In this document: one piece after another, positions 1 to 64,000 of the stretch
How positions within the stretch are numbered: position 1 is the first letter of the stretch
Layout of the letters: every line of letters starts with the position of its first letter
Assembly (NCBI GenBank): GCA_023838465.1
Contig: JAIVEQ010000018.1
Span: forward strand, 1 to 64,000
Direction: 5' to 3'
DNA from: Candidatus Thiodiazotropha sp.
Lineage (GTDB): Bacteria; Pseudomonadota; Gammaproteobacteria; Chromatiales; Chromatiaceae
DNA: 64,000 nucleotides
The notes under the pieces: model-generated
Told to the model about the DNA's origin: nothing
The model's input: only the letters and a program-made list of their open reading frames with translations
Databases searched by the model: none
Translations under genes and position numbers: made by a program

Positions 1-441
1 TTCACCCTGTTTGCTGACCAGTACAATTGAGCCACCCAATGCATAGACGGCACAGCTACAATCTCCTGCCGGTGAGGCGCGCAAAAGATTGCCAATGAGT
101 GTGGCACTGTTACGTATTTGCGGTGTGGCAAATATCTTTGCCGACTGCCAAAGCGCTGGATAGTGTTGTTTGACTGCCTTGGAATCGAGAATTTGGGATA
201 TGGTTGCATTTGCACCAATGCGTAATCCTTTTTTCGGATCGAATGAAAGGTATTCCAAATCCGGTATGGCTGAGATGCTCATGGCATATTCAGTTGAAAA
301 GCCAAACTTCATTGCCACCAGGACATCGGTACCGCCGGCAATAGGTATGACGTTATCGCGAAACTCATCAAGGATATCCAGCGCTTCCGAAATGGTGTTC
401 GGTGTCAGAAGCTCGAATTCAGTCAATATACGGGTACTCAT
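1..441 (-). CDS. Molybdenum hydroxylase (xanthine dehydrogenase family) FAD-binding subunit, partial
   Basis: This is the N-terminal 147 residues of a CoxM/XdhB-type FAD subunit; the gene runs off the left edge of the window. The start is ATG at 441-439, preceded by a strong GGAGGA Shine-Dalgarno. The visible part has the family's FAD pyrophosphate-binding segment PIAGGTDVLVAM near residues 33-44, the segment ATPQIRNSATLIGNLLRASPAGD and a conserved Cys shortly after. These subunits pass electrons from the Mo and 2Fe-2S centres of aromatic or N-heterocycle hydroxylases to FAD. The Mo and Fe-S subunits would lie to the left. The neighbouring permease and sulfur-transfer pair fit a purine- or pyridine-like substrate, which is inference. 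The family call is solid; the substrate is unknown. Confidence 0.85.
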   Translation of the reverse strand, partial: MSTRILTEFELLTPNTISEALDILDEFRDNVIPIAGGTDVLVAMKFGFSTEYAMSISAIPDLEYLSFDPKKGLRIGANATISQILDSKAVKQHYPALWQSAKIFATPQIRNSATLIGNLLRASPAGDCSCAVYALGGSIVLVSKQGE

Positions 442-639
442 TTGGATCCTCCGGACCTGTATGTCATGCCAAATAGGTTAGGGCCTGTTATCAAGCCCTA
501 GTTAGTGTCCGTTACTGTTCGACATTTTCAGAGGTTCACTACTTTTGAAAATGGCGCAACATCACATCTCCTATCCCAATTGGCCTTTACACAATTATTA
601 AGAGCGGATCTGTATCGGGACTATGCGAATTGCGCAGGG

Positions 640-657
640 TAGGCACTTTTAATGCAC
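640..657 (+). promoter_or_regulatory. Weak candidate sigma-54 promoter upstream of pntA
   Basis: The sequence TAGGCACTTTTAATGCAC has the invariant GG-N10-GC spacing, a GGCAC -24 core and an ATGC -12 core. It departs from consensus at the first T and at two further positions. It lies about 160 bases before the pntA start codon in the 373-base gap between the divergent Mo-hydroxylase and pntA genes. Nothing else in that gap was recognised apart from a short dyad (TAGGGC/GCCCTA) at 479-500. It is weaker than the -24/-12 sites near the C1 genes. Confidence 0.35.
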
Positions 658-814
658 ATATAATTTTAAGAAGCGATCTCCAATGCTGGACTGAAAACAG
701 GGTTTTTCAGGCCATGCACTGCCAGTCAAGCAATGAACTTGACTGAACAAGACGCTCTCAGAAGGCAATTCTATTGTGGAATCAGGTGAGTATTCATACG
801 TGGAGATGACTTTC

Positions 815-2383
815 ATGATTATCGGTGTGCCAAAGGAGATCCATCCTGGCGAAAAGCGGGTGGCACTGACGCCCTCAGTGGCTCAAAAGTTACAGCAACT
901 AGGATTTACCATTTCAATGGAGAGCGGTGCCGGCCAAGGCGCAAAATTCAGCGATGATGAGTATCGGGATGCTGGTGTGGAGGTGCTGAATGATACAAAG
1001 CGTCTGTGGGCATCCAGCGATATTGTGTTGAAGGTCAGAGCGCCTGAGAGACACCCTGGGCTAACTGTTCATGAAGGCGATCTGCTGGCAGAAGGGAGTA
1101 CATTGGTCAGTTTTATCTGGCCTGCACAGAATGAGCAACTGATGCAGCAGTTGGCTGCACGTAAAGTGACTGTATTGGCCATGGACTCGATTCCGCGTAT
1201 CTCCCGAGCCCAGAAAATGGATGCCTTGAGTTCGATGGCTAATATCGCAGGTTATCGAGCCGTTGTGGAGGCCGCCAACTATTTTGGGCGCTTTTTTACC
1301 GGACAGATCACCGCAGCGGGGAAGGTGCCGCCTGCCAAAGTTTTGATTATCGGAGCCGGTGTGGCTGGTTTGTCAGCTATTGGCGCTGCCGGAAGTATGG
1401 GTGCCATCGTACGTGCTTTCGACACTCGACCTGAGGTTAAGGAGCAGGTCGAAAGCATGGGAGCCGAGTTTCTGGAATTGGAATTTACCGAAGAGGGTGA
1501 TGGCGAAGGGGGTTATGCGAAAGTAATGAGCAAGGCCTTTATCGAAGCGGAAATGGCCTTGTTTCATGAACAGGCTAAAGAGGTGGATATCATCATCACC
1601 ACGGCCCTGATTCCAGGAAAACCGGCACCAACACTGATTACTGCCGATATGGTCAAGTCGATGAGGGATGGCAGTGTTGTTGTGGATCTCGCCTCAGAGC
1701 AGGGTGGAAACTGTGAACTGATAGAACCGGGAGAAGTGGTAGAACGGCATGGTGTGACCCTGATCGGTCACATGGATCTTCCGAGCAGACTGGCCACTCA
1801 ATCGAGTCAACTCTATTCCAGCAACTTGAGTCATCTTCTCACTGACCTGACGCCAGGAAAGGATGGAGAGCTTGTAGTGGATATGGACGATGAAGCGATC
1901 CGTGGCGCTACGGTTATCAAGGATGGCAAGATTACCTGGCCGCCACCGCCCCCCAAGCTTTCTGCCGCAACTACAAAAACAAAGCCTGCTGCCGCGACAA
2001 TTGTACCCATTAGTGACACACAATCCAGCAACAGCAAGGGGCAAAATACGCTGATAGGGATTGCAGCAGCACTTCTGGCAGTGCTTGGTATGGGAGCGGT
2101 TGCACCGGCATCCTTTCTATCCCATTTCATCGTTTTTGTACTGGCTTGTTTTGTGGGTTGGCAGGTGATTTGGGCAGTTAAACCGGCATTGCATACCCCT
2201 TTGATGAGTGTCACCAATGCGATCAGCGGCATCATAGTGATTGGCGCGGTATTGCAGGCAGGCTCCAGCAACCACTTAGTGATGTTACTGGCCGTATTCG
2301 CAGTGCTGATTGCTTCTATCAATATCGTGGGTGGGTTTTTAGTAACTCAGCGAATGCTCAAAATGTTTAGTAGAGAGAGTTGA
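815..2383 (+). CDS. pntA: NAD(P) transhydrogenase, alpha subunit
   Basis: This is the alpha subunit of the proton-translocating transhydrogenase, which makes NADPH from NADH using the proton gradient at the inner membrane. The 522-residue protein starts [20 protein letters not shown] and carries the NAD(H)-binding domain I with the [18 protein letters not shown] Rossmann motif near residue 178. A Pro/Ala-rich linker and about four C-terminal membrane segments follow, so it is the fused E. coli-type alpha (510 residues in E. coli). ATG at 815 is chosen because it has a GGAGATGAC Shine-Dalgarno and starts at the family N-terminus; a GTG at 776 is possible but less likely. The pntB start follows within 3 bases. 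Next to F420 genes it may supply reductant, which is inference. Confidence 0.96.
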
Positions 2384-2385
2384 TC

Positions 2386-3771
2386 ATGAATGCAGGTGTT
2401 ATGACGTCGGCCTATATTGCGGCCAGTGTGTTGTTTATCCTCAGCCTGGGTGGTTTAAGCCATCAAGAAACTGCAAAACGTGGCAACCTGTATGGCATGC
2501 TGGGTATGGCAATCGCTATCGTTGCCACGATAGGCAGTGGGATTGGCGGTTTGCAGTGGATTCTGGTTGCGATGGTGATTGGCGGTGCTGTTGGCTCCCT
2601 GTTCGCTGCCAGGGTGCAGATGACCTCCATGCCGGAGTTGGTAGCGATAATGCACAGCTTTGTCGGGTTAGCCGCCGTTTTGGTGGGCTATGGCAGCTTC
2701 CTGGACCCCGTTGAAGGGATGAGTCAGAAAGAGCACCTGTTTCACGGAGCCGAAATATATTTAGGTATCTTTATCGGTGCTGTGACCTTCAGTGGATCGG
2801 TGATTGCTTTTGGCAAGTTACACGGCATGATTCACAGTAAACCCCTTGCATTGCCTGCCAGACATTGGCTCAATCTCGCCGGATTACTGGCTTGTGTCTG
2901 GCTGGGTATAGAGTTTCTAAATGCCCAAAATATTCAGGCGGCATTACTGCCGTTGGGAATCATGACTGTCATTGCGCTGTTATTTGGAATCCATATGGTA
3001 ATGGCAATTGGCGGCGCAGACATGCCGGTGGTGATTTCCATGCTCAACAGCTATTCGGGCTGGGCGGCAGCTGCGGCCGGATTTATGCTCTCAAATGACT
3101 TGCTAATCGTTACCGGCGCCCTGGTTGGGTCGAGTGGAGCCATTCTCAGTTACATCATGTGCCAGGCAATGAACCGGAATTTCTTCAGCGTTATCATGGG
3201 TGGTTTCGGTAGTGCCGGTGCAGTGGATACTACTGTTGAAGAGGGCGAAATTCAGCCAACTTCAGCGATTGAAGTGGCAGAACTCCTGGACAACGCAGAG
3301 AATGTCATTATCGTGCCCGGTTATGGAATGGCCGTTGCGCATGCCCAGCATACAGTCTCAGCAGTTACCCATGCATTGCGCAAGAAAGGGGTTAATGTAA
3401 GGTTTGCCATTCATCCCGTGGCAGGACGTATGTCGGGACATATGAATGTACTACTGGCTGAGGCGAAAGTGCCTTATGACATCGTTATGGAAATGGATGA
3501 GATAAACCAGGACTTCCTGAATGCCGACGTGGTTCTGGTGATTGGTGCTAACGATATCGTCAATCCATCTGCCCTGGAAAATCCGAATAGCCCGATTGCC
3601 GGTATGCCGGTGCTGGAGGTGTGGAATGCCAAGCGTACCGTGGTGCTAAAGCGATCCATGGCGACAGGCTATGCAGGTGTTGAGAACCCACTTTTCTTTC
3701 GCGATAACACCCATATGCTTTTCGGTGATGCGCGTGAAAGCGTAGACACCGTGCTTAAGCAAGTGGCCTGA
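2386..3771 (+). CDS. pntB: NAD(P) transhydrogenase, beta subunit
   Basis: This is the membrane and NADP(H)-binding subunit partnering PntA. It has 461 residues, close to the usual 460-465. The N-terminal two thirds are a series of hydrophobic membrane helices. The C-terminal domain III carries the NADP-binding [15 protein letters not shown] motif and later [19 protein letters not shown] and [14 protein letters not shown], all typical of PntB. The ATG at 2386 follows the pntA stop (2381-2383) and an AGAGAGAG purine run, so translation is probably coupled. The two genes form one operon that probably continues into the small YdhR-like gene after a 29-base gap. Confidence 0.96.
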
Positions 3772-3800
3772 TATCGTGTGATACACCAGGGAGAAGTCGA

Positions 3801-4106
3801 ATGCTGACATTGCTACGCATAGAGTTTCCATTTTCAGGTCCCTTTGGTCTTACACTCTTGCAAGAAATGAGGGGGCTTGCCTCTTCAATAGCTGATGAGC
3901 CGGGGCTGATCTGGAAGATATGGACTGAGAATGCCGATGAAAATATGGCTGGGGGTATCTACCTTTTCCGGGATCAGGTATCAGCCAGCCGCTATACTGA
4001 AATGCATTGTGCCAGACTGGCTGAGTTCGGTTTGACAGGAATCGACGCCAAGCAGTTCCAAGTAAACGAGGGTTTGACGGCACTAACACGAGGCCCATTG
4101 GAATAA
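3801..4106 (+). CDS. YdhR-family putative monooxygenase
   Basis: This small 101-residue protein matches the YdhR family of dimeric ferredoxin-like alpha/beta barrel proteins. Visible landmarks are an N-terminal strand (LLRIEFPFSGPFG), the central GLIWKIWTENADENMAGGIYLF segment and a C-terminal TRGPL tail. Members often sit with aromatic or purine-type catabolic genes, but their reaction is mostly unproven. It starts at ATG 3801 with an AGGGAGA Shine-Dalgarno and lies between pntB and the NCS1 permease, 17 bases before the latter, so it is likely co-transcribed with both. The family is recognised with good confidence, the function is not. Confidence 0.8.
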   Translation: MLTLLRIEFPFSGPFGLTLLQEMRGLASSIADEPGLIWKIWTENADENMAGGIYLFRDQVSASRYTEMHCARLAEFGLTGIDAKQFQVNEGLTALTRGPLE

Positions 4107-4123
4107 GCCATAAAGGGGGTGCC

Positions 4124-5521
4124 ATGAATACCGGTCTGTCTGACAAGATGGAGGATCATGCCCTGGAGTCGGTTCCCGAGGCGGCTCGTAAGGGTTGGTT
4201 GCAGATAAGCTGGAACACGGCCGGTCTCGTAACCACACTAGTGATGTTGTTCTTCGGCGCATTGGTCTGTTTTGTTGCCGGGGTCAAGATAGCCTTAATG
4301 GCAGGTTTATCCGCATTCATCATAGGCAATGTGATCGCTTGGTTGATTGCTCGTGTAACCTATGCAACGGGTTTTTCAAACACGCTGATCACACGAAAAT
4401 ATGGACTGGGTGTACGTGGCTCCGTACTGGCTTCACTGATTTTCGGTTTTCTGATCATCGGTTTCCTGGCACTGGAAAATGCTTTGCTATATCGGGGCGT
4501 GATCTTTTTTTTCGATCTGGACAACAATCTGTTCAACCAGATTTTCATCTATGGCCTCTTTACCATCAGCTGGATCTTGCTGACCGCTTTTGGTTTCGAC
4601 TTAGTCTCCCGGGTCTCTTCTGTCATGTTGGTCGGCTTTCTGGTGGTATTGTTTTGGGTCATCATAGACATCGTCAGTGGAGCAGAACGTAGTGTCTCGG
4701 AACTTATGCTGTTTGAAAGTCAATTTCCGCCTGATCTGTTGACACGAATGGGTGTTCGTTCGGATCTGGATAAGTTTGTTTTTGGACTGAATATTCTGGT
4801 AGGTCCTGCCTGTGCACTTGCATTGAATACCGCGGATTTCGGTCGTTATGGAAAATCGCCTACCCATATCGGCATTGCAGCATCGGTTGGCATCGGTTTT
4901 CAATCCTTGATTATGATGATCGTGGGGGGTGTATTGATGTTTGCCGGTAGTGACATCATGCTGGAACACTATACAACCGTGCAAGGCATGTCTGCCCAAG
5001 AGGCGCCCAGACAGGTGTTGAAGAATCCCGACAGTATCGCAGCAACTTTTATGGTTTTTGCCGGCGCTACCGGATTCATTTTGATGTTTCTTGCACAAGC
5101 CAAGGCGCAGGTGTTGAACGCTTACAGCTCATCGCTTTGTTTGAGCAATATGTCCGATGCACTGCTAGGTTGGCGTCCGGGAAGATTAGCATTTGTAGTG
5201 CTGGCTAATGTCATCGCATTGTTGATGCTGTATGGCCATATTCTGGAACTGGTAGAACAATGGATAAAGCTATTGGGTGTTCTGCTCAGTGCCTTATCCA
5301 GTGTGATCATAATGGACTACTTTGTTGTCGCTAAACGGGTAGGAGAAAGTGATCAGGTAGAACAGATAAACTGGGCTGGAGTGATCAGTCTGGTAACAGC
5401 GGTTGTATTGGCCCATTGGGTATTAAAACCCTGGCAGCCTATCGAAGTGCTTAGTTCGATTGCAACTGTTGCAGTGCTCTATCCTGTATTACGTCTGTGG
5501 CTTTTGCGGCCCAGGGGATAA
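4124..5521 (+). CDS. NCS1-family (purine-cytosine-type) permease
   Basis: A 465-residue inner-membrane transporter of the nucleobase-cation-symport-1 family (CodB-like). About twelve hydrophobic segments are visible, starting after a 30-residue cytoplasmic tail with ESVPEAARKGWLQISWNTAG, the usual entry to helix 1 in this family. Family members import cytosine, purines, hydantoins, allantoin or related N-heterocycles by symport with protons or sodium. Which of these applies cannot be read from the sequence. The start ATG at 4124 has an AAGGGGGTG Shine-Dalgarno. Its position beside Mo-hydroxylase, M20 hydrolase and PuuE-like genes suggests that it imports the substrate of this island. Confidence 0.88.
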   Translation: MNTGLSDKMEDHALESVPEAARKGWLQISWNTAGLVTTLVMLFFGALVCFVAGVKIALMAGLSAFIIGNVIAWLIARVTYATGFSNTLITRKYGLGVRGSVLASLIFGFLIIGFLALENALLYRGVIFFFDLDNNLFNQIFIYGLFTISWILLTAFGFDLVSRVSSVMLVGFLVVLFWVIIDIVSGAERSVSELMLFESQFPPDLLTRMGVRSDLDKFVFGLNILVGPACALALNTADFGRYGKSPTHIGIAASVGIGFQSLIMMIVGGVLMFAGSDIMLEHYTTVQGMSAQEAPRQVLKNPDSIAATFMVFAGATGFILMFLAQAKAQVLNAYSSSLCLSNMSDALLGWRPGRLAFVVLANVIALLMLYGHILELVEQWIKLLGVLLSALSSVIIMDYFVVAKRVGESDQVEQINWAGVISLVTAVVLAHWVLKPWQPIEVLSSIATVAVLYPVLRLWLLRPRG

Positions 5522-5539
5522 CCCATCAGACATTTCCAC

Positions 5540-5968
5540 CTAAGTCCGACAGACTCCTAGCGCTTGAGTGAGCGCTTTGAAGGGTAGCAAGACACACTCA
5601 TAGCGGCTCTTGTGACCATGTACCGGCTTGAATACCGACAGTCCGCGCCACTGATGATGAGTAGGCTCCTCTCCCTCTTTCAGCAACCTTTCCAGTTCGG
5701 TTTGAGCGATAGCAATCTCGGTCAGTTGTTTACCGGGAGTATCGCGCCCAATCAAGGATGCGGTGGCGCGACACAGGGCACAACCCTGTACCTCATGGGC
5801 CAGTTCAGTCAACGTGCCGCTGTCGTCCCAGGTTACCTCGATAATGACCCGGTCACCACAGAGTGGATTGTCGAGTTGAACGCGGGCGCGGGGATGCTGC
5901 AACTGCCCGCTTCCAGTTGCATCTCGTGCCAATGCCATGATTGGATCAGCATATATGGGGTTGTTCAA
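5540..5968 (-). CDS. SufU/IscU-type Fe-S scaffold or sulfur acceptor protein
   Basis: A 142-residue NifU-N/SufU-like protein that accepts persulfide sulfur from a cysteine desulfurase and helps assemble Fe-S clusters or pass sulfur on. The three conserved cysteines appear as NPLCGD, GCALCRATAS and a later YECVLLPF, as in SufU, and the C-terminus has the usual LPFKAL run. Its start overlaps the end of the upstream sufS-like gene by 4 bases (ATGA), so the two are translationally coupled. A role in sulfuration of the neighbouring Mo hydroxylase or in maturing its 2Fe-2S clusters is inference from position. A housekeeping Suf role is the alternative. Confidence 0.86.
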   Translation of the reverse strand: MNNPIYADPIMALARDATGSGQLQHPRARVQLDNPLCGDRVIIEVTWDDSGTLTELAHEVQGCALCRATASLIGRDTPGKQLTEIAIAQTELERLLKEGEEPTHHQWRGLSVFKPVHGHKSRYECVLLPFKALTQALGVCRT

Positions 5969-7212
5969 ATCAATATCCTCTGTGCCTCTTCAATCGCAAG
6001 CAATAAGGCATCTATGTCTGTTTCATCGTTGTAGAGCGCCAGGCTGGCGCGGGTGGTTCCCATTAAACCAAAAAACCTCATCAAGGGTTCTGCGCAGTGG
6101 TGCCCTCCGCGTACAGCGATGCCTCTATCGGCAAAGATTTGGGATAAGTCATGGGGGTGGACCTTAGCCAGATCCAGCGAAATCAAACTGAGGCGTTGAT
6201 AAAGATCACCGGGGCCAATCAGCTTAATGCCTGGAATACTGTTCAAGCCATCGAGCAGATGACCAGTCAGGTGTTTTAAGTGTGATTCCACTGCTTTCAA
6301 ATCAAGTTCCATGAGCCATGCAGCAGCGGCAGCCAGGCCAACTGCCTGAGCTATCGCTGGTGTGCCTGGTTCGAGTCGAGCAGGAAGTTCGGCGGGTTCA
6401 AAGCTATCGATTGTCACCCTGTGCACCATGCCACCACCTCCAAATGGAGGGGTTAGTTTTTCCAGTAGATCACGACGTCCCCAAAGCAGGCCTATGCCGG
6501 TGGGACCAAACATTTTATGTCCGGACAGTGCGTAGAAATCTACACCTAGGGCGTTAATGTCGAGAGGACCGTGTTGCGCCATCTGGGCACCATCGAGCAT
6601 TACGGCAGCATCCACAGAATGGGCGGCATCGATCAAAGGCCCCAGCTCGGTTACCGCACCGGTGACATTAGAGGCATGAGTGACTGCAACGAGACGACAA
6701 CGTTCAGTCACCAGTCTGTGAAGCGATCTCATGTCGATGCGGCCGTCTGCCGTCAGGGGTAAGAGACGTAGTTTTACGCCTGTGCGTCTGGAAAGGATCT
6801 GCCAGGGCAGCAGGTTGCTGTGATGTTCAGCCAGAGACAGCAGAATCTCATCCCCCTCCTTCAGATCAACCGCGTAGGCATTTGCGAGTAGGTTAATAGC
6901 GCCTGTGGTACCGGAGGTGAAGATAATTTCAGAATCATCCTGTGCACCTAAATATTGGGCGAGCCTATTGCGGGCCTGGTTGTACGCTTCGGTAGCCGCT
7001 TCTGCCAGTGGATATATGCCCCGGGAAATATTGGCACGAGATTGACACTCATGTTGATCGACAGCTTGAATGACAGCCGTGGGACATTGGGTTGTGGCTG
7101 CGTTATCCAGGTAGCGAAGCTGCGGGTGTGATGAGAATATCGGGAACTGTTTTTTGACTTCAGCAGGATCAAAAGCCGTTGCATCTGGTTTTGTCATTTG
7201 CATATCAATCAT
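5965..7212 (-). CDS. sufS: Cysteine desulfurase, SufS type
   Basis: A 415-residue PLP enzyme that takes sulfur from L-cysteine and gives alanine and an enzyme persulfide. Visible landmarks are YLDNAATTQCP at the N-terminus, EHHSNLLPWQ, the cofactor lysine in LSGHKMFGPTGIGLLWG, and the catalytic Cys in RGGHHCAEPLM, which marks the SufS (group II) subfamily. It is first in a two-gene operon with the SufU-like gene. ATG codons at 7212, 7203 and 7197 are all possible starts; no clear Shine-Dalgarno decides between them. Group II desulfurases are known to serve both Suf Fe-S assembly and sulfuration of Mo cofactor enzymes. The location beside a Mo hydroxylase makes the latter worth considering. 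Confidence 0.93.
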   Translation of the reverse strand: MIDMQMTKPDATAFDPAEVKKQFPIFSSHPQLRYLDNAATTQCPTAVIQAVDQHECQSRANISRGIYPLAEAATEAYNQARNRLAQYLGAQDDSEIIFTSGTTGAINLLANAYAVDLKEGDEILLSLAEHHSNLLPWQILSRRTGVKLRLLPLTADGRIDMRSLHRLVTERCRLVAVTHASNVTGAVTELGPLIDAAHSVDAAVMLDGAQMAQHGPLDINALGVDFYALSGHKMFGPTGIGLLWGRRDLLEKLTPPFGGGGMVHRVTIDSFEPAELPARLEPGTPAIAQAVGLAAAAAWLMELDLKAVESHLKHLTGHLLDGLNSIPGIKLIGPGDLYQRLSLISLDLAKVHPHDLSQIFADRGIAVRGGHHCAEPLMRFFGLMGTTRASLALYNDETDIDALLLAIEEAQRILI

Positions 7213-7546
7213 TTCGGGTCATTGGCCAGGTTTATACTGAAACAATCATACAGTTGAAAAGGTATTTGGGCAGTTGTTATGTACCGTTTTTTTTTCATTG
7301 CGTGGTACGCCCGCTTTCCGTGTTAAGCGTTGTAAGTATGGCCAATTCTAGGGTTGTTACAAAGGGAACTTTCGCTATCGTAATAGGGCTCCAGCTATTT
7401 GCGCTTACAGTCAATCAATCACTCTTTCAGGGGCAAGAACCGGTTTCCCTTGAAGTTTCTAATATTTGCAACGAAGTTCATTAGTCAAGTATATCGCTGT
7501 GCTGTAGCTGTGGTCGGCGATTAATCACAGATCCTAGGAGAACCCA
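7213..7546. other. Intergenic region between divergent sufS-like and LLM genes
   Basis: These 334 bases separate divergent genes and must hold both promoters. No gene with a convincing start, family motif or codon pattern was recognised. No -24/-12 promoter with GG-N10-GC spacing was found here. A GGAG-type Shine-Dalgarno (TAGGAG) ends the region just before the LLM gene. Confidence 0.5.
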
Positions 7547-8644
7547 ATGAGTGCAACTGTGAGCCCAAAGGTGGGTGTCATCTTCAAGTCCTATGAGCCC
7601 TTGTCCTCGATGCAGGCCTATGCACGACAGACTGAAGCCTCGAATATGAACGGTGGGTTCTGGATAGCGGAAGCCTATCACTGGTTTCGCCAATACGGGT
7701 TGGAAGCGCGAGGCTGTTTTACTACCTTGGCGGCAGTATCCATGGTCACAGAAAAGATACCTGTAGGTCTGGGTATTACATCACCTTATATGCGTCACCC
7801 TACTATTCAGGCCTCTGAGGCCGCTGCCATTGATGAGTTATCAAATGGTCGCTTCATCATGGGCATAGGTGTTGGCAAGGTAGGTATCGAATATCTGGAG
7901 TATGACATCGATGCTATGAAACCGGTTCCCGTACATCGTGAATCGATTGAGATCATGCGAAAGGTATGGAGTGGTGAACAGTACGAGTACGAAGGTAAGT
8001 TGTTCAAATCCTCAATGCCTGAATACGATAGAGCTGGCGATGGCTTGCGTACTGATATACCCATCTATGTCGGTGCGACAGGGCCATTTATGCAGAGGCT
8101 TGCAGGTAAGGAGAGCGACGGCATGTTGCTGGCAGGTCTGACATCACCTGTATTTGTCAAATACGCCATCGATAATATGCAACAGGGCGCCAAGACGGTT
8201 GGTCGTAAAGTGCCCACTGATTTTCCTGTGGGCGGCGTTATACTCTGCTCCTGTTCAGAAGACGGTGATAAGGCGCGAGATGCCACTCGCAGTTACACCG
8301 GCACTTATGTTGTCAACAAGATCCGTAACATCAAAAACGATGTCATCCTGGCAGGATCCGGACTACCGGATTCCGCTTGGGATCCATTCCGCAAAGCCAT
8401 TGCAGAGGGTACACAGGATAATGTGACTCATCTGGTTACCGACGAGATGATGCGCAACTTTACGGTTATCTCGGGAAATCCGGATGATTGCCTGGAGATC
8501 ACCCAGGAGTTGGTGGATGCCGGCCTGAATCTTCCTCTATTGGAGGTGGTGGGTGATGACGAAGCGGATAACCTCGAGACCATTCGTCTGATGGGTGAGC
8601 ATGTTGTACCTAGATTGAAATCAGGTCCCTCTGCTGCAGAATGA
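7547..8644 (+). CDS. LLM-class oxidoreductase, probably F420-dependent
   Basis: A 365-residue TIM-barrel protein of the luciferase-like monooxygenase superfamily. It shows the typical block VGLGITSPYMRHPTIQASEAAAIDELSNGRFIMGIGVGK, close in pattern to F420-dependent members such as Mer and the F420-dependent glucose-6-phosphate dehydrogenases, and later PIYVGATGPFMQRLAG. Family members use either reduced FMN (monooxygenases such as RutA) or F420. The FO synthase gene 2.5 kb downstream makes F420 the more likely cofactor here, which is inference. The start ATG at 7547 has a TAGGAG Shine-Dalgarno. It could catalyse ring reduction or oxidation in the substrate pathway of this island. The reaction is unknown. 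Confidence 0.85.
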   Translation: MSATVSPKVGVIFKSYEPLSSMQAYARQTEASNMNGGFWIAEAYHWFRQYGLEARGCFTTLAAVSMVTEKIPVGLGITSPYMRHPTIQASEAAAIDELSNGRFIMGIGVGKVGIEYLEYDIDAMKPVPVHRESIEIMRKVWSGEQYEYEGKLFKSSMPEYDRAGDGLRTDIPIYVGATGPFMQRLAGKESDGMLLAGLTSPVFVKYAIDNMQQGAKTVGRKVPTDFPVGGVILCSCSEDGDKARDATRSYTGTYVVNKIRNIKNDVILAGSGLPDSAWDPFRKAIAEGTQDNVTHLVTDEMMRNFTVISGNPDDCLEITQELVDAGLNLPLLEVVGDDEADNLETIRLMGEHVVPRLKSGPSAAE

Positions 8645-8783
8645 TCTGTCACGCTCTTCGCAATCAATGCATTAAATTATGAACGGCCTGATGGATTCTT
8701 CACTGGATTATTGTATGACCGACTGACTAATTCTGGTTGTGTGAAGAGCCTGCGAAAACTCAGTTTGAGATGCAGTATAAACA

Positions 8784-8814
8784 GGTCGATCGAAAGATGT
8801 GATTTCGATCGGCC
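8784..8814 (+). terminator. Stable hairpin between LLM and FAH-family genes
   Basis: The arms GGTCGATCGAAA (8784-8795) and TTTCGATCGGCC (8803-8814) pair over 12 positions with one G-U pair and a 7-base loop. No T-run follows, so it may be a processing or attenuation structure rather than a classic terminator. It sits in the 276-base gap after the LLM gene, where no gene was recognised. Confidence 0.45.
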
Positions 8815-8920
8815 TCACACTCAATGACCTGCCGAGTCAATAATTGGCGTTGTTTCCTTGTAACGCGGGATTTCATCAACAACCCTTGAATTCCCTAAGT
8901 AGCTTGAGGTAGATCGAATC

Positions 8921-9838
8921 ATGAAACTCGCGAGTATCCGAATTAAGTCAAACGGTAAACAGACTATTGCTGTTGTTGTGGATGGGGCCTATCTCGATCT
9001 ACACAAAGCAAGCAATGGTGATCTGCCGGGTTCGATGATTACATTTTTGGAACAGGGAGCAGTAGCCATGTCGGCTGCCCGGTCAATCGCCAAAGAGAGT
9101 GGATCGCTGCAATCGGCAGTCTACGATGCATCGGAAATCGAGCTGCTCGCGCCGGTACCGAAGCCAGGCAAGATCATGCATACCTCCTGTAATTTCTCCG
9201 ATCATCTGTCGGAGCTGACAACCTGGGACGAGCCGGAATGGCAATCTCATAATTGGGGTGATTTTCACTTCGAACATCCTACCGGTTTCTTGGAGGCACC
9301 TTCATCTGTGGTGCCTAGCAATGCAAAGGTGAAAATACCCCATTTCAGCAAGCAGCTCGACTACGAGATTGAGGTGGGCATCCTCATCGGCAAGGAGGCC
9401 TTTCGGGTAAAAAAGGAAGAGGCATTGGATTATGTTGCCGGCCTGACTATTTTCAACGATCTTTCTGCCCGGGATATTCAAGCCAGAGAACATTCCAACA
9501 AGGTCATCCTGTTGGGTAAGAGTTTCGATGGGTCCTGCCCACTCGGTCCACATCTGGTCACTATGGATGAAGTGGGTGAGTGTGATGATCTGGAGATGAT
9601 TCTTACACTCAATGGTGAACAACGACAAAGCTCCAGTACAGCAAATATGGTCTACAAGGTTGCAGACTTAGTGGCCTGGTGGTCGAACACAACACTGCAG
9701 CCCGGCGATCTCATCACAACAGGCAGTCCTCCGGGTGTCATTGCCGGAATGAAGAATCCTGTCTACCTGAAACCCGGAGACAGGATCGATTGTAATATCG
9801 AGAGACTCGGTACACTGACAACCTTCATTGATGGCTAG
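8921..9838 (+). CDS. Fumarylacetoacetate hydrolase (FAH) family enzyme
   Basis: A 305-residue FAH-superfamily protein. The family metal-binding and fold landmarks are visible: KQLDYEIEVGILIGKEA with the conserved D-x-E-x-E cluster, GLTIFNDLSARDIQ, GKSFDGSCPLGPHLV and LITTGSPPGV near the C-terminus. Family members hydrolyse or decarboxylate 2-oxo or acylpyruvate-type compounds, or hydrate 2-oxopent-4-enoate-type compounds, with Mg2+. They are common at the ring-cleavage end of aromatic and heterocycle catabolism. It starts at ATG 8921 and is followed after 41 bases by the M20 gene in the same direction. The exact reaction cannot be told. Confidence 0.9.
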   Translation: MKLASIRIKSNGKQTIAVVVDGAYLDLHKASNGDLPGSMITFLEQGAVAMSAARSIAKESGSLQSAVYDASEIELLAPVPKPGKIMHTSCNFSDHLSELTTWDEPEWQSHNWGDFHFEHPTGFLEAPSSVVPSNAKVKIPHFSKQLDYEIEVGILIGKEAFRVKKEEALDYVAGLTIFNDLSARDIQAREHSNKVILLGKSFDGSCPLGPHLVTMDEVGECDDLEMILTLNGEQRQSSSTANMVYKVADLVAWWSNTTLQPGDLITTGSPPGVIAGMKNPVYLKPGDRIDCNIERLGTLTTFIDG

Positions 9839-9879
9839 CGACCTACATTGTCCGCAACGAAAACCTAACATAATTGGAT

Positions 9880-11148
9880 ATGACTACAGTGAATGAAAAC
9901 TTAATTGCCAAAGCGGTCGATCAGATCGACCGGGACCGTCTGGTGCAACTGGTTATCGATTTGACCAATATCCCCAGCCCTACCGGTTACGAAGGTGACA
10001 TGGCGCGCGCGGTGCATGAGGTACTTGAGGGGTCGGGTTTCGATGCCACCCTGCAACCGATCGGCGACGAACGTTATAACGCAGTTGGACGTCTGCGTGG
10101 CGCAGGAGGCGGCAAGTCGATCATGTTCAATGGTCATCTGGATACCTCTTTCGGTCTGGAGCAGGCCCATCGTGGTATCGGTTATGAGTGCAAGGGCACC
10201 CTGATTGATGACGAATGGATCTATGGTATGGGTACCTTCAACATGAAGAGTGCCATGGCTACCTATGTCGTGGCGACAGAGTCTATCCGTAAGGCGGGTA
10301 TCCGGCTTGGTGGTGATGTGGTGATTGCGGGTGTTGCCGGCGAGATTGAAAAATCACCGGTGAATGAGTTCGAAGGACGCAAGTACCAGGGTTATGGTGT
10401 AGGTACCAAATTTGCTATTACACATGGTGCAGTCGCTGATTTTTGCATACTCGGCGAGCCCACTAACATGATGCTGATCCCAAGGCATTGCGGGACCACC
10501 TGGCTCAAGATTACCGTGCCCGGCCATTTGATCCATACGGCCTGGTCGGATGTTGACAAAAATGCCATTAATAAAAGCCGGGTGATACTCGATGCCATAC
10601 ACGAATGGATTCCGGACTATGTGGCCCGAAATCAACTCGGTGACTTCCGTCCCCGGGTCAATGTCTCCGCCATCGAGGGCGGTTGGCCCTGGCGTGGTGC
10701 GCGTACCCCTGATGGTTGTTCGATATATATGGATGTGCGAACCCTGCCCGATGCATTGCCGGTACAGGCTTATAACGAGGTGCGCGATCTGGTCAATGAG
10801 CAGGTCAAAGCCCATCCACAACTGGAAGGGACCAAGGTTGATGTATTTGTTTCAGCACCGGGTACTTCCATTCCGGATGATCATGAACTGGTTCAGACGG
10901 TTATTGAAGCCCATAGCAATCAACTGGGCGAGGCGCCAAAAATGGGTGTCGAAACCTGGTATAGCGATGCTGCACATATGAATCGCTATGGTATTCCAAC
11001 TGTCAATTATGGTTCTGCAGGTCGGATTAGAACGGGTGGCGGTGGTTTCTCCACCCATCAGGGTGAGCATGTTCATATTGGCGACATGCTGGACATTATC
11101 AAGGTTTATATCGAAATATTGCTGCGCAAGTGTGGTGTCGCCGACTGA
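9880..11148 (+). CDS. M20-family metallohydrolase (ArgE/DapE type)
   Basis: A 422-residue zinc-dependent amidohydrolase or peptidase. Visible are the first metal His in FNGHLDTSF, a GMGTFNMKSAMATYV segment in place of the usual GxG-D-M-K motif, EIEKSP around the general base, CILGEPTNM, and a late His in FSTHQGEHVHIGDM. M20 members deacylate, decarbamoylate or cleave amides such as N-carbamoyl or N-formyl amino acids. In GTFNMKSAM the usual metal-ligand Asp of GxxDMK is replaced by Asn, which is unusual. ATG at 9880 is preferred to the in-frame TTG at 9874. A hydrolytic step that releases nitrogen from a ring-cleaved substrate fits the context, as inference. Confidence 0.87.
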   Translation: MTTVNENLIAKAVDQIDRDRLVQLVIDLTNIPSPTGYEGDMARAVHEVLEGSGFDATLQPIGDERYNAVGRLRGAGGGKSIMFNGHLDTSFGLEQAHRGIGYECKGTLIDDEWIYGMGTFNMKSAMATYVVATESIRKAGIRLGGDVVIAGVAGEIEKSPVNEFEGRKYQGYGVGTKFAITHGAVADFCILGEPTNMMLIPRHCGTTWLKITVPGHLIHTAWSDVDKNAINKSRVILDAIHEWIPDYVARNQLGDFRPRVNVSAIEGGWPWRGARTPDGCSIYMDVRTLPDALPVQAYNEVRDLVNEQVKAHPQLEGTKVDVFVSAPGTSIPDDHELVQTVIEAHSNQLGEAPKMGVETWYSDAAHMNRYGIPTVNYGSAGRIRTGGGGFSTHQGEHVHIGDMLDIIKVYIEILLRKCGVAD

Positions 11149-11180
11149 TTGCACAGCAAGGCAAAGGGTGATGTAAAAAT

Positions 11181-13583
11181 ATGACGACCAATGCCACAGC
11201 TATCGTTACGAAAGCGCTTCAGGGAGCCGTGCTGGCTGATGAAGAGGCGTTGCTGCTTTCTGATTGCCAGGATCTGAGTCAACTGGTTCAAGCGGCAGCG
11301 GCGATACGGGATCGTGGGCATGGATCCCTGGTGACCTACTCACCCAAGGTTTTCATTCCACTGACTAAACTGTGTCGGGATATCTGCCACTACTGCACCT
11401 TTGCTGAACTGCCGAAGCATTCAAAATATGTTTACTTGCAGCCGGATGAAGTACTTGAGATTGCTGAACGGGGCATCCAGGCCGGTTGTCATGAAGCACT
11501 GTTTACGCTGGGTGACAAACCTGAATTGAGATACCGGTCGGCAGCCAGTGAGCTGAACTCCCTGGGCCATCACACAACCATCTCCTATCTTGCAGAGATG
11601 GCGCAAAGCGTATTCGAACAGACAGGCCTTTTACCTCATCTGAATGCCGGCGTCATGGATAAATCCGACCTGCAGCAGTTACGGGGAGTGTCTGTCTCCC
11701 AGGGATTAATGTTGGAAAGCAGCTCTCTTCGACTGCTTGAGCCGGGTGCTCCTCATTACGGATCACCGGATAAAGTGCCCGCCCGAAGATTGAAGACCAT
11801 CGAGATCGCAGGTGATCTGGGTATTCCCTTTACTTCCGGCATCCTGGTCGGTATCGGGGAGACTCGACGTGAGCGAATCGAGTCGTTGCTTGCGTTGAGA
11901 TCACTGGCTGAGTCCAAGGGACATCTGCAAGAGATCATCATTCAGAATTTTCGACGTAAACCGGATACCAAGATGGCCCATGCGCCTGAACCGGATCTGG
12001 GTGATTTACTTTGGACCATCGCGATAGCACGGCTCATTTTTGGCCCCAAGGCAAACATCCAGGCGCCGCCGAATCTATCGCCAGACTCTTTGGGTGAATT
12101 GTTGGCCGCCGGCATAAATGACTGGGGTGGTGTGTCTCCGGTTACCAGTGATCACGTCAACCCTGAAGCGCCTTGGCCCCAACGGCAGATGCTTGCACAG
12201 GTAACCGAAGCGCAGGGCAAGTTGCTGCAGCCAAGATTACCCCTCTATCCAGAATATGCGATGGGGATGAGTGAATGGGTCGATGTTAAATTTCACCAGG
12301 CCTTATCAAGGCGTATCGATGGATCCGGCTTTCCACGGACCGATGACTGGTTTGCGGGAGCCAATGAGCCTATTCCGAAACATGCCCTCAGGCCTGCTGG
12401 CGGATACCGCAGTTTATCAAGCAAGGTCTATCGCACTGCGATGCAGGCAGCCAATGGGAAACGGTTGGATGAAAGTGAGATAACCGCCCTGTTTGAAGCA
12501 CGTGGCAGGGATCAGGAAATAGTTTGTGCCATTGCGGATGAACTGCGTGAATCGACTGTGGGTAACAAGGTCAGCTACGTTGTTACCCGAAACATTAATT
12601 ATACCAACGTATGTGGTTTCCGTTGCGGTTTCTGCGCTTTTTCCAAGTGCCGTGCGAACAACGAACCTACCTATGATCTGTCGCTGACAGAAATACAGGC
12701 CCATGTGAATGATGCTTGGCAGCGAGGTGCTGTTGAAGTCTGCCTGCAAGGCGGTATTCATCCCCGGTATACAGGCGCAACCTATCTTCGGATATGCCAG
12801 GCGATCAAGGCCGTTCAACCCAATATTCATATTCATGCCTTTTCACCCCTCGAAGTCAGGCAGGGGGCAAGGACACTGGGTATTTCAGCCAAACATATGC
12901 TGACTGAACTCAAAGCTGCAGGTTTGGCGTCACTGCCAGGGACGGCAGCCGAGATTCTCGTTGACGAAGTACGAGATATCATCTGTCACGATAAGCTGAA
13001 TACCGAACAGTGGCTTGAGATAATGAAAGTCGCTCATTCGTTGGGACTGAACAGTACGGCAACGATCATGTTCGGTCATGTCGACCGGCCGGTACATTGG
13101 GCACGCCATCTGTTGCGGATCAGGGATCTACAGGCGGAAACTGGCGGGTTTACCGAATTCGTACCGCTACCTTTCGTGCATATGGGGGCGCCGATCTATC
13201 GTCGGGGCGAGTCCCGGCAAGGTCCCACCTTCCGTGAGGCGTTGTTGATGCATGCAATGGCAAGGTTGGTTCTATACCCTCATATCACGAACATTCAGAC
13301 ATCCTGGGCAAAGATGGGTCGAGAAGGGGCTTTGTCTTGCCTACAAGCGGGGGCTAACGATCTGGGTGGAACCCTGATGAGTGAGAGTATCAGCCGTGCT
13401 GCGGGTGCGAGTCATGGGCAAGAGCTGCCGCCTGAAGAGATGGAGCGGCTGATCGCTTCGATCAACCGGCCTGCACAACAACGCACTACCCTCTATGGGG
13501 TGGTGGATCCTGAACGTATCCGTGCATCAAGGATAGTACAGGTGCCTGAGCTTGTGACTATGGGCCAACCCTATGCCCTCTGA
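11181..13583 (+). CDS. fbiC: FO synthase, fused CofG-CofH (FbiC)
   Basis: This 800-residue protein joins two radical-SAM domains and makes FO (7,8-didemethyl-8-hydroxy-5-deazariboflavin), the redox-active core of coenzyme F420, from tyrosine and 5-amino-6-ribitylaminouracil. The N-terminal CofG-like half has CX3CX2C at Cys65, Cys69 and Cys72 (CRDICHYC). The C-terminal CofH-like half has a second CX3CX2C at Cys478, Cys482 and Cys485 (CGFRCGFC), with NYTNVC before it and PEEMERLI plus TTLYG near the end. Length and order match actinobacterial FbiC (about 850 residues). CofC, CofD and CofE genes are not in the window. It starts 32 bases after the M20 gene, so the F420 gene sits inside the catabolic operon. 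Fused FbiC in proteobacteria is thought to come from horizontal transfer. Confidence 0.95.
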   Translation: MTTNATAIVTKALQGAVLADEEALLLSDCQDLSQLVQAAAAIRDRGHGSLVTYSPKVFIPLTKLCRDICHYCTFAELPKHSKYVYLQPDEVLEIAERGIQAGCHEALFTLGDKPELRYRSAASELNSLGHHTTISYLAEMAQSVFEQTGLLPHLNAGVMDKSDLQQLRGVSVSQGLMLESSSLRLLEPGAPHYGSPDKVPARRLKTIEIAGDLGIPFTSGILVGIGETRRERIESLLALRSLAESKGHLQEIIIQNFRRKPDTKMAHAPEPDLGDLLWTIAIARLIFGPKANIQAPPNLSPDSLGELLAAGINDWGGVSPVTSDHVNPEAPWPQRQMLAQVTEAQGKLLQPRLPLYPEYAMGMSEWVDVKFHQALSRRIDGSGFPRTDDWFAGANEPIPKHALRPAGGYRSLSSKVYRTAMQAANGKRLDESEITALFEARGRDQEIVCAIADELRESTVGNKVSYVVTRNINYTNVCGFRCGFCAFSKCRANNEPTYDLSLTEIQAHVNDAWQRGAVEVCLQGGIHPRYTGATYLRICQAIKAVQPNIHIHAFSPLEVRQGARTLGISAKHMLTELKAAGLASLPGTAAEILVDEVRDIICHDKLNTEQWLEIMKVAHSLGLNSTATIMFGHVDRPVHWARHLLRIRDLQAETGGFTEFVPLPFVHMGAPIYRRGESRQGPTFREALLMHAMARLVLYPHITNIQTSWAKMGREGALSCLQAGANDLGGTLMSESISRAAGASHGQELPPEEMERLIASINRPAQQRTTLYGVVDPERIRASRIVQVPELVTMGQPYAL

Positions 13584-13632
13584 AACTGTCCTATGAAATG
13601 ACTGATGCCTAAACCAGTTGGGGATTGATAAT

Positions 13633-13871
13633 CCTAGATTCCGCAGTTGATCGCTAATATCTGACGTAAGGTAATGATATGCGAAATGAAATAGTGCATT
13701 TTTCTCTCACCCATCGGGTGCGCTCTGAAACGCTACAGGGCTTTGTGAAAAATCCCAACGCACCCTGCGGCGTTGTCGTTCTTGTTAAGGGAATGGCCAT
13801 TAACGGCGAACGACGCCTTGCCGGGCATGCCGGGATTTCCCACAAATCCATGTTCAACTACGGATTCTAGG
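13633..13871. mobile_element. MITE-like element, copy 1 (239 bp)
   Basis: This element is repeated at 40608-40846 with the same length and about 13 base differences (about 95% identical by eye). Its ends form imperfect inverted repeats: CCTAGATTCCGCAGTTGA on the left and, read inward from the right, CCTAGAATCCGTAGTTGAA. The flanks carry the direct repeat ATAAT on both sides, which looks like a target-site duplication. It contains an internal dyad (GTCGTTC against GAACGAC) and no transposase gene, so it is non-autonomous. It ends 3 bases before the ATG of the deacetylase gene and may affect that gene's expression. Confidence 0.85.
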
Positions 13872-13874
13872 ATA

Positions 13875-14750
13875 ATGACCAGACCCGAAGACCGCTTTGA
13901 ATTTGCCGCCATGCCACAGCGTTCAAAGTGGCGACTGCCCGAGGGCAAGAGGGTTGCGGTATATACCGTTGTCAATGTCGAGGAATGGGATATCGAAAAG
14001 CCTGTTGCCCGGGAGTATGTTACATCACCTGCCGGTGTGGTCACTGTACCCAATATCCCGAATTGGGCCTGGCATGAGTATGGTATGCGGGTGGGGATAT
14101 GGCGCCTCATGGAAGTACTGAAGAAACATAATTTAACGGCGAGTGCGGCGATTAACGCCCGAGTTTGCGAGGGTAGCGGAGCGCCGGTGGCAAGAGCCCT
14201 GTGTGATGCTGGATGGGCATTGATGGGGCACGGCTATGCGCAGGCACCCTTACACATGGCACCTGACCAACATGAAGTTATTGCAAAGTCTTTCGATGTG
14301 CTACACAATTTTAGCGGTAAGGCACCGAAAGGATGGCTGGGACCGGGGCTGCATGAAAAACTGGACAGCTTGGATATTCTTTCCGAGGTCGGCTTCAAGT
14401 TTGTGTGCGATTTTCCGATGGATGAGCAGCCGGTAGCGATGCGTACTTCATCTGAACCTATTGTTGCTATGCCCTATACCTTGGAGCTGAGTGACCTGCC
14501 GATGATGGTCGTGCATCAGCACGAATCCAGGGTTTGGCTTGATCGGGTAGTCGATCAATTCGACCGGCTCTATGCAGAGGGTGTCGATCAACCGAGAGTC
14601 ATGTCGATGAGTGTGCATCCATATATCATGGGCGTGCCCCACCGCATCAAGTATTTTGAGGCGGGATACGACTATATGACAAAGCACGATGACGTGTGGT
14701 TCACCACAGCAGAAGAGATCTATGACTGGTTCATCAGTCATCCACAATAA
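13875..14750 (+). CDS. Polysaccharide deacetylase-family protein, PuuE-like
   Basis: A 291-residue NodB-fold protein resembling the PuuE (metal-independent allantoinase) branch. Visible are YTVVNVEEWD near residue 30, PNWAWHEYGMRVGIWRLMEVL, ASAAINARVCE, the MGHGYAQ segment, GWLGPGLHEKLDSLDIL and a C-terminal SVHPYIMGVPHRIKYFE. PuuE-type enzymes open cyclic amides or remove N-acyl groups in purine and heterocycle catabolism. ATG at 13875 lies 3 bases after the MITE-like element, whose terminal CTAGGAT may act as a weak Shine-Dalgarno. The reading frame also stays open back through the element to 13773, so a longer product is possible. It probably belongs to the upstream operon, now split by the insertion. 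Confidence 0.83.
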   Translation: MTRPEDRFEFAAMPQRSKWRLPEGKRVAVYTVVNVEEWDIEKPVAREYVTSPAGVVTVPNIPNWAWHEYGMRVGIWRLMEVLKKHNLTASAAINARVCEGSGAPVARALCDAGWALMGHGYAQAPLHMAPDQHEVIAKSFDVLHNFSGKAPKGWLGPGLHEKLDSLDILSEVGFKFVCDFPMDEQPVAMRTSSEPIVAMPYTLELSDLPMMVVHQHESRVWLDRVVDQFDRLYAEGVDQPRVMSMSVHPYIMGVPHRIKYFEAGYDYMTKHDDVWFTTAEEIYDWFISHPQ

Positions 14751-14805
14751 GTTAGTCACTACATGTCAGCCAGAAATGCCCAGGAGTTGCTGATGAATTC
14801 TTTTT

Positions 14806-14833
14806 GTCATTCCGGCATAGACCGGAATCCATG
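14806..14833. repeat. Short palindromic REP-like sequence
   Basis: GTCATTCCGGCATAGACCGGAATCCATG-type sequence with arms ATTCCGG (14809-14815) and CCGGAAT (14822-14828). The pattern resembles the widespread CATTCCGG...CCGGAATCC extragenic palindromes of proteobacteria. Only one copy was noticed in the window. It lies in the 282-base gap between convergent genes, where nothing else was recognised. Confidence 0.55.
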
Positions 14834-15032
14834 TTCTTCCTGGAAAAATCTATTCAGCAAGCGGAATTCGCCGAGACCGCGCGGTTATTATGGTATTCCA
14901 TGGCGCCATGAAGCACTGTTTCGGGGTCTTTAATACCTCTCGACTGTGGGGAAAAGGACATTGATGCTACCGATACACGCAATCTGGCTGATCACATGAT
15001 GGGATGCAATTATCCTGGATGAGATCAGCGGC

Positions 15033-15971
15033 TCACTTGAGTCGCGACACGAGCTCCACGCGCCGGTTCAGCTGACGTCCGTCTGTGCCCGTGTTGGTGG
15101 CGACGGGGGAGAGGGGACCCACACCATCTGCCTGCAGCTGCTTCGCAGCCGCCGGCAGTTTGGCAATGACCGCCGTTACAACAGCCTCCGCGCGGGCCTT
15201 CGACAGCATCAGGTTGCTTGCGAACTTGCCTTGATCATCTGTATGGCCGACGACATAGAAAATGCGTTGTGGGTTTTCCTGCAGGTAGTTGACGATCGTT
15301 GCCAATACAACTTCGGATTCCGGGCGGATGCTCGCACTGCCTGTATCGAAACGAATACCATAAATCGCTACACGGCCCTCGCTTTCCATCTGGTTGCGTA
15401 ACGCGTCGAGATTCAGGATCACCGTGCCCTGTTCCATCGTCGCCGATTCAATCTGTTCGATTGCATAACCACCGTTGCGGCTGGTAAAGACCGCAATCAG
15501 CACATCGGTCCGGTCGATAGACTTGTGCGCGACGAGGTACTCCTGCGCCTGGGTAGAGATCTGTGCGACAGTGCCGATTCCGGTCCTGCCGCGTTTACCG
15601 GAGTAGGTCCGTTTAAGCATGTCGTTCTTGCCGGCGGCATTCAGGTCGCGTACTTTCAACTCACCCAGACGGGTATCGTCGATCAGGGTCAGAACCTCAA
15701 ATCCCGTTGCCTTGAATTCGTTCTCGAAACTCTTGATCACCTCGTAATTGCTTTTTTCATCCGGCTTCTTATACAGGCGACTGTGAATTCGGCCGTCGAC
15801 CGTGACCGGTTTGGCATCCGCAGCAGCGGAGGGCAGGTAACGGTACTTTACAAAGTCGGCCTTGTATTCGCCGATCGGTGTACTACCGGAAAATGGCGAG
15901 ACGAGATCGGCAGCCGATACCGGACCGCTAAGCGTGAACAGTGCTGAGATAATAATTACAATCTTTTTCAT
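15033..15971 (-). CDS. OmpA-family outer-membrane or periplasmic protein
   Basis: A 312-residue secreted protein with signal peptide MKKIVIIISALFTLSGPVSA. The first 190 residues resemble the DUF4892-type domain often found before OmpA domains (IGEYKADFVKYRYLPSA is seen). The C-terminal 110 residues are an OmpA/MotB peptidoglycan-binding domain with IRFDTGSASIRPES, VVGHTDDQGKFASNLMLSKARAEAVV and the closing NRRVELV. It probably anchors the outer membrane to peptidoglycan. ATG at 15971 has an AAGGAG Shine-Dalgarno. The small lipoprotein gene lies 5 bases upstream, so both form one operon. No link to the surrounding catabolic genes is visible. Confidence 0.88.
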   Translation of the reverse strand: MKKIVIIISALFTLSGPVSAADLVSPFSGSTPIGEYKADFVKYRYLPSAAADAKPVTVDGRIHSRLYKKPDEKSNYEVIKSFENEFKATGFEVLTLIDDTRLGELKVRDLNAAGKNDMLKRTYSGKRGRTGIGTVAQISTQAQEYLVAHKSIDRTDVLIAVFTSRNGGYAIEQIESATMEQGTVILNLDALRNQMESEGRVAIYGIRFDTGSASIRPESEVVLATIVNYLQENPQRIFYVVGHTDDQGKFASNLMLSKARAEAVVTAVIAKLPAAAKQLQADGVGPLSPVATNTGTDGRQLNRRVELVSRLK

Positions 15972-15976
15972 TGTTA

Positions 15977-16222
15977 TTACTCCTTAACCGTTTCACCTTT
16001 GCATGCCATCACCTGGGTCACATAGTTGGGTAATGTCTGCGCAAGATTTCCGCAGGCTTCGGCCTTTTCGCCCGACCTGATTGGCTCATTGACGCATTCA
16101 CAGACACTGTATTTCCTTTCGGCGGTAACAGAACCAGAAGCTGTGTCACTATCTTCGTCGCCGCCATTCGAACAGCCAAAAAGCAACAACACGGCAATCG
16201 ACATCACGGAATTATTTTTCAT
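15977..16222 (-). CDS. Small putative lipoprotein
   Basis: An 81-residue protein beginning MKNNSVMSIAVLLLFGCSNGGDED. The LLFGC run is a plausible lipobox, so Cys17 would be lipidated, and the following acidic residues would favour the outer membrane less clearly. Four further cysteines (CECVNEP, EACGNL, MACKG) could form two disulfides. The start at 16222 is chosen because it begins the signal peptide; an upstream in-frame ATG at 16264 would add 14 residues before it. It is 5 bases upstream of the OmpA-like gene. No family was recognised. Confidence 0.65.
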   Translation of the reverse strand: MKNNSVMSIAVLLLFGCSNGGDEDSDTASGSVTAERKYSVCECVNEPIRSGEKAEACGNLAQTLPNYVTQVMACKGETVKE

Positions 16223-16821
16223 AATCGATACCAATAATCGTAAGTGTACGGGTGGAATAGGCACGACTTGAAACGTACGGCCAGGGGCGTCGTGCAGCTC
16301 AATAAGTAGATGATAGCACCGATTAGTGTCGAGTAATCGGCAATAAATATCTTACCAATGATAGGTATTCGTAATATGAATCGGTCCTACCACAGGAATA
16401 ACCGCTTCTCTTATGTGTGAGAAAGGGATGAATCCCTATGCATCCTGAGTGGGGAATTGAGTTATCCAAAAAATAACACTGACTATGTTAGATGCAGAGA
16501 ATGTACCGATGAAAAAAACCTTTTTTGCACGGATAAGTGAGAGTACGCCACTATTCCGGGCAAGCCGTACCATCCTTAGCATTTGATCGGCTAGCTCAGA
16601 GTGCCCTTTTTAAGCATCGACTACGTATTGACCTGACTTCCGTCATCTATAGGTTGGCAAGGTTGTTGCGAAGCAGCCGTTGTCACTGAGAGTCAAACCC
16701 TGGGCATCGTTAGGCAAGATGCCTATAGAGGTCAAACTCTAGAATCTAGCTATCTCCCAAGCGTCCAGCCCGGCAGTGGCTGCTCGTATCCTTTCTCTTT
16801 TATTCCTCAGGGTAGCAAGTG
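16223..16821. other. Long intergenic region without recognised gene
   Basis: About 600 bases between the lipoprotein gene (leftward) and the DRE-TIM enzyme gene (rightward). The composition is AT-rich in the left half. A small dyad, GGCATC with GATGCC, is near 16703-16725, flanked by GTCAAAC repeats. No coding segment, RNA gene or -24/-12 promoter was recognised. Confidence 0.4.
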
Positions 16822-18018
16822 ATGAGCTTACAGATTCCCAATGACAAGATTTGGATTAGTGAACTGAATCAAGATCCGGCGGTCCGTGGTGGGTTTGATC
16901 GGGACCGAACAGTACGTTTTTACGACACAACCTTGCGAGATGGCGAGCAGGCCATTGGTGTGGTGTTTAATCCGGATGAAAAGTTTGAGATTGCCTGTAA
17001 ATTGTCAGAACTGGGCGTGGGACGTATCGAATCAGGTTTTCCCAAGGTCTCTGCGGAGGACACTGAAGCGGTTAAGCGTATTCTCGGAGCGGGTTTGGCC
17101 TCTGAAATATGGGGATTCGCGCGTTGTGTTATCAGTGATATCGATGCGCATATCGAGCTGGGCACCCAACAGGTTTTGGTCGAGATCTCCACCAGTGACC
17201 TCAAAATGCAGGCCTATGGTTTTGACCGTAAGAAGGTCTTGGAGCGTTTGACCAATGCTGTTCGGCATGCCAGAGATAACGGTATCCGGGTCAACTTTTT
17301 TGCCGTAGATGCAACACGGTCTGATATGGGATTTCTGAAAGATGTCTACTCCACGGCGATAGAGACCGGTGCGGAAGAGATCTCGGTGGTCGATACCATT
17401 GGTGCCTGTGCACCTGAGGCAGTAGAAGCGTTGATCGGTGATATTGCCACACATGTCGGACCCGACATTCCTATCCATTGGCATGGACACAACGACTTTG
17501 GTCTTGCCACCGCATCTGCCATTGCTGCGGTCAGGGGGGGTGCGACATGGATCCAAGGCACAGTGAATGGAATGGGTGAGCGGGCAGGGAATGCGGATAT
17601 TTGCGAAGTGGCCCTGGCATTGCAATGTCTGTATGACGTGCCGGTTGAACTCGATTTGACCAAAGCGCGAGAAGTGTCGCGGGTGGTTAAAAAGGCCGGA
17701 GGTTATCAGGTGGATGGCTGGAAACCTGTGGTGGGTGAAAACCTATACATCAGGGAGAGTGGTGCGGTAGCGAGTCAGTTCCATATTCCACAGGCGATTG
17801 AGCCCTATTCTGCCGATATCGTTGCCGCAGAGCGCAGCATCGTGCTCGGGAAAAAGAGTGGTTTGGCGAGTATCCAGTTAAAAGCGGAGGAGCTAAATTT
17901 ATCGATTCCCGAAGAGCGTTATCCAACCATTTTGGCAGCCATCAAGTCGCGAGCCACATCGGAGCAACGATTGGTCAGCGATGAAGAGTTTCGACAGATT
18001 GTCTCTCAGAGTCAATAA
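16822..18018 (+). CDS. DRE-TIM acyltransferase/lyase, isopropylmalate/homocitrate-synthase-like
   Basis: A 398-residue member of the DRE-TIM metallolyase superfamily, which condenses acetyl-CoA or a similar unit with a 2-oxoacid, or splits such products. The signature FYDTTLRDGEQAIGVVF holds the catalytic Arg and metal Asp. HWHGHNDFGLATAS supplies the HxH metal ligands, and NGMGERAGNA matches the synthase branch rather than HMG-CoA lyase. The length is near that of NifV homocitrate synthases (about 380). No nif or leu genes are nearby, so a catabolic or lyase role with the next CoA enzymes is more likely, as inference. ATG at 16822 is preferred over the overlapping GTG at 16819. The Shine-Dalgarno is GGGTAGCAAG-like and weak. 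Confidence 0.85.
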   Translation: MSLQIPNDKIWISELNQDPAVRGGFDRDRTVRFYDTTLRDGEQAIGVVFNPDEKFEIACKLSELGVGRIESGFPKVSAEDTEAVKRILGAGLASEIWGFARCVISDIDAHIELGTQQVLVEISTSDLKMQAYGFDRKKVLERLTNAVRHARDNGIRVNFFAVDATRSDMGFLKDVYSTAIETGAEEISVVDTIGACAPEAVEALIGDIATHVGPDIPIHWHGHNDFGLATASAIAAVRGGATWIQGTVNGMGERAGNADICEVALALQCLYDVPVELDLTKAREVSRVVKKAGGYQVDGWKPVVGENLYIRESGAVASQFHIPQAIEPYSADIVAAERSIVLGKKSGLASIQLKAEELNLSIPEERYPTILAAIKSRATSEQRLVSDEEFRQIVSQSQ

Positions 18019-18073
18019 GCTGTTAGCGGTCTTCATTTTGTAAAGGATTATTTAGCACACTAGTGATTTATCA

Positions 18074-18101
18074 GGTTAGCCTGGTTAGCCGCTGGGTTAG
18101 C
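18074..18101. repeat. Three short GGTTAGC direct repeats
   Basis: GGTTAGC occurs at 18074, 18083 and 18095 in the 209-base gap between the DRE-TIM and 3-hydroxyacyl-CoA dehydrogenase genes. Spacing is 9 and 12 bases. They could be binding sites or chance; nothing else was recognised in the gap. Confidence 0.35.
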
Positions 18102-18227
18102 TACAGTAGTGCAAAATTGGGTGGCATCTATACAAAAAGTATCAGGACACCTCTGACATAAATTGGGCCACAGTTCGTTGTGTCCTATCCAATTCTTTGT
18201 TAATCAAAAAAGGTTTTCGAGGGCGCT

Positions 18228-19076
18228 ATGCAGATTAAAAATGTGGGTGTTGTGGGGGCAGGTACCATGGGTAATGGTATTGCCCAGGTTTTTACCGCAG
18301 CAGGATTCAGTGTATTAATGCATGATGTCGATGAAGCATCCCTGCAGCGAGGTATGGGTACGATTGGAAAGAGTCTGGACCGATTGTTGAAAAAGGAAAA
18401 AATAACTGAACAGGATAAAAATGAAACGCTAGCCAACATTCAGGTGACGACGCGACTTGAACAAATGGAGGATGTCGACTTGGTGGTTGAGGCAGCCAGT
18501 GAAAAATATGAGATCAAGGCTTCGATCTTCAGATCATTAGATCAATACTGTAAGCCAGAAGCTATATTGGCATCCAATACATCCTCGATATCACTTACCC
18601 GGATAGCAGGGGAGACCAAACGCCCGCAACGGGTGATCGGCATGCATTTTATGAATCCCGTGCCGATGATGAAATTGATTGAGGTTATCCGCGCTTTACA
18701 AACGGATGATGAAGTCAATCGGTTAATCCATGAGCTATCCATGCAGATAGGTAAAACACCTGTAGCGGTAAACGACAGTCCAGGGTTCGTCTCCAACCGA
18801 ATTCTTCTGCCCATGATTAATGAGGCAATTTTTACACTTCAGGAAGGCGTTGCTTCAGTAGAGGCCATTGATGAAGTTATGAAGCTGGGTATGAACCATC
18901 CTATGGGTCCCCTGGCGCTGGCAGATCTTATAGGACTTGACACCTGCCTCTCTATCATGGAAGTGTTACATGATGGATTGGGAGACGATAAATATCGTCC
19001 CTGTCCTCTGCTTCGTCGCATGGTTGATGCGGGTTACTTGGGCAGAAAAAGTTCAAAAGGCTTTTATGAGTATTAA
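18228..19076 (+). CDS. 3-hydroxyacyl-CoA dehydrogenase (3-hydroxybutyryl-CoA type)
   Basis: A 282-residue NAD-dependent dehydrogenase that interconverts 3-hydroxyacyl-CoA and 3-oxoacyl-CoA. The N-terminus has the Rossmann motif [29 protein letters not shown] and [17 protein letters not shown] give the catalytic Ser and His region, and [19 protein letters not shown] opens the helical C-terminal domain. The length matches the short monofunctional Hbd enzymes (about 282). The crotonase gene follows after 55 bases, so the pair could act in a beta-oxidation-like end of the catabolic pathway or in hydroxybutyrate metabolism. Confidence 0.95.
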
Positions 19077-19131
19077 GCCCTGTAAACATCACCGTTATTG
19101 ACCTTTCATTACACTGGATAACAAATCAATA

Positions 19132-19926
19132 ATGAATGAGATCAGTTATAAGCATATCTTAGTCGAGATGGTTGAGACCGGTATCCATCTGTTAACAATC
19201 AATCGTCCCGCCAATTTCAACGCACTCAATACTGAAACCTTTGATGAGTTGCAGACGGCTCTGAATGATGTTGCCAACGATGCTGATGCACGGGTGTTAT
19301 TGATAACTGGTGCTGGTGAAAAGGCATTTGTGGCTGGGGCCGATATCACCGAAATGCAAAACAAGACGGCTATCGAGGGAGCTGAGTTTTCACAAACTGC
19401 CATTGGCGTACTCAGGCAACTTGAGACCTTGCAAATCCCTGTGATCGCCGCCGTCAATGGTTATTGCCTGGGAGGAGGGTGTGAACTGGCCATGGCCTGT
19501 GACTGGATACTGGCTTCGGAGAACGCCATTTTTGGCCAGCCGGAAGTGAACCTGGGTATAACCCCAGGCTTTGGCGGTACTCAGCGGTTAGCACGTCTTA
19601 TAGGCCCGGCAAGAGCTATGGAGCTGATTGTCAGTGGGCGACAGGTAAAGGCGGAAGAGGCTTGTGCCTGGGGATTGGCTAACCATGTTTATCCAAAACA
19701 GAGATTGATGGAAGAAGCACTGCTGATGGCCAGGCTGATTTGTGAAAAAGGCCCCGTTGCGGTTCGTTTAGGCAAGCAGGCATTAGTTAGAGGTCAGGAC
19801 CTTGATCTGGATAACGCCTGCACCCTTGAAAGTCAGTCGTTTGGTCTCTGTTTTTCCACCGATGATCAGAAAGAGGGAATGGCTGCCTTCCTGGAAAAAA
19901 GAAGCCCTGATTTCAAGGGGTGTTGA
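19132..19926 (+). CDS. Enoyl-CoA hydratase/crotonase family
   Basis: A 264-residue crotonase-fold enzyme that hydrates 2-enoyl-CoA. The oxyanion-hole segments are seen in AFVAGADITEMQ and NGYCLGGGCELAMACD. The two glutamates of the classic hydratase active site fit GGGCELAMACD and GQPEVNLGITPGFGGTQRL. It follows the 3-hydroxyacyl-CoA dehydrogenase in the same direction and ends 4 bases before the convergent DUF2380-like gene, with no room for a full terminator between them. Confidence 0.94.
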   Translation: MNEISYKHILVEMVETGIHLLTINRPANFNALNTETFDELQTALNDVANDADARVLLITGAGEKAFVAGADITEMQNKTAIEGAEFSQTAIGVLRQLETLQIPVIAAVNGYCLGGGCELAMACDWILASENAIFGQPEVNLGITPGFGGTQRLARLIGPARAMELIVSGRQVKAEEACAWGLANHVYPKQRLMEEALLMARLICEKGPVAVRLGKQALVRGQDLDLDNACTLESQSFGLCFSTDDQKEGMAAFLEKRSPDFKGC

Positions 19927-19929
19927 ATC

Positions 19930-20505
19930 TCATTGGGCTATCATCGATTTCAAGTCCCGTACCATATATTTTGCGGCACGGGACCATGCGTACTCGTTGT
20001 CTCCTCTGAAATCGTAAGCTTTACGGATGATGGTCTGCTCACCTGAAACATCCTTGATCTCTATGTGCAGCGTGAGAATGAGGAGACTCATTTTGTAAAT
20101 CCAGCCAATCATGACCTTGTCACCTCCGGCTTGTCTCGCGAGATCGAACTCACATAGATTGCAATTGTGGACTTCGGTGCCAAGTTGCGCAGCGCTGACC
20201 AGGTCATTGACCCTATTCTGGGTGACCACTTCGAATAGTTCATGCTCCTTGATCTTCTTGCCGATGAAGGTGGTTAGATTTTTTAGCATCTGTTCGTTGC
20301 GTTCTTTGCTTCCAGGGCCGGGGATGTTGTCGATGATTTCGAAAGGAAGAATGACAAGCCTTTCCTTCTCTGACGCCATCGACTGGTTTGGAGCGATGTG
20401 AATAAAGCAAAAGACTAGGATGGTTAAAATTGGTCTTCTCATCCTGAACAGCCAGGGGGCTTGGAAGGATTGATTGCCAGACACTGTTTTCCGGTGAAGC
20501 ATCAT
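19930..20505 (-). CDS. Secreted DUF2380/DUF3280-like protein
   Basis: A 191-residue protein with a hydrophobic segment (ILTILVFCFIHIAP) ending near NQSMASEK, a probable signal peptide. The mature part KERLVILPFEIIDNIPGPG with IGKKIKEHELFEVV and CNLCEFDLARQAGGDKVMIGWIYKMSLLIL resembles the DUF2380 (DUF3280-like) family, whose members recur near methanol and other PQQ-dehydrogenase genes. Its function is unknown. The ATG at 20505 has a GAGGAGAT Shine-Dalgarno, 39 bases after the nucleotidyltransferase gene, so it could be the last gene of the cofactor operon. Confidence 0.65.
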   Translation of the reverse strand: MMLHRKTVSGNQSFQAPWLFRMRRPILTILVFCFIHIAPNQSMASEKERLVILPFEIIDNIPGPGSKERNEQMLKNLTTFIGKKIKEHELFEVVTQNRVNDLVSAAQLGTEVHNCNLCEFDLARQAGGDKVMIGWIYKMSLLILTLHIEIKDVSGEQTIIRKAYDFRGDNEYAWSRAAKYMVRDLKSMIAQ

Positions 20506-20544
20506 TGATCTATCTCCTCGTTTCTCACCACGAGATGACGGGCT

Positions 20545-21516
20545 TTACAAGACGGCCGACATATCTTGTGATTTGAGTACCTTGATATATTCTCCCAACG
20601 CTTCCCGGTCACTGCCGACTACAATGCGTTGATGACCATCAGCTGAAATTTCCAGTTGGCCATGAACCTCCACTGTTTCACCTTTGTGTGCCTGCCCGAC
20701 AAAGGTGGCGGTGTAGCTGACAACCTCTCCAATGGAGGGGTGATCCAATTCATAACGGGCTGGATAATCAAAGCTGTATCTGTCTTCGGTGACCCTGCTC
20801 TTCATTTTAAATTTGCCTTTCTTTCTATAGCTGAGACTGTCCAACTCCTGTTCAGGCACCAGCAGGCTGATATCAAATTTGGTCTGTTGGATAGCGGCCT
20901 TATTGAATTTCCGCCTTTCGTGCCACACAAACTCCTCGAATGTCAGGCTGCATCCGCGCCGTGCATAAGCATCCTGCCATAGGGCATCATCAAGATTGTG
21001 TAGGAATTGCTTGTCAAGGAGTCGCTTGACGATTTCCCGAGCTTTGAAAAAGGTCTCACGTCGATAGAAAACCAGATCGATATCGGAGTGGGTGGTGTGT
21101 GCCCCGATAAGGAGAGAACCGGTGACACCGATCGCTTGTCTATTCAACCCGTGTACCTCGAACTGATCAACCAGAAGTCTGAGTTTGTGCTCTAACTCAT
21201 CGCAACACGCTCTGCGGCATAGTGCCTGCAGTCGCTGGCGTGGTTGATGGTGGTGAACAATACATTCTGTGGGTACGCCGTGCAGGTTCACATCCCGTGG
21301 CCGGGAGTAGTAGAGATACGCCGGATAGTGATTTTCCAACAGCTCATTGGCTTCACGGGTGGATAGCTTTTTATAGCCGGCTGACGAGCGCTGATAACGC
21401 AAAAATGAGAGGACTCGTTGCGCTTCCTCCCCAGCAGCAACCACTGCGAAGATCAGCTCCTCAGCTGTTTCGATGAAATCCTTGGGAAGAAATGCGCTCA
21501 ATCCGGACTTCCCCAA
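20545..21516 (-). CDS. Predicted nucleotidyltransferase of the H4MPT/methanofuran cluster
   Basis: A 323-residue protein. GVTGSLLIGAHTTHSDIDLVFY near residue 135 is a typical minimal nucleotidyltransferase core, with GS-x(n)-DxD metal ligands. The N-terminal 130 residues and the C-terminal 100 residues are not recognised; the latter is beta-rich (VSYTATFVGQAHKGETVEV). It overlaps the mfnB gene end by 19 bases and is the sixth gene of the operon from 25236. Such a protein could activate a cofactor precursor with a nucleotide, which is inference. A homologue in archaea or other H4MPT bacteria would be the key support. Confidence 0.7.
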   Translation of the reverse strand: MGKSGLSAFLPKDFIETAEELIFAVVAAGEEAQRVLSFLRYQRSSAGYKKLSTREANELLENHYPAYLYYSRPRDVNLHGVPTECIVHHHQPRQRLQALCRRACCDELEHKLRLLVDQFEVHGLNRQAIGVTGSLLIGAHTTHSDIDLVFYRRETFFKAREIVKRLLDKQFLHNLDDALWQDAYARRGCSLTFEEFVWHERRKFNKAAIQQTKFDISLLVPEQELDSLSYRKKGKFKMKSRVTEDRYSFDYPARYELDHPSIGEVVSYTATFVGQAHKGETVEVHGQLEISADGHQRIVVGSDREALGEYIKVLKSQDMSAVL

Positions 21517-22229
21517 ATGGGTTGATGCTCCCTGCCAGGCCGGGACAGATCAACGCCGGGAGTAATGGCATGACGAATCTCGACTACCTGATGGAGAGAG
21601 ATCTTCGCCACTCTACTGTTTTGCTCGCACAAAGCGCCTCGGAATCCGAGATAATCCGGGGCCAGTGGCAGCAGATGTGGAATATCCTGCAGGCGTAGTG
21701 ATCCTGCCAGACCACTGAGTAATCCCAGCCGCCTGGAGGTTGCCACAAACTGGTCAAGTCTATCCAGACCGATATGTTGGAGCAGGTGTCCCTGACGCTT
21801 TTCAGCCGTGTCCAGCATGATCCCTCGAAATCCGGCAGTGGCGAAATCTGGGAGCATATCCAGAGCAGGATTACGGTCTGCAAACAAGACGGCAATAACA
21901 GGGTGGTTGGCAGTGATAGCGGCTATCGTTTGAATACAGTTGTGTAGGTTGAGATTTGAAAAAAAGCCCACTTTCACATAGTTCACACCACTGGTTGCTG
22001 TCCTTTGTATGGCTTCGGCGAGCAGGGTCGGATCGGGGGGAAGGTCACCGACAGTGGCGCTGACAGGACGGCGTTGAGCTATCTGTTCGACGAGGGATTG
22101 AATCCGTTCGGTGGGGAGTGCCCCCAGCGCGCCGCTGTGTGGATCCTTCAGATCGATGATGTCCACGCCGGTGTGGAGTATTGTCTCCACTTCCAGGCTA
22201 TCGACCACACTGGCCAGCATCTGGGTCAT
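21498..22229 (-). CDS. mfnB: (5-formylfuran-3-yl)methyl phosphate synthase, MfnB
   Basis: A 243-residue TIM-barrel enzyme (DUF556) that builds the furan ring phosphate of methanofuran from glyceraldehyde 3-phosphate. The landmarks are TGVDIIDLKDPHSGALGALP near residue 21, SATVGDLPPDP, NYVKVGFFSN and DYLGFRGALCEQNSRV, the last close to the conserved barrel phosphate region. The ATG at 22229 is chosen because GGAGGGGG lies before it and the earlier in-frame ATG at 22280 adds an unrelated tail. The start overlaps the DUF447 stop by 4 bases. In methylotrophs this gene occurs in H4MPT clusters and would help make methylofuran, the partner of Fhc. Confidence 0.9.
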   Translation of the reverse strand: MTQMLASVVDSLEVETILHTGVDIIDLKDPHSGALGALPTERIQSLVEQIAQRRPVSATVGDLPPDPTLLAEAIQRTATSGVNYVKVGFFSNLNLHNCIQTIAAITANHPVIAVLFADRNPALDMLPDFATAGFRGIMLDTAEKRQGHLLQHIGLDRLDQFVATSRRLGLLSGLAGSLRLQDIPHLLPLAPDYLGFRGALCEQNSRVAKISLHQVVEIRHAITPGVDLSRPGREHQPIWGSPD

Positions 22230-22795
22230 ACCCCCTCCTGTATTTGTTGCCGGTAGCGGATGACCCTCTCCATCAGCCATTCCCAGGCCTGCCGTTCCCG
22301 TTCTCCTGCTGTTTTTTCGATGGCGATGGCGAGATAAGCGATCTCATGTTCGATCTTCTCTTTGGGTAATCGGTCGAGGCGGCTGACCAGGATGGCCAAC
22401 TCCAATACCGCTGTCTGTGCTCGGTTGAATCCCTGGAACGGCCGGTGGCAGGCTTCATGCACAGGAAGGCAGATGAGGCGAGGGCGTATTGGGTCATCCT
22501 CCACCCGCTGCAGTTGTACTTCGGTGTGGGCCAGCGCATCGGATAGACGCGGTGCGGAGATCTGCTCGGCCTCGGTCAAGGGCCAGTCATAGTGTTCAGT
22601 GAGACAGCCTGCGAATATGCGTACATCGTCGCAATAGTTGATGACCGCACACTCCCCGGAGAGGATGTTGGTCATTGTCCTGGAAGGATGGAAAGGGGCG
22701 ATAGTCACCTCTTGGTCATGCCAGACTATGCCCATGGGGGCTATCTGATTGTCTCCGTCACTGCTCCTGGTTGTGATGATCACTTCATGAATCAT
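22226..22795 (-). CDS. DUF447 family protein of the H4MPT cluster
   Basis: A 189-residue protein matching DUF447, a split-barrel flavin-type fold family found in methanogens and H4MPT bacteria. Seen are MIHEVIITTRSSDGDNQIAPMGI at the start and the conserved RPRLICLPVHEACHRPFQGFNRAQTAVLE block. The ATG at 22795 begins the family N-terminus; an upstream ATG at 22882 would add 29 unrelated residues. It overlaps the preceding gene by 4 bases and the next one by 4 bases, so translation is coupled. Its role is not known, though a step in H4MPT or methanofuran synthesis is generally assumed from its distribution. Confidence 0.85.
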   Translation of the reverse strand: MIHEVIITTRSSDGDNQIAPMGIVWHDQEVTIAPFHPSRTMTNILSGECAVINYCDDVRIFAGCLTEHYDWPLTEAEQISAPRLSDALAHTEVQLQRVEDDPIRPRLICLPVHEACHRPFQGFNRAQTAVLELAILVSRLDRLPKEKIEHEIAYLAIAIEKTAGERERQAWEWLMERVIRYRQQIQEGV

Positions 22796-24189
22796 GACTT
22801 TTTCCTTCGCCGTTTCATGGTCGTGCCAGGCTTTTCCTGACGGCTTAAATCCTGTTGCACGGCTGGCAGGGCCGAACCCCAACTAAGTGGCTGATCCTGA
22901 ACATATCGCTTACCGAGTTGCCAGGCGATCTGGGCCTTGGCCAGTTCTACACCAAGATAAAAAGCGTGGCCGCCATGCTCTTCTACTCCCAGCCCGGGAA
23001 AGAAATCGAAGGGATCCTGGTGGGTGGTCAGCCCATCCCGGTTATAAAGGTGTATGCCTTGTTTGCTGATCTGGATGCGGAAATTGGGATCTCGAATGGC
23101 ATCAGCCAGCTCTTTGATCTGGGCCAGGGTGTGGGGGAAGGGTTTCATTTCATGCAGCCCGGTGAGGCCGCTGTCGACCTGCTTGGGCAGGGTGTTCTCC
23201 TGACGGGCCCAATGCATGATTCGTCGTGCAGTATCCGCCTCACGTACGGCACTACGGCAGTGAGGGCTGACCTGGGTGGTAAGCATGTTGGTGATGTGGA
23301 GTTCCGAGATCATACCCATCAAAACGGCATTGATGCCGGTGGTGTCTGCCTCAGTCAACTCGGTGATATTGCCAACTCCCATCATGATATCTGCTTTCGG
23401 GTGGTCCGCCCGCAAGCGATGATAGCGGACAATGGAATCTGTAAATCCGAAATGGATAGGATCCAGGATGGGGTCGGCGATATAGGGGCGCCCATCGTTT
23501 TCGAGCTGTGCCATTGCCCGCTCGAGAGATGCCAGGTCACCCGCTTTCTCCGGTATCAGTATCGGTGTTGAATCCACCTGATCGGCAACCCAGAGTGTCT
23601 TCTCATGCAGGCTGAGCAGGAAATCGGCACCGGCCCGACCACCTCTCAATAGCTCTTCTGTCAGCATGGAGTCCACACTGACCTGGTAGCCTGCTCCTTT
23701 GAGGGCCTGGATGCTGGCTTCAAGGTGTGGGAAGGGTGTCTCAGGCAGGCAACCGAGATCGATGACATCGGCACCGCTGGCTGTATAGTCTGCAGCCCTT
23801 TCCAGGATAGCATCAGGTGTCAGGTTCGGTGCGTCGACGATCTCAGCAAATATTCTCACATCGTAGTGGCTGAGATCGGGTGCCTTACCTTCCCTCCCGA
23901 AGAAGCGGGGCAGATCCATCAGCTCCTCCGGACCGCGTTCGACAGGAATACCAAAGTGTCGGGAGAGGTGATCCAGATCGCCACGGCAGCGTCCAGGCAG
24001 CAGGATCTGGTCTGCATCACCTATGTCAGTGAGTCGACGTTTAATCATCTCTGCGGTCATCAGGGCCGCTACCTTCAACCCGAGATTGTGGACCTGCCAG
24101 TCGAACTCATCAGGGGCCATATCCTGCAGCACCTGAGTAAGCTGTTTCTCGGCTAATGTGCCTGTCAGGAAAAGGATCTTTTTGGGCAC
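22792..24189 (-). CDS. DHPS-like protein with DUF6513 N-terminus
   Basis: A 465-residue protein. The N-terminal 140 residues (MPKKILFLTGTLAEKQL, DQILLPGRCRGDLDHLS) match DUF6513. The C-terminal TIM barrel (residues 150-400) resembles dihydropteroate synthase but lacks the NLTPDSFSDGG signature, as in the MJ0107-like proteins. GADVIDLGCLPETPFPH, VSVDSMLTEELLRGG, DPILDPIHFGF and MMGVGNITEL are visible. Such proteins are thought to join the pterin to the ribofuranosyl-aminobenzene unit in H4MPT synthesis, and one archaeal homologue has been shown to have this role by genetics. It overlaps the flavoprotein gene by 25 bases. Confidence 0.85.
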   Translation of the reverse strand: MPKKILFLTGTLAEKQLTQVLQDMAPDEFDWQVHNLGLKVAALMTAEMIKRRLTDIGDADQILLPGRCRGDLDHLSRHFGIPVERGPEELMDLPRFFGREGKAPDLSHYDVRIFAEIVDAPNLTPDAILERAADYTASGADVIDLGCLPETPFPHLEASIQALKGAGYQVSVDSMLTEELLRGGRAGADFLLSLHEKTLWVADQVDSTPILIPEKAGDLASLERAMAQLENDGRPYIADPILDPIHFGFTDSIVRYHRLRADHPKADIMMGVGNITELTEADTTGINAVLMGMISELHITNMLTTQVSPHCRSAVREADTARRIMHWARQENTLPKQVDSGLTGLHEMKPFPHTLAQIKELADAIRDPNFRIQISKQGIHLYNRDGLTTHQDPFDFFPGLGVEEHGGHAFYLGVELAKAQIAWQLGKRYVQDQPLSWGSALPAVQQDLSRQEKPGTTMKRRRKKS

Positions 24190-24722
24190 TCGACCTCTTC
24201 CTCAAGGGTGTTAGCAAGCGCAGAAAAAGTGGTTACTACCGAGGTATATTCAAATTCGCGCAGTCGATCCACATTCTCCAGATCGATACGCCGCGGATAG
24301 ACCATGACCATACCGCCCGGGGCTTCTGTCTCCATAGCCGGCTCGGTATCGCAGGCGAACACGATACTCGGAATTCGACACTTGCCGGCCTGGGCATAAA
24401 TATTGGTCACCAGTGTGTCCGCTACACCCCAGACCATTTTGGCTACCGTGTTGGAAGTGGCGGGTGCGATCACCAGTCGCTGATAGTGTCCCTGGTAGAA
24501 AAGCCCAACCGGGGAGGCGCTGGCAGTGGTGTCACGAAAACAGGTGATACGTTGGCGAAGGGACTTGAGGTCAAAGTCATACATGGCGAGTACTTCGGCA
24601 CCTGCCTTGCTTAGAAACAGGTCCACATCGTCACGCTGTTGTACCAGATCGAGACACTCTTTGAGATAGTGGCCGGAACCGGTGATAGCCCATGCGGTGC
24701 GAGGACTGTTCGGCTTTTTCAT
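24165..24722 (-). CDS. Archaeal-type flavoprotein, DmrX/AfpA-like (dihydromethanopterin reductase type)
   Basis: A 185-residue flavoprotein of the HFCD fold. The N-terminal TAWAITGSGHYLKECLDLV and VIAPATSNTVAKMVWGVADTLVTN blocks are typical of archaeal AfpA and of the methylotroph dihydromethanopterin reductase branch, which reduces dihydromethanopterin to H4MPT. The start ATG at 24722 has CAGAGGTAAG before it. The stop of the upstream PTPS-like gene is 2 bases away. Which of the two functions it has cannot be decided here. Confidence 0.8.
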   Translation of the reverse strand: MKKPNSPRTAWAITGSGHYLKECLDLVQQRDDVDLFLSKAGAEVLAMYDFDLKSLRQRITCFRDTTASASPVGLFYQGHYQRLVIAPATSNTVAKMVWGVADTLVTNIYAQAGKCRIPSIVFACDTEPAMETEAPGGMVMVYPRRIDLENVDRLREFEYTSVVTTFSALANTLEEEVECPKRSFS

Positions 24723-24723
24723 C

Positions 24724-25236
24724 TTACCTCTGCCCCGAATGGACACTGCGGCGGCATATACCCCACTGGTGATCGGCCTCTTCCACCGCGATTTCGAGAT
24801 GTTCAACATGGCGTAGGGCAGAGCGCTCTTCAAGTAGGGGCAGGAGGGATTCCATGATGTACCAGGCCAGCATCTCGGCCGTGCTATTCGTAATAGGCAG
24901 GATCAGACAGTTTTCAACAGGCAGGGAGAATTGCTTTCCATAACTTGAAACCTCAATCTGACCCTCCTTATCCGAAATGCTAACCTCGTTACTGCTACCG
25001 GGCAGCAATATCTTGTCATGCAATTGCTGGCAGATGCCGGCGGCCAGTCGGTTGAGCTGGACGAAGTCGATTACAAAGGCATCGCTGTTGTTGTCGCCCC
25101 AGGCCTGAATGCGAACATGGAAGTTGTGACCATGCAGGTTCTCGCAACTGTTATTGAAGGTGATGAAATGTGCCGCGTTGAAATGCAACTCGCCTGGATT
25201 TACGCTGACAGCGAATTGTTGAGTCGGCATCGACAA
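24724..25236 (-). CDS. 6-pyruvoyltetrahydropterin/6-carboxypterin synthase-like protein
   Basis: A 170-residue PTPS-fold (QueD/PTPS) enzyme. The zinc ligands are intact: FNAAHFITF with its His near residue 23 and ENLHGHNFHV with two His near residue 35. FVIDFVQL and STAEMLAWYIM match the other conserved blocks. In H4MPT bacteria a PTPS-like enzyme is thought to make the pterin precursor for H4MPT. Start choice: TTG at 25236 has AGGAGAG at 6 bases, while ATG at 25230 is 6 bases further away; the TTG is favoured by spacing. It is the first gene of the cofactor operon and follows the sigma-54 promoter at 25377-25394. Confidence 0.85.
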   Translation of the reverse strand: MSMPTQQFAVSVNPGELHFNAAHFITFNNSCENLHGHNFHVRIQAWGDNNSDAFVIDFVQLNRLAAGICQQLHDKILLPGSSNEVSISDKEGQIEVSSYGKQFSLPVENCLILPITNSTAEMLAWYIMESLLPLLEERSALRHVEHLEIAVEEADHQWGICRRSVHSGQR

Positions 25237-25376
25237 AAGAAACTCTCCTGAACTTCGAGGCTATTATTTCTAGGGATTAGTGTTTACAGACCCTAAGTAA
25301 CAGTTGGGGTGAGTGCATAAACCTCAACTGGTGATCGGATGCACAATCCTGCCAATACATCTCGTTATAGATTTTC

Positions 25377-25394
25377 TAGCATTCAGCGTGCCAG
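25377..25394 (-). promoter_or_regulatory. Sigma-54 (-24/-12) promoter for the PTPS-led cofactor operon
   Basis: Minus-strand sequence CTGGCACGCTGAATGCTA has a perfect TGGCACG -24 element and an ATGC -12 element (consensus TTGC), with GG-N10-GC spacing. It points to the PTPS-like gene with a predicted transcript start near 25367 and a leader of about 130 bases. It lies 42 bases after the stop codon of the sigma-54 activator gene on the same strand. Six sites with the same spacing precede other C1 genes in this window. Confidence 0.82.
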
Positions 25395-25435
25395 GTAGGT
25401 ATTTGCCTTACCCTGAAGGAAATAGCCCCGCTGGA

Positions 25436-27388
25436 CTAACGGGGGGGATTGATCCCGTAGCGCTTCATTCGCCGATAGAGTGTGTTGCGGCTGAGGGTCA
25501 GTTTTTTTGCAACCCGGCTGACGTTCCAGTGCATATCCTCGAGTTCACTCAACAAGACATCACGTTCAGCAATCGCCAGGGAGTTGAAAGTGGAACCGGG
25601 GTTGTCAGCCGACTCCTCTTCATAGATGGCATTGCAAATATCATCGGGTAGATCATTGACCGTTACAATCCCGTTTTCACACATTGCTGTGGTGGTGCGA
25701 AGCACATTGAGAAGCTGCCTGATATTGCCAGGCCAGGTGAAGTTTTCCAGTATCCTCAATGCTTCCGGATCCCATTTCAATTCCACGGAGTTACCGGCTT
25801 CCTGTTGTCCGATCTTTTGAATCAGCTGGAGTTTATCCTTGCGATCACGCAGGGGGGGCATGGTCAGTGAGATGCCGTGTAATCGGTAATAGAGATCCTC
25901 GCGAAATTCCCCTTCCTCCACCATGCTCAGGATGTCATGGTGGGTGGCGCTGATCAGCTTGATGGAGACCTTGATCGGCGTTTCACCACCGAGCGGTATG
26001 ACTTCCCGCTCCTCCAGCACCATGAGTAGGCGTGCCTGCAGATGCAGTGGCATATCACCGATCTCATCCAGGAACAGGGTGCCACCGTCCGCCTGCAAGA
26101 TCTTACCGCGGTTTCCTTCCCTGCTTGCGCCGGTAAATGCTCCCGGCCGATAGCCGAAGAGTTCACTCTCAATCAGCGACTCGGGTAGCGATGCGCAGTT
26201 AACGGCTATGAAGGGTTTATCGCGGCGGGAACTGGCTTTATGCAGTGCCCGTGCAAACATATCCTTGCCGGTGCCCGTCTCACCGAACAGCATGTAGGGA
26301 ATATCCCGTTCGATTACCTTCAAAACGGTTTCCACATTTTTCTTCATGCGTGGTTCATCGAAATGGAGCGTTTCTAATGCCTCTGCGCGTCCATGATAGA
26401 TTTTCGTACTCTTTTTAATGCTGTTGAAAGCACCCATCGGTGCAGGACTAGGCGTGCAGTTTTCGGGTGGTTGCAGGGTGGCGAAGAAGCGTCTTCCCTG
26501 TTGCGTCTCCCGAATGGGAAAGGCATGCGTATGGGTTTGTTTGAGCAGAGTGGGGATGGAGGTCGTGAACAGTTGATTGATCAGATGGCCAACGATCTGC
26601 TGTGGTTTTTCGAGATTGAGCTGGAACATGGCACTGCGATTGACCGCTAGTATCTTTCCTTCCAGATTGAAAGCGATGGCACCCTCACCCAGGGTACTGA
26701 TGAATTCTGAACGGGCATGGAAGCGGAGGACGAAGGCATTCTTCATGGCGCAGAAGAAGACACGGTTTTCGATGACTTGTGCCGACATGTTCAATAGCAC
26801 CATGGTGTGCTGTTGAGCCATTTTCGATTCACTTGAGGCGTCGAGAACTGCCAGTGTCTCACCATGAGGGTCAAATATCGGGGCAGCGGCGCAGGTCAGG
26901 CTGGCATTCCGGGTAAAGTAATGGGAGCTCTTATGAATAACCAGTGGCTTTTTTTCAACCAGACAGGTACCCATACCATTGGTGCCCTGTGCCGCTTCGT
27001 TCCAGACAGCGCCTAATTGCATACCGGCATGGGCAGCCGCATCGGTGAAATGGGGGTCGCCAATGTAATTCAACAGAACCCCATCACGATCAGTCAACAT
27101 GATGGCGTGGCCCGAGCCTGCCAACTGCTGGTATAGATTGGTCATTTCCAGTCGGGCTATATCCAGTAACCGGCAATACTGATGAAGCCGTTCATTGAGA
27201 TCGGATTGTTCGATGATGACCGGATCTGGCGTCTGATCGGGATCGAGCCCAAGGTCATCCTTACAACGCCTCCATGAGCGAAGTGTCAGGTCATCGATTG
27301 TCGTGCTGACAGGTTGGTTCCCTTCCAAAGCCGTTCGCACGAATTCGGCGTGACCGGGATTCTCCTGGTGCAGGATCGTTTGCTCCAC
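25436..27388 (-). CDS. Sigma-54-dependent activator, AcoR-like (GAF-PAS-AAA-HTH)
   Basis: A 650-residue enhancer-binding protein. A GAF-like sensor domain occupies about residues 60-220 ([37 protein letters not shown]), a PAS-like region about 230-300, and an AAA+ domain about 340-560 with Walker A GETGTGKD near residue 366. The sigma-54-contact GAFTGA follows near residue 415, so it can activate sigma-54 RNA polymerase. A C-terminal Fis-type helix-turn-helix ([23 protein letters not shown]) ends it. Its gene sits upstream of the PTPS operon and divergent from folP. Family members respond to alcohol, ketone or acetoin-type compounds, so a C1 signal is plausible but unproven. Confidence 0.93.
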
Positions 27389-27480
27389 AATCGCTCTCCT
27401 CCGTGGTAAGGCTGTACTGCGTTAAACCTTTCAGCACAATCTCCACATTTATGTTTAGTAATCGAGGTATCATTTATTAT

Positions 27481-27519
27481 TATGACAACAAGTCTATGAC
27501 AAGATCTCGATTATGACAA
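27481..27519. promoter_or_regulatory. Three TATGACAA direct repeats between the activator and folP
   Basis: TATGACAA occurs at 27481, 27495 and 27512, at 14- and 17-base intervals, in the 171-base gap between the divergent activator gene and folP. The TGACA core also appears in the dyads upstream of the xoxF and PQQ-ABC promoters. The repeats could be operator sites for the activator itself. This is inference. Confidence 0.5.
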
Positions 27520-27559
27520 ATAATACACCCTGTCCCGTCGACCTAACTTATTGTCAACC

Positions 27560-28378
27560 ATGAAAATATTACGGCCATTGGTGATGGGGATTCTGAATCT
27601 GACACCGGATAGTTTTTCCGATGGAGGGTGCTATGGTTCAGTGACAGCCGCTGTTGAACGGGGGCTGGAAATGGTACAGGAAGGGGCGGATATCATTGAT
27701 ATTGGTGGGGAGTCTACTCAACCCGAGGCTTCAAGAGTCAATGCATCAGAACAGCTCAGACGGGTACTCGAGACCATTGAACGGCTAAGGGAGCGGTTGC
27801 CCCAGGATTTTCCGATCAGTATTGATACCACATTGAGTGAGGTGGCATTCCAGGCAATCAATAGCGGGGCGACCATGATAAACGATATTTCTGCCGGTCG
27901 TGACGATCAGGAGATGCTGGCTGTTGCGGCATCTGCAGGTGTACTGCTTGTATTGATGCATATGCAAGGGTCACCTGAAACCATGCAGCGGGCACCGCTC
28001 TATCAGGATGTGGTCGCAGAGGTGATGGGCTTTCTGCAGGAACGGGTTGATGTTGCACTTGAGGCAGGGGTAAAGCGTGAGAACCTGATACTGGATCCCG
28101 GGATTGGATTTGGCAAGGGGCGGGAGCATAACCTGCAGTTATTGGGTTCACTGCAACGGATGGTGGAAATGGGTTACCCGCTTCTCCTCGGCGTCAGCCG
28201 GAAGCGTTTCATGGGTTCGATCTGCGAGATTGAACGGCCAGCACAGCTATTGCCGGCCACCTGTGCCTCTACCACCCTGGGTGTGATGGCAGGGGTTCGT
28301 ATATTTCGGGTACACGATGTCTGGCAGAATCGCCAGGCAGCCGATGTCGCCTGGGCGATCCGGTCTGTATCGATGTAG
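27560..28378 (+). CDS. folP: Dihydropteroate synthase
   Basis: A 272-residue FolP, which joins 4-aminobenzoate to the pterin pyrophosphate in folate synthesis. The signature MGILNLTPDSFSDGG is at residues 9-23, followed by EGADIIDIGGESTQPEA, NDISAGRDDQEML and DPGIGFGKGREHN. ATG at 27560 is preferred over the in-frame TTG at 27551. It is transcribed away from the activator gene, with no glmM or ftsH neighbour, so it is not in the usual E. coli context. Whether it is the genome's only folP is not visible here. It shares the folate precursor route with the H4MPT genes nearby. Confidence 0.93.
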   Translation: MKILRPLVMGILNLTPDSFSDGGCYGSVTAAVERGLEMVQEGADIIDIGGESTQPEASRVNASEQLRRVLETIERLRERLPQDFPISIDTTLSEVAFQAINSGATMINDISAGRDDQEMLAVAASAGVLLVLMHMQGSPETMQRAPLYQDVVAEVMGFLQERVDVALEAGVKRENLILDPGIGFGKGREHNLQLLGSLQRMVEMGYPLLLGVSRKRFMGSICEIERPAQLLPATCASTTLGVMAGVRIFRVHDVWQNRQAADVAWAIRSVSM

Positions 28379-28467
28379 GGAGCCATATTAATTAGTTCTT
28401 CCCCTGATCGAGTGGGCGACAGAAAGTGCATGAATAGGTCGCAACAAGTGAGTCTTCGATCTCGTGA

Positions 28468-28498
28468 TGTCTTTTAGGCGTCCCAGGCCTAAAAGACA
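28468..28498. terminator. Strong 12-bp hairpin downstream of folP
   Basis: TGTCTTTTAGGC (28468-28479) pairs fully with GCCTAAAAGACA (28487-28498) over a 7-base loop. It lies 90 bases after folP. On the plus strand no T-run follows, while the left arm has an internal TTTT. It may end folP transcription or, read leftward, formate dehydrogenase transcription. The remaining 370 bases to 28866 have higher GC and no recognised gene or known RNA. Confidence 0.6.
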
Positions 28499-28866
28499 CT
28501 CGATCTTTGACAACCTATTAGTGCCCCGGACGGTCCTGGTCACTGACACTACGTGATCACATCGCAAGCTCGTGACCACTCCGCCGTCAGTTCCCAAATG
28601 ACTGGACGCCGTGTTCGGATGCTCGCTTTGCATCCCCTCTGGCGCAAGGCACGACGGGTCTACAGTCTCGCCTCACGCCTACCGGGGACTAACCGCCTCG
28701 GCTTTCAGCCTTCCTTGGCGCTCAGCGATGGACGCCAATCCCCGCAAATATCTCAAACCTTCGGGTTAATAAACTAAATACTTGCTTGTTCCCGGATCAA
28801 GTCGGACTATGGGATAGCTCCCAGGAGTTCGAGTGGCGTAACGTATAGAGGATGAAACCATTTGCG

Positions 28867-31611
28867 TTACTCACCAGGCGCTACCCGGATGGCGCAGAAT
28901 TTGAATTCGGGTATCTTGGCGTCCGGGTCTAGGGCCTCGTTGGTGAGCAGATTGGCCGCTGCCTCTTGATAGCAAAAGGGAAGGAAGACCTGTCCAGGCT
29001 GCAATCCACTGTCGGCCCGGGCGAATGCAGTGACTTCGCCACGTCGTGATTGCAGTTGGATCGGATCGCCTGGCTGGACATTGATCCGGGTGAGCTCTCC
29101 CGGATGGAGACTGGCGACCGGTATCGGTTCGATGAGATCGAGTACTTCCGAACGGCGGGTCATGACGCCTGTGTGCCAGTGCTCCAGCTGACGGCCGGTA
29201 ATCAGTACCCAGGGGTAGGCTTCATCCGGTAACTCGTCTGCATTAGTGAAGGGGGCAGGCGTGAAGGTTGCCTTCCCGGATGAGGTCGGAAAGTGTTCGG
29301 TAAAAATCACCGGTTGTCCCGGATCATCCTCATCCTGGCAGGGATAGGTCACAGATCCAGCCTTTTCCAGCCGCTCCCAGGAGATACCGGCGATGCTCGG
29401 CATGGCCTGCCGCATTTCGGAAAATACCTCCCTCGGATGGTTGTAGTGCCAGTTCAGCCCCAGCCGGTTGGCCAATGCCTGAATGATCTCCAGATCCTGT
29501 CGTGCCTGACCGGGTGGATCCAGGGCCTGACGACCCAGCTGCACACGTCGGTCAGTATTGGTAAAGCTACCGTTCTTCTCGGCAAAGGCCGAGGCCGGCA
29601 GGATGACATCGGCATACCAGGCCGTCTCAGTCATGAAAATATCCTGTACCACCAGGTGATCGAGTCCGGCAAGTGCCTTACGCGCATGATTCAGGTTGGG
29701 ATCGGACATGGCAGGATTCTCACCCATGATATACATGCCTTTTATTGTGCCCTCGGTAATGGCATGCATGATCTCTACCACAGTAAGACCGGGATTCGGG
29801 TCAAGTGGCTGGTTCCATAAGGCTTCAAAGCGGGCTCTGACATCCGGGTCGTCGACCCGTTGATAGTCGGGAAAGACCATCGGAATCAAACCGACATCTG
29901 AGGCACCCTGTACATTGTTCTGTCCACGTAGGGGATGCAGACCGGTGCCTGGACGGCCGATCTGCCCTGTCATCAGGGCCAGAGAGATGAGGGCGCGGGC
30001 ATTGTCAGTGCCATGCACATGCTGAGAGACGCCCATGCCCCAGAAGATGATGGAGGCTTTTGAGGAGGCGTAGAGTCGCGCCACCTCGCGGATGGTGGCT
30101 GCATCGATACCACAGACAGATGCCATGGCTTCTGGGGTAAATGGCTGCAGGTGCGATTCCAGTGCTTGAAAACCATGGGTACGTTCAGCAACAAATTTTC
30201 TATCCACCAGATCCTGCTCGATCACAGCGTGCATGATGGCATTGAGCAGGGCTACATCGGTGTCAGGTTTGAAGTGGAGGAAGTGTGTGGCATGTCCGGC
30301 AATGGCGGTGCGACGGGGATCCATGACAATCAGTGTTTTGCCTGCCCTTACCTCGTTCTTTATGAAGGTGGCGGCTACCGGATGATTTTCGGTGGTGTTG
30401 GAACCGATGATCAGGATCAACTCCGCATCACTGACATCCACTACCGGATTGGAGACCGCACCGGAGCCGATCATCTCCAACAACGCGACCACGGAGGAGG
30501 CATGACAGAGACGGGTACAGTGATCCACATTGTTACTGCCAAAGCCGGTTCGAATCAGTTTCTGAAATAGATAGGCCTCTTCATTGGAGCACTTGGCAGA
30601 ACCAAAGCCGGCGAGTCCGGTGGGACCCAACTGATCATGCAGGTTGCGGAGTCCGGCAGCGGCAAAATCCAGCGCCTCTTCCCAGCTTGCTTCACGAAAA
30701 TCCATAAAAGGGTTTTCCCGGTCAAGATCAAGTCCAGCTCGTTTGGGTGCATCTTCCCGTCTTATCAGCGGTACAGTCAAGCGTTGGGGGTGGTGGACAT
30801 AGTCGAAACCATAACGCCCTTTGACACAGAGTCGGCTGTTGTTCGCCGGTCCATCACGGCCGGTAACATAACGTATCTTATTGTCACCAATATGATAGGT
30901 AAGCTGGCAGCCCACACCGCAGTAGGGGCAGACGGAATCAATCTCCTTTTCGATCGCTTGCTGACCCAGGCCTTTGGCAGGCATCAGCGCGCCAGTGGGA
31001 CAGGCCTGTACGCACTCGCCACAGGCGACGCAGCTACTCTCTCCAAGGGGGTCTTGAATGTCGAACACGATGGTAGACGCACTGCCGCGTCTGGCGTAAC
31101 CGATCACGTTGTTGACCTGTTCTTCACGGCAGGCCCGCAAGCAACGGGTACACTGAATACAGGCGTCCAGATTGACCGCGATGGCGGGGTGGGAGAGGTC
31201 AGTCGCCGGTTGTCTGCGGCCATGAAAGCGGGGTTTCCCAAGTTGCAGTTTCGTTGACCATTGGTCGAGTTCACTGGTCGGGCTATAGCGGGTTTCGGCG
31301 ATATCGGATTGAAGCAGTTCCAGTACCAGTTTTTGCGCCTGTCGTGGACGTGCGCCGCTGCTGTTGACCACCATTCCCTCGGTGGGTGTTCGACAGCAGG
31401 AGGCTGCCAGGCTCCGCTCACCCTCGATTTCAACCATACAGGCACGGCAGTTGCCATCGGCTCGCAGTCCCGACTTGTAGCAGAGATGAGGAATCTCCTT
31501 GCCGAAACGTTGTGCGGTCTGTAGCAGGGTCTCACCCGGGACGGCACTGACCGGCTCGCCGTCGATGATGAAATTGATTGCCTGGCTTGAGGGCAGAGGA
31601 TTACTCGCCAT
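28867..31611 (-). CDS. fdhA: NAD-linked formate dehydrogenase, alpha (Mo-bisMGD) subunit
   Basis: A 914-residue molybdopterin oxidoreductase that oxidises formate to CO2. The order is an N-terminal 2Fe-2S domain with CYKSGLRADGNCRACMVEIEG near residue 43, a bacterial 4Fe-4S ferredoxin region (ACIQCTRCLRACREEQ, SCVACGECVQACPTG) and the 4Fe-4S motif CPYCGVGCQLTYHIG near residue 238. The Mo-binding region follows, with HCTRLCHASSVV in which the Cys is the expected Mo ligand, and a C-terminal GRQLEHWHTGVMTRRSEVL. The arrangement matches FdsA/Fdh1A of methylotrophs. ATG at 31611 overlaps the fdhB stop by 11 bases. Formate from the Fhc complex would be its substrate. Confidence 0.94.
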   Translation of the reverse strand: MASNPLPSSQAINFIIDGEPVSAVPGETLLQTAQRFGKEIPHLCYKSGLRADGNCRACMVEIEGERSLAASCCRTPTEGMVVNSSGARPRQAQKLVLELLQSDIAETRYSPTSELDQWSTKLQLGKPRFHGRRQPATDLSHPAIAVNLDACIQCTRCLRACREEQVNNVIGYARRGSASTIVFDIQDPLGESSCVACGECVQACPTGALMPAKGLGQQAIEKEIDSVCPYCGVGCQLTYHIGDNKIRYVTGRDGPANNSRLCVKGRYGFDYVHHPQRLTVPLIRREDAPKRAGLDLDRENPFMDFREASWEEALDFAAAGLRNLHDQLGPTGLAGFGSAKCSNEEAYLFQKLIRTGFGSNNVDHCTRLCHASSVVALLEMIGSGAVSNPVVDVSDAELILIIGSNTTENHPVAATFIKNEVRAGKTLIVMDPRRTAIAGHATHFLHFKPDTDVALLNAIMHAVIEQDLVDRKFVAERTHGFQALESHLQPFTPEAMASVCGIDAATIREVARLYASSKASIIFWGMGVSQHVHGTDNARALISLALMTGQIGRPGTGLHPLRGQNNVQGASDVGLIPMVFPDYQRVDDPDVRARFEALWNQPLDPNPGLTVVEIMHAITEGTIKGMYIMGENPAMSDPNLNHARKALAGLDHLVVQDIFMTETAWYADVILPASAFAEKNGSFTNTDRRVQLGRQALDPPGQARQDLEIIQALANRLGLNWHYNHPREVFSEMRQAMPSIAGISWERLEKAGSVTYPCQDEDDPGQPVIFTEHFPTSSGKATFTPAPFTNADELPDEAYPWVLITGRQLEHWHTGVMTRRSEVLDLIEPIPVASLHPGELTRINVQPGDPIQLQSRRGEVTAFARADSGLQPGQVFLPFCYQEAAANLLTNEALDPDAKIPEFKFCAIRVAPGE

Positions 31612-33304
31612 GTTCCAACTCCTCAGGAAAATAGCGTAAAACGCTTAGCATTGGGTTGGGCGCCGCCTGTCCCAGACCACAGATAGAGGCATCGATCATG
31701 ACGTTGGAGAGCTCCTCCATCAGTGCTTTGTCCCACTGATTCTGCTCCATCAGTGCAACTGCCTTCTCGGTACCGACCCGACAGGGGGTGCATTGGCCAC
31801 AGGACTCATGGGCGAAGAAGCGCATCGCATTCAGTGCCGCTTCCCGGGCGCTGTCATGCTGCGAAAGGACGATAATGGCGGCTGAGCCGATAAAACAGCC
31901 ATGGGGTTGCAGGGTATCAAAATCGAGTGGAATATCGGCCAGCGAGGCGGGCAGGATGCCCCCGGAGGCTCCTCCCGGGAAGTAGCCATAGAGTTCATGT
32001 CCCTTCGCCATGCCATCACAATATTCATCTATCAGTTCGCGCAGGGTAATACCGGCCGGTGCCAGATGAACACCGGGTTTGTTAACCCGGCCACTGACCG
32101 AGAAAGTACGTAGACCCTGATGCCCGTGGCGCCCCTGACCAGCAAACCAGTCGGCACCTTTTTCCAGCAGCTCCCTGACCCAATAGAGGGTCTCCATGTT
32201 ATGTTCCAAGGTGGGATGGCCAAACAGTCCGACCTGGGCGACATAGGGTGGTCGCTGGCGGGGCATGCCACGCTTACCCTCGATCGATTCAATCATTGCG
32301 GACTCTTCGCCACAGATGTAAGCACCGGCACCCCGACGCAGATGGATGGGAGGCAGGGGGTAGGGCGGGTCAGCCTGCAGACGTGTCAGCTCTTTTCTCA
32401 GCAGGGTCCGGATAGCGGCGTATTCATCACGCAGATAGATATAGATCCCGGCAATATCGACCACCCGTGCGGCGATCAGCATCCCTTCGATAAAACGGTG
32501 TGGGTCCTGTTCCAGGAGATGACGGTCCTTGAAGGTCCCTGGCTCACCTTCGTCGATATTGACCGCCATCAGGCGAGGGCTCGGCTGCTCCCGCAGGATG
32601 CGCCATTTACGGCCGGCTGGGAAACCAGCGCCTCCCAGGCCTCTGAGATTGGCGTCCTCGAGAAGTTGGATGACCTGCTCCACTGACATGTGTTGCGGAT
32701 CATCGGACCCCTGGGTATTGATTCGACCAAGAAGATCATAACCGCCATCGGCACGATAGGCGGTGTAATCCCGGTAAGCGGGCATCTCAGGCTGTATACT
32801 GTTGCTGTTGACGAGCTGCTGTACTTTTTCGGCAGTGGCAGCGGCAACCTGATTCTTTCCCACCACCGCCACCGGTGCCTCCTGGCAGTAGCCGACACAG
32901 GGTACCCGTTGCACACGTACGCCATCCCCCAATGTGGTCTGCAGGTTATTGATCAGCGCTTCGGCACCGGCCAGCGAACAGGATATCGAATCACAGACCC
33001 TAACGGTCAGTGGCGGTGGGGCTGTTTCACCCTCTTTCACCAGATCGAAATGGTGATAGAAACTGGCTACCTCGTAGACCTCGGTGGAGGAGAGATTCAA
33101 CTCTTGCGCAAGGGCAACCAGATGATCGGCAGAGATATGTCCCTGACTGTCCTGGATGCGATGTAAATGTTCAATCAGTAAATCAGCACGGCGTGGTGCG
33201 TTTCCCAGCAGGTCTTTCACCTGGTTCAGTGCGGCTTGATTCACAGCGCGGCCTTTGGGGCGACCGCGCCGTCTTCTGTGTTCGGATTTGGTTTTTGTAG
33301 ACAA
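31601..33304 (-). CDS. fdhB: NAD-linked formate dehydrogenase, beta subunit (NuoE-NuoF fusion)
   Basis: A 567-residue protein joining a NuoE-like thioredoxin-fold 2Fe-2S domain (residues about 20-165; CDSISC and PCVGYCQEAP hold the cysteines) to a NuoF-like FMN and NADH domain. The latter has GLRGLGGAGFPAGRKW, GAYICGEESAMIESIEGKRG and the 4Fe-4S motif ESCGQCTPCRVGTEKA. It transfers electrons from the alpha subunit to NAD+. The fusion is the same as in Fdh1B of Methylorubrum (about 572 residues). A TTG at 33304 is the likely start because no ATG occurs nearby in frame. It is preceded by the sigma-54 promoter at 33379-33396. Confidence 0.94.
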   Translation of the reverse strand: MSTKTKSEHRRRRGRPKGRAVNQAALNQVKDLLGNAPRRADLLIEHLHRIQDSQGHISADHLVALAQELNLSSTEVYEVASFYHHFDLVKEGETAPPPLTVRVCDSISCSLAGAEALINNLQTTLGDGVRVQRVPCVGYCQEAPVAVVGKNQVAAATAEKVQQLVNSNSIQPEMPAYRDYTAYRADGGYDLLGRINTQGSDDPQHMSVEQVIQLLEDANLRGLGGAGFPAGRKWRILREQPSPRLMAVNIDEGEPGTFKDRHLLEQDPHRFIEGMLIAARVVDIAGIYIYLRDEYAAIRTLLRKELTRLQADPPYPLPPIHLRRGAGAYICGEESAMIESIEGKRGMPRQRPPYVAQVGLFGHPTLEHNMETLYWVRELLEKGADWFAGQGRHGHQGLRTFSVSGRVNKPGVHLAPAGITLRELIDEYCDGMAKGHELYGYFPGGASGGILPASLADIPLDFDTLQPHGCFIGSAAIIVLSQHDSAREAALNAMRFFAHESCGQCTPCRVGTEKAVALMEQNQWDKALMEELSNVMIDASICGLGQAAPNPMLSVLRYFPEELEHGE

Positions 33305-33378
33305 TCGCTCTATCTCTAGTTAATTCGGACAGCAGATAAGCAGTCATGGAGTGAGGTTAGTTATTGTAAACAAGTAGA

Positions 33379-33396
33379 ACGCAACTTGTGTGCCAG
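33379..33396 (-). promoter_or_regulatory. Sigma-54 promoter for fdhBA
   Basis: Minus-strand CTGGCACACAAGTTGCGT contains TGGCAC-N5-TTGC with GG-N10-GC spacing, matching the -24/-12 consensus closely. The predicted transcript start is near 33369, giving a leader of about 65 bases before fdhB. The same 18 bases occur without a change upstream of xoxF at 49096-49113. The neighbouring divergent metallohydrolase gene has no such site. Confidence 0.85.
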
Positions 33397-33576
33397 TGTG
33401 AACTAAGTTGTCAGCTGAAATGTAAGCATGCACCTTTGCGAGTCGGCGCGTTCTACAAAGAGTGGCATGTTTTTCTCATGGAAGATACCAACCCTAATGC
33501 CTGTATTCAGATCAGGCAGGGCTAAACAATCATTCTGGCGCTTTTCGTCAGGCATCACTCAAACGTATCTGACTCT

Positions 33577-34560
33577 ATGGACTCAGCTCTAATGACAAAA
33601 CATAGGCCACGGGGTGATTTGAACAGGTGGCATACTTTAAGACTTCAAACCCTTGTTGTGTTCATGTTGTTGTGTCTAGACACTGGCATACTCCAGGCAC
33701 AACCAAGCGGATTCATGGAAATCGCCCCTGGCATCTATCTGCGGCCAGGGATTCAGCAGAATTTTTCCTCACACAATCGAGGACACATCGCCAACATCGG
33801 TTTTATTGTGGGCAAACAGGCTGTTGCTGTGATTGATACCGGGAGTTCCTACCAAGAGGGGTTGGCCCTGCGCCAGGCGATCCGCGAAATCACAGCTCTA
33901 CCCATTGAATACGTGATTCTGACCCATATGCACCCGGACCATACCTTGGGTGCAGCCGCCTTTGACCAGGATAAACCGGTGTATATCGGCCATGCTCAGT
34001 TGAAGGATGCTTTGATCAGGCGGCAGACCTACTATCTGGATCGGCTCAAAGAGGTACTGGGCAGTACAGCGGAGGGAACCCGTCTGGCGCTGCCCTCAGC
34101 GGGTGTTGAGATCGACCAGGAGGTGAAGTTGGAGCTGGGCGACAGGATACTTGAGTTGCAGGCCTATCCAACGGCGCGTACCAACAATGACCTGAGTATC
34201 TACGACAGGAACAGCGGGACATTGTGGCTTTCTGATCTACTTTTTGTGGAACGGACACCCGTGGTGGACGGTAGCCTGTTGGGTTGGTTGAAGGTCATCG
34301 ATGATCTGGACCAACGCGAAGCGATACGTGTAGTACCAGGGCATGGGCCGGTGGTCAATGAATGGAAAGAGGCCCTGGCTGACCAACGACGCTATCTTGA
34401 AGCACTGCTGTCCGGTATCCGTAAGATCGTCAGAAAAAACGGAACCATAGAACAGGCGATAGAGCGCGTGGGCCAGGAAGAAAAGGATAACTGGCTGCTA
34501 TTCGATGAATACCATGGCAGGAATGTAACCGCCAGTTTTGTGGAATTGGAATGGGAGTAG
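33577..34560 (+). CDS. Quinoprotein relay zinc metallohydrolase (MBL fold)
   Basis: A 327-residue exported metallo-beta-lactamase-fold protein. The zinc motif THMHPDHTLGA lies near residue 113 and a late metal His in VVPGHGPVV near residue 258. An N-terminal hydrophobic segment (TLVVFMLLCLDTGILQAQ) is a probable signal peptide, so it acts in the periplasm. The protein fits the quinoprotein relay system zinc metallohydrolase families that recur with PQQ dehydrogenases and SoxYZ-like carriers. The real substrate is unknown. The start may be ATG 33577 or 33592. It is divergent from fdhB. Confidence 0.84.
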   Translation: MDSALMTKHRPRGDLNRWHTLRLQTLVVFMLLCLDTGILQAQPSGFMEIAPGIYLRPGIQQNFSSHNRGHIANIGFIVGKQAVAVIDTGSSYQEGLALRQAIREITALPIEYVILTHMHPDHTLGAAAFDQDKPVYIGHAQLKDALIRRQTYYLDRLKEVLGSTAEGTRLALPSAGVEIDQEVKLELGDRILELQAYPTARTNNDLSIYDRNSGTLWLSDLLFVERTPVVDGSLLGWLKVIDDLDQREAIRVVPGHGPVVNEWKEALADQRRYLEALLSGIRKIVRKNGTIEQAIERVGQEEKDNWLLFDEYHGRNVTASFVELEWE

Positions 34561-34733
34561 GCATAAATCCCACAGTGAATGGAGTGGTTTCAGGGTCTGA
34601 ACTGTTTCCGCTTTTTAACTTCCAATTTGGAGGGTATGTGAGTTCGGCAAGTCGTGGATAAGCCTGGGCCCAATCCCTAATTTCTAAACCAGCTTGGCCA
34701 GAGCCAATCTGTCTCATATGAGGATTAAGTGAA

Positions 34734-35582
34734 ATGACAACTGTTTCAAATTTGAAACACAATAAGCTGGTGCGAAAGGTCGTTCAGATTTCATTATCGA
34801 CATTTTTTTTATGCACTCTGATGATCACAACCTTATCCGCAGCAGAGACGGATGGACGCTGGCATGAGATCAAGACCTCTCTGTTCGGTGATCGGGCCAT
34901 ACAGAATGGTGAGGATGTGATCGGGCTGGAGACACCCTATCGCGCCCTGGATGCCGCAGTTGTACCGATCAGCATTGAGTCGAAGATTGCACAGTCCCAG
35001 GACAACTACATCAAGTCGCTCTACTTGGTGATTGATAACAACCCTTCGCCAATCGCTGCAATCTTTCATTTTCCTGGAAAGCATAATTGGCAGAGCCTGT
35101 CGACCCGGGTGCGTGTCAACGCCTATACCGATCTGCGTGTCATCGCTGAAATCAGTGATGGGAACATTTATATGGTGAACAACTATGTCAAGGCATCAGG
35201 GGGTTGTTCTGCACCTTCACTCAAGGATCCTGCCGCAGCGGCGGCGCATCTGGGGAAAATAAAGTTAAAGTTGCCGAAGGCATCCGGATTAGGCGACTTG
35301 CTGTCAACCCAGTTGTTGATCAAACATCCGAATAGTTCCGGACTGCAGTTCGATCAAATCTCCAGGCAGTATATCCCGGCAAACTTTATTCGCTCCATCC
35401 AGGTTACCTTTAATGATGAGGTTGTATTCACCGCAGACTCAGATATCTCCATCAGTGAAGATCCAAGCATTCATTTTGGATTCAGGCCTGAAGAAGAGGG
35501 TGTATTGAAAGTAGAGGTAAAGGACTCCACCGGTCGGACCTTCAATCACAGTGTTGATTTGCCCAACCAGGAGAAGGGCTGA
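34734..35582 (+). CDS. Quinoprotein-associated SoxYZ-like fusion carrier
   Basis: A 282-residue exported protein (signal peptide ending near TTLSAAETDGR). The N-terminal half resembles SoxY and the C-terminal half (IKHPNSSGLQFDQISRQYIPANFI onwards) resembles SoxZ. Between them is ASGGCSAPSLKDP, an internal version of the GGC swinging-arm motif of SoxY, so Cys near residue 160 could carry a covalently bound group. Such fusions recur with PQQ dehydrogenases. It follows the metallohydrolase gene after 174 bases. What is carried is unknown; a role in sulfur metabolism is not shown. Confidence 0.86.
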   Translation: MTTVSNLKHNKLVRKVVQISLSTFFLCTLMITTLSAAETDGRWHEIKTSLFGDRAIQNGEDVIGLETPYRALDAAVVPISIESKIAQSQDNYIKSLYLVIDNNPSPIAAIFHFPGKHNWQSLSTRVRVNAYTDLRVIAEISDGNIYMVNNYVKASGGCSAPSLKDPAAAAAHLGKIKLKLPKASGLGDLLSTQLLIKHPNSSGLQFDQISRQYIPANFIRSIQVTFNDEVVFTADSDISISEDPSIHFGFRPEEEGVLKVEVKDSTGRTFNHSVDLPNQEKG

Positions 35583-35598
35583 GAACATTGGGTATTCC

Positions 35599-35631
35599 AG
35601 TACGCCATCAATATCGCCTTGATGGCGTACT
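35599..35631. terminator. Bidirectional terminator between convergent genes
   Basis: A perfect 13-bp hairpin: AGTACGCCATCAA (35599-35611) pairs with TTGATGGCGTACT (35619-35631) with a 7-base loop. It lies 17 bases after the SoxYZ-like gene, and its right arm overlaps the stop codon of the convergent 124-residue gene. The T-run is weak on both sides. Confidence 0.65.
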
Positions 35632-36004
35632 AGAAGCAACGAAGTGTGGACTCAGCCTGCACTTCCCTTAACTTCGCCACTGCCGTTTTGGACCAGTTGG
35701 AATTCGTATAGATGGCATTCCGCCCGACCCCCGGCATCTGCTGAAGACGTAGTAGCGTCTCAATCTGTTCGTATTCATTGTAGGGGATGGATTTGGCGAT
35801 AAAATCGATACTGCAGGAGCATTTGTGCAGCATTTCCGAGGTCTGTCCATTTGACGCCATACAACCGATCACATAATCAACGATGACTGAGGTTGGATAG
35901 GCCCGTGTCTTTTCCTGATCCTTGCGGGATTCATCTGCAACGGCCAGGGTGCAGAAGAGCAGGCCGGTAGACAACAGGGGTGGAAAGTAGCTTCTGATAG
36001 ACAT
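35630..36004 (-). CDS. Exported hypothetical protein of the quinoprotein region
   Basis: A 124-residue protein, not recognised by family. An N-terminal hydrophobic stretch (YFPPLLSTGLLFCTLAVADES) is a probable signal peptide. The mature part has five cysteines, counting CMASNG and the close pair in HKCSCSIDFIAK, and a Cys near the end (TLRCF), which suggests disulfides in the periplasm. ATG at 36004 is preferred over 36019 because GATGAGG gives it a Shine-Dalgarno. It runs leftward after the 239-residue protein gene, 41 bases away. It may be a partner of the methanol oxidation system, judged only from position. Confidence 0.65.
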   Translation of the reverse strand: MSIRSYFPPLLSTGLLFCTLAVADESRKDQEKTRAYPTSVIVDYVIGCMASNGQTSEMLHKCSCSIDFIAKSIPYNEYEQIETLLRLQQMPGVGRNAIYTNSNWSKTAVAKLREVQAESTLRCF

Positions 36005-36045
36005 TGTAACTAACCTCATCGTGTTCTTGAAAACCGGATCATTCT

Positions 36046-36735
36046 TCAGCTCGCAGGTGTGAGTTTTTGGAATGTCATCGCTTCATCGATTGATGCACTT
36101 TTTCCATTTTCGTCCGGCACGACAGTATGGATACGATAGATGCCACCAGGGACCTGATCAGAGAATGTGATTTCGTAACGCTTATGGATATACATTTTGA
36201 GGTTGGTAACTGCATTCGGATCTGCGATGAAGGGTGTGACAACCACTTCGGTGCCATTTACCTCCTTTCCATCAAAGGTGATTTTAATATCACGTATCTC
36301 TGTGGGTTGTTTGAAGGAATCCCGAATTCGGTTTCTAAAATAGCTATTCGATCCACCACTATCTTTGCTCATACGGGAGATATCCCGCTCCATAAAATGG
36401 ATGATCACAGGATTACCGGTATAACCGACAGCAGGGGAGAAATCGATATGGTGAGGACCACTGAGGAAATCGAATTCCAGGTTTCGCTGACTTTCACCTA
36501 CTACATCTGTAACCGTCACTTTAATCTTGTCGGTGAAACTTTCCGCACCTTTTGTGACGCTTGAAAAATTGTAATTCAGACAGCTTCCCTTAAAGACACC
36601 CTGCAGGTGATCTTTAATAAACATCAGCTGCTGTGCTCTGTTGAGTTCAGCGGGAGGTGCTGCCTCCGCTGCGAATACAGATGCCATGATCAACAGTAGC
36701 GTCACAAGGGTGACGGCTTTATAGTGACGATACAT
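36046..36735 (-). CDS. Exported beta-rich hypothetical protein
   Basis: A 229-residue protein with signal peptide MYRHYKAVTLVTLLLIMASVFAA, cleavage probably after AEA. The mature part has many beta-strand-like segments (FTDKIKVTVTDVVGES, HIDFSPAVGYTGNPVIIHFMER) and a late segment IRDIKITFDGKEVNG, which is SoxZ-like in length and pattern but shows no clear family motif. One Cys lies in GSCLNYNF. ATG at 36735 has GAGGAGACC before it. The neighbours are all PQQ-associated periplasmic proteins. No family was assigned. Confidence 0.65.
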   Translation of the reverse strand: MYRHYKAVTLVTLLLIMASVFAAEAAPPAELNRAQQLMFIKDHLQGVFKGSCLNYNFSSVTKGAESFTDKIKVTVTDVVGESQRNLEFDFLSGPHHIDFSPAVGYTGNPVIIHFMERDISRMSKDSGGSNSYFRNRIRDSFKQPTEIRDIKITFDGKEVNGTEVVVTPFIADPNAVTNLKMYIHKRYEITFSDQVPGGIYRIHTVVPDENGKSASIDEAMTFQKLTPAS

Positions 36736-36903
36736 TGAATAAGGTCTCCTCAATTCTTCAAGCAACGAGATCTATAGTAACCCATGCAACGTAATGCAAA
36801 GAACGCATAGTCAAGGGATGATACGTACAGAAATCTCTGTATCCTTCAATATACAATAGCGATATTTGCGTTGTATTTTTCTACATTTCTGAATAGATAC
36901 TAG

Positions 36904-37179
36904 TCAGCTAAACAGATTGCGCAGCCACCCGAAAAACCCCTTTGCCTGGACCAGTGTGTGGGCTGTTACCTGGGCCGGTACCGGTTTGCGTGATAGATTG
37001 GCCATTCTTGATGTTGCTGTACGAGCCATTGAAGGATGATATTTCAAGCTGGTGATGTGGTGACGTCTCAGGACTGAGTCCGTAGGGGGTGTCTGCAGCC
37101 AGATCTGTCGCTTGAGTTCGTTGTCTGATTCAAAATGGCGTTTCAGTACAGAGTCTTCTGGAAAGGTTGAAATCGTCAT
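36904..37179 (-). CDS. Small basic hypothetical protein with internal repeat
   Basis: A 91-residue protein without a signal peptide. Two similar segments are visible, PEDSVLKRHFESDNELKRQIW and PPTDSVLRRHHITSLK, so a DSVL-basic-RH motif is present twice. The tail FFGWLRNLFS is amphipathic. A strong GAGGAGGAGA Shine-Dalgarno precedes the ATG at 37179, which supports a real gene. I do not recognise a function. It lies between the beta-rich protein and the YVTN protein. Confidence 0.65.
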   Translation of the reverse strand: MTISTFPEDSVLKRHFESDNELKRQIWLQTPPTDSVLRRHHITSLKYHPSMARTATSRMANLSRKPVPAQVTAHTLVQAKGFFGWLRNLFS

Positions 37180-37215
37180 GGATATCTCCTCCTCGGTATA
37201 TATTGTTATACAAAT

Positions 37216-38208
37216 CTAATGCCCCCCGGCTATAAAAACGCCGAATGCGCGGGGGCTCTCTCCGGTTGGAATACGATTGATAATTTCCAATTTTTCCGTG
37301 TCCAGAACAACCAGCTCGTTAGTGAACCAATTGGCGATATAGACACGTCCGTCTGTAGGGTCGACGATGATACCTTCTGGAAATTCACCTACTTTTATCC
37401 GGTGGATCTCCCGTAACTTATTTGCATCGATGACTGAAACTGAGTTGTCATGCTGATTGGTGACGAACACCCGTTGGCTGTCAGGTGTCACTGCAATACC
37501 GTAGGGTGTGCTGCCAACCGGTATGGTGGAGATGACTTTAAGTTTCTCCAGATCAATGACACTCAGGTCATTGCTTGCCACATTAGCCACGTAGAGGCGT
37601 TTTCCATTACTGTCCATACGGATACCAAACGGACGCTTGCCCACTTCGATGCGTTTTAGCACCTGGTTCAGGTGGGTATCAACAATGGAAATAGTGTTAT
37701 TGTCACGCTCTGCCACATAGAGCCATTCGCCATCCATGTCCACTTCAAGCCCAGAGGGCGAATCACCGACTGGTATCTTTGTCAGTATCGATAGGTCTTC
37801 CGGGTCGAGGACATACACCAGATCCTCATACCAGTCGGCTACGTAGACACGGCTCCCATCAGGATTTACAGCAATTCCAAGTGGACCCTGTCCGACCTGG
37901 CTGTGGGTAATCGTTTTGAGTTTAACCCCGTCTAAAAGATAGACTTCACGACTTTCCGGATTGGTCACGTAGATACGCTTACCGTTTTTGGAGACGGCGA
38001 CCCCAGCAGGCTTTGAGCCGACCTGTAAGGTTGCAGTCAGGCGTGATTCCACCAGATCGATCACAGAGACCGAATCATCACCCTGATTGGTTATAAAGGC
38101 ATATTGTGCTGCAGAGCCTGTGGTACTTATCAGCAGTGCAATCAGGACCAGTAACAACGCCACTCGTCGGGTTGAATGGTTGAGTTGTATCTGAATCTCT
38201 TTTTGCAT
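37216..38208 (-). CDS. YVTN-type beta-propeller protein (first copy)
   Basis: A 330-residue exported protein (signal sequence LLLVLIALLISTTGSAAQ). Repeats of the YVTN family, each about 42 residues, fill the chain: AFITNQGDDSVSVIDL, IYVTNPESREVYLLD, VYVADWYEDLVYVLD, LYVAERDNNTISIVD and further copies, giving about seven propeller blades. Such proteins accompany PQQ-dependent catabolism, perhaps as binding or assembly factors in the periplasm. It follows the MxaD-like gene after 16 bases. A second propeller gene of this kind lies at 40898. Confidence 0.85.
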   Translation of the reverse strand: MQKEIQIQLNHSTRRVALLLVLIALLISTTGSAAQYAFITNQGDDSVSVIDLVESRLTATLQVGSKPAGVAVSKNGKRIYVTNPESREVYLLDGVKLKTITHSQVGQGPLGIAVNPDGSRVYVADWYEDLVYVLDPEDLSILTKIPVGDSPSGLEVDMDGEWLYVAERDNNTISIVDTHLNQVLKRIEVGKRPFGIRMDSNGKRLYVANVASNDLSVIDLEKLKVISTIPVGSTPYGIAVTPDSQRVFVTNQHDNSVSVIDANKLREIHRIKVGEFPEGIIVDPTDGRVYIANWFTNELVVLDTEKLEIINRIPTGESPRAFGVFIAGGH

Positions 38209-38224
38209 GGTCTGGCCGGTTATT

Positions 38225-38758
38225 TTAGGAGCCCTGTTCCAGCAGTTTTTTCAGATTCGACAGACCGCTCTTGTAGACGCCGGTTACCGCATCGACAGCT
38301 GCTTGATCGCTGAGTTCCGGTGGGGGTTCGTTGTTCGGGAAACCGCGATAGAAGGCACCCTTCCAAGTGACAACACTCCCGCCATCTTCAGCTGGGGCTA
38401 TGTTGAACCAGGAGGAGTAGTTGGTGACTGGAAGGACCTTTACGTCAACCTTCTCTATGCGGTAGAAAAAAGAGTGTTTCTCGCTGTCGTATTTTTCCAG
38501 GATTTCATAGATCTTACCGTCATTAGGCAGCATCAGTATTCGTTTGGCACCACTACTGTTGCCACCATCCCCCTCCGTTTTAATGACAGCTGGATGCCAG
38601 CTCATGTCGTGAAAATCCTTGACCACATCCCATACTGCTTGAGGAGAAGCAGAAATCTGTTCCTTGACGATGACCTTCTGACGGGTAGGGCCATGGGCCT
38701 CAACCATCCCTGTATAGAATGAAATGATGGAGAAAAGGAGTGCGACTGTTTTTTTCAC
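38225..38758 (-). CDS. MxaD-like SRPBCC-fold periplasmic protein
   Basis: A 177-residue protein starting with a signal peptide (VKKTVALLFSIISFYTGMVEAH). The mature part is an SRPBCC/polyketide-cyclase fold (VIVKEQISASPQAVWDVVKDFHDMSWHPAV, then YKSGLSNLKKLLE at the end), the same fold and length as MxaD of methylotrophs, thought to aid electron transfer between methanol dehydrogenase and cytochrome. GTG at 38758 is chosen because GGAGG lies 5 bases before it; an in-frame ATG far upstream at 38872 would add 38 residues. It leads the YVTN gene in an operon. Confidence 0.84.
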   Translation of the reverse strand: MKKTVALLFSIISFYTGMVEAHGPTRQKVIVKEQISASPQAVWDVVKDFHDMSWHPAVIKTEGDGGNSSGAKRILMLPNDGKIYEILEKYDSEKHSFFYRIEKVDVKVLPVTNYSSWFNIAPAEDGGSVVTWKGAFYRGFPNNEPPPELSDQAAVDAVTGVYKSGLSNLKKLLEQGS

Positions 38759-39046
38759 GTAAACCTCCGTTGGTTTCCTTTCTGGTGTAGGCGGCTGTTT
38801 AAAATCGAATCCCGGGTAGGCCACATTATGAATGCTGTAACGCAATATCCATGCCTGATTAGCGATAACCATAGGTGTTGGTTGTTATATGAGAGATGGG
38901 GGAATCCACTGAAGAATAGCTTGTCACAGCAAACAAAGGGCAGCTGAGTAGAAAATGACATGATGAATGAAGGTTTGGATAATGCCTATCATGCACCATA
39001 CTTGCCTTTCATTGTCTGATCACTGAGACACATCGACCCAATAGAG

Positions 39047-39064
39047 CGTGTCAGTATTGACACG
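39047..39064. promoter_or_regulatory. Perfect dyad CGTGTCA-N4-TGACACG upstream of the PQQ ABC promoter
   Basis: CGTGTCAGTATTGACACG is a perfect inverted repeat in the 478-base gap between the MxaD-like gene and the rightward ABC operon, about 85 bases before the -24/-12 promoter at 39149. That distance is typical for an enhancer site of a sigma-54 activator. The TGTCA/TGACA half-sites recur in the dyad upstream of xoxF. Confidence 0.6.
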
Positions 39065-39147
39065 ATGTGGTTCAACGGTATCGATATGTGAGTTCGACAG
39101 TACGGCCATACTTTTGATTTTCTGATGCAGATGGCTTGTGATCAGTA

Positions 39148-39165
39148 GTGGTATAAAAATTGCCC
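39148..39165 (+). promoter_or_regulatory. Sigma-54 promoter for the PQQ ABC/beta-propeller genes
   Basis: GTGGTATAAAAATTGCCC has TGGTAT as a -24 element (consensus TGGCAC) and a perfect TTGC -12 element, with GG-N10-GC spacing. The predicted start is near 39175, giving a leader of about 60 bases before the substrate-binding protein gene at 39237. It resembles the mptG promoter, which also has TGGTATA. Confidence 0.75.
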
Positions 39166-39236
39166 AATCATTTATCGGGTACTCAAATTTGGCTTATCCT
39201 TAAGATTGTTAGCTGACGTTGCATGTGGGAGTTGTC

Positions 39237-40460
39237 TTGAAAAGATTGTCTTGGAATTCTAAAAAAAAGATAGATAGCATGTTTCCGTTCACTCTACTTG
39301 TCTTTCTCTTCGGACTACTTCTCCCCCCTGTCGCTATTGCAGCTGACATTGAGATATCGGTTGCATTGCTGGGATTGGAAGAGAAACGCCATATTCCACT
39401 CTCTTTACTTGAGCCGGTTATTGATGATAACGGCCTGGCAGGTGCAGAGCAGGGGATTCGTGACAACAATACCACCGGCCGCTTTACCGGCCAGTCCTAT
39501 AAACTCACCCAAGTAGTGGTAAAACCTGGAGAGTCATTGGAGAGTGCCTTTAAAGCACTGCATGCCCAGGGAATCAGTCTATTCTTACTCAATCTTCCTG
39601 CCGATCAGCAGCTCAAGTTAGCGGACTTGTCTGAAGCGCAACACAGTCTGTTATTCAATGTAGGGGCACCTGATGACAGCCTGAGGCAACACGCCTGTCG
39701 ACCGAATCTGCTGCACACCCTACCCAGTCGGGCCATGCTGGCGGATGCACTGGCGCAGTATCTGGCTTGGAAGCGTTGGCGCAAATGGTTTCTGGTGGTA
39801 GGCCGGCACCCACAGGATGAGGCCTATGCAGCGGCCCTAAAACGTGCCGCGAAACGGTTTGGCGGTAAGATTGTAGAACAGAAGAGATGGACCTTCGAGC
39901 CAGGCGCCAGGCGCACCGATTCCGGCCACACCAAGGCGCAGCAGGAGGTCAACGCATTTACCCAGACGGGGGACTACGATATTTTGTTGGTCGCCGATGA
40001 AATGGACGAGTTTGGTGAATACTTGGGCTATAGGACTTTCCACCCCCGACCGGTTGGGGGTACACAGGGGCTTTCACCTGCTGCCTGGAGCCGGGTACAT
40101 GAACAATGGGGCGCCACCCAGTTTCAGCGTCGGTTCCACAAAAAAACCGGGCGTTGGATGTCGGAGCGGGACTACGCAGCCTGGTTGGCTGTTCGCAGTA
40201 TTGGCGAGGCGGCTACCCGTACATCCACTTCTGACGCAGAAGAACTCCGTGCTTTCATCATGAGTCCGAAGTTCAAACTGGCAGCCTTTAAAGGGGGGCC
40301 GGTCTCATATCGTGAGTGGAATGGGCAGCTGCGTCAGCCACTGTTGGTTACTTCCCCAAGAGTGATGGTATCGGTCTCACCCCAGAAGGGATTTTTACAT
40401 CAGTTTTCCACCCTGGATACATTGGGATATGACCGTCTGGAAACGGACTGTTCGAACTAG
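39237..40460 (+). CDS. ABC substrate-binding protein of a PQQ-alcohol dehydrogenase system
   Basis: A 407-residue periplasmic binding protein of the branched-chain amino-acid type, matching the family tied to PQQ-dependent alcohol dehydrogenase systems. A signal segment (MFPFTLLVFLFGLLLPPVAIAAD) is followed by IEISVALLGLEEKRHIPLSLLEP. Later landmarks are VGAPDDSLRQHACRPNLLHTLPSRAMLADAL and a C-terminal SPRVMVSVSPQKGFLHQF. TTG at 39237 follows a GGGAG Shine-Dalgarno; an ATG at 39279 is the first ATG inside. The downstream beta-propeller, ATPase and permease genes belong to the same system, separated by a MITE-like insertion. Confidence 0.84.
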   Translation: MKRLSWNSKKKIDSMFPFTLLVFLFGLLLPPVAIAADIEISVALLGLEEKRHIPLSLLEPVIDDNGLAGAEQGIRDNNTTGRFTGQSYKLTQVVVKPGESLESAFKALHAQGISLFLLNLPADQQLKLADLSEAQHSLLFNVGAPDDSLRQHACRPNLLHTLPSRAMLADALAQYLAWKRWRKWFLVVGRHPQDEAYAAALKRAAKRFGGKIVEQKRWTFEPGARRTDSGHTKAQQEVNAFTQTGDYDILLVADEMDEFGEYLGYRTFHPRPVGGTQGLSPAAWSRVHEQWGATQFQRRFHKKTGRWMSERDYAAWLAVRSIGEAATRTSTSDAEELRAFIMSPKFKLAAFKGGPVSYREWNGQLRQPLLVTSPRVMVSVSPQKGFLHQFSTLDTLGYDRLETDCSN

Positions 40461-40607
40461 CGCCAGTCCAGTTACAGCAGTGCCCGTCATGACGTAATTG
40501 TAATGTAATAGCGTAATTCTAAAATGATGAGGTGACTCAAATAGATGACCGCCAGCCGTCGGCGGCCAGGCTGATACACCGAGTATCTGGATGGACACAA
40601 ACTTAAA

Positions 40608-40846
40608 CCTAGATTCCGCAGTTGATCGCTAATATCTGACGTAAGGTAATGATATGCGAAATGAAATAGTGCATTTTTCTCGCACCCATTGGGTGAGTTC
40701 TGAAATGCTACATGGATTTGTGAAAAATCCCAACGCATCCTGCGGTGTTGTCGTTCTTGTTAAGGAAACGGCCATTAACGGCGAACGACGCCTTGCCGGG
40801 CACGCCGGGATTTCCCACAAATCCATGTTCAACTGCGGATTCTAGG
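40608..40846. mobile_element. MITE-like element, copy 2 (239 bp)
   Basis: Same length and about 95% identical to the copy at 13633-13871, with inverted terminal repeats CCTAGATTCCGCAGTTGA (left) and, read inward, CCTAGAATCCGCAGTTGAA (right). The flanks are TTAAA and TTCAA, a possible degenerate target-site duplication. It lies between the ABC substrate-binding protein gene and the beta-propeller gene, splitting an operon that is usually contiguous. The element has no transposase gene. Confidence 0.85.
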
Positions 40847-40897
40847 TTCAATACGTCGGGATTGATCTTAATCCCTGAAAAAACCAGGAGTGGCACT

Positions 40898-41899
40898 ATG
40901 CGATTGTTTGATTCAACCTGCTACAGGCTTAGTCACGGTTCGGCGATAGGGCTGCTGCTGACAACCTTTCTGCTGGCCAGCCCCGGTCTGCAGGCCTATA
41001 CCATCTATGTGTCGAGTGAGAAGGACAATACCATCACCCTGGTTGACGGCGAAACCTACAAAATTCTGCAGAAGGTAGAAGTGGGGGAACGGCCAAGAGG
41101 CATTGCCCTCAGCAAGGATGGCAAGGTGTTGTATGTCTGTACCAGCGATGCCGATCACATCGAGGTGTTGGACTTGGAAACCTTGAAGGTCACCCATGTG
41201 CTGCCGTCCGGTCCTGATCCTGAACTGCTGGTGCTTGGACCGGAAGGGCGGTTTATCTACGTCGCCAATGAAGATGACAATATGGTGACTGTGGTCGATA
41301 CAGAAAAGCGGGAAAAGGTGAAAGAGATCCAGGTGGGTGTAGAGCCGGAAGGTATGGCCATCAGTACCGATGGAAAGTGGCTTGTGAATACCTCGGAAAC
41401 CACCAATATGGCCCACTTCATCAATCTGGAGACGCTGGAAGTTGAAGATAATGTACTGGTGGACCAGCGACCTCGTGTGGCTCAGTTCACGACTGATAAC
41501 AAACAGGTCTGGGTCTCCTCGGAGATTGGAGGCACAGTGAGTGTGATCGATGTGACAAGCCGGAAGATTATCAAGAAGATCGGCTTTGAGATTCCGGGTA
41601 TTCAAAAAGAGTCTATTCAACCTGTTGGTATCAAGCACAGCAAGGATGGCAAGCTTGCCTTTGTTGCCCTAGGGCCGGCCGCCAGGGTAGCGGTCATCGA
41701 AACCGGCAGTCTCGAGGTGGTGAAGTATCTACTGGTCGGACAACGGGTGTGGAATATGGATTTCTCACCAGATGAAAAACGCATCTTCACTACCAATGGA
41801 GTGAGTAATGATATGTCAGTGATCGATCGTGAGCGACTGAAGGTCAAAAAATCTGTTCAGGTTGGGCGTATGCCCTGGGGGATAGTGGTTCGTCCATGA
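40898..41899 (+). CDS. PQQ-catabolism-associated YVTN beta-propeller protein
   Basis: A 333-residue exported propeller protein with signal peptide ending near LLASPGLQAY. YVTN repeats are visible as TIYVSSEKDNTITLVD, LYVCTSDADHIEVLDL, IYVANEDDNMVTVVDT and a closing IFTTNGVSNDMSVIDR. The family is a fixed partner of the ABC genes of PQQ-dependent alcohol oxidation. ATG at 40898 has CAGGAG before it, though the frame stays open upstream into the MITE-like element. It overlaps the ATPase gene by 4 bases. Confidence 0.87.
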   Translation: MRLFDSTCYRLSHGSAIGLLLTTFLLASPGLQAYTIYVSSEKDNTITLVDGETYKILQKVEVGERPRGIALSKDGKVLYVCTSDADHIEVLDLETLKVTHVLPSGPDPELLVLGPEGRFIYVANEDDNMVTVVDTEKREKVKEIQVGVEPEGMAISTDGKWLVNTSETTNMAHFINLETLEVEDNVLVDQRPRVAQFTTDNKQVWVSSEIGGTVSVIDVTSRKIIKKIGFEIPGIQKESIQPVGIKHSKDGKLAFVALGPAARVAVIETGSLEVVKYLLVGQRVWNMDFSPDEKRIFTTNGVSNDMSVIDRERLKVKKSVQVGRMPWGIVVRP

Positions 41900-42633
41900 G
41901 TGCTGTCGCCCTTGATTTGACGGAAGTCAGTTTCTCCTATGCCAAGCGTCAAGTGCTGAAGGATGTCACCTTTACCTTGTCACCAGGTGAGTTCTGCGTG
42001 CTGTTAGGCATCAACGGAGCGGGGAAAACGACACTTTTTTCCCTGATTACACGGCTGTTTGTCTGCCGCGGTGGCGAGATCAGTATCTACGGACACAATC
42101 TTAGACAGCAGACGCTGAAAGCCCTTGGACAACTTGGTGTGGTGTTTCAGCAGCCGACCCTCGATCTCGATCTGAGCCTGTTGCAGAACCTCAGATACCA
42201 CTGCGCATTACAGGGACTGAATGCCCATGATTTGGAAAAGAGCATGCAAACAGCCCTCGAAGCGATCGGGCTTGGTGATCGTGCGAACGATAAAGTCAGA
42301 CAGTTGAGTGGTGGTCAACGGCGTCGGGTGGAACTGGTCAGGGCACTACTCCATCAGCCTCGCCTGCTGCTGGCTGATGAGCCCACGGTTGGACTCGATA
42401 TCCATAGTCGCCAGGCCATTCTGCAACAGGTTCGTGAACGCTGTAACCAGGATGGCATTGGGGTGCTGTGGGCCACCCATCTGGTGGATGAGGTGGAGCC
42501 TGATGACCGCCTGGTGATACTGCATGATGGCAAGGTGATGGCCCAGGGCAGTGCGGCCCAAATCATGGAAGAGTCGGGCACCGAGAGCGTAAAACAGGCG
42601 TTCAATCGGCTAACCAAGGGTGAAGAAGCATGA
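41896..42633 (+). CDS. ABC transporter ATP-binding protein, PQQ-alcohol dehydrogenase system
   Basis: A 245-residue ATPase with Walker A GINGAGKTT near residue 38, signature LSGGQRRRVELVRALLHQP near residue 137, Walker B LLLADEPT and the H-loop ATHL. It matches the ABC-2-type ATPase tied to PQQ-dependent alcohol dehydrogenase operons. It is coupled by 4-base overlaps (ATGA) to the beta-propeller gene before and the permease gene after. The transported compound is unknown. Confidence 0.92.
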   Translation: MSAVALDLTEVSFSYAKRQVLKDVTFTLSPGEFCVLLGINGAGKTTLFSLITRLFVCRGGEISIYGHNLRQQTLKALGQLGVVFQQPTLDLDLSLLQNLRYHCALQGLNAHDLEKSMQTALEAIGLGDRANDKVRQLSGGQRRRVELVRALLHQPRLLLADEPTVGLDIHSRQAILQQVRERCNQDGIGVLWATHLVDEVEPDDRLVILHDGKVMAQGSAAQIMEESGTESVKQAFNRLTKGEEA

Positions 42634-43433
42634 TGCCGCTTCAGTATCTTCGCTGTCTGATGGGCATCCTTGCCCGTGAGGCATTACGGTTTCTCCACCA
42701 GCGCGAGCGTTTCTTCGGTGCCCTGGTGCGCCCTCTGGTCTGGCTGTTCATATTTGCAGCAGGGTTTCGCTCGGTACTGGGTGTGTCAATCATCCCTCCC
42801 TATGAAACCTATATCCTCTACGAGGAGTATATCGTTCCTGGTCTGGCGGCGATGATACTGTTATTCAGCGGCATGCAGAGTTCACTCTCCATGGTCTATG
42901 ACCGGGAGATGGGCAGTATGCGCATGTTGATGGTCAGTCCGTTTCCCCGCTGGTATCTGCTGTTTTGCAAGTTGATCGCCGGCTCCCTGGTCTCGATCGC
43001 GCAGGTCTATCTGTTCCTGTTTATCGCCTGGTTTTGGGAGGTTGAGCCACCCATGGTCGGATACTTGTTGGTCTTTCCTGCCCTGCTGTTATCCGGTTTG
43101 ATGCTGGGCGCACTCGGTTTGCTGCTCTCCTCGGCGATCAAGCAGTTGGAAAACTTTGCCGGGGTAATGAACTTTGTGATCTTCCCGATGTTTTTTGCCT
43201 CGTCCGCCCTCTATCCTCTGTGGCGAATCAAGGATTCCAGTGCGCTGCTCTACGATATCTGCCGTTTCAATCCTTTTACCCATGCCGTGGAATTGATCAG
43301 ATTCTCACTGTATGGCGAGGTCAACTGGACGGCACTTTTCGCAGTCGTCGGCTGCTTGTTGCTGTTTATGGCAGGTGCCCTGTATGGCTATGACCCGGCG
43401 CGTGGTCTGATGACCCGCAAGCAGGGTGGATAA
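42630..43433 (+). CDS. ABC-2-type permease, PQQ-alcohol dehydrogenase system
   Basis: A 267-residue inner-membrane protein with about six hydrophobic helices, of the ABC-2 exporter type (YILYEEYIVPGLAAMILLFSGMQSSLSMVYDREMG is the family's cytoplasmic segment). It pairs with the ATPase gene overlapping its start, and the substrate-binding-like protein encoded upstream. Family members occur with PQQ-dependent alcohol dehydrogenases; export of a factor or import of an alcohol have both been discussed. ATG at 42630 or 42633 is possible. Confidence 0.9.
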   Translation: MMPLQYLRCLMGILAREALRFLHQRERFFGALVRPLVWLFIFAAGFRSVLGVSIIPPYETYILYEEYIVPGLAAMILLFSGMQSSLSMVYDREMGSMRMLMVSPFPRWYLLFCKLIAGSLVSIAQVYLFLFIAWFWEVEPPMVGYLLVFPALLLSGLMLGALGLLLSSAIKQLENFAGVMNFVIFPMFFASSALYPLWRIKDSSALLYDICRFNPFTHAVELIRFSLYGEVNWTALFAVVGCLLLFMAGALYGYDPARGLMTRKQGG

Positions 43434-43451
43434 ACTGGAGTGTCATTACCT

Positions 43452-44087
43452 ATGAATACAAAATCCGTCATGGCTTCAATCATACTCAGCATGAGTGTAG
43501 ATGCGGGGATGAATGCAGCCTATGCAGCGCCCCAGAAGGACCAAGTTCGTGATTGGCCCTGTGAGCAGATTTTTGTGCCGGAGGTTGCGGCTGCCGTGGT
43601 GTGGGCAGGTCCTCCTATTACGGGTTTGGATAATGAGTGGCAGCAGCACAAGGGTGTCAATGATCTGGTGCAACGGATTAGTGCAGCTGAAGCCGATGCT
43701 GACACTGTAGAGCGTGAGGTCGAAGCATTCGCCTCGCAACAGCAACCACAGGAGAAGGATCGCAATCTGACCCTGTTGTTTACAGGTGTATATGAGGTTT
43801 TGAATGGTCAGCGCGGGAAGATGCTCAATGGTATCAAACGTTATTCGCAGGGTCAGGCGGCTCGTGCAGAGAGACTGGGTGAGGAGTTGGATGAGATGAT
43901 CCGCTTGGAGAACGATAGCTCACAAGCTGCTCGAGACAAGCTTCGGATGATGCAGAAAGAGATGGAACTGAAGCAACGCATGTTCGATGAACGAGAGGCT
44001 TTTATCCAACATCTTTGCGAACGACCGGTAGTGGTCGAACAAAGACTGGGAATGGTGGCGCGTACGATCGCAGCCAATCTGGATTAA
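43452..44087 (+). CDS. Exported coiled-coil hypothetical protein of the PQQ ABC operon
   Basis: A 211-residue protein with a signal peptide (MASIILSMSVDAGMNAAYA-AP). The mature part has a DWPCEQIFVPEVAAAVVWAGPPI segment and then long helices rich in Glu, Gln and Arg (QAARAERLGEELDEMIRLEN), which suggest a coiled coil. A second Cys in QHLCERPVV could pair with the first. ATG at 43452 is preferred; GTG at 43440 would lie directly on the Shine-Dalgarno. It follows the permease after 18 bases and probably belongs to the same operon. No named family was recognised. Confidence 0.7.
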   Translation: MNTKSVMASIILSMSVDAGMNAAYAAPQKDQVRDWPCEQIFVPEVAAAVVWAGPPITGLDNEWQQHKGVNDLVQRISAAEADADTVEREVEAFASQQQPQEKDRNLTLLFTGVYEVLNGQRGKMLNGIKRYSQGQAARAERLGEELDEMIRLENDSSQAARDKLRMMQKEMELKQRMFDEREAFIQHLCERPVVVEQRLGMVARTIAANLD

Positions 44088-44213
44088 CCTGCATTTAGAA
44101 GAGCTAAATGACATTGTTTACTGAACTTAATACCATTAAAAAAAACTCCAGGGGTTGCGCTTAAGGCACGCGCCATTGAGCATAGCTGCTATACAGTATG
44201 AAAGTTGCCCTAT

Positions 44214-44774
44214 ATGATCGAACACGCTGTCCTTGAAACTTCACGTCTTCTGCTTCGCCCGCTTGCACTATCTGATACGTTGGCAATTCAGAAGACTGCT
44301 GGTGCCCGTGAGATCGCCGATACCATGATCTCACTTCCACATCCCTATCCCGCTGGAGGTGCCGAGCGGTACGTTGCCTTGCAGCAGGCTGAACGAGATA
44401 CTGGGCGCTCCGTCACCTTCACTATAAAGCAGAAGGCGGAAGAAGAATTCTGTGGCCTGGTTGAGGTACGCGATATCGACCGTACGCACTCACAAGGGGA
44501 GCTTAGTTTTTGGCTGGCTGTTGAAGCATGGGGACACGGTTACATGAGTGAAGTTGTCCAAGCCGTGGTGCAATACGGGTTTGAGAACCTCGACCTTAAT
44601 CGGCTCTATGCATACCATATGTTGCGAAACCCGGCTTCTGGGCGTGTCCTTGAGAAGAACGGCTTCAAGCAAGAAGGATTGCTGCGCCAGCGTGTGCGAA
44701 AATGGGGGCAATTTGAAGATGTGTTGCTGTGGGCCACCCTACGACAAGAATGGCAGGATGAGCTGGACAAGTAA
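44214..44774 (+). CDS. GNAT-family N-acetyltransferase (RimJ/RimL-like)
   Basis: A 186-residue acetyltransferase. The RimJ/RimL pattern is seen in LETSRLLLRPLALSDTLAI at the N-terminus, SFWLAVEAWGHGYMSEVVQAVVQYGFENL (acetyl-CoA binding), and NPASGRVLEKNGFKQEGLLRQRV near the end. It acetylates an amino group of a protein or small molecule, which is not identified. ATG at 44214 is the family start; a TTG at 44205 is possible. It has no visible link to methanol oxidation. Confidence 0.88.
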   Translation: MIEHAVLETSRLLLRPLALSDTLAIQKTAGAREIADTMISLPHPYPAGGAERYVALQQAERDTGRSVTFTIKQKAEEEFCGLVEVRDIDRTHSQGELSFWLAVEAWGHGYMSEVVQAVVQYGFENLDLNRLYAYHMLRNPASGRVLEKNGFKQEGLLRQRVRKWGQFEDVLLWATLRQEWQDELDK

Positions 44775-44848
44775 ATCTGTACACTGCGAAAAGGCCAATC
44801 AAGGGCTTTGTTCGAAATCTCAATCATGGTAGAGGACAAAAAGAATGC

Positions 44849-44881
44849 CCCATAAATACATATTCAACTGCGGATTCTAGG
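44849..44881. mobile_element. One-ended remnant of the MITE-like element
   Basis: The bases TATTCAACTGCGGATTCTAGG at the right side match the right end of the two complete elements, and the bases before it (CCCATAAATACA) still resemble them. No left end is nearby. It is a deleted copy or a single terminal repeat, between the GNAT gene and the rhodanese gene. Confidence 0.6.
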
Positions 44882-44962
44882 TTAAACGAGATAACCCTTA
44901 AAAAAACCTGATAGGTCGGCGACCCCACCTGTTCACCATCGTCAGTAAAGTATAAATACAAT

Positions 44963-45574
44963 TCATTTGACGTCCATCGGGACGGCCATACTCTTTTCCT
45001 GTGACAGCCCGGCAGCTTCCCACCCAGTCGTGCCGTCAGGGTACCAGTAGATTTGTGTATAACCGAAACAGGTTGCTGCACGTTTTGCTGCATTCCAGGA
45101 CATCCAACAGTCAGCCTGGCAATAGATGATGATCTTTCGTGACTTGTCACCTGCCGAATACTTCGCCAGGTTCACTTTGAAATACGCTTCAAGCTCATCT
45201 GATAGTGCGCCATAACCCACATTGGGCAGCCAGACTGAGCCTGGAATGTTGTGTCTTGCTGGTGGCAGCCATAACAGACCAGAGGGACGATCCTTGGGTT
45301 TTATCGGTGCAGGGAGGACATCGATCAGGATCACATCATCATCCTGCAGCAGCTTTTGCACTTGCTGTGTCGTCACTGTGAAACCAGAGGGTACGGTATC
45401 AGGTACTGGTGAGCGAAAGTCGGTGATTCGGTAGCCATTTGAAGAGAAGAGTTCTGTGTTCTCCTCGGCAGTAATGTATGTGGCGAATAGTATGAGTATG
45501 CATGTCAGTGTGACTCTACCCGCCAGTGATCGGTCAATATGAACGGAGCTGTACATGGGTGGTTGAGGATTCAA
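44963..45574 (-). CDS. Rhodanese-like protein, PQQ-catabolism-associated (CxxxCW type)
   Basis: A 203-residue exported protein (hydrophobic segment VTLTCILILFATYITAEE). The rhodanese-like fold carries IIIYCQADCWMSWNAAKRA near residue 150, the motif of the PQQ-associated CXXCW family, with two cysteines three residues apart before Trp. TGWEAAGL closes it. Its start overlaps the xoxJ-like stop by 4 bases, at TTG 45574; ATG at 45556 is an alternative. It is the last gene of the xoxF operon. The fold suggests transfer of sulfur or another group, but no substrate is known. Confidence 0.83.
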   Translation of the reverse strand: MNPQPPMYSSVHIDRSLAGRVTLTCILILFATYITAEENTELFSSNGYRITDFRSPVPDTVPSGFTVTTQQVQKLLQDDDVILIDVLPAPIKPKDRPSGLLWLPPARHNIPGSVWLPNVGYGALSDELEAYFKVNLAKYSAGDKSRKIIIYCQADCWMSWNAAKRAATCFGYTQIYWYPDGTTGWEAAGLSQEKSMAVPMDVK

Positions 45575-46425
45575 TGTCTTATCAGACTATCACTCTTGTC
45601 CAGAAGTGGGACGCCATATTTCACCAGGATCTCCTCTATCTGTGGGGCAAGCTTTTCCAGTTCTTCGTTGAGTTGGTGTTTCCATAAGGCCTCTCGACGA
45701 CGGATTCCCATGGAAACATTGAAGGCAAGCGGGATCGAATCCTCCTTGGGTGGTAGCGGTACGATGCTCAGTGCTGTTTTTTGTTGCCGGGAGACGTAAC
45801 CGGCGATCGGACCCCACACCACAGCTACGTCGATCTCTCCCTTTGCTACATCCTCTACCGCTTGGCTGGCTGGGGAGAAATGACGGGTATCGACAGTTCG
45901 CAGATAGGGACGCACTTGACCCATAAGATTAAATTTTGCAAGCAGTGTGGCAGGTGGTGTACCGGCAACAACGCCCAGTCGAAGCTGCCTCAGTGCCGGA
46001 TCTTTGAGCGAGTGAATAGCAAGTCCGGCATCCTGTCGATAGACCAGTGTATAGACAGATCGATAATAGGGGTTGGTGTTCTGTAGCAGTTCGTTGACTG
46101 AGGTAATACCCATCACCAGATCACAGAGACGGACCTGCAGTGTGTTGCGAACGAATCCGAGAGATTGGGGCCACCAGCGGTAACGTAGAGTACGATTGAG
46201 ATCTTTTGCAATCAGCTGGGCAATCTGGTTTTCAAAACCTTGCAACTGCTTATTGGAGTAGGGCAAGTGATTGGGATCGCCACAAACTGTCAGGAATTCG
46301 CTATTTCTGACTTCATGAGTGGTTGCCGCTGCTGATGCTCTTAAACCGATCAGCAGGATCAGGGTGATCAGAACAAAGAACAGCGCTATCGTTGTGATAG
46401 TGAAGCCTGATCCTCTACGCAACAT
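45571..46425 (-). CDS. xoxJ: XoxJ/MxaJ-like periplasmic binding protein
   Basis: A 284-residue exported protein (hydrophobic segment TTIALFFVLITLILLIGLRASAAA) of the solute-binding type seen with methanol dehydrogenases. SEFLTVCGDPNHLPYSNKQLQGFENQIAQLIAKDL begins the mature domain, and GVVAGTPPATLLAKFNLM and VWGPIAGYVSRQQ follow. In methylotrophs XoxJ is thought to help form or activate the dehydrogenase. It lies between the cytochrome gene (110 bases upstream) and the rhodanese gene. Confidence 0.88.
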   Translation of the reverse strand: MLRRGSGFTITTIALFFVLITLILLIGLRASAAATTHEVRNSEFLTVCGDPNHLPYSNKQLQGFENQIAQLIAKDLNRTLRYRWWPQSLGFVRNTLQVRLCDLVMGITSVNELLQNTNPYYRSVYTLVYRQDAGLAIHSLKDPALRQLRLGVVAGTPPATLLAKFNLMGQVRPYLRTVDTRHFSPASQAVEDVAKGEIDVAVVWGPIAGYVSRQQKTALSIVPLPPKEDSIPLAFNVSMGIRRREALWKHQLNEELEKLAPQIEEILVKYGVPLLDKSDSLIRH

Positions 46426-46534
46426 ATGATTGGGCCTTTGTAGCTTCTGGAATGGATAGCAAATTCGACCCGTTCTCCCACTCTTTTGTTCAAGCGCTCT
46501 TTATAGACAACGCTACAGATGGTTTATCCGCTGC

Positions 46535-46996
46535 TTACTTAGGCTTTCTGATTTTTGGAAAGCGTTTGGGTCTTATAGGACCGATGACACCGTCTGCACG
46601 GGCCTTCAGATAGGCGTAGATATCAGACATGTTGGCGAGAACGTCTCTGTTTTCGGCAAAAGGCGGCATGACCATGTTATTCAATCCAACTCTTCCCTGC
46701 ACGATCACAGTGACGAAATCACCCCATGAAAGTGTTTTGAGTGACTCCAGCAAAGCAGGGGCATACGCGCTTCCCAACCCTGCGGGTCCATGGCATACAT
46801 GACAGTCGGCATGATAGCGACGAAAACCGTTATAGGTGCCGAAGTCGACTTTGCCATTCTCAAAGTAGTAGGGTTGTTCGGGAGAGGGTACGAAAGTCCT
46901 GTAGTCGGCACGCGTCGCTGAAGAGAAAAGAACGAGGATGCTCGTGAACAGTACTAATACGGCTGTTAAAGATTGATGACCTTTGGAATACTGCAT
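46535..46996 (-). CDS. xoxG: c-type cytochrome partner of XoxF (XoxG-like)
   Basis: A 153-residue exported protein (signal ending near FSSATRADY) with one haem c site, CHVCHG, preceded by RYHAD at about residue 66. MVMPPFAENRD and the downstream ARADGVIGPIRPKRFPKIRKP tail fit the methanol-metabolism c-type cytochrome family. The Met in NNMVMPPF is a candidate sixth ligand. It takes electrons from PQQ in XoxF and passes them on. The xoxF stop lies 90 bases upstream, so both are in one operon. Confidence 0.87.
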   Translation of the reverse strand: MQYSKGHQSLTAVLVLFTSILVLFSSATRADYRTFVPSPEQPYYFENGKVDFGTYNGFRRYHADCHVCHGPAGLGSAYAPALLESLKTLSWGDFVTVIVQGRVGLNNMVMPPFAENRDVLANMSDIYAYLKARADGVIGPIRPKRFPKIRKPK

Positions 46997-47085
46997 GTAT
47001 CGCCTCTTCTAAGAGATGGGGGGCAGTGAACATCAGCGTGCTGTCACCCGCATCACTCATGCGGGTGACAGCGACAGATGGCAGA

Positions 47086-48888
47086 TTATTCAGCCAGTTC
47101 GAATACCGTCAGGGTTCCACCCAGTTGGGTGTAATCGCTGAGGGATGCGTAGGCACCTACGGCACCGAGGCCTGCAGTTGGGTCTGTCAGACCAGCTGCC
47201 ATACCGATACCGGCCCAGCCACCAAGTCCTGATAGCACCGCGATATACTGCTTGCCACCGTGCATATAGGTGTTGACGTTACCGATGATGCCAGAGGGTG
47301 TCTTGAACTTGTAAAGTTCTTTACCCGTCGCAGCGTCAACTGCCTTGAGATAGCCTTCCAATGTGCCATAGAAGACCACATCACCTGCTGTAGAGAGTGC
47401 GCCGCTCCAAACCGAAAATGGTTCAGGATTGGACCAGACGACCTTACCTTTGTCGGCATCCCATGCAATGAAGTTACCCAGGTGTGTGCCGCCCGGTGCC
47501 GGATACATGGAGAGGGTGGCGCCAACATAGGGTTGCCCCGCTGTATAGGAGACCTGGAAAGGTTCATAGTCCATGCATACGTGGTTGGTTGGCACGTAGA
47601 ACAGTCCGGATCGTGGCGAGTAGCTGGCTGGTTGCTGGTCCTTGGAACCCAATGCCGCCGGGCAGATGCCAGTCGAGTTGACATCTTCGCCATTCTGCTC
47701 AGTAGAGTATTTGGATACAACCTGTGGACGACCGGTCTTCATGTCGACATGAGTGGCCCAGTTGACTGTCGGGTCATATTTCTCTGCAACCAGCAGCTCA
47801 CCATTTGCTCGATCAAGGGTATAGCCAAAGCCATTACGATCGAAGTGGACCAGAGCCTTGCGCATCTTACCTTTGATCTTTTTGTCTACCAGGATCATTT
47901 CGTTGATGCCATCATAATCCCACTCGTCATGGGGTGTCATCTGATAGAGCCACTTAGCCATGCCAGTGTCGGCATCGCGTGCGAAGATAGTCATAGACCA
48001 ACGGTTGTCACCGGGACGCTGGATAGGGTTCCAGGTGCTGGGGTTGCCAGAGCCGTAATAGACCAGGTTCAGATCTGGATCGTAGGAGAACCAGCCCCAA
48101 GTGGTACCACCGCCGATCTTCCACTGATCACCCTTCCAGGTGGAGGTTCCTGAGTCCTTGCCGACGGGCGTTCCAAGATGTGTGGTCATTTTTGGATCCA
48201 GCAGGGTATCGGAGTCTGGTCCCATGGAGTAACCACGCCATGCCATGCTGCCATCTTTCGTGTTATACGCAGTCAAGTGTCCACGTACACCGAATTCACC
48301 ACCTGAAATACCGACATAGACCTTGTCTTTCACAACCATTGGTGCTGCAGTGGCGGTCGCCCCTTTCTTAGGATCGCCATTTTTCACGGACCAATGCACC
48401 TTACCGCTTTTGGCATCCAGGGCTACCAGCGTGGTATCAGCCTGGGAGAGGAAGATTTTGCCATCACCGTATGCCAGCCCACGGTTTACTGTGTCACAAC
48501 ACATGACCGGGATGACGCTCGTGTCTTGCTTGGGTTCATACTTCCAGATGATTTTCCCATTATCATTGAGATCCAATGCAAAAACCTTGTTCGGAAATGG
48601 GCTGTGGATGTACATCACACCATCCATGACCAGCGGCCCACCCTCATGACCACGCAATACACCGGTTGAGAATGTCCAGGCAACCTTCAGTTTTTTGACA
48701 TTCTTGGTATTGATCTGATCTAGCTCACTGAAACGGGTACTGGCATAGTCGCCATTCGGCATGACCCAGTTGTTTGCGTTCTGTTGCAATTTCTGTAACT
48801 CAGAGTTGGCCGTAGCTGCCCCTGCGCTTGCGAGCATGGCTGAGGCAGTGAAGCAGATCGCCATGACTTTGCGTTTCGCTTTTACCAT
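47086..48888 (-). CDS. xoxF: PQQ-dependent methanol dehydrogenase, lanthanide type
   Basis: A 600-residue periplasmic quinoprotein (signal ending near GAATANSEL) that oxidises methanol. The adjacent disulfide is C130-C131 (MCCDTVNRG). The PQQ and metal site includes E198 ([11 protein letters not shown]) and N282 (GSGNPSTWN), the catalytic D324 and the extra D326 in HDEWDYDG. The second Asp two residues on marks the lanthanide-using XoxF type against calcium-type MxaF. The length and W motifs fit XoxF5. ATG at 48888 has TGAGGAT before it, while the upstream ATG at 48903 is unlikely to be used. No mxaF or mxaI was seen. The operon continues into the cytochrome, xoxJ and rhodanese genes. Confidence 0.96.
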
Positions 48889-49095
48889 AGTTGAAATCCT
48901 CATTTTATTGTTTGGTGAGACTGACTTTTTGGTAGATCTCTTTCACTTAGAAGCCTAATCATTAAGCTCAGATTACAAGCAAGTGCTTCTCCAATCCGCA
49001 TCTACCTATAGCGATCCAAAATTTATTAGCTGCTGCTGTCTATTGACCTTGTCGCAAAAACTTACAGGCAGTCTCGATGAGCGACATTAGGTATG

Positions 49096-49113
49096 ACGCA
49101 ACTTGTGTGCCAG
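49096..49113 (-). promoter_or_regulatory. Sigma-54 promoter for the xoxF operon
   Basis: Minus-strand CTGGCACACAAGTTGCGT, identical over 18 bases to the promoter of fdhBA. TGGCAC-N5-TTGC with GG-N10-GC spacing fits the -24/-12 consensus. The predicted start is near 49086, giving a leader of about 200 bases before xoxF. The wider region 48889-49533 holds no other recognised gene. Confidence 0.85.
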
Positions 49114-49355
49114 AGCGTGGGTATAGGCTGCTATTGAAAGGCCGTAAGGCCCGCCAAACCTGTATATTCCTGCTATAGATCTTGATATTAAGTCCTATTA
49201 CAGTGATATATTATGGGCATATAAAAAAACCGGATATTATTCAACTTCCGTTTTACTTGCGGCTCTTCAAGGATTGAAGTGTGGTGAATTTAGGGTAATC
49301 CCTGGTTGTTATATCTTGATGTGGTCCATTTTTTTCAGCTGGGTATCAAGTAGTG

Positions 49356-49371
49356 TGTCACTGCGGTGACA
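49356..49371. promoter_or_regulatory. Perfect dyad TGTCAC-N4-GTGACA upstream of xoxF
   Basis: TGTCACTGCGGTGACA is a perfect inverted repeat, about 243 bases upstream of the xoxF sigma-54 promoter, within reach of an enhancer-bound activator. On the plus strand a T-run follows (ATATTTTTT), so it could instead be a terminator of an unannotated plus-strand transcript. The half-sites resemble those of the dyad at 39047-39064, but the spacing differs by two bases. Confidence 0.5.
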
Positions 49372-49533
49372 TATTTTTTCTATTTCAATTGATTGACTAA
49401 TAGGTGCTTTCTATGACCACGGCTTTTAGGCTGTGAAACAAACCCCATCAAGCCATCCATTCCACGGATGAAAGTGCTTTTTGGGTATGGTTGGAAGTAG
49501 AAAAAATTGCCATAGGTGGCATGGACAATCTCA

Positions 49534-50346
49534 TTAACACCAAACCAGAATCTCCCCCTTTCCGTCACACCCCAGGTCACCGAGCCAACGTTGCACACGA
49601 CTACCTCGCTCCCACATATCGGAGAAGCCTGCCTGGTCTTGGAAACTCCGGGTGAGCAGTGTCAGAAAGTTGAGATTGTGTTTGCCGTTGTCGTTGAAGG
49701 TGGCCGGTAGGGAGACGGGCTCTTGGGATAACAGCAAGGTACCGCGGCGCATCGCCAGCCCGGTTTTTGCACCCGCCTCACCGAGCACAACAAGGGTTCC
49801 CGCAATCATACGGGATGCACAGTAATCTCCCGCATTTCCGCTTATCAGGATGGTGCCGCGGCGCATCTGGTCGCCGGCCCTGTCTCCGGTGTTACCTTTA
49901 ACTAAGATTTTCCCGCCACGCATACCCTGGCGCTCTCCAGTGATGGCTCCACCGAGGAGGTCGCCCGCATTGCCAGCGATAGTCAGGGTGCCGGCTGACA
50001 TGTTGCAACCGGCAGCGATACCGACATCACCTGATACAGACAGGGAGCCTCCCCCCATTGAGCGCCCAAGATAGGCACCTGCACACCCTTCGATATGTAT
50101 GCTGCCGTTGGTCATTCCGCTGCCAATCTCATCCAGGCGATCACTGTCTGACTGGATGACAATATCTTGTGGGTCATCACCGCTAAGGGTAAACAGATCC
50201 CCGCAAGCGACCTGTTGGTTTCCCTGCCAGAGAGGAAGTTGGACGATATCAGATAACTTCATATCAGCCAGTCGCTCAGGGGTGAAGGGACTCATGTCGA
50301 TGCGCTGATGGCTTGACTGTCGCAGTCGTAGTATCAACGCGCTCAT
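49534..50346 (-). CDS. fhcC: Formyltransferase/hydrolase complex subunit C
   Basis: A 270-residue FwdC-like protein. Repeating parallel beta-helix segments (GSGMTNGSIHIEG, SGDVGIAAGCNMSAGTLTIAG, GGAITGERQGMRGGKILVKG, DQMRRGTILISGNAGDYCASRMIAGTLVVLGEAG) are typical of the C subunit of formylmethanofuran dehydrogenase and glutamate-synthase-like C-domains. In methylotrophs it is part of the Fhc complex that converts formyl-H4MPT to formate via formyl-methylofuran. It is last in the fhcBADC operon, and its start overlaps fhcD by 4 bases. Confidence 0.93.
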   Translation of the reverse strand: MSALILRLRQSSHQRIDMSPFTPERLADMKLSDIVQLPLWQGNQQVACGDLFTLSGDDPQDIVIQSDSDRLDEIGSGMTNGSIHIEGCAGAYLGRSMGGGSLSVSGDVGIAAGCNMSAGTLTIAGNAGDLLGGAITGERQGMRGGKILVKGNTGDRAGDQMRRGTILISGNAGDYCASRMIAGTLVVLGEAGAKTGLAMRRGTLLLSQEPVSLPATFNDNGKHNLNFLTLLTRSFQDQAGFSDMWERGSRVQRWLGDLGCDGKGEILVWC

Positions 50347-51239
50347 GCCATCACCTCTCGCAAGTGGAATTTAAACTGGCCCAGCTTGCCACCATAATTG
50401 CCGGCTGATATGCGCCGGATACCTGCGGGTGCACCCAGTTCACAGACCGCCTGGATGCCGACACGGGTTGCCAGACGTACATCATCTTCACCGATGCCGT
50501 TGATGACGATCTCCATCACCGACATTATTGTTGGATCCAGCTTCGATTTGACCAAGCCTCTCAGAGTGGGGCAATAGGCTTCGTTGGTCGATGCCATCAG
50601 GGCCTTGTATTTCGACCCTACCTTGGATCCGGAACGCACAATGCCGCCCGGGAAAGGCATGATCACATTGGGCAGGTGCAACATCGCCTCGATCGCCTTC
50701 TCACAGGCAGTGAGGGCCTGCAACTGGGTTTCAGCCAGGACCAGGAAGTTACCGCCACCAACCGCGGGGACCCGCGCGGTTGTCTCCTCACACAGAAATT
50801 CGCCGTCCATCACCGGTACTCGCCAGTAACGGCTGCCCGCAATCTGTTTGGCTATTTGATAACCGTCACCGAAGAAGCGCAGATTTTTACCCAGCGGAAT
50901 TCGTTTCTCCCCTGACATACCGGAGAAGAGCGCTGTCGTGGGGCAGGTCAGCACACACTGTCCTACCCGGTTCTCCAGGTGCTTTGCCAGGGCTTTACCC
51001 GACATGCCGAACAACAGCACGCTGACACCGGGCCGACCATCGGGGGACGCTTCAGGTGGGATCTCAGACTCTATGCCCGCTTCTACACCGCAGCCGATCA
51101 CTGAGGTGGCGAATCCGGTCATGGTTTCACCGGCGATTCGTGCCCAGCGTGGGTTGATAGCTGTGATAATGATGCGGGTAGCGGCCATACCGAAGGCCTC
51201 GGCGAAGGTCTCCTCGATTTCGGTGCCGTTGATGATCAT
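50343..51239 (-). CDS. fhcD: Formylmethanofuran:H4MPT formyltransferase
   Basis: A 298-residue formyltransferase (Ftr) that moves the formyl group from H4MPT to methylofuran in the oxidative direction. The start is MIINGTEIEETFAEAFGMAATRIIITA, followed by ASPDGRPGVSVLLFG and the closing block GAPAGIRRISAGNYGGKLGQFKFHL, all typical of archaeal and bacterial Ftr. The length matches the usual 296-300. It is coupled to fhcA by a 1-base gap and to fhcC by an overlap. Confidence 0.95.
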   Translation of the reverse strand: MIINGTEIEETFAEAFGMAATRIIITAINPRWARIAGETMTGFATSVIGCGVEAGIESEIPPEASPDGRPGVSVLLFGMSGKALAKHLENRVGQCVLTCPTTALFSGMSGEKRIPLGKNLRFFGDGYQIAKQIAGSRYWRVPVMDGEFLCEETTARVPAVGGGNFLVLAETQLQALTACEKAIEAMLHLPNVIMPFPGGIVRSGSKVGSKYKALMASTNEAYCPTLRGLVKSKLDPTIMSVMEIVINGIGEDDVRLATRVGIQAVCELGAPAGIRRISAGNYGGKLGQFKFHLREVMA

Positions 51240-51240
51240 G

Positions 51241-52905
51241 TTAATTTCTTCCCCGGCAGGGGTGGATCGTTACAGCGCTGCCAATACCCGCTGCCATCTC
51301 GTCGTCTGAAATCCTGAAGTTCTGCAGTTTGATGCTGTGATACTGCTCGAACCAGTCACCCAATCGTTTCTCTATGCCAGGATCGTAGTCCGGTCGTACC
51401 ACCTGGGTGGTGCCATTGATCGGCCGGGTGATCCGGCCTTCCTCTACCACGACCTCGCCCTGCTTGAACACCAGCATTGGCTGTTGAAACATCCGTTCAG
51501 GGTTGTCAGCCTGGTGATAAACAGCAATGTCAGCTATTGCACCAGGAGCCAGGTGTCCCCGGTCCGTTAATCCCAATATGCGTGCAGGTGCCGCCCGGGT
51601 CATGATGGCAATTTCGTAGAGTGAATAGACTCTGTCGAGCGTGCTCAGGTGACTGCTGGCTGCAGCATCGGGATTGATCTGCGACAGCAGATCGTTACGG
51701 AAACTGCGGTCCATCAGCAGGCGGATCAGATGGGGATAGCTGGTAAACGGGGCGCCATTGGGGTGGTCGGTGGTGAGGAATACACGCCAGGGATCGTCAA
51801 TCATCAGAAAGAGTTCGAGGCCGATTGCCCATTGCAGCGCATTGACAAAGTTCTTGTCCCGATAGCGAAAGGGGACAACCCCACAGCCCGCATCGCATTC
51901 GATATCCATGCAGGTCCATTTGTTCGGGTGAGCGTGACCGTGGTTGGCGTACTGTCTCATGGTGTCGCCGGAGACAGTAACGGTCTGGCCGAACATAATC
52001 TGGCCCACATCGATGGAGATGTTTGGATGGCGGTTGACAGCCTCGGCGATCTCAGCTGCTGAAGAGGAGAATTTTCGGTCTCCTTCCGCCCCGTAGCTGT
52101 GAAACTGAACATGGGTCAGGTGAATCGGTAGTCCCTCCGCTGCATCCATGGTAGACAGGGTGGAGTGAAAGTTGCCGGGTACGCCCAGGTTGCTGGCGTG
52201 TACATGCAGTGGATGGGGTACCCCCAGATTGTTCAGGGCCAGGCTCAAGGTTCTTAAGATCTTCCGTGGGCTGATTCGATAGTGAGGGTGGAGATCGTCT
52301 ACATCCAGCTCTCTGGCATTGAATTTGAAAGCATTGATGCCACCGGGATTGACTACCTTGATCCCGATGCATTGTGTCGCGTGCAGTGTCCAGGCAACGT
52401 AGTCGTTGATGGTCTCCTGTTCCGCCCCCTCGGCGATCATCTCAAGCAGCAGGTCGTCGTTACCCAGCATGGCATAGCCGCCGGTATCGATCATGGGAGT
52501 GTCCGCCATTTCCATGTGGGCCTGGCGGGCGTTGACAGGCAGGATGGCGGGTTCGAAGCAGCTGGTATAGCCCATTTCCGCATAGCGGTATCCAGCGGCC
52601 AGGGTTGAGGGAGTGGCGTGGCCGCTCCCCGATCGGGTCAGGGTTGTGCTTCTCCTGACATGCTCACGGTGATCTTCCGGGAGCATGGTTCGGGCAATAT
52701 TGACCTTGCCGCCACCGATGTGGGTGTGCAGGTCTATCGCTCCCGCCATTACAATCTTTCCATCCAGTGCGTAGCTGCGATGTACGGGTTCGCTGGCAGG
52801 TGGTGTAGAGACTATGCGGCCATCACGAATGTAGATATCCCTGACTTTGCCCTCAATGGCATTGGCAGGATCATAGAGTGTTCCACCGGTGAGTTTAGTC
52901 AACAT
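51241..52905 (-). CDS. fhcA: Formyltransferase/hydrolase complex subunit A
   Basis: A 554-residue amidohydrolase-fold protein similar to FwdA. It is the hydrolase that splits formyl-methylofuran to formate. The metal motif GAIDLHTHIGGGKVN lies near residue 56, and the later HVHASNLGVPGNF and VFLTTDHPNGAPF supply further metal ligands. The C-terminal PGAIADIAVY fits the amidohydrolase family. ATG at 52905 follows fhcB by 12 bases. Together with fhcB, fhcD and fhcC it makes the fourth step of the pathway. Confidence 0.95.
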   Translation of the reverse strand: MLTKLTGGTLYDPANAIEGKVRDIYIRDGRIVSTPPASEPVHRSYALDGKIVMAGAIDLHTHIGGGKVNIARTMLPEDHREHVRRSTTLTRSGSGHATPSTLAAGYRYAEMGYTSCFEPAILPVNARQAHMEMADTPMIDTGGYAMLGNDDLLLEMIAEGAEQETINDYVAWTLHATQCIGIKVVNPGGINAFKFNARELDVDDLHPHYRISPRKILRTLSLALNNLGVPHPLHVHASNLGVPGNFHSTLSTMDAAEGLPIHLTHVQFHSYGAEGDRKFSSSAAEIAEAVNRHPNISIDVGQIMFGQTVTVSGDTMRQYANHGHAHPNKWTCMDIECDAGCGVVPFRYRDKNFVNALQWAIGLELFLMIDDPWRVFLTTDHPNGAPFTSYPHLIRLLMDRSFRNDLLSQINPDAAASSHLSTLDRVYSLYEIAIMTRAAPARILGLTDRGHLAPGAIADIAVYHQADNPERMFQQPMLVFKQGEVVVEEGRITRPINGTTQVVRPDYDPGIEKRLGDWFEQYHSIKLQNFRISDDEMAAGIGSAVTIHPCRGRN

Positions 52906-52917
52906 AGGGCTACGCTC

Positions 52918-54213
52918 TTACTCTCCGGTAGCTTGCAGAAGCTTGTTGTTCAACAACATCATGATTTGACTGACCGCAGGCAGATCAGACTCTCTGAGTC
53001 GTCCAAGTGGCATAGGACAGACCGCATCGCTGCGATACCAATGGCCGGGGTGGTCCACCCCAGGGACACCCACAGGAATGTAGACATCGGGATCATTTTC
53101 AAAAGTCATTCCGGGGTGACCCAATACGATAGTCGGACTATCCGTCACTGGAGGAACAACCTGGGGGGAGAGTGAGGAGATCCACATCAGGAGATCTGTC
53201 TCTTTCTGCGCAATCAATGTCTGATAACGGTTGATCAGTGGGTCGTGCTCCGGGTAGCTTCGCTGCAACCGGGTCCGTAACGGGTAGCCAAGTTGCCAGG
53301 TGCAGACTTGATTGCTGGTTACATCTGCCAGGGTTCCGGCGAGAGGAAGGGCGGCACTGCGAGTCGTTAGATTGAGATCCTTGATCAGATCCACCAGACA
53401 CTGGATGGTCAGTTCGGCATGGGGGAAATCGAGCTCTGTGGCACTCCAGGCGATGACGCTGTATTTTGCCGTCTTCAACTGGGTGGCCAGCTCCACCAGT
53501 TGATCGCCTGTTTTGTCACCGAATGCTTGCATATTTACCGGCCGACCGGAGACCAGGCCTCTTAGCACGCCGGCCGCATCCGACAACTGCCTGTGTTCCA
53601 CTGGAATCACAGTGCACGCCATTGCCTCGATATCGGTTGGTAGAGACCCATTGTCCCAAGGACCTAGCAGTATCAGTTTTCGCTCACTGGCTGATGAGAA
53701 GAGACTGTGTTCCGGGTTCAGGACACGCTCGATCAAGCGAGGGAAACGATCAAAACACTGGTTGCCTACCACGATCATCAGATCGGCTCGATTGCGCACC
53801 TCTGTAAAAGTTGTTGCGAACCACCCGTTGTCTTGCAACACACGGATATTCCGAAACAAGCCGTCCCCATTGCAATGATCCAGTATGGCACCACAGTGAT
53901 CGGCCACTTCCAGGGTCCCTCGCATACCATTGACATCCGTAACCAATCCCGCAAATAGAGGGGCATGGGCTTTTCTCAGAAGTTCAGCACTCTGTGCAAT
54001 GGCATCATCCAGTGATGTCCGGCTCCCATCGATCATGGGGTTGTGGTCGTGAGGAGTCAATGCGGTATCGAAGAAAGAGCGGGCAAGTGTGCATCCTTTT
54101 TCCAGCGATACCAGTTGTCCATCGCTCACCTCCAGCTGTAGATCGTCACAACTCAATCCGCAACCAGGGCAAGTCACTGCATTTGTAATATTACCGATCT
54201 TGTTGTGCCACAT
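52918..54213 (-). CDS. fhcB: Formyltransferase/hydrolase complex subunit B
   Basis: A 431-residue protein similar to the FwdB subunit of formylmethanofuran dehydrogenase. The N-terminal CPGCGLSCDDLQLEV keeps a cysteine motif, but the bacterial FhcB is known not to carry a working tungsten/molybdenum formate site, so it is thought to be structural. ATG at 54213 is chosen because it begins just before that motif; a TTG at 54276 would add 21 residues. It is first in the fhcBADC operon, which differs from the fhcCDAB order of Methylorubrum. Confidence 0.9.
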   Translation of the reverse strand: MWHNKIGNITNAVTCPGCGLSCDDLQLEVSDGQLVSLEKGCTLARSFFDTALTPHDHNPMIDGSRTSLDDAIAQSAELLRKAHAPLFAGLVTDVNGMRGTLEVADHCGAILDHCNGDGLFRNIRVLQDNGWFATTFTEVRNRADLMIVVGNQCFDRFPRLIERVLNPEHSLFSSASERKLILLGPWDNGSLPTDIEAMACTVIPVEHRQLSDAAGVLRGLVSGRPVNMQAFGDKTGDQLVELATQLKTAKYSVIAWSATELDFPHAELTIQCLVDLIKDLNLTTRSAALPLAGTLADVTSNQVCTWQLGYPLRTRLQRSYPEHDPLINRYQTLIAQKETDLLMWISSLSPQVVPPVTDSPTIVLGHPGMTFENDPDVYIPVGVPGVDHPGHWYRSDAVCPMPLGRLRESDLPAVSQIMMLLNNKLLQATGE

Positions 54214-54350
54214 GACTCCGATAGCGGTCCTGACAGTGGGAAAGTGAAATACGTGCTTGAAGTGACTCAATTCCAAAACTACTGAAGTAACCCTACAGCA
54301 GCCCCAGAAAAAGGAGCTGCTGAACAGTTACCGTTAATTCATATGAACAA

Positions 54351-54367
54351 GGCAGAAAACGTGCCAG
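54351..54367 (-). promoter_or_regulatory. Sigma-54 promoter for fhcBADC
   Basis: Minus-strand CTGGCACGTTTTCTGCC has a perfect TGGCACG -24 element and a CTGC -12 element (consensus TTGC), with GG-N10-GC spacing. The predicted start is near 54340 and the leader to fhcB is about 130 bases. It is divergent from the mptG promoter 195 bases away, so one activator bound between could serve both. Confidence 0.82.
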
Positions 54368-54560
54368 TTCATATCGACCGGGTCACTTTGTGATGATTTG
54401 AGTGATGATCATAAATGACTGTGTCCTACTGGGGCAGTGCGAGTGACACTTTGGTTCAGACAAGGGGCATTCACCAGGATTTAATGAAAGTATTGATTTT
54501 TTTGCGGTGATTACGGGCTATAGCGGTCAACTGAGGTTTCTGGGATTAATCGAAGGGTGG

Positions 54561-54578
54561 TTGGTATAGGGCATGCTA
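54561..54578 (+). promoter_or_regulatory. Sigma-54 promoter for the mptG-mtdB-mch-fae operon
   Basis: TTGGTATAGGGCATGCTA has TGGTAT (-24) and ATGC (-12) with GG-N10-GC spacing, close to the promoter of the PQQ ABC genes. The predicted start is near 54588, about 37 bases before mptG. The spacing is exact, and the -24 and -12 elements have one or two departures from consensus. Confidence 0.75.
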
Positions 54579-54624
54579 ATTGCATCAGCTAAGGCAATTA
54601 GAATAACACCTTAAAGGCATCCTT

Positions 54625-55644
54625 ATGATCTACAGGAGAGAGGTGGAAAATCCAGGGCTATGCATTGATGTCGAGGCTCCTGCTCGTCTGCATCTGGGTT
54701 TTCTAGACCTGCATGGCGGTTTGGGGAGACGCTTTGGCAGCATCGGGTTGACCATTGACTCCCTGGTAACCCGATTGCGCGCTGAGAAAGCTGCAGCCAT
54801 TACTGCGCACGGTCCAGGGGCAGACAGGGCACTCAAATATGCCCATTCATTCATCAAGGCGAGAGGGATTGAAGGCGGTGTCCATCTCAACATGGAACAG
54901 ATCATACCGGATCATGTGGGTCTTGGTTCCGGAACCCAAATGGCGCTGGCTGTAGGGACTGCGATAGAGCAGTTATATGGGGGAGACAGTGGATCTACAT
55001 CCATTGCCCGGACATTACAACGTGGCACAAGATCCGGGATTGGCATAGGCGCGTTTGAACAGGGCGGATTCATACTCGATTGTGGTCGTGGTGAGGTTGA
55101 AGGCGTACCGCCGGTTGCCGTCAGGCTGCCCTTTCCAACAAAGTGGCGTGCGCTGTTGTTATTCGATACCCGCGGACAGGGTCTGCATGGCGCAAAAGAG
55201 GTGGCGGCATTCTCCAGTCTGCAGGAGTTTCCCGAACAGGCCGCTGGCCGTCTCTGTCGTCTGGTGATGATGCAAGTTCTGCCTGGTGTGTTGGAAGAGC
55301 GTTTGCAACCGGTTGCGGATGCGATCGGTGAGATTCAACAAATTGTGGGGGACCATTTTTCACCCGCCCAAGGCGGCCGTTTTGCCAGCCCGGTGATATC
55401 GGCTGCATTGGGCTGGATCAAGAATCAGGGATTTGCAGGTGTTGGCCAAAGCTCCTGGGGGCCAACCGGGTTTGTATTGGTTGAGGATAGTGCCCAGGCG
55501 CAATGGCTGGAGTTTGGGCTCAAACAACATTTCGGGGAGCTGTCATCGTTTCAATGCCAGCAGGTGTCGGCAAATAACCATGGCGCCCATGTGAACCGGT
55601 TACAGGCCCCCATACGATTGAGACAGGAAAAGCAAGCCCAATGA
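54625..55644 (+). CDS. mptG: Beta-ribofuranosylaminobenzene 5'-phosphate synthase
   Basis: A 339-residue GHMP-kinase-fold enzyme that condenses 4-hydroxybenzoate or 4-aminobenzoate with PRPP in the first committed step of H4MPT synthesis. The motif APARLHLGFLDLHGG is near residue 12, PDHVGLGSGTQMALAVG near residue 95 and ARGIEGGVHLN between. The C-terminal GVGQSSWGPTGFVL closes the fold. ATG at 54625 starts the family N-terminus. It leads a seven-gene operon whose genes overlap or nearly touch. Confidence 0.93.
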   Translation: MIYRREVENPGLCIDVEAPARLHLGFLDLHGGLGRRFGSIGLTIDSLVTRLRAEKAAAITAHGPGADRALKYAHSFIKARGIEGGVHLNMEQIIPDHVGLGSGTQMALAVGTAIEQLYGGDSGSTSIARTLQRGTRSGIGIGAFEQGGFILDCGRGEVEGVPPVAVRLPFPTKWRALLLFDTRGQGLHGAKEVAAFSSLQEFPEQAAGRLCRLVMMQVLPGVLEERLQPVADAIGEIQQIVGDHFSPAQGGRFASPVISAALGWIKNQGFAGVGQSSWGPTGFVLVEDSAQAQWLEFGLKQHFGELSSFQCQQVSANNHGAHVNRLQAPIRLRQEKQAQ

Positions 55645-56546
55645 TAGAGAGACCCTATTTGCTACACATGCTGACTGCGGCCAAAAATCTCAGCCCCTTT
55701 GATGTAAATATGGCCTATGACGCAGGTTGGACAGCCTGCACACCCTATATCGACGTGGCGTTGGAAGAGGTTCGGGATTTGGTTCAGGACGCGATATTCT
55801 CCCGTGGTCCGAAAGGGGTCAAACGTACGGGTGTGTTTATAGGCGGGCGTGATGCCCACTTGGCCATGGACATGATGCGGACGGCGAAAAAGGCCATGGT
55901 GCCGCCGTTTGAGGTCTCCCTGTTTGCCGATCCCAGCGGTGCCTTCACAACTGCAGCGGGGATGGTCGCCTGTGTGGAACAACAGCTGAAGCAAGGTGGT
56001 GAAAACGGACTCGAAGGTCAGCGGATATTGGTGTTCGGCGGAACCGGCCCGGTCGGTTCAATTGGTGCAACGCTGGTTTCTCTGGCGGGGTCTGAAGCCG
56101 TTATCGTCAGCCATGGCAGTCAGACAAAGGCGGACCAGATCGCCGAGCTCTGCAATCAACGATATGGGTCGACGCTTACCGGTGCGGATGGCAGCAATGA
56201 TTCACTGATCGCCCAGCTGTTGACTCGGGCTGATGTGGTGTTTAACACAGCCAAGGCCGGGATTCAGGTTTTAAGTAAGACCCACCTGCAGTCAGCGCAT
56301 CGGCTCAAAGTGGCATGTGATGTCAATGCCGTACCGCCTGAAGGCATAGAGGGTGTCGGGGTGATGGATGATGCCGTTCCGATTGCAGGTACGTCCAGTG
56401 GAGCGGTGGGCATAGGCGCGCTCACGGTCGGTAACGTCAAATACCACACCCAGCACTTGCTGCTGAAACAGATGTATGAGTCAGACACCCACGAGTATCT
56501 TGATTTCAACATGGCCTTCAAGGTGGCGCGCAGCTATGTCACATGA
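55641..56546 (+). CDS. mtdB: Methylene-tetrahydromethanopterin dehydrogenase
   Basis: A 301-residue NAD(P)-dependent dehydrogenase that oxidises methylene-H4MPT to methenyl-H4MPT. Visible are SPFDVNMAYDAGWTACTPY at the N-terminus, the Rossmann motif LVFGGTGPVGSIGATLVSLAG near residue 130 and a conserved CDVNAVPPEGIEGVGVMDDA later. The size and motif order match MtdB of methylotrophs (about 297). It overlaps mptG by 4 bases (ATGA) and the following ATP-grasp gene by 11 bases. Confidence 0.95.
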   Translation: MIERPYLLHMLTAAKNLSPFDVNMAYDAGWTACTPYIDVALEEVRDLVQDAIFSRGPKGVKRTGVFIGGRDAHLAMDMMRTAKKAMVPPFEVSLFADPSGAFTTAAGMVACVEQQLKQGGENGLEGQRILVFGGTGPVGSIGATLVSLAGSEAVIVSHGSQTKADQIAELCNQRYGSTLTGADGSNDSLIAQLLTRADVVFNTAKAGIQVLSKTHLQSAHRLKVACDVNAVPPEGIEGVGVMDDAVPIAGTSSGAVGIGALTVGNVKYHTQHLLLKQMYESDTHEYLDFNMAFKVARSYVT

Positions 56547-57699
56547 GCTGTCATCACTTTTAATCCTTGCCACCAGTGGTCGTTCGATGGCGGAGTCTGC
56601 CAGGCGTGGCGGCTATTCGGTTACCGTATTCGATGCATTCTGTGATCAGGATACCCAGGCCATGGCAGCGTGTTGTCGGGTCGGTTTCGGTGTCGATGGC
56701 CTGGATCCAAGTGTGGTGCTGTCAACGTTAGAGTCACAATTTCCCGAGTGCCCTGACGGGCTGGTTTATGGGGCTGGACTTGAGGGGTCGTCATCCTTTT
56801 TGAGTCGTCTCTCCGAGCAATACACACTACTTGGCAATGACCCTGCCGTTGTCCGGATCCTGGCAGAACCGACTAGCTTTTTTGAATTGTTGGATAGGTA
56901 TCAGATCCCCCATCCTGAAGTACGTTTTGATTCACCTGATGCCAGTATCGCAAAACAGTGGCTGGTAAAACGAGCTGGCAGTTGCGGTGGCATGGGGGTG
57001 ATGTTTTTCAACCCGATGCGATCGGTGAAGGGAAGTGAATATTACTTTCAGCGCTATCTACATGGATCAGTGATGTCCGCACTTTTTATTGCTGATGGCA
57101 CGCGTCATCACACCATTGGGTACAACGACCTCAAGATGACCTCTAGCGACGAATTGGGTCCACTTCTCTATGGTGGCGCCATCGGCCAGGCGTCACTGGA
57201 ACATACATTGCGCAGTCGTGTGGAAGACTGTATTGAGAAGCTGGTTATCAACCTGGGACTACGTGGGGTGAACAGCCTGGATTTCATCCTGAGTGGTGGT
57301 GAGTTGTTTGTGATTGATCTTAACATCAGGCCCACAGCGACCCTGGAACTCTACGAACACCAATTGACCGACGGTTGGATGAAACGTCATGTTGAAGCCT
57401 GCCTCGGTTCACTGCCGGAGGTGTTGCCGATAGTAAATGCTGCTCGTGTGTATGGACATCAGATCGTCTACGCACCATCAGCGCTTGTCATACCTGCAGG
57501 GATAGCATGGCCGGAGTGGGTCAAAGACAGGCCTGTAACCGATACCAGGATTGCCCGTGGAGAACCGGTATGCAGCCTGCTTACTCAGGATAAGAGTGCT
57601 GATGCTGTTGAACGCAGGTTACAGCAGTACCAAAATGAGATTCTCTCAATGATCTCATTGTCTTCCCGTCGATTATTACAAGAGAAGAACATAGCGTGA
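56536..57699 (+). CDS. ATP-grasp protein of the H4MPT cluster
   Basis: A 387-residue ATP-grasp-fold protein, which typically forms an amide or similar bond at the expense of ATP. The N-terminal [22 protein letters not shown] resembles a nucleotide- or ligand-binding start; the glycine loop is [13 protein letters not shown] and the metal-binding end is [16 protein letters not shown]. Members occur in H4MPT clusters of methylotrophs with undefined function, possibly adding glutamate or similar units to a cofactor. The start ATG at 56536 overlaps mtdB, and the mch start overlaps its end by 4 bases. Confidence 0.8.
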
Positions 57700-58667
57700 A
57701 CAGGCCAAGCGTCAATGCGCTGACTGATCCGCTGGTTCAATCGCTGGTGACGGATGCGGACAATCTCCGTCTCGGAATCGAGCGTCTGGAGAATGGATGC
57801 CTGGTGGTGGATGCGGGGATAAACGTGGACGGTGGCCTGGAGGCGGGTCGGCGCATTGCTGAGATCTGTCTTGGCGGGTTAGGCCGTGTCAGCCTGAGCG
57901 GTAGTGGGCCGGTCGATACCTGGCCGGTTTCAGTCCATGTGCATACCGCAGATCCGGTCCTCGCCTGCCTGGGCAGTCAATATGCAGGCTGGAGTCTGTC
58001 ACATAAAGGGGATGGGAAATCATTTCATGCGCTTGGTTCGGGCCCTGGACGTGCGCTTGCCCTCAAAGAGCCCTTGTTCAAGGAGCTGGGCTACAAGGAT
58101 GATGCTGATCAGACCTGCCTGGTTATGGAGGTGGATAAGGTGCCCCCGTTACCGTTGACGGAGAAGATAGCCCGGGAGTGCGGCGTCGATTGCGAGGCAC
58201 TGACCCTGATCCTGACCCCGACCAGCAGTCTTGCCGGGACGGTGCAGATTGTTGCCCGGGTGCTGGAGGTCGCCATGCATAAATCCCATGAACTGGGTTT
58301 TGATCTCCACGCCATTCGTGATGGGTTGGGTAGTGCTCCTCTGCCACCGCCGGCACCGGACTTCCTGACGGCTATGGGCCGTACCAATGACGCTATTCTT
58401 TTTGCCGGTCAGGTACAACTCTATGTGAGCTGTGAAGATGGGGCGGCACAGCAACTCTGCCATGCGCTTCCAAGCAGCGCTTCTCGGGATTACGGTCGCC
58501 CCTTTGGTGAGATATTCAAGGCCTACGAGTACGACTTCTTCAAGATCGATCCCCTGCTTTTCAGTCCGGCACAGGTGAAGGTCAGTGTGTTGAGCAGTGG
58601 CAAAAGCTTCAGTGCAGGCAACCTGGAGATTAGCATGCTTGAAGCCTCATTCGGTGCGGGATCTTGA
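57696..58667 (+). CDS. mch: Methenyl-tetrahydromethanopterin cyclohydrolase
   Basis: A 323-residue enzyme that hydrolyses methenyl-H4MPT to formyl-H4MPT. The start is [23 protein letters not shown], followed by [32 protein letters not shown] and [15 protein letters not shown] with the typical Mch pattern, and [19 protein letters not shown] near the end. The length is typical of Mch (about 320). It overlaps the ATP-grasp genes on both sides by 4 bases. Confidence 0.95.
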
Positions 58668-59572
58668 ACAGACGTATTGCCATTGTCACAGACGATCCCG
58701 GTTGGCACGGTGCTCGATTGCGGGAGGCGTTTCATCAGCAGGGTTGCGACACTGAATTTGTCTCACTGCAAGCATGTGGATTCGATCTTTCCGGTGATGG
58801 GCATGGTTTGGTGATACCAGGGTTTGAGTCACTGCCTGACGGCGTATTCGTACGCGGCGTGCCAGGTGGCACCTTAGAGCAGGTTGTCCTCTATCTGGAT
58901 GTGCTGCATGCACTCAAACAACTTGGCGTCTGTGTCTATAACGATGGCCACGCCATAGAGCGCAGTGTGGACAAGGGTATGACCAGTTTTCTGTTGCATT
59001 CAGCGGCTATTCCAACACCACCAACCTGGGTGCTGACAGAGGGGCAGGATCTGTCAAAGAGTCTGAGGTGTGAATTCGAGCTGGGTAACGAATTGGTCCT
59101 CAAACCCCTGTTCGGTTCTCAAGGCGAGGGACTGGTACGTATCCGTGATGGCAAAGATCTACCTGATCAGCTCGCTTGTAACGGTGTCTACTACCTGCAG
59201 CGGTTCGTCCCCACCGGAGATGAAGATGCCCATGATTGGCGGGTTTTCGTGATTAATGGCAAGGCAGTTGCTGCGATGTTGCGCTGTGGACAAGGCTGGA
59301 TCAGCAACGTGGCTCAGGGTGCAAATTGTCATCCGGCGGTACTGGATGGCCAACTGAGGGAACTGGCTGAAGCTGCGGCGGGTGCATTGGACATGCACTA
59401 TGCAGGGGTCGATATTCTACGTGATAGGAAGGGCAATCCGTATGTCATCGAGGTCAACAGCATACCGGCCTGGAAGGGGTTGCATCAGGTCTGTTCGGTC
59501 GATGTGGCTAAGTTGCTGGTAGGCGACTTTTTAGGTTGCTGTGGTAGTGACAGCCTGACGGAGGTGGTCTGA
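58664..59572 (+). CDS. RimK-like ATP-grasp protein of the H4MPT cluster
   Basis: A 302-residue protein of the RimK/ATP-grasp type. [19 protein letters not shown] forms the glycine loop and [19 protein letters not shown] the metal site. RimK-like ligases add glutamate to a carboxylate. In an H4MPT cluster it may add glutamate or 2-hydroxyglutarate-type groups to H4MPT or methylofuran, which is inference. The start is a TTG at 58664, overlapping the mch stop by 4 bases; no ATG lies near. The next gene begins on its last base. Confidence 0.82.
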
Positions 59573-60516
59573 TGAGATCGACAGACCGACCAGACGTTGA
59601 CCTGAATCAGCAGATTGCAACGGCCTATCGTGAGGCCTGCCGTACTGAATTAGAGGCATTGAAACCCGGTAACGTACATCGTTTCGCCGATGGTCATGAT
59701 ATGACCCTGGATGCGTTCATCGTCAGCGCCGAAGTCACGGCCATCCCCCTGACTGACCCATCGCTCAGTCTGGGAGAGAGGATTTACCAGGCCGTTGCCG
59801 CTACCCGGGAGGTGGTGGGCTGTAATACCAATCTGGGTATTCTGATGCTGTGCGCACCGCTGATTCAAGCGCTGCTTGATGAACGCATCGGTAGTGGTCC
59901 ACTGCGCGATAGGCTGCAGCGGGTGTTGCTGGATGCCAGTGTTGAGGATGCCGATTGGCTGTTTCGTGCCATCCAGTTGGCGGCACCCGGAGGACTCGGC
60001 AAAGCCAGTCAACATGATGTCTCGCAGAAGGCTACTGCGCCTGTGAAAGAAGTGATGGCGCATGCGGCAGAACATGATCTCATCGCCCGCCAATATATAA
60101 CCGGTTATGCTGATCTGTTCGACTTTTCACTGCCTCGGTTGGAGATGTATGAGAGACGCTGGAGCAGTCGTGAGTGGGCGGCAACGGGACTCTTTCTCAG
60201 TCTGCTTGCACATTTTCCCGACTCGCACATTCAGCGTAAATATGGACTGAACACAGCCCTGGAGATCTCCCGCCGCGCTACCCTCCTGTCAGTTGGGTTA
60301 TGCCGGGAAAGTCAGGCAGAAAAATACCATCAACATCTGCTTCAAGCAGATACCGAATTCAAGCGTGAAGGCATCAACCCAGGCACATCTGCAGATCTTA
60401 CCGTTGCCACTCTGTTTATTTCCAATCTGAAGCCGATTGTTTCCGTGCTTGAGCAAACGACGGGATGTTCCCGTGTACGTGATTCCCACCCCTGTGGGGT
60501 GAGGATCCGAATTTAA
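59572..60516 (+). CDS. CitG/MdcB-like triphosphoribosyl-dephospho-CoA synthase family protein
   Basis: A 314-residue protein with the landmarks of triphosphoribosyl-dephospho-CoA synthases (LEALKPGNVHRFADGHDMTL, NTNLGILMLCAPL, GGLGKASQHDV). In H4MPT clusters this family is present without citrate lyase or malonate decarboxylase, so its role is unlikely to be CoA prosthetic group synthesis. A ribose-phosphate or phosphoribosyl transfer in H4MPT assembly is a plausible alternative. It starts on the last base of the RimK-like gene and ends 30 bases before fae. Confidence 0.85.
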   Translation: MRSTDRPDVDLNQQIATAYREACRTELEALKPGNVHRFADGHDMTLDAFIVSAEVTAIPLTDPSLSLGERIYQAVAATREVVGCNTNLGILMLCAPLIQALLDERIGSGPLRDRLQRVLLDASVEDADWLFRAIQLAAPGGLGKASQHDVSQKATAPVKEVMAHAAEHDLIARQYITGYADLFDFSLPRLEMYERRWSSREWAATGLFLSLLAHFPDSHIQRKYGLNTALEISRRATLLSVGLCRESQAEKYHQHLLQADTEFKREGINPGTSADLTVATLFISNLKPIVSVLEQTTGCSRVRDSHPCGVRIRI

Positions 60517-60546
60517 CGATGAAATATAAAAGTAAGGAGAAAGCTT

Positions 60547-61059
60547 ATGCCAGTTATTAACAGAACGATGGTTGGTGAGTCCCTGGTTGGTGATGGTAAT
60601 GAGGTTGCGCACATCGACCTGCTGATTGGTCCTCGTGGGTCTGCTGTGGAAACTGCATTTTGCAACGGTCTGGTGAATAACAAAGATGGTTTTACCTCGT
60701 TGCTTGCTGTGGTTGCGCCAAATCTGGCCTGTAAACCCAATACCATGATGTTCAACAAGGTGACGATCAAAGGTGCAAAACAGGCGGTACAGATGTTCGG
60801 TCCTGCCCAACGCGGTGTTGCCATGGCAGTTGCCGACTGTGTTGAAGATGGCACCATCCCGGCCAGTGAGGCTGACGATCTGTTCATTTGTGTGGGTGTG
60901 TTCATCCATTGGGAGGCTGACGACGACACCAAGATTCAGGATTACAACTATCAGGCAACCAAGGAGTCAATCAAGCGAGCAATCGCAGGTGAACCGAAGG
61001 CACAGGATGTGGTGGCTCAGAAGGGTTCTGCCTCACATCCATTTGCTGCCCATGATTAA
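60547..61059 (+). CDS. fae: Formaldehyde-activating enzyme
   Basis: A 170-residue enzyme that condenses formaldehyde with H4MPT to methylene-H4MPT. The catalytic His is H22 in [15 protein letters not shown] (H17 in Methylorubrum). Other landmarks are [48 protein letters not shown] and a C-terminal HPFAAHD. Its start has a TAAGGAG Shine-Dalgarno. It ends the mptG operon in this direction and is followed by a hairpin at 61100-61124. Confidence 0.97.
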
Positions 61060-61099
61060 ACAGACTGTGGCGAAGTCGTTACAGTGACGTGTTGACGAT

Positions 61100-61124
61100 G
61101 TGTCCGGAAACTGTTTCCGGGCAC
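61100..61124. terminator. Hairpin after fae
   Basis: GTGTCCGGAAAC pairs with GTTTCCGGGCAC around a single T over 12 positions with one wobble pair, so the real loop is about seven bases. It lies 40 bases after the fae stop. No T-run follows, so it may act as an mRNA-end protector or a factor-dependent stop rather than a classic terminator. The rest of the 196-base gap before the next gene is not recognised. Confidence 0.6.
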
Positions 61125-61255
61125 GTGCCTGAGGAATGGTGGAGACAGAAGCAGTGCCTAGGGTCAGTGGTTAACTGGCAGATGTTGTTTTCTGTGAGTG
61201 CCATTGATTCCGGTCGGCTTTGTATTCGACATCCAGGCAACAACGGAGGTGACAC

Positions 61256-62491
61256 ATGCAGTGTCTCGAATGTGGTACCGAACTCGAACATGTGGACAAT
61301 CAGCATCTGCTTGGCTGTTGTTCATTGACCCTTCATGAATACGCTATCCGGCACCATTTGCCTTTGGATCTTCTGGTCAAAAGGGAACAGCTGAACCAGG
61401 TCGATCTCGCAGCGGATTATCCATCCCCCCAGCGTGGCATGTCTGAGCGGGCACGGGCCGTACTTAGAGGGCTCAAGTGGGGAGGTGTGATGGAAAAGGA
61501 GGGAGCGTTCGTCATCATCCCCGGTGAGATACGACGTCTGGATCAGCTGCTGTGGGATCTTCAGTGGTTGCGTGAATACGGTTTTCGATTTCGTCAGGAG
61601 TACAGGTACTCGGATACCACTCATCGGGTGGTCGCCAAAAATCGCTTGAAGGCGCCTGTGGAAAATCTGGCCCAGCATGCAGACATGCGATTGTCACCGG
61701 TTCCTCCACCCGATTTCGTGTTAAGTCTTGCAGTTTTGATCGCCCATGTCGGTGAGTTGCAGGGAGACTATCTATTCTTGCAGTTTCCGGAGCAGTCGGC
61801 GGGGGAGGCTGTGGCTATCGAGGCCTCCGTGCATGGCATTATGTTCAAAGAGTTGGATGCAGCCGATCATCCCAATGGCCAACTGCTGCGAACATTGACC
61901 AGAGCTGATACCGATCGTCTGCTGACGCTGGTGAGTGAGTCGTTGAGTGAGATGCCCGGTGCATTGGATCGATTCAGACAACAGACGCCGGAGGTTACCG
62001 TCTCGAAGGAGTTAGTGTTCGACGCAGCCCATTTCATCACTGATCATCCATCCAAGTGCTCCAATCTGCATGGAGGCCGCTATCTGCTGCAGGTCAAGGT
62101 GAAAGATCGTGTCGATCCTTCGACAGGTTGTGTAGTGGACTATGGATACCTCAAGCGAGTAACGGCGAAACAGGTGATCGATCGCTTTGACCATCATAAT
62201 CTGAACTACACAACGGCTGAGCTGGCATGGCGTTCCAGTACAGAGATGTTATGCGTCTATATCTGGGAGCAGTTGATTGACTATCTCCCCGCAATGGTGG
62301 AGTTGCAACTCTATGAGACGACCCAATCCTGGTGCAACTACAGTGGCCCGACATTGGAAACTTATCAGCAGACGGGAAGCGACGGGCTGATGACCCACTT
62401 CATCAACAGCAAGCTAGGAGAGTCGCATCTTCGCAACCTGATCCAGGAAAAACCACCCACTTTTGAAGTGGTGGCCAAATCACAGCGCTAG
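61256..62491 (+). CDS. PTPS-like domain fused to an unknown N-terminal domain
   Basis: A 411-residue protein. The start MQCLECGTELEH with CC at residues 21-22 looks like a small zinc-binding start. A middle region (residues about 60-240) is not recognised. The C-terminal part from residue 250 is a PTPS/QueD-like fold: ELVFDAAHFITDHPSKCSNLHGGRY, FDHHNLNYTTAE, and STEMLCVYIWEQL. The zinc motif normally reads LHGH, but here it is LHGG, so one of three zinc His is missing. The first His (near residue 258) and the LH of LHGG are kept. It may be a specialised or inactive enzyme. It sits 196 bases after fae in the same direction. Confidence 0.78.
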   Translation: MQCLECGTELEHVDNQHLLGCCSLTLHEYAIRHHLPLDLLVKREQLNQVDLAADYPSPQRGMSERARAVLRGLKWGGVMEKEGAFVIIPGEIRRLDQLLWDLQWLREYGFRFRQEYRYSDTTHRVVAKNRLKAPVENLAQHADMRLSPVPPPDFVLSLAVLIAHVGELQGDYLFLQFPEQSAGEAVAIEASVHGIMFKELDAADHPNGQLLRTLTRADTDRLLTLVSESLSEMPGALDRFRQQTPEVTVSKELVFDAAHFITDHPSKCSNLHGGRYLLQVKVKDRVDPSTGCVVDYGYLKRVTAKQVIDRFDHHNLNYTTAELAWRSSTEMLCVYIWEQLIDYLPAMVELQLYETTQSWCNYSGPTLETYQQTGSDGLMTHFINSKLGESHLRNLIQEKPPTFEVVAKSQR

Positions 62492-62500
62492 GAGCAATGC

Positions 62501-63190
62501 TCAGGGCTTAGAGAGTAGACCCAACTCCGTAGGGCCGACCCAGCCCTGATGCAAAGCAGTTGAGAGCAATACACCGGCAGCACCGCTAGCGTGTAGTTGC
62601 TCCAGGTCAGAGAGATGTCGCACCCCACCTGCTACGAAGAAATGCCGGTTGGGGCTTTGATTGACAAGTTGTTTCAGGTGAGCGGTATCCGGCCCGGATG
62701 CACTCCCTACTCGCGAGAGGGTCATCAGTATGACCTCTGCAGGCCAACGTGCTGGTTGTTGATCCAAACCTGCGGGGCCGGTGAATTTGTCAGCGTGGTA
62801 GTCGAGGGAGAGTATAGGAGATGGAAGCGTGTCGACTAAATGTCTTAACCTATAGCAGTCAGTGAGCGATTCCGTGCCAATCACTGGTCGTGCAAAATTG
62901 CACAATGGGTCGAGTTCGGTGAGCCCGTTGTCAACCCACAGAGTGATACCTGGGTGTTCGAGATGAAGCTTTTGAATGAGTGTCAAATTCGATCCGTCAC
63001 CGCTGATGGCATCCAGGTCTGCAATATAGAAAGTATCGAATGGGTGGAGGGCTAACAGTGTCGAAACAACAGCCAGGGGTTGGCTTGAGTGACAGAGCGG
63101 TGTGTCGGAGGGCGCGTAAGCATGACGTTTACCGCTTTTTGCTGTAACGACCTCAGCGTTCTTGATATCGATGACAGGAATGAGTTTCAT
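62501..63190 (-). CDS. HisA/HisF-like TIM-barrel protein
   Basis: A 229-residue TIM-barrel protein beginning MKLIPVIDIKNAEVVTAKSGKR, as in HisA-type starts, with FYIADLDAISGDGSN, VDNGL, SLDYHADKF and FFVAGGVRHLSDLEQL, which places it near HisA and HisF. The loops differ from true HisA. In H4MPT bacteria such proteins occur in the cofactor clusters with unknown function. It ends 10 bases from the convergent PTPS-fusion gene. The start at 63190 is 18 bases from the divergent ATP-grasp gene, so their promoters must overlap one or both genes. Confidence 0.8.
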   Translation of the reverse strand: MKLIPVIDIKNAEVVTAKSGKRHAYAPSDTPLCHSSQPLAVVSTLLALHPFDTFYIADLDAISGDGSNLTLIQKLHLEHPGITLWVDNGLTELDPLCNFARPVIGTESLTDCYRLRHLVDTLPSPILSLDYHADKFTGPAGLDQQPARWPAEVILMTLSRVGSASGPDTAHLKQLVNQSPNRHFFVAGGVRHLSDLEQLHASGAAGVLLSTALHQGWVGPTELGLLSKP

Positions 63191-63208
63191 CAAGATGGAA
63201 AAATGACC

Positions 63209-64000
63209 ATGCGAATCTTTGTCTTTGAGTATATTACGGGTGGAGGGATGCTGGATAGCACCTTGCCGCTCTCCCTTGTGCAAGAGGGTGACATGATGTT
63301 GAAGGCGCTGATTTCTGATCTTGCAGAAATCGATGACATTGATATTGTTGCAACCCGGGATGCGCGACTGGAAATACCTGATCTGCCAATAGAGTTTCGC
63401 ATGCTTCAGAACTTGAGTGACTTCCCCTCGGCTTGGGAGGCATGTATTGAATCTGCTGATGCGGTCTGGCCCATTGCACCAGAATACTTTCAGATCCTGA
63501 CACAAATCAGCGAGGCTGTGCTGGAGAAAGGCAAAATATTATTGAACAGCCCGCCCCAGGCTGTCGATACAGCCAGCAGCAAGAGGGTGACATCAGATCT
63601 GCTGAAAGAGAGCGGAGTCCAGGTCGTCCCGACATACCGGTTAGAGGCTGAGATGCCTGATCGAAAAGGTAGCTGGGTGCTCAAGCCGGATGATGGTGTC
63701 GGCTGTCAGGGTACCAAAATTTGCCGGGATAGGGATGAATTACACCGACAGCTTGAAGCGGTACCTGACGGCAGGGAGTATGTGATACAACCCTTTGTTC
63801 ATGGGATGCCGACCAGCCTCAATATTCTGACATGCCAGGGTGAGGCCTTCGTGTTGAGTGTCAATCGCCAGCGTATTGCCATGACCGACAATAGTTTTGT
63901 CCTGCTGGGTTGCGTGGTGAATGGCTATATGGAACAGCAAGCCAGGTTCCACAAGCTGGGACGTGATGTGGCAGCTGCAATGCCGGAGTTGTGGGGTATC
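63209..64000 (+). CDS. ATP-grasp protein, MfnD (tyramine-glutamate ligase)-like, partial
   Basis: The gene continues past the right edge; 264 codons are visible. The start RIFVFEYITGGGMLD resembles archaeal MfnD, and GSWVLKPDDGVGCQGTKIC is the ATP-grasp glycine loop. MfnD joins glutamate to tyramine during methanofuran synthesis; methylotroph methylofuran contains tyrosine and glutamate, so a related reaction is likely, as inference. ATG at 63209 or the in-frame ATG at 63203 are both possible. No stop is seen. It is divergent from the HisA-like gene. Confidence 0.75.
   Translation, partial: MRIFVFEYITGGGMLDSTLPLSLVQEGDMMLKALISDLAEIDDIDIVATRDARLEIPDLPIEFRMLQNLSDFPSAWEACIESADAVWPIAPEYFQILTQISEAVLEKGKILLNSPPQAVDTASSKRVTSDLLKESGVQVVPTYRLEAEMPDRKGSWVLKPDDGVGCQGTKICRDRDELHRQLEAVPDGREYVIQPFVHGMPTSLNILTCQGEAFVLSVNRQRIAMTDNSFVLLGCVVNGYMEQQARFHKLGRDVAAAMPELWGI

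Follow-up and report, generated by a model that had tools for sequence, protein, structure and literature searches.

A candidate sigma-54 regulon of methanol-oxidation and H4MPT-cofactor genes in Candidatus Thiodiazotropha

Introduction

The MxcQE, MxbDM and MxaB systems represent two-component control of methanol oxidation. A 64,000-nucleotide stretch of DNA from Candidatus Thiodiazotropha sp. (hereafter, the window), whose bearer is probably a clam symbiont, raises the question of whether the genes of an entire C1 pathway might instead be switched on from shared sigma-54 promoters by an activator encoded among them. Such a regulon was proposed in an initial annotation of the window. We analyzed the candidate promoters, their conservation across related genomes and their association with the activator gene.

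Candidate sigma-54 promoters in the window

The initial annotation described six sites with an exact GG-N10-GC spacing, each directed toward a named gene. All six were observed in the window with the right orientation (Table 1), and we identified one additional promoter, overlooked in that annotation, ahead of the MxaD-like gene. In all six sites and in the added one, GG and GC stand 10 bases apart within TGGCA...TTGC-like elements. The end of the -12 element lies 48–194 bases from the start of the listed open reading frame for the six sites (leaders of roughly 35–200 bases were initially reported); this distance is 41 bases for the corrected mptG site (see below) and 83 bases for the added site. 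The fdhBA and xoxF sites have one identical 18-mer in common.

Table 1. Positions of the candidate regulatory features in the window. P values are derived from dinucleotide shuffles.
Feature	Sequence	Position	Strand	Context	Remark
Orphan sigma-54 activator (bEBP) gene		25436..27388	-	GAF, AAA+ with GAFTGA, Fis-type HTH	Pfam/NCBIfam
H4MPT cofactor operon		21498-25236		PTPS, flavoprotein, DUF6513, DUF447, 4-HFC-P synthase	
Sigma-54 site	CTGGCACGCTGAATGCT	25378..25394	-	before H4MPT cofactor operon	0/2000 shuffles
Sigma-54 site	CTGGCACACAAGTTGCG	33380..33396	-	before fdhBA (28867-33304)	P 0.004
Sigma-54 site	CAGGCATGGATATTGCG	38841..38857	-	before SRPBCC/MxaD-like and beta-propeller genes (37216-38758)	P 0.015
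Sigma-54 site	GTGGTATAAAAATTGCC	39148..39164	+	before PQQ-ABC operon (39219-43433)	P 0.063
Sigma-54 site	CTGGCACACAAGTTGCG	49097..49113	-	before xoxF (47086-48903)	P 0.0065
Sigma-54 site	CTGGCACGTTTTCTGCC	54351..54367	-	before fhcBADC (49534-54276)	P 0.003
Sigma-54 site	AGGGCATGCTAATTGCA	54568..54584	+	before mptG...fae operon (54625-61059)	conserved one of two overlapping candidates
Alternative mptG site	TTGGTATAGGGCATGCT	54561..54577	+	site chosen initially	otherwise in the two nearest relatives only
Candidate enhancer	TGTCAGTATTGACA	39049..39062	.	between divergent MxaD-like/PQQ-ABC promoters	TGTCA-N4-TGACA
Candidate enhancer	TGTCACTGCGGTGACA	49356..49371	.	243 bp upstream of xoxF -24 element	N6 dyad
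Candidate enhancer	TGTGTCCTACTGGGGCAGTGCGAGTGACA	54420..54448	.	between divergent fhcB/mptG promoters	block conserved in most aligned relatives

The probability of finding these sites by chance was estimated with 2000 dinucleotide shuffles per upstream region. Five of the six initially described sites presented P < 0.01 (P = 0.0065 for the upstream region of mptG), the exception being the site of the PQQ-ABC operon. This last site is insignificant based on the shuffles alone, yet it is conserved among relatives (14 of 22 loci with a score of at least 22, and 20 of 22 with a score of at least 21). No site was found ahead of folP, ptps2, the MBL-soxYZ unit or the gene of the activator itself. 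The initial statement that a site stands in front of nearly all C1 units is true of most of them and, given these four units, slightly overstated.

A search of the genome for the strict pattern returned 31 matches with the right spacing and 46 with a wrong-spacing control (GG-N11-GC), and the raw genome numbers thus reveal no enrichment. A larger share of the matches with the right spacing was located outside open reading frames of 150 amino acids or more (15 of 30 loci vs. 5 of 30 with the wrong spacing). The genome scan initially suggested as a check, which we conducted as a pattern search, therefore revealed a difference in location and no raw excess.

Conservation of the promoters in related genomes

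We then counted the sites upstream of the corresponding genes in relatives; all counts include the window's own locus, and a site was considered good with a score of 22 or more, unless a score of 21 is stated. Good sites were found upstream of xoxF in all 19 loci, of fhcB in 16 of 17 loci and of mptG in 26 of 30 loci, so the conservation in relatives on which the initial proposal depended was confirmed at these three genes. For fhcB, positions were counted from residue 22, since the start of the open reading frame is over-long and counting from it gave an artefactual 6 of 17. The xoxF site is retained even in species where the DNA around it seems unrelated when judged by eye. The pattern is less regular at fdhB (16 of 25 loci), where six activator-bearing genomes lack a site (G032, G046, G062, G096, G127 and G162), and at the cofactor operon, where the 450-bp stretch that follows the activator gene contains a site with a score of at least 22 in 14 of 29 loci and of at least 21 in 20 of 29, the regions of the other nine scoring under 21. 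On the MxaD side of the PQQ-ABC operon, a site was found in 18 of 22 loci (counted by side and not by the gene behind it). Finally, two betaproteobacteria in which the activator adjoins a C1 cluster present sites at fhcB, mptG and xoxF, the latter being weaker in one of them.

Few sites were recovered with the controls: the opposite strand yielded 0/19 for xoxF, 0/13 for PTPS and 2/25 for fdhB, the inside of genes yielded 3/30 for mptG and none for the other genes, and wrong spacing yielded zero to two sites per gene. One could argue that the sites are chance matches chosen by eye based on the PQQ-ABC site taken alone, the raw genome counts and the many weaker matches found in coding DNA. However, the conservation at xoxF, fhcB and mptG constitutes strong counter-evidence, and the orientation of the sites, the spacing and strand controls and the association of the mptG site with the activator (see below) point in the same direction; we regard an origin by chance as extremely improbable.

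The relatives also bear on the position of the mptG promoter. The site initially annotated, TTGGTATAGGGCATGCT, presents the right spacing and a score about equal to that of AGGGCATGCTAATTGCA, but the conserved site is AGGGCATGCTAATTGCA, 7 bp downstream, where relatives carry CAGGCATGNAAATTGCA-type sites. This comparison suggests that TTGGTATAGGGCATGCT is probably not the mptG site in use.

An orphan activator associated with the promoters

As initially reported, the predicted activator contains the GAFTGA motif, which we located at residue 416, and rpoN is present in the same genome (PF04552; 231.6 bits; G000:C8:29980-30456). The protein also presents a Walker A motif (GETGTGKD at residue 369) and, at its C-terminus, the Fis-type HTH (PF02954; residues 604–644). 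No Response_reg match was found at E-values up to 1e-4 and a GAF region is present instead; since it is devoid of a receiver domain, the activator does not belong to the two-component response regulators. Its best NCBIfam match is the DhaR model (NF008485) with 306.2 bits, which is below the curated cut-off of 551, and it shares 44% identity with EatR, a Pseudomonas protein encoded on a plasmid. A structure prediction (pLDDT 79; pTM 0.48) matches the AAA+ domains of sigma-54 activators and is uninformative on the ligand. When named genomes were searched, the best matches listed were only 45% identical, with no close relative among those.

Of the 195 genomes of the order, 28 carry both the activator and mptG, and there are four exceptions in each direction. 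Across the loci of the order, the site upstream of mptG was found in 26/26 loci with the activator vs. 0/4 without it. At the level of the class, and using the cut-off of 22 already fixed from earlier use, these numbers were 11/11 and 1/17 (P = 5.6e-7; Fisher test, shared ancestry ignored), or 10/10 and 1/12 after removing loci with a close upstream gene on the same strand at mptG. When all scanned loci were pooled, the mptG site was present in 37/37 loci with the activator and in 1/21 loci without it. This promoter is kept with the activator and is missing in nearly all loci without it, which points to a putative master switch for the pathway. Conservation and activator association both support the shared C1 sigma-54 regulon proposed initially, and we infer from these comparisons of sequence that the activator controls the C1 units.

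Candidate enhancers

TGTCA palindromes, derived from alignment and from the spectrum of half-sites, represent candidate binding sites of the activator (Table 1). Their spacing varies by promoter (N4, N6 and N17). The palindrome TGTCAC-N17-GTGACA, with at most two mismatches, was found in 23/37 activator-bearing vs. 0/21 activator-less loci, its spacing and mismatch limit having been picked after inspecting the order set; in the class set, it was present in only 3/11 activator-bearing loci. Activator, promoter and palindrome are linked in their presence and absence. TGTCA-N4-TGACA was found in every one of the 17 PQQ-ABC loci inspected out of the 22. This motif is not specific: it occurs at 13 places in the genome, 12 of them outside the window, and none of these 12 presented a sigma-54 site with a score of at least 22 within 600 bp in the DNA examined. 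The exact N6 dyad was detected in 5/19 xoxF loci, and in one relative (G008) a comparable palindrome lies some 500 bp upstream of the xoxF site. An unguided listing of exact dyads gave nothing useful, and a 36-base matrix based on four rows of the alignment matched no second copy within the window. A palindrome between xoxF and xoxG (47042–47070) was rejected as an enhancer, as it is hairpin-like.

Alternatively, the sites could be genuine but driven by another activator, for example the paralogue encoded on contig 13 or the response regulator adjoining this paralogue, with the activator of the window serving its neighbors only. Near a second PQQ-dehydrogenase cluster, the genome does encode at least two additional sigma-54 activators, and the search of the half-site spectrum found no exact palindrome ahead of fdhB or PTPS. 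Nevertheless, the mptG site follows the window activator across the pooled loci, and a genome with only a 42%-identity match to it (G107) has no mptG site, and we consider control by another activator unlikely.

Proposed mechanism and published expression data

The reading that we favor, control by the window activator, would operate as follows. Sigma-54 RNA polymerase would wait at the -24/-12 promoters of seven units: the H4MPT cofactor operon, fdhBA, the MxaD-like unit, the PQQ-ABC operon, xoxF, fhcBADC and mptG...fae. The activator would bind paired TGTCA half-sites approximately 50–250 bp upstream of the promoters, and these pairs would be common to both units where two diverge. Through its GAF region, and not by phosphorylation, it would sense methanol, formaldehyde or a derivative as its C1 signal, and its GAFTGA-bearing AAA+ ring would spend ATP to open the promoters. 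The binding of the activator, its signal and the start of transcription at the sites are what we infer here. Overall, we consider it highly likely that this orphan GAF-type activator acts with sigma-54 to turn on dissimilatory methanol oxidation together with H4MPT cofactor synthesis.

Published transcript data agree with a sigma-54 regulon. In two Ca. Thiodiazotropha symbionts, the transcripts of mxaD, mptG and mtd rise together (about 11- to 17-fold for mxaD and mptG); counting against the regulon, xoxG and fdhA shifted far less than mxaD (PMC12172469). In an rpoN mutant of Paraburkholderia phymatum, a species whose pBPHY01 bears two C1 clusters, the fhcA transcript dropped (log2 -3.5), although these data come from root nodules and the effect may be indirect (PMC5979394). 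It could also be that some sites overlap or compete with RpoD or ECF promoters, which would mainly express the pathway while sigma-54 only tunes it. Consistent with this possibility, methanol dehydrogenase ranked with the top transcripts in each of the two seasons, the ECF sigma factor gene rpoE was up in the same season as the methanol genes (PMC12172469), and the RpoD motif predominates before the methane-pathway genes of Methylosinus sporium (PMC12403871). The amplitude of the rise of mxaD and mptG and the drop of fhcA in the rpoN mutant argue against it, and we find such a minor role of sigma-54 quite improbable.

Discussion

A further-reaching reading, somewhat more probable than not, is that a single ligand-sensing sigma-54 activator is dedicated to dissimilatory C1 oxidation as its master regulator and, bringing its own promoter and enhancer code, travelled along with the H4MPT/XoxF gene set across the gamma- and betaproteobacteria. 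Should activator and code travel with the gene set, the pathway would move as a self-regulated cassette. With a candidate activator gene, a promoter map and a candidate enhancer, the question can be put to the test in cultured species, for instance Paraburkholderia phymatum. For clam symbionts, this regulator would offer a mechanistic basis for the seasonal switch to methanol that has been reported and, for synthetic methylotrophy, a C1-responsive control part.

The mechanism is standard and the regulon itself appears to be undescribed in the open-access literature matches listed, as was initially claimed: sigma-54 control of an H4MPT/XoxF pathway is not described among them, nor is a regulator of the whole H4MPT formaldehyde pathway. 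The MxcQE, MxbDM and MxaB systems likewise regulate methanol dehydrogenase genes, but through two-component control and not through sigma-54. Activators of the AcoR/DhaR/EatR type serve glycerol, acetoin or ethanolamine genes. The window activator resembles these GAF activators in its domain order and its best NCBIfam match (DhaR); unlike DhaR, it scores under the DhaR cut-off and its context consists of H4MPT/XoxF genes. In Azospirillum brasilense, sigma-54 and a LuxR-type regulator control a quinoprotein alcohol dehydrogenase, according to a title cited as reference 34 in PMC12826043; that system similarly associates sigma-54 with a PQQ alcohol dehydrogenase gene but, judging from this title, involves a co-regulator of the LuxR type and only one dehydrogenase. 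No mmo gene was found among the annotated proteins of the window. In methanotrophs, as described in PMC5874634, MmoR and sigma-54 govern the soluble methane monooxygenase from a -24/-12 promoter (YTGGCACGrNNNTTGCW) before mmoX, and MmoR is likewise a sigma-54 activator adjoining C1-oxidation genes, of the GAF type in Methylocella and Methyloferula. By this description, MmoR serves one monooxygenase operon, whereas the putative regulon of the window comprises several methanol, formaldehyde and formate units together with the cofactor genes.

Sigma-54 promoter candidates in the window

The genome carrying the window (4.54 Mb, 148 contigs) encodes in this stretch a cofactor operon, the activator, fdhBA, a PQQ-ABC operon, xoxF/G/J, fhcBADC and mptG-mtdB-mch-fae. 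The consensus of sigma-54 promoters is YTGGCACGrNNNTTGCW, on which we built our own scoring weights; the same string is quoted in the accessible part of PMC5874634. The best score in each upstream region was compared with 2000 dinucleotide shuffles. The initial annotation had proposed six sites with GG-N10-GC spacing ahead of C1 units, and all six were recovered with the right spacing and orientation. For mptG, the presence of a site holds but not its position: CAGGCATGNAAATTGCA-type sites of relatives align with the tabulated position and not with 54561-54577. A seventh site faces the PQQ-ABC promoter and precedes a gene for an SRPBCC protein (PF10604), which by analogy may be called MxaD-like. 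No GG-N10-GC match in gene direction was found upstream of MBL-soxYZ, the activator gene, folP, u36046, xoxJ, ptps2 or the 44205 gene, and xoxG, soxYZ and hisA showed weak matches only; several of these genes are probably internal to operons.

Features of the window, with shuffles equalling the best site score and loci with a site of score ≥22 (the window's own locus included)
Feature	Position (strand)	Shuffles	Loci with site
Site, PTPS/cofactor operon		0/2000	14/29 (20/29 at ≥21)
Site, fhcB		0.3%	16/17
Site, fdhB		0.4%	16/25
Site, xoxF		0.65%	19/19
Site, mptG	54568-54584	0.65%	26/30
Site, MxaD-like gene	38841-38857 (-)	1.5%	18/22
Site, PQQ-ABC operon		6.3%	14/22 (20/22 at ≥21)
Sigma-54-like site TTGGCAAGGTTGTTGCG	16654-16670 (+)	P 0.0025	
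HMGL/3-hydroxyacyl-CoA dehydrogenase/enoyl-CoA hydratase gene set, behind TTGGCAAGGTTGTTGCG	16819-19926		
Radical-SAM protein with CofH C-terminal domain	11181-13583 (+)		
Luciferase-like gene	7547-8644		
Perfect hairpin TGTCACCCGCATCACTCATGCGGGTGACA, between xoxF and xoxG	47042-47070		

Other features of the window include the radical-SAM/CofH gene, whose product is presumably FbiC-like to judge from its length (800 aa), suggesting deazaflavin synthesis, and the hairpin, which perhaps lowers read-through into xoxG. The accessible part of PMC11237559 reports fdhAB, xoxF and a soxYZ fusion together in Ca. Thiodiazotropha clam symbionts, matching the window and suggesting that genus for it.

Conservation of the sites

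Conservation in relatives, by which the proposed promoters were to be checked, was borne out for xoxF, fhcB and mptG. The mptG counts rest on loci obtained for 30 of 33 matches. For the cofactor operon, the region scored was the 450 bp that follow the activator gene, and for the MxaD side it was the PQQ-ABC upstream region read on the opposite strand; in the relative G008, the gene recognised behind the MxaD-side site is homologous to u36046 and not to the SRPBCC gene. Between several species, the 17-mer upstream of xoxF is kept in flanking DNA that appears unrelated on visual inspection. With wrong spacings, each gene had 0 to 2 matches. The opposite strand gave none for xoxF (0/19) and PTPS (0/13) and two for fdhB (2/25); its matches at mptG (8/30), fhcB (8/17) and PQQ-ABC (16/22) are mostly the sites of divergent partners. 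G008 also has an additional site, CTGGGATGTCTATTGCA (locus L249, 11789-11805), in an fhcC-xoxF interval of about 5 kb that has no counterpart in the window.

Association of the mptG site with the activator

The activator combines GAF, AAA+ (with GAFTGA) and Fis HTH domains, and no receiver domain was found in it. In 25 of 30 loci, no more than about 1.5 kb separates it from a gene of the cofactor operon; the other five are L043 (a short contig, with just folP) and four from genus g11. With our own cut for orthologues (E 1e-240 or better, at least 57% identity), the 195 genomes of the order set comprised 32 with the activator, 32 with mptG and 28 with both; in the window's genus, 12 of 22 genomes had both and 10 neither. 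The site-less mptG loci of the order set (L161-L164) are exactly those of the four mptG-bearing genomes that lack an activator orthologue (G023, G125, G158 and G107), and the activator-bearing congeners G054, G061 and G150 have mptG sites. In G054, which belongs to the window's family, the activator has precisely the coordinates that it occupies in NZ_CP020372.1 (Ca. Thiodictyon syntrophicum, Chromatiales), which places the window in the Chromatiales.

At the class level, mptG was found in 48 of 369 genomes. We scanned 28 loci (30 listed minus two already counted, with 18 mptG genomes outside the scan) at a score cut-off of 22, carried over from the earlier counts. A site preceded mptG in 11/11 activator-bearing loci versus 1/17 activator-less loci, the exception being G325 (Fisher test, P = 5.6e-7, shared ancestry ignored). 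Because a same-strand gene lies close upstream, mptG may not be the first gene in six of these loci; excluding them gave 10/10 versus 1/12. Five genomes with 44-48% activator matches (G219, G364, G467, G476 and G495) were not classed as activator-bearing and gave no mptG match, and G549 has the activator and no mptG match. Elsewhere in the window's own genome (L248, contig C13, 12001-32000), an activator paralogue (43% identity) has as neighbours a sigma-54 response regulator, a histidine kinase and a second PQQ-dehydrogenase/SoxYZ/MBL cluster, in which the site TTGGCCCGCTTTTTGCT precedes the PQQ-dehydrogenase gene.

A candidate enhancer palindrome

With up to two mismatches, the candidate enhancer TGTCAC-N17-GTGACA was found upstream of mptG in 23/37 activator-bearing loci (order 20/26, class 3/11) versus 0/21 others, its limits having been fixed after the order set had been seen. 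Alternative spacings of 10 to 24 reached at most 7 loci and shuffles a mean of 0.6 (maximum 3); three mismatches gave 29/37 versus 4/21. The distance from the 5' end of the palindrome to that of the downstream sigma-54 site is 100-104 bp in 11 of the 23 loci; in the window's genus it is mostly 148-262 bp. The spacing is unequal between units: the MxaD-like/PQQ-ABC region carries TGTCA-N4-TGACA, present in all 17 PQQ-ABC loci examined.

Other lineages and published expression

Nevskia (L102) and Dyella (L062) have activators 44-45% identical and strong sites ahead of xoxF. In Azoarcus sp. KH32C, the activator lies upstream of its own cofactor operon; sites precede xoxF (P = 0.004), mptG (0.007), fhcB (0.032) and the activator (0.001), and none was found ahead of fdh (0.55) or YncE (0.23). 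Plasmid pBPHY01 of P. phymatum holds two separate C1 clusters (L334, L337, L339), each with its own activator. In both, fhcB and mptG are preceded by sites (scores 22-23); the xoxF site is weaker (21.5). No TGTCA dyads were seen in these four lineages at the spacings listed.

In the accessible part of PMC12172469, median TPM rose from upwelling to non-upwelling in Ca. T. boucheti and T. endolucinida, respectively, for mxaD (104 to 1801; 142 to 2337), mptG (named MJ1427 there; 300 to 3216; 276 to 3724) and mtd (345 to 2818; 257 to 1901). The rise was smaller for fdhA and xoxG, methanol dehydrogenase transcripts were high in both conditions, serine-pathway genes were unchanged between seasons, and an ECF rpoE gene was also up in non-upwelling. 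We infer that this mxaD corresponds to the window's SRPBCC gene. In rpoN-mutant nodules of P. phymatum, Bphy_6505 (formylmethanofuran dehydrogenase subunit A) changed by log2 -3.5 and was the sole H4MPT-pathway gene noticed in a 93-gene table of selected categories (PMC5979394, accessible part); whichever cluster holds it, its fhcB has a site.

Like the initial annotation, which knew of no description of sigma-54 control of a whole H4MPT/XoxF pathway, we found none in the accessible text of the open-access matches listed, a scope that mostly leaves aside the subscription literature; this is not proof of absence, and an earlier description may exist in print. In the open-access literature, as far as its accessible text goes, sigma-54 control is known for sMMO and, according to the title of a cited paper, for one quinoprotein alcohol dehydrogenase.

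Follow-up and report, generated by a model that had tools for sequence, protein, structure and literature searches.

Quinoprotein relay genes beside XoxF in a clam symbiont: a SoxYZ-derived carrier, its zinc hydrolase and two unnamed secreted companions

XoxF, a lanthanide enzyme, is widespread in methanol oxidation, and there is debate over whether it releases formaldehyde or formate. The relay genes considered here, from the clam symbiont Candidatus Thiodiazotropha sp., are already known as named NCBI families of the quinoprotein relay system (QRS), and this type of locus was published in 2024 for Ca. Thiodiazotropha (PMC11237559). The original prediction presented them as an undeciphered relay. 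This is not a new system; it has a name in NCBIfam and is discussed in the same paper and in PMC12997753. The new part of this work is two unnamed secreted proteins, hypA and hypB, that almost always travel with the relay genes.

Three modules in the block next to XoxF

We analysed a window of 64,000 nucleotides containing a methanol-oxidising gene cluster. Family profile scores place every predicted gene, i.e., a zinc metallohydrolase, a SoxYZ fusion with an internal GGC, a CxxxCW protein, two propellers and ABC genes, within positions 33577-45574, and all but one propeller pass the NCBIfam curated cut-offs. These genes had been said to surround XoxF, but XoxF (47086-48903, minus strand) sits to the right of the block. 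It carries the lanthanide-type Asp (WDYDG), the extra Asp two residues past the catalytic Asp that marks a lanthanide methanol dehydrogenase, and a vicinal Cys pair (MCCD).

The block is made up of three modules. The first is the QRS core, with an exported SoxH-like MBL-fold protein, zinc metallohydrolase 2 (33577-34560, plus strand; TIGR04559, 380 against a cut-off of 280 bits), and the SoxYZ fusion carrier of type A, which has a signal peptide (34734-35582, plus; TIGR04557, 261 against 140 bits). The second comprises PedA1A2BC-type genes, four in order and each over its cut-off: a substrate-binding protein of PedA1 type (39219-40460, plus; TIGR03863), a beta-propeller of PedA2 type (40745-41899, plus; TIGR03866, 492 against 287), an ATPase of PedB type (41896-42633, plus; TIGR03864) and a permease of PedC type (42630-43433, plus; TIGR03861). 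The third is a minus-strand run of an exported SRPBCC protein that is probably MxaD-like (38225-38872; PF10604; for the MxaD family see PMC2577659), the other propeller, YVTN/YncE-like and under the TIGR03866 cut-off (37216-38208; 196 against 287), and the unannotated exported proteins hypB (36046-36765) and hypA (35630-36019, convergent with SoxYZ). The SRPBCC protein, hypA and hypB had gone unmentioned in the prediction, and belong to the set.

In P. putida, PedA1A2BC is a lanthanide importer, and its deletion raises the La3+ requirement about 100-fold (PMC6839425). The ABC genes of the window and the propeller at 40745-41899 are homologues, and by analogy would form a separate lanthanide-import module. 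That they belong instead to the relay and carry its cargo, as their adjoining position might suggest, is extremely improbable, given the effect of the P. putida deletion and the presence of PedA1 homologues in just 17 of 133 fusion loci.

The rhodanese-fold protein (44963-45574, minus; TIGR03865, 202 against 128) is the last gene of a run ordered XoxF-XoxG-XoxJ-CxxxCW. It shares four overlapping bases with the gene for an XoxJ-like periplasmic binding protein (45571-46425, minus; TIGR03871); in the XoxG position is a cytochrome c related to methanol metabolism (46535-46996, minus), whose best match, TIGR03874, is under cut-off (128 against 162). The protein has a PF00581 rhodanese domain (40 bits against 22) with the sequence CQADCW, but lacks the CxxxxR/K loop of the rhodanese active site; CxxDCW[ML]SWN is found in 15 of 16 homologues, and CxxNCWMSWN in one (L177). 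With 5 copies in 274 genomes it was rejected as a core component. The prediction that rhodanese, propellers and ABC system are parts of one relay is thus not supported. In a second locus of the same genome the CxxDCW protein is fused to a thioredoxin domain; a search for thioredoxin beside other fusions gave, with the seed used, only this genome's own fusion.

Carrier, hydrolase and secreted companions

The fusion carrier is derived from SoxYZ. Its GGC, residues 156-158 within GGCSAP, is internal, and the SoxZ domain begins at residue 181. The carrier cysteine (Cys158) is invariant in 48 of 48 fusions collected by profile with no motif used; a further 80 loci were excluded from this count because they had been found with a GGC-containing pattern. 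We rejected the fusion as a canonical SoxYZ carrier. It scores under the cut-offs of SoxY_true (61 against 125 bits) and SoxZ_true (72 against 76 bits), it lacks the free terminal GGCGG arm, and it does not regularly occur together with SoxXA.

Hydrolase 2 is confined to genomes with a type A carrier (25/27 compared with 0/247). Each of the seven metal-site residues is kept in at least 86 of 87 family members. The window hydrolase retains HMHPDH, D220 and H256, but the third-motif His, present in 86 of 87 homologues, is replaced by R201 (CGT for CAT, at 34177-34179). R201 is known from a single assembly, and could be an assembly error or a genuine loss.

Both hypA and hypB occur in 26 of 274 genomes and track XoxF nearly perfectly, hypA as a near-obligate companion of XoxF and hypB of the type A carrier. 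Neither has a family match in Pfam or NCBIfam. For hypA, which has four invariant cysteines (53, 67, 69 and 128), fold comparison gave no significant match, which is not proof of a new fold. The fold of hypB may be a LolA/RseB/YmcC-like half-barrel, as predicted from a Foldseek E value of 2.8e-5, but with a TM of 0.34, and VIA Z scores of 8.8 (3fzx) and 8.0 (LolA, 8cgm).

Association with dehydrogenases rather than Sox loading

We surveyed 274 genomes, 31 with the SoxYZ fusion and 243 without. Counting genomes as independent, with no phylogenetic correction, the genes of the set are associated far above chance. A PQQ dehydrogenase is present in 30/31 fusion genomes compared with 18/243 of the others. 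The lanthanide type, counted only from alignments with the full motif, occurs in 27/31 fusion genomes and in 7 of the 18 PQQ-dehydrogenase genomes lacking the fusion. Carrier type matches dehydrogenase clade (54:0 and 0:7), type B carriers going with another alcohol dehydrogenase clade, and pairwise-distance correlations, uncorrected for the species tree, indicate co-inheritance. The symbiont itself has two PQQ dehydrogenases, and one carrier for each. Two genomes have XoxF and no relay.

The association is independent of SoxXA. SoxA exceeds its cut-off in 12 fusion genomes and is absent from 19 of the 31; the loading oxidase is therefore not generally SoxXA. This bears on genuine sulfur oxidation, in which XoxF would oxidise thiosulfate onto SoxYZ with the hydrolase standing in for SoxB. 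An Advenella XoxF-like enzyme was reported to turn thiosulfate into tetrathionate (Pyne 2018, as cited in PMC6548844), but with so many fusion genomes devoid of SoxA, loci lying among H4MPT, formate and alcohol genes, and type B carriers following a different dehydrogenase, this is very unlikely.

The main rival to our preferred reading is protection from sulfur adducts, whereby sulfite, thiosulfate or persulfide on PQQ or the dehydrogenase would pass to the carrier, to be set free by the hydrolase as sulfate or sulfite, so that the dehydrogenase stays active in a sulfur-rich periplasm. It is put forward in PMC12997753 and PMC11237559, where thiosulfate is cited as inhibiting the use of methanol but not of formate in H. 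denitrificans; the SoxYZ ancestry of the carrier and a sulfur-oxidising host lineage with its own SoxA (on C97) are in keeping with it. Yet canonical Sox is not significantly more frequent with the fusion (12/31) than without (4/18; p=0.35), and YeeE-type sulfur transporters (PF04143) adjoin no fusion in the 31 genomes. The pmpAB/YeeE neighbourhood reported beside the fusion of H. denitrificans thus does not hold generally, and a link to sulfur transport was rejected. We regard adduct protection as possible but on balance doubtful. If true, it would explain how methylotrophs shield PQQ enzymes from sulfur.

The vicinal Cys-Cys pair was rejected as a discriminating dehydrogenase feature, being found both with the relay and in all 18 PQQ-dehydrogenase genomes without it. 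That distribution also speaks against a maturation service, in which SoxYZ, CxxDCW and hypA would form or repair this disulfide, or help insertion of PQQ or metal. Several secreted proteins with invariant cysteines lie around XoxF, one CxxDCW protein is a thioredoxin fusion, and PMC12997753 proposes such a role. Nevertheless, a published screen for XoxF1 function in Methylorubrum extorquens AM1 lists xoxG, xoxJ, pqq and lut along with an MxaD homologue, but not the relay genes META1p1703-1705 (homologues of soxYZ, soxH and the rhodanese), and the hydrolase is left unexplained, so that maturation is quite improbable.

A candidate mechanism and comparison with known systems

The unchanging carrier cysteine, the near-perfect co-occurrence of hydrolase with carrier, and a link that runs to the dehydrogenase and not to Sox loading support one part of the predicted covalent-carrier pathway: a Cys carrier with a hydrolase, tied to PQQ alcohol oxidation. 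For the rhodanese, propellers and ABC system as further parts we found no such support. The set probably acts on a product of the alcohol dehydrogenase or on something attached to that enzyme. We infer what the cargo is, how it is loaded and unloaded, and a reductant role for CxxDCW.

Our preferred reading, with a probability of about 0.38, is a putative periplasmic, dehydrogenase-specific aldehyde-thioester relay, with the SoxYZ fusion and zinc hydrolase as its core. The aldehyde formed by the PQQ dehydrogenase would be caught on Cys158 as a hemithioacetal, which the quinoprotein or its cytochrome would oxidise to a thioester. The glyoxalase-II-like hydrolase would then free the carrier thiol and the acid, formate for XoxF and longer acids for the other clade, and CxxDCW proteins, including the thioredoxin fusion of the second locus, may keep the carrier thiol reduced. 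Such a side route would hold down periplasmic aldehyde. Counted in favour are the invariant cysteine, hydrolase-carrier pairing, the conserved metal site of the hydrolase family, the need for a PQQ dehydrogenase, mostly of lanthanide type, clade matching, the limited occurrence of SoxA, one carrier per dehydrogenase in the symbiont and the CxxDCW-thioredoxin fusion. Counted against it are R201, the two relay-free XoxF genomes, formaldehyde rather than formate as the in vivo product of M. extorquens XoxF1 (PMC6414531), minimal RB-TnSeq phenotypes in P. putida without lanthanide (PMC12997753), and markers of cytoplasmic formaldehyde oxidation in every fusion genome. Fae is present in 25/31 and full-length GSH-FDH in five of the remaining six; the sixth (G060) has a GSH-FDH fragment and a below-cut-off match only. 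The relay as sole route from formaldehyde to formate was accordingly rejected.

A carrier and hydrolase that jointly track the dehydrogenase across its clades offer a direct handle on the formaldehyde/formate question, and the hypA and hypB families are immediate knockout targets. It is rather unlikely that the locus holds both a new covalent-carrier chemistry, with a periplasmic protein-thioester formed as a quinoprotein oxidises aldehyde on a SoxYZ-type cysteine, and, in hypA and hypB, undescribed dedicated partners of XoxF.

Among known systems, the window carrier and hydrolase 2 exceed the curated cut-offs of the QRS families (TIGR04557/04558/04559) and share their PQQ-dehydrogenase linkage; R201 in place of a near-invariant His, and hypA and hypB, in no NCBIfam family, set the window apart. 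In the SoxYZ-S4/SoxYZ-S2 loci of Ca. Thiodiazotropha, as described in passages of PMC11237559, a SoxYZ fusion is likewise accompanied by soxH, xoxF and formate dehydrogenase, and a further copy goes with a different PQQ alcohol dehydrogenase, as here; those passages give no special mention to hypA, hypB or the CxxDCW-thioredoxin fusion. The ped cluster of P. putida (PP_2666, PP_2677, PP_2678, PedA1A2BC) likewise has a rhodanese-like protein, SoxYZ-like carrier, SoxH-like hydrolase and lanthanide ABC importer, but adjoins lanthanide-dependent PedH, not XoxF. With Sox thiosulfate oxidation (SoxYZ, SoxXA, SoxB) the relay shares the carrier fold, the conserved cysteine and the logic of oxidase, carrier and hydrolase. 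Unlike Sox, it has fused subunits, an arm tethered at both ends with GGCSAP in place of terminal GGCGG, an MBL hydrolase where Sox has SoxB, and no requirement for SoxXA.

Gene content and layout of the block

We have examined the genes next to XoxF, where the original prediction placed a zinc metallohydrolase, a SoxYZ carrier, a rhodanese-like protein, propellers and an ABC system. All the named genes are present in the interval, and NCBIfam family names were assigned to them. By strand and gene order the block divides into modules. The first, on the plus strand, comprises the quinoprotein relay system Zn metallohydrolase 2 (33577-34560) and the quinoprotein dehydrogenase-associated SoxYZ-like carrier (34734-35582), a fusion of SoxY and SoxZ. 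Convergent with SoxYZ is a minus-strand module of an SRPBCC protein (38225-38872), a YncE-like propeller (37216-38208) and two unannotated exported proteins, hypB (36046-36765) and hypA (35630-36019). A third module, on the plus strand (39219-43433), contains PedA1A2BC-type genes, which NCBIfam assigns to PQQ alcohol dehydrogenase systems: an ABC substrate-binding protein, a propeller, an ATPase and a permease. It is followed by a minus-strand run of XoxF, cytochrome and XoxJ (45571-48903) and the PQQ-associated CXXCW motif protein (44963-45574; CxxDCW protein below).

Formate dehydrogenase (28867-33304) lies to the left of the block. On the right is the H4MPT formaldehyde pathway. Subunits of formylmethanofuran dehydrogenase are encoded there along with Fae and H4MPT biosynthesis (49534-61059), and thus formaldehyde oxidation is encoded beside XoxF.

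The carrier is 94% identical in the nearest named genomes, those of Ca. Thiodiazotropha, sulfur-oxidizing clam symbionts. Similar gene orders are found in Azoarcus, Ruegeria and Sagittula, and partially in Azospirillum. In Azoarcus KH32C an extra MBL-fold hydrolase (locus L119, 15745-16698) immediately follows hydrolase 2 and SoxYZ, and 23 ORFs across the loci are weaker hydrolase matches left unassigned. An exported 215-aa protein without a family match (43440-44087) has related ORFs in eight examined loci, including Ruegeria. The 91-aa ORF between the propeller and hypB (36904-37179) was found in five loci only, and may not be a gene.

Pairing of carrier, hydrolase and dehydrogenase

The distribution of these genes was analyzed in 274 genomes of the same class, counting true open SoxYZ fusions over the cut-off and leaving out canonical soxY-soxZ pairs with an intervening stop. 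Fusions are present in 31 genomes, 30 of which encode a PQQ methanol/ethanol-type dehydrogenase, compared with 18 of the 243 others; the single exception is 64% complete. SoxA is missing from 19/31 fusion genomes. The sole conserved carrier cysteine is invariant in all 48 profile-collected fusions, and the hydrolase family retains its HxHxDH, His, Asp, His set.

The fusions are of two types, A (27 genomes; the window carrier is of this type) and B (nine genomes), with both in some genomes. Hydrolase 2 goes with type A (25/27 type A genomes versus 0/247 others), while hydrolase 1 is the partner of type B. At loci with both genes, type A carriers adjoin XoxF-like or related dehydrogenases, all outside the PCC-motif clade (54/54), and type B carriers adjoin members of that clade (7/7). 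The genome under study has two PQQ dehydrogenases, in the window and on contig C13, with one carrier-hydrolase pair for each. The CxxDCW family is rare, with five copies over the cut-off in the 274 genomes, four adjoining type B carriers. On C13 (locus L058, 17103-18146), next to the second SoxYZ-hydrolase pair, the CxxDCW protein carries a fused thioredoxin-like domain with the motif CPFC.

A lanthanide-type D[FYW]DG dehydrogenase occurs in 27/31 fusion genomes, but in only 7/18 fusion-free genomes with a PQQ dehydrogenase (p = 9e-4). Three of the four fusion genomes lacking it are <80% complete, and the fourth has its XoxF truncated at the edge of a contig. Fusion and lanthanide are strongly but not absolutely linked: one type B carrier (locus L072) adjoins a Ca-type enzyme. 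A vicinal Cys pair was rejected as a discriminating dehydrogenase feature, since all 18 fusion-free genomes carry it.

The window hydrolase has Arg at position 201 (CGT, 34177-34179), where 86/87 homologues have His, among them the two closest relatives, in which it is encoded by CAT. Either this copy would be impaired or the change is an assembly error.

Two unannotated exported proteins

Neither hypA nor hypB gave a significant match to Pfam, NCBIfam or PDB sequences. HypA has four cysteines invariant in 69 homologues, and its AlphaFold2 model is a helical bundle (pLDDT 88) with no significant match among PDB structures. HypB is without conserved cysteines; its model (pLDDT 93) suggests a LolA/RseB/YmcC-like fold (Z up to 8.8, with low TM).

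Each is present in 26/274 genomes. HypB occurs in 25/27 type A genomes and in G174; hypA occurs in 24/27, the three without it being 64-78% complete, and in two genomes that encode XoxF without a fusion, G028 and G174. HypA is therefore a companion of XoxF even where the relay, i.e., carrier and hydrolase, is absent.

Possible function and relation to known systems

We infer that the PQQ dehydrogenase or its cytochrome would load the carrier, because this dehydrogenase is the one oxidase nearly always present in fusion genomes. The simplest cargo would be its aldehyde product, which could form a thioester cleavable by the MBL hydrolase. A cytoplasmic formaldehyde oxidation marker is found in every fusion genome, except for fragmentary evidence only in G060, and this counts against the relay as the main route. 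When M. extorquens was screened for mutants no longer accumulating formaldehyde made by XoxF, META1p1703-1705, identified as relay homologues in PMC12997753, were not among the genes with at least 4 hits. As an argument from absence, this disfavors a strict maturation role and is consistent with a relay acting to clear aldehyde or sulfur adducts. Clearance of sulfur adducts, protecting against sulfur, ranks close behind the aldehyde thioester as an explanation.

The quinoprotein relay families had already been named by NCBI. PMC11237559 (2024) describes these SoxYZ fusions in Thiodiazotropha, together with xoxF and formate dehydrogenase, and doubts a sulfur role; hypotheses on the relay are reviewed in PMC12997753 (2026). 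To our knowledge, several points are new relative to the open-licence literature: the pairing tests across genomes, the recognition of the importer genes as a separate module, the match of carrier type to dehydrogenase clade, the finding that the Cys pair does not discriminate, the two unannotated families linked to XoxF and the R201 change.

Growth of P. putida at low La3+ needs PedA1A2BC, read as a lanthanide importer (PMC6839425), and the PedA1A2BC-type genes would therefore form a module for metal supply. A Polyketide_cyc2 domain places the SRPBCC protein in the same Bet v 1/polyketide-cyclase group as MxaD, which stimulates the interaction of methanol dehydrogenase with its cytochrome (PMC2577659). 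In M. extorquens, growth that depends on XoxF1 draws in part on an MxaD homologue (PMC7391723). The SRPBCC protein of the window may be the functional equivalent of MxaD.
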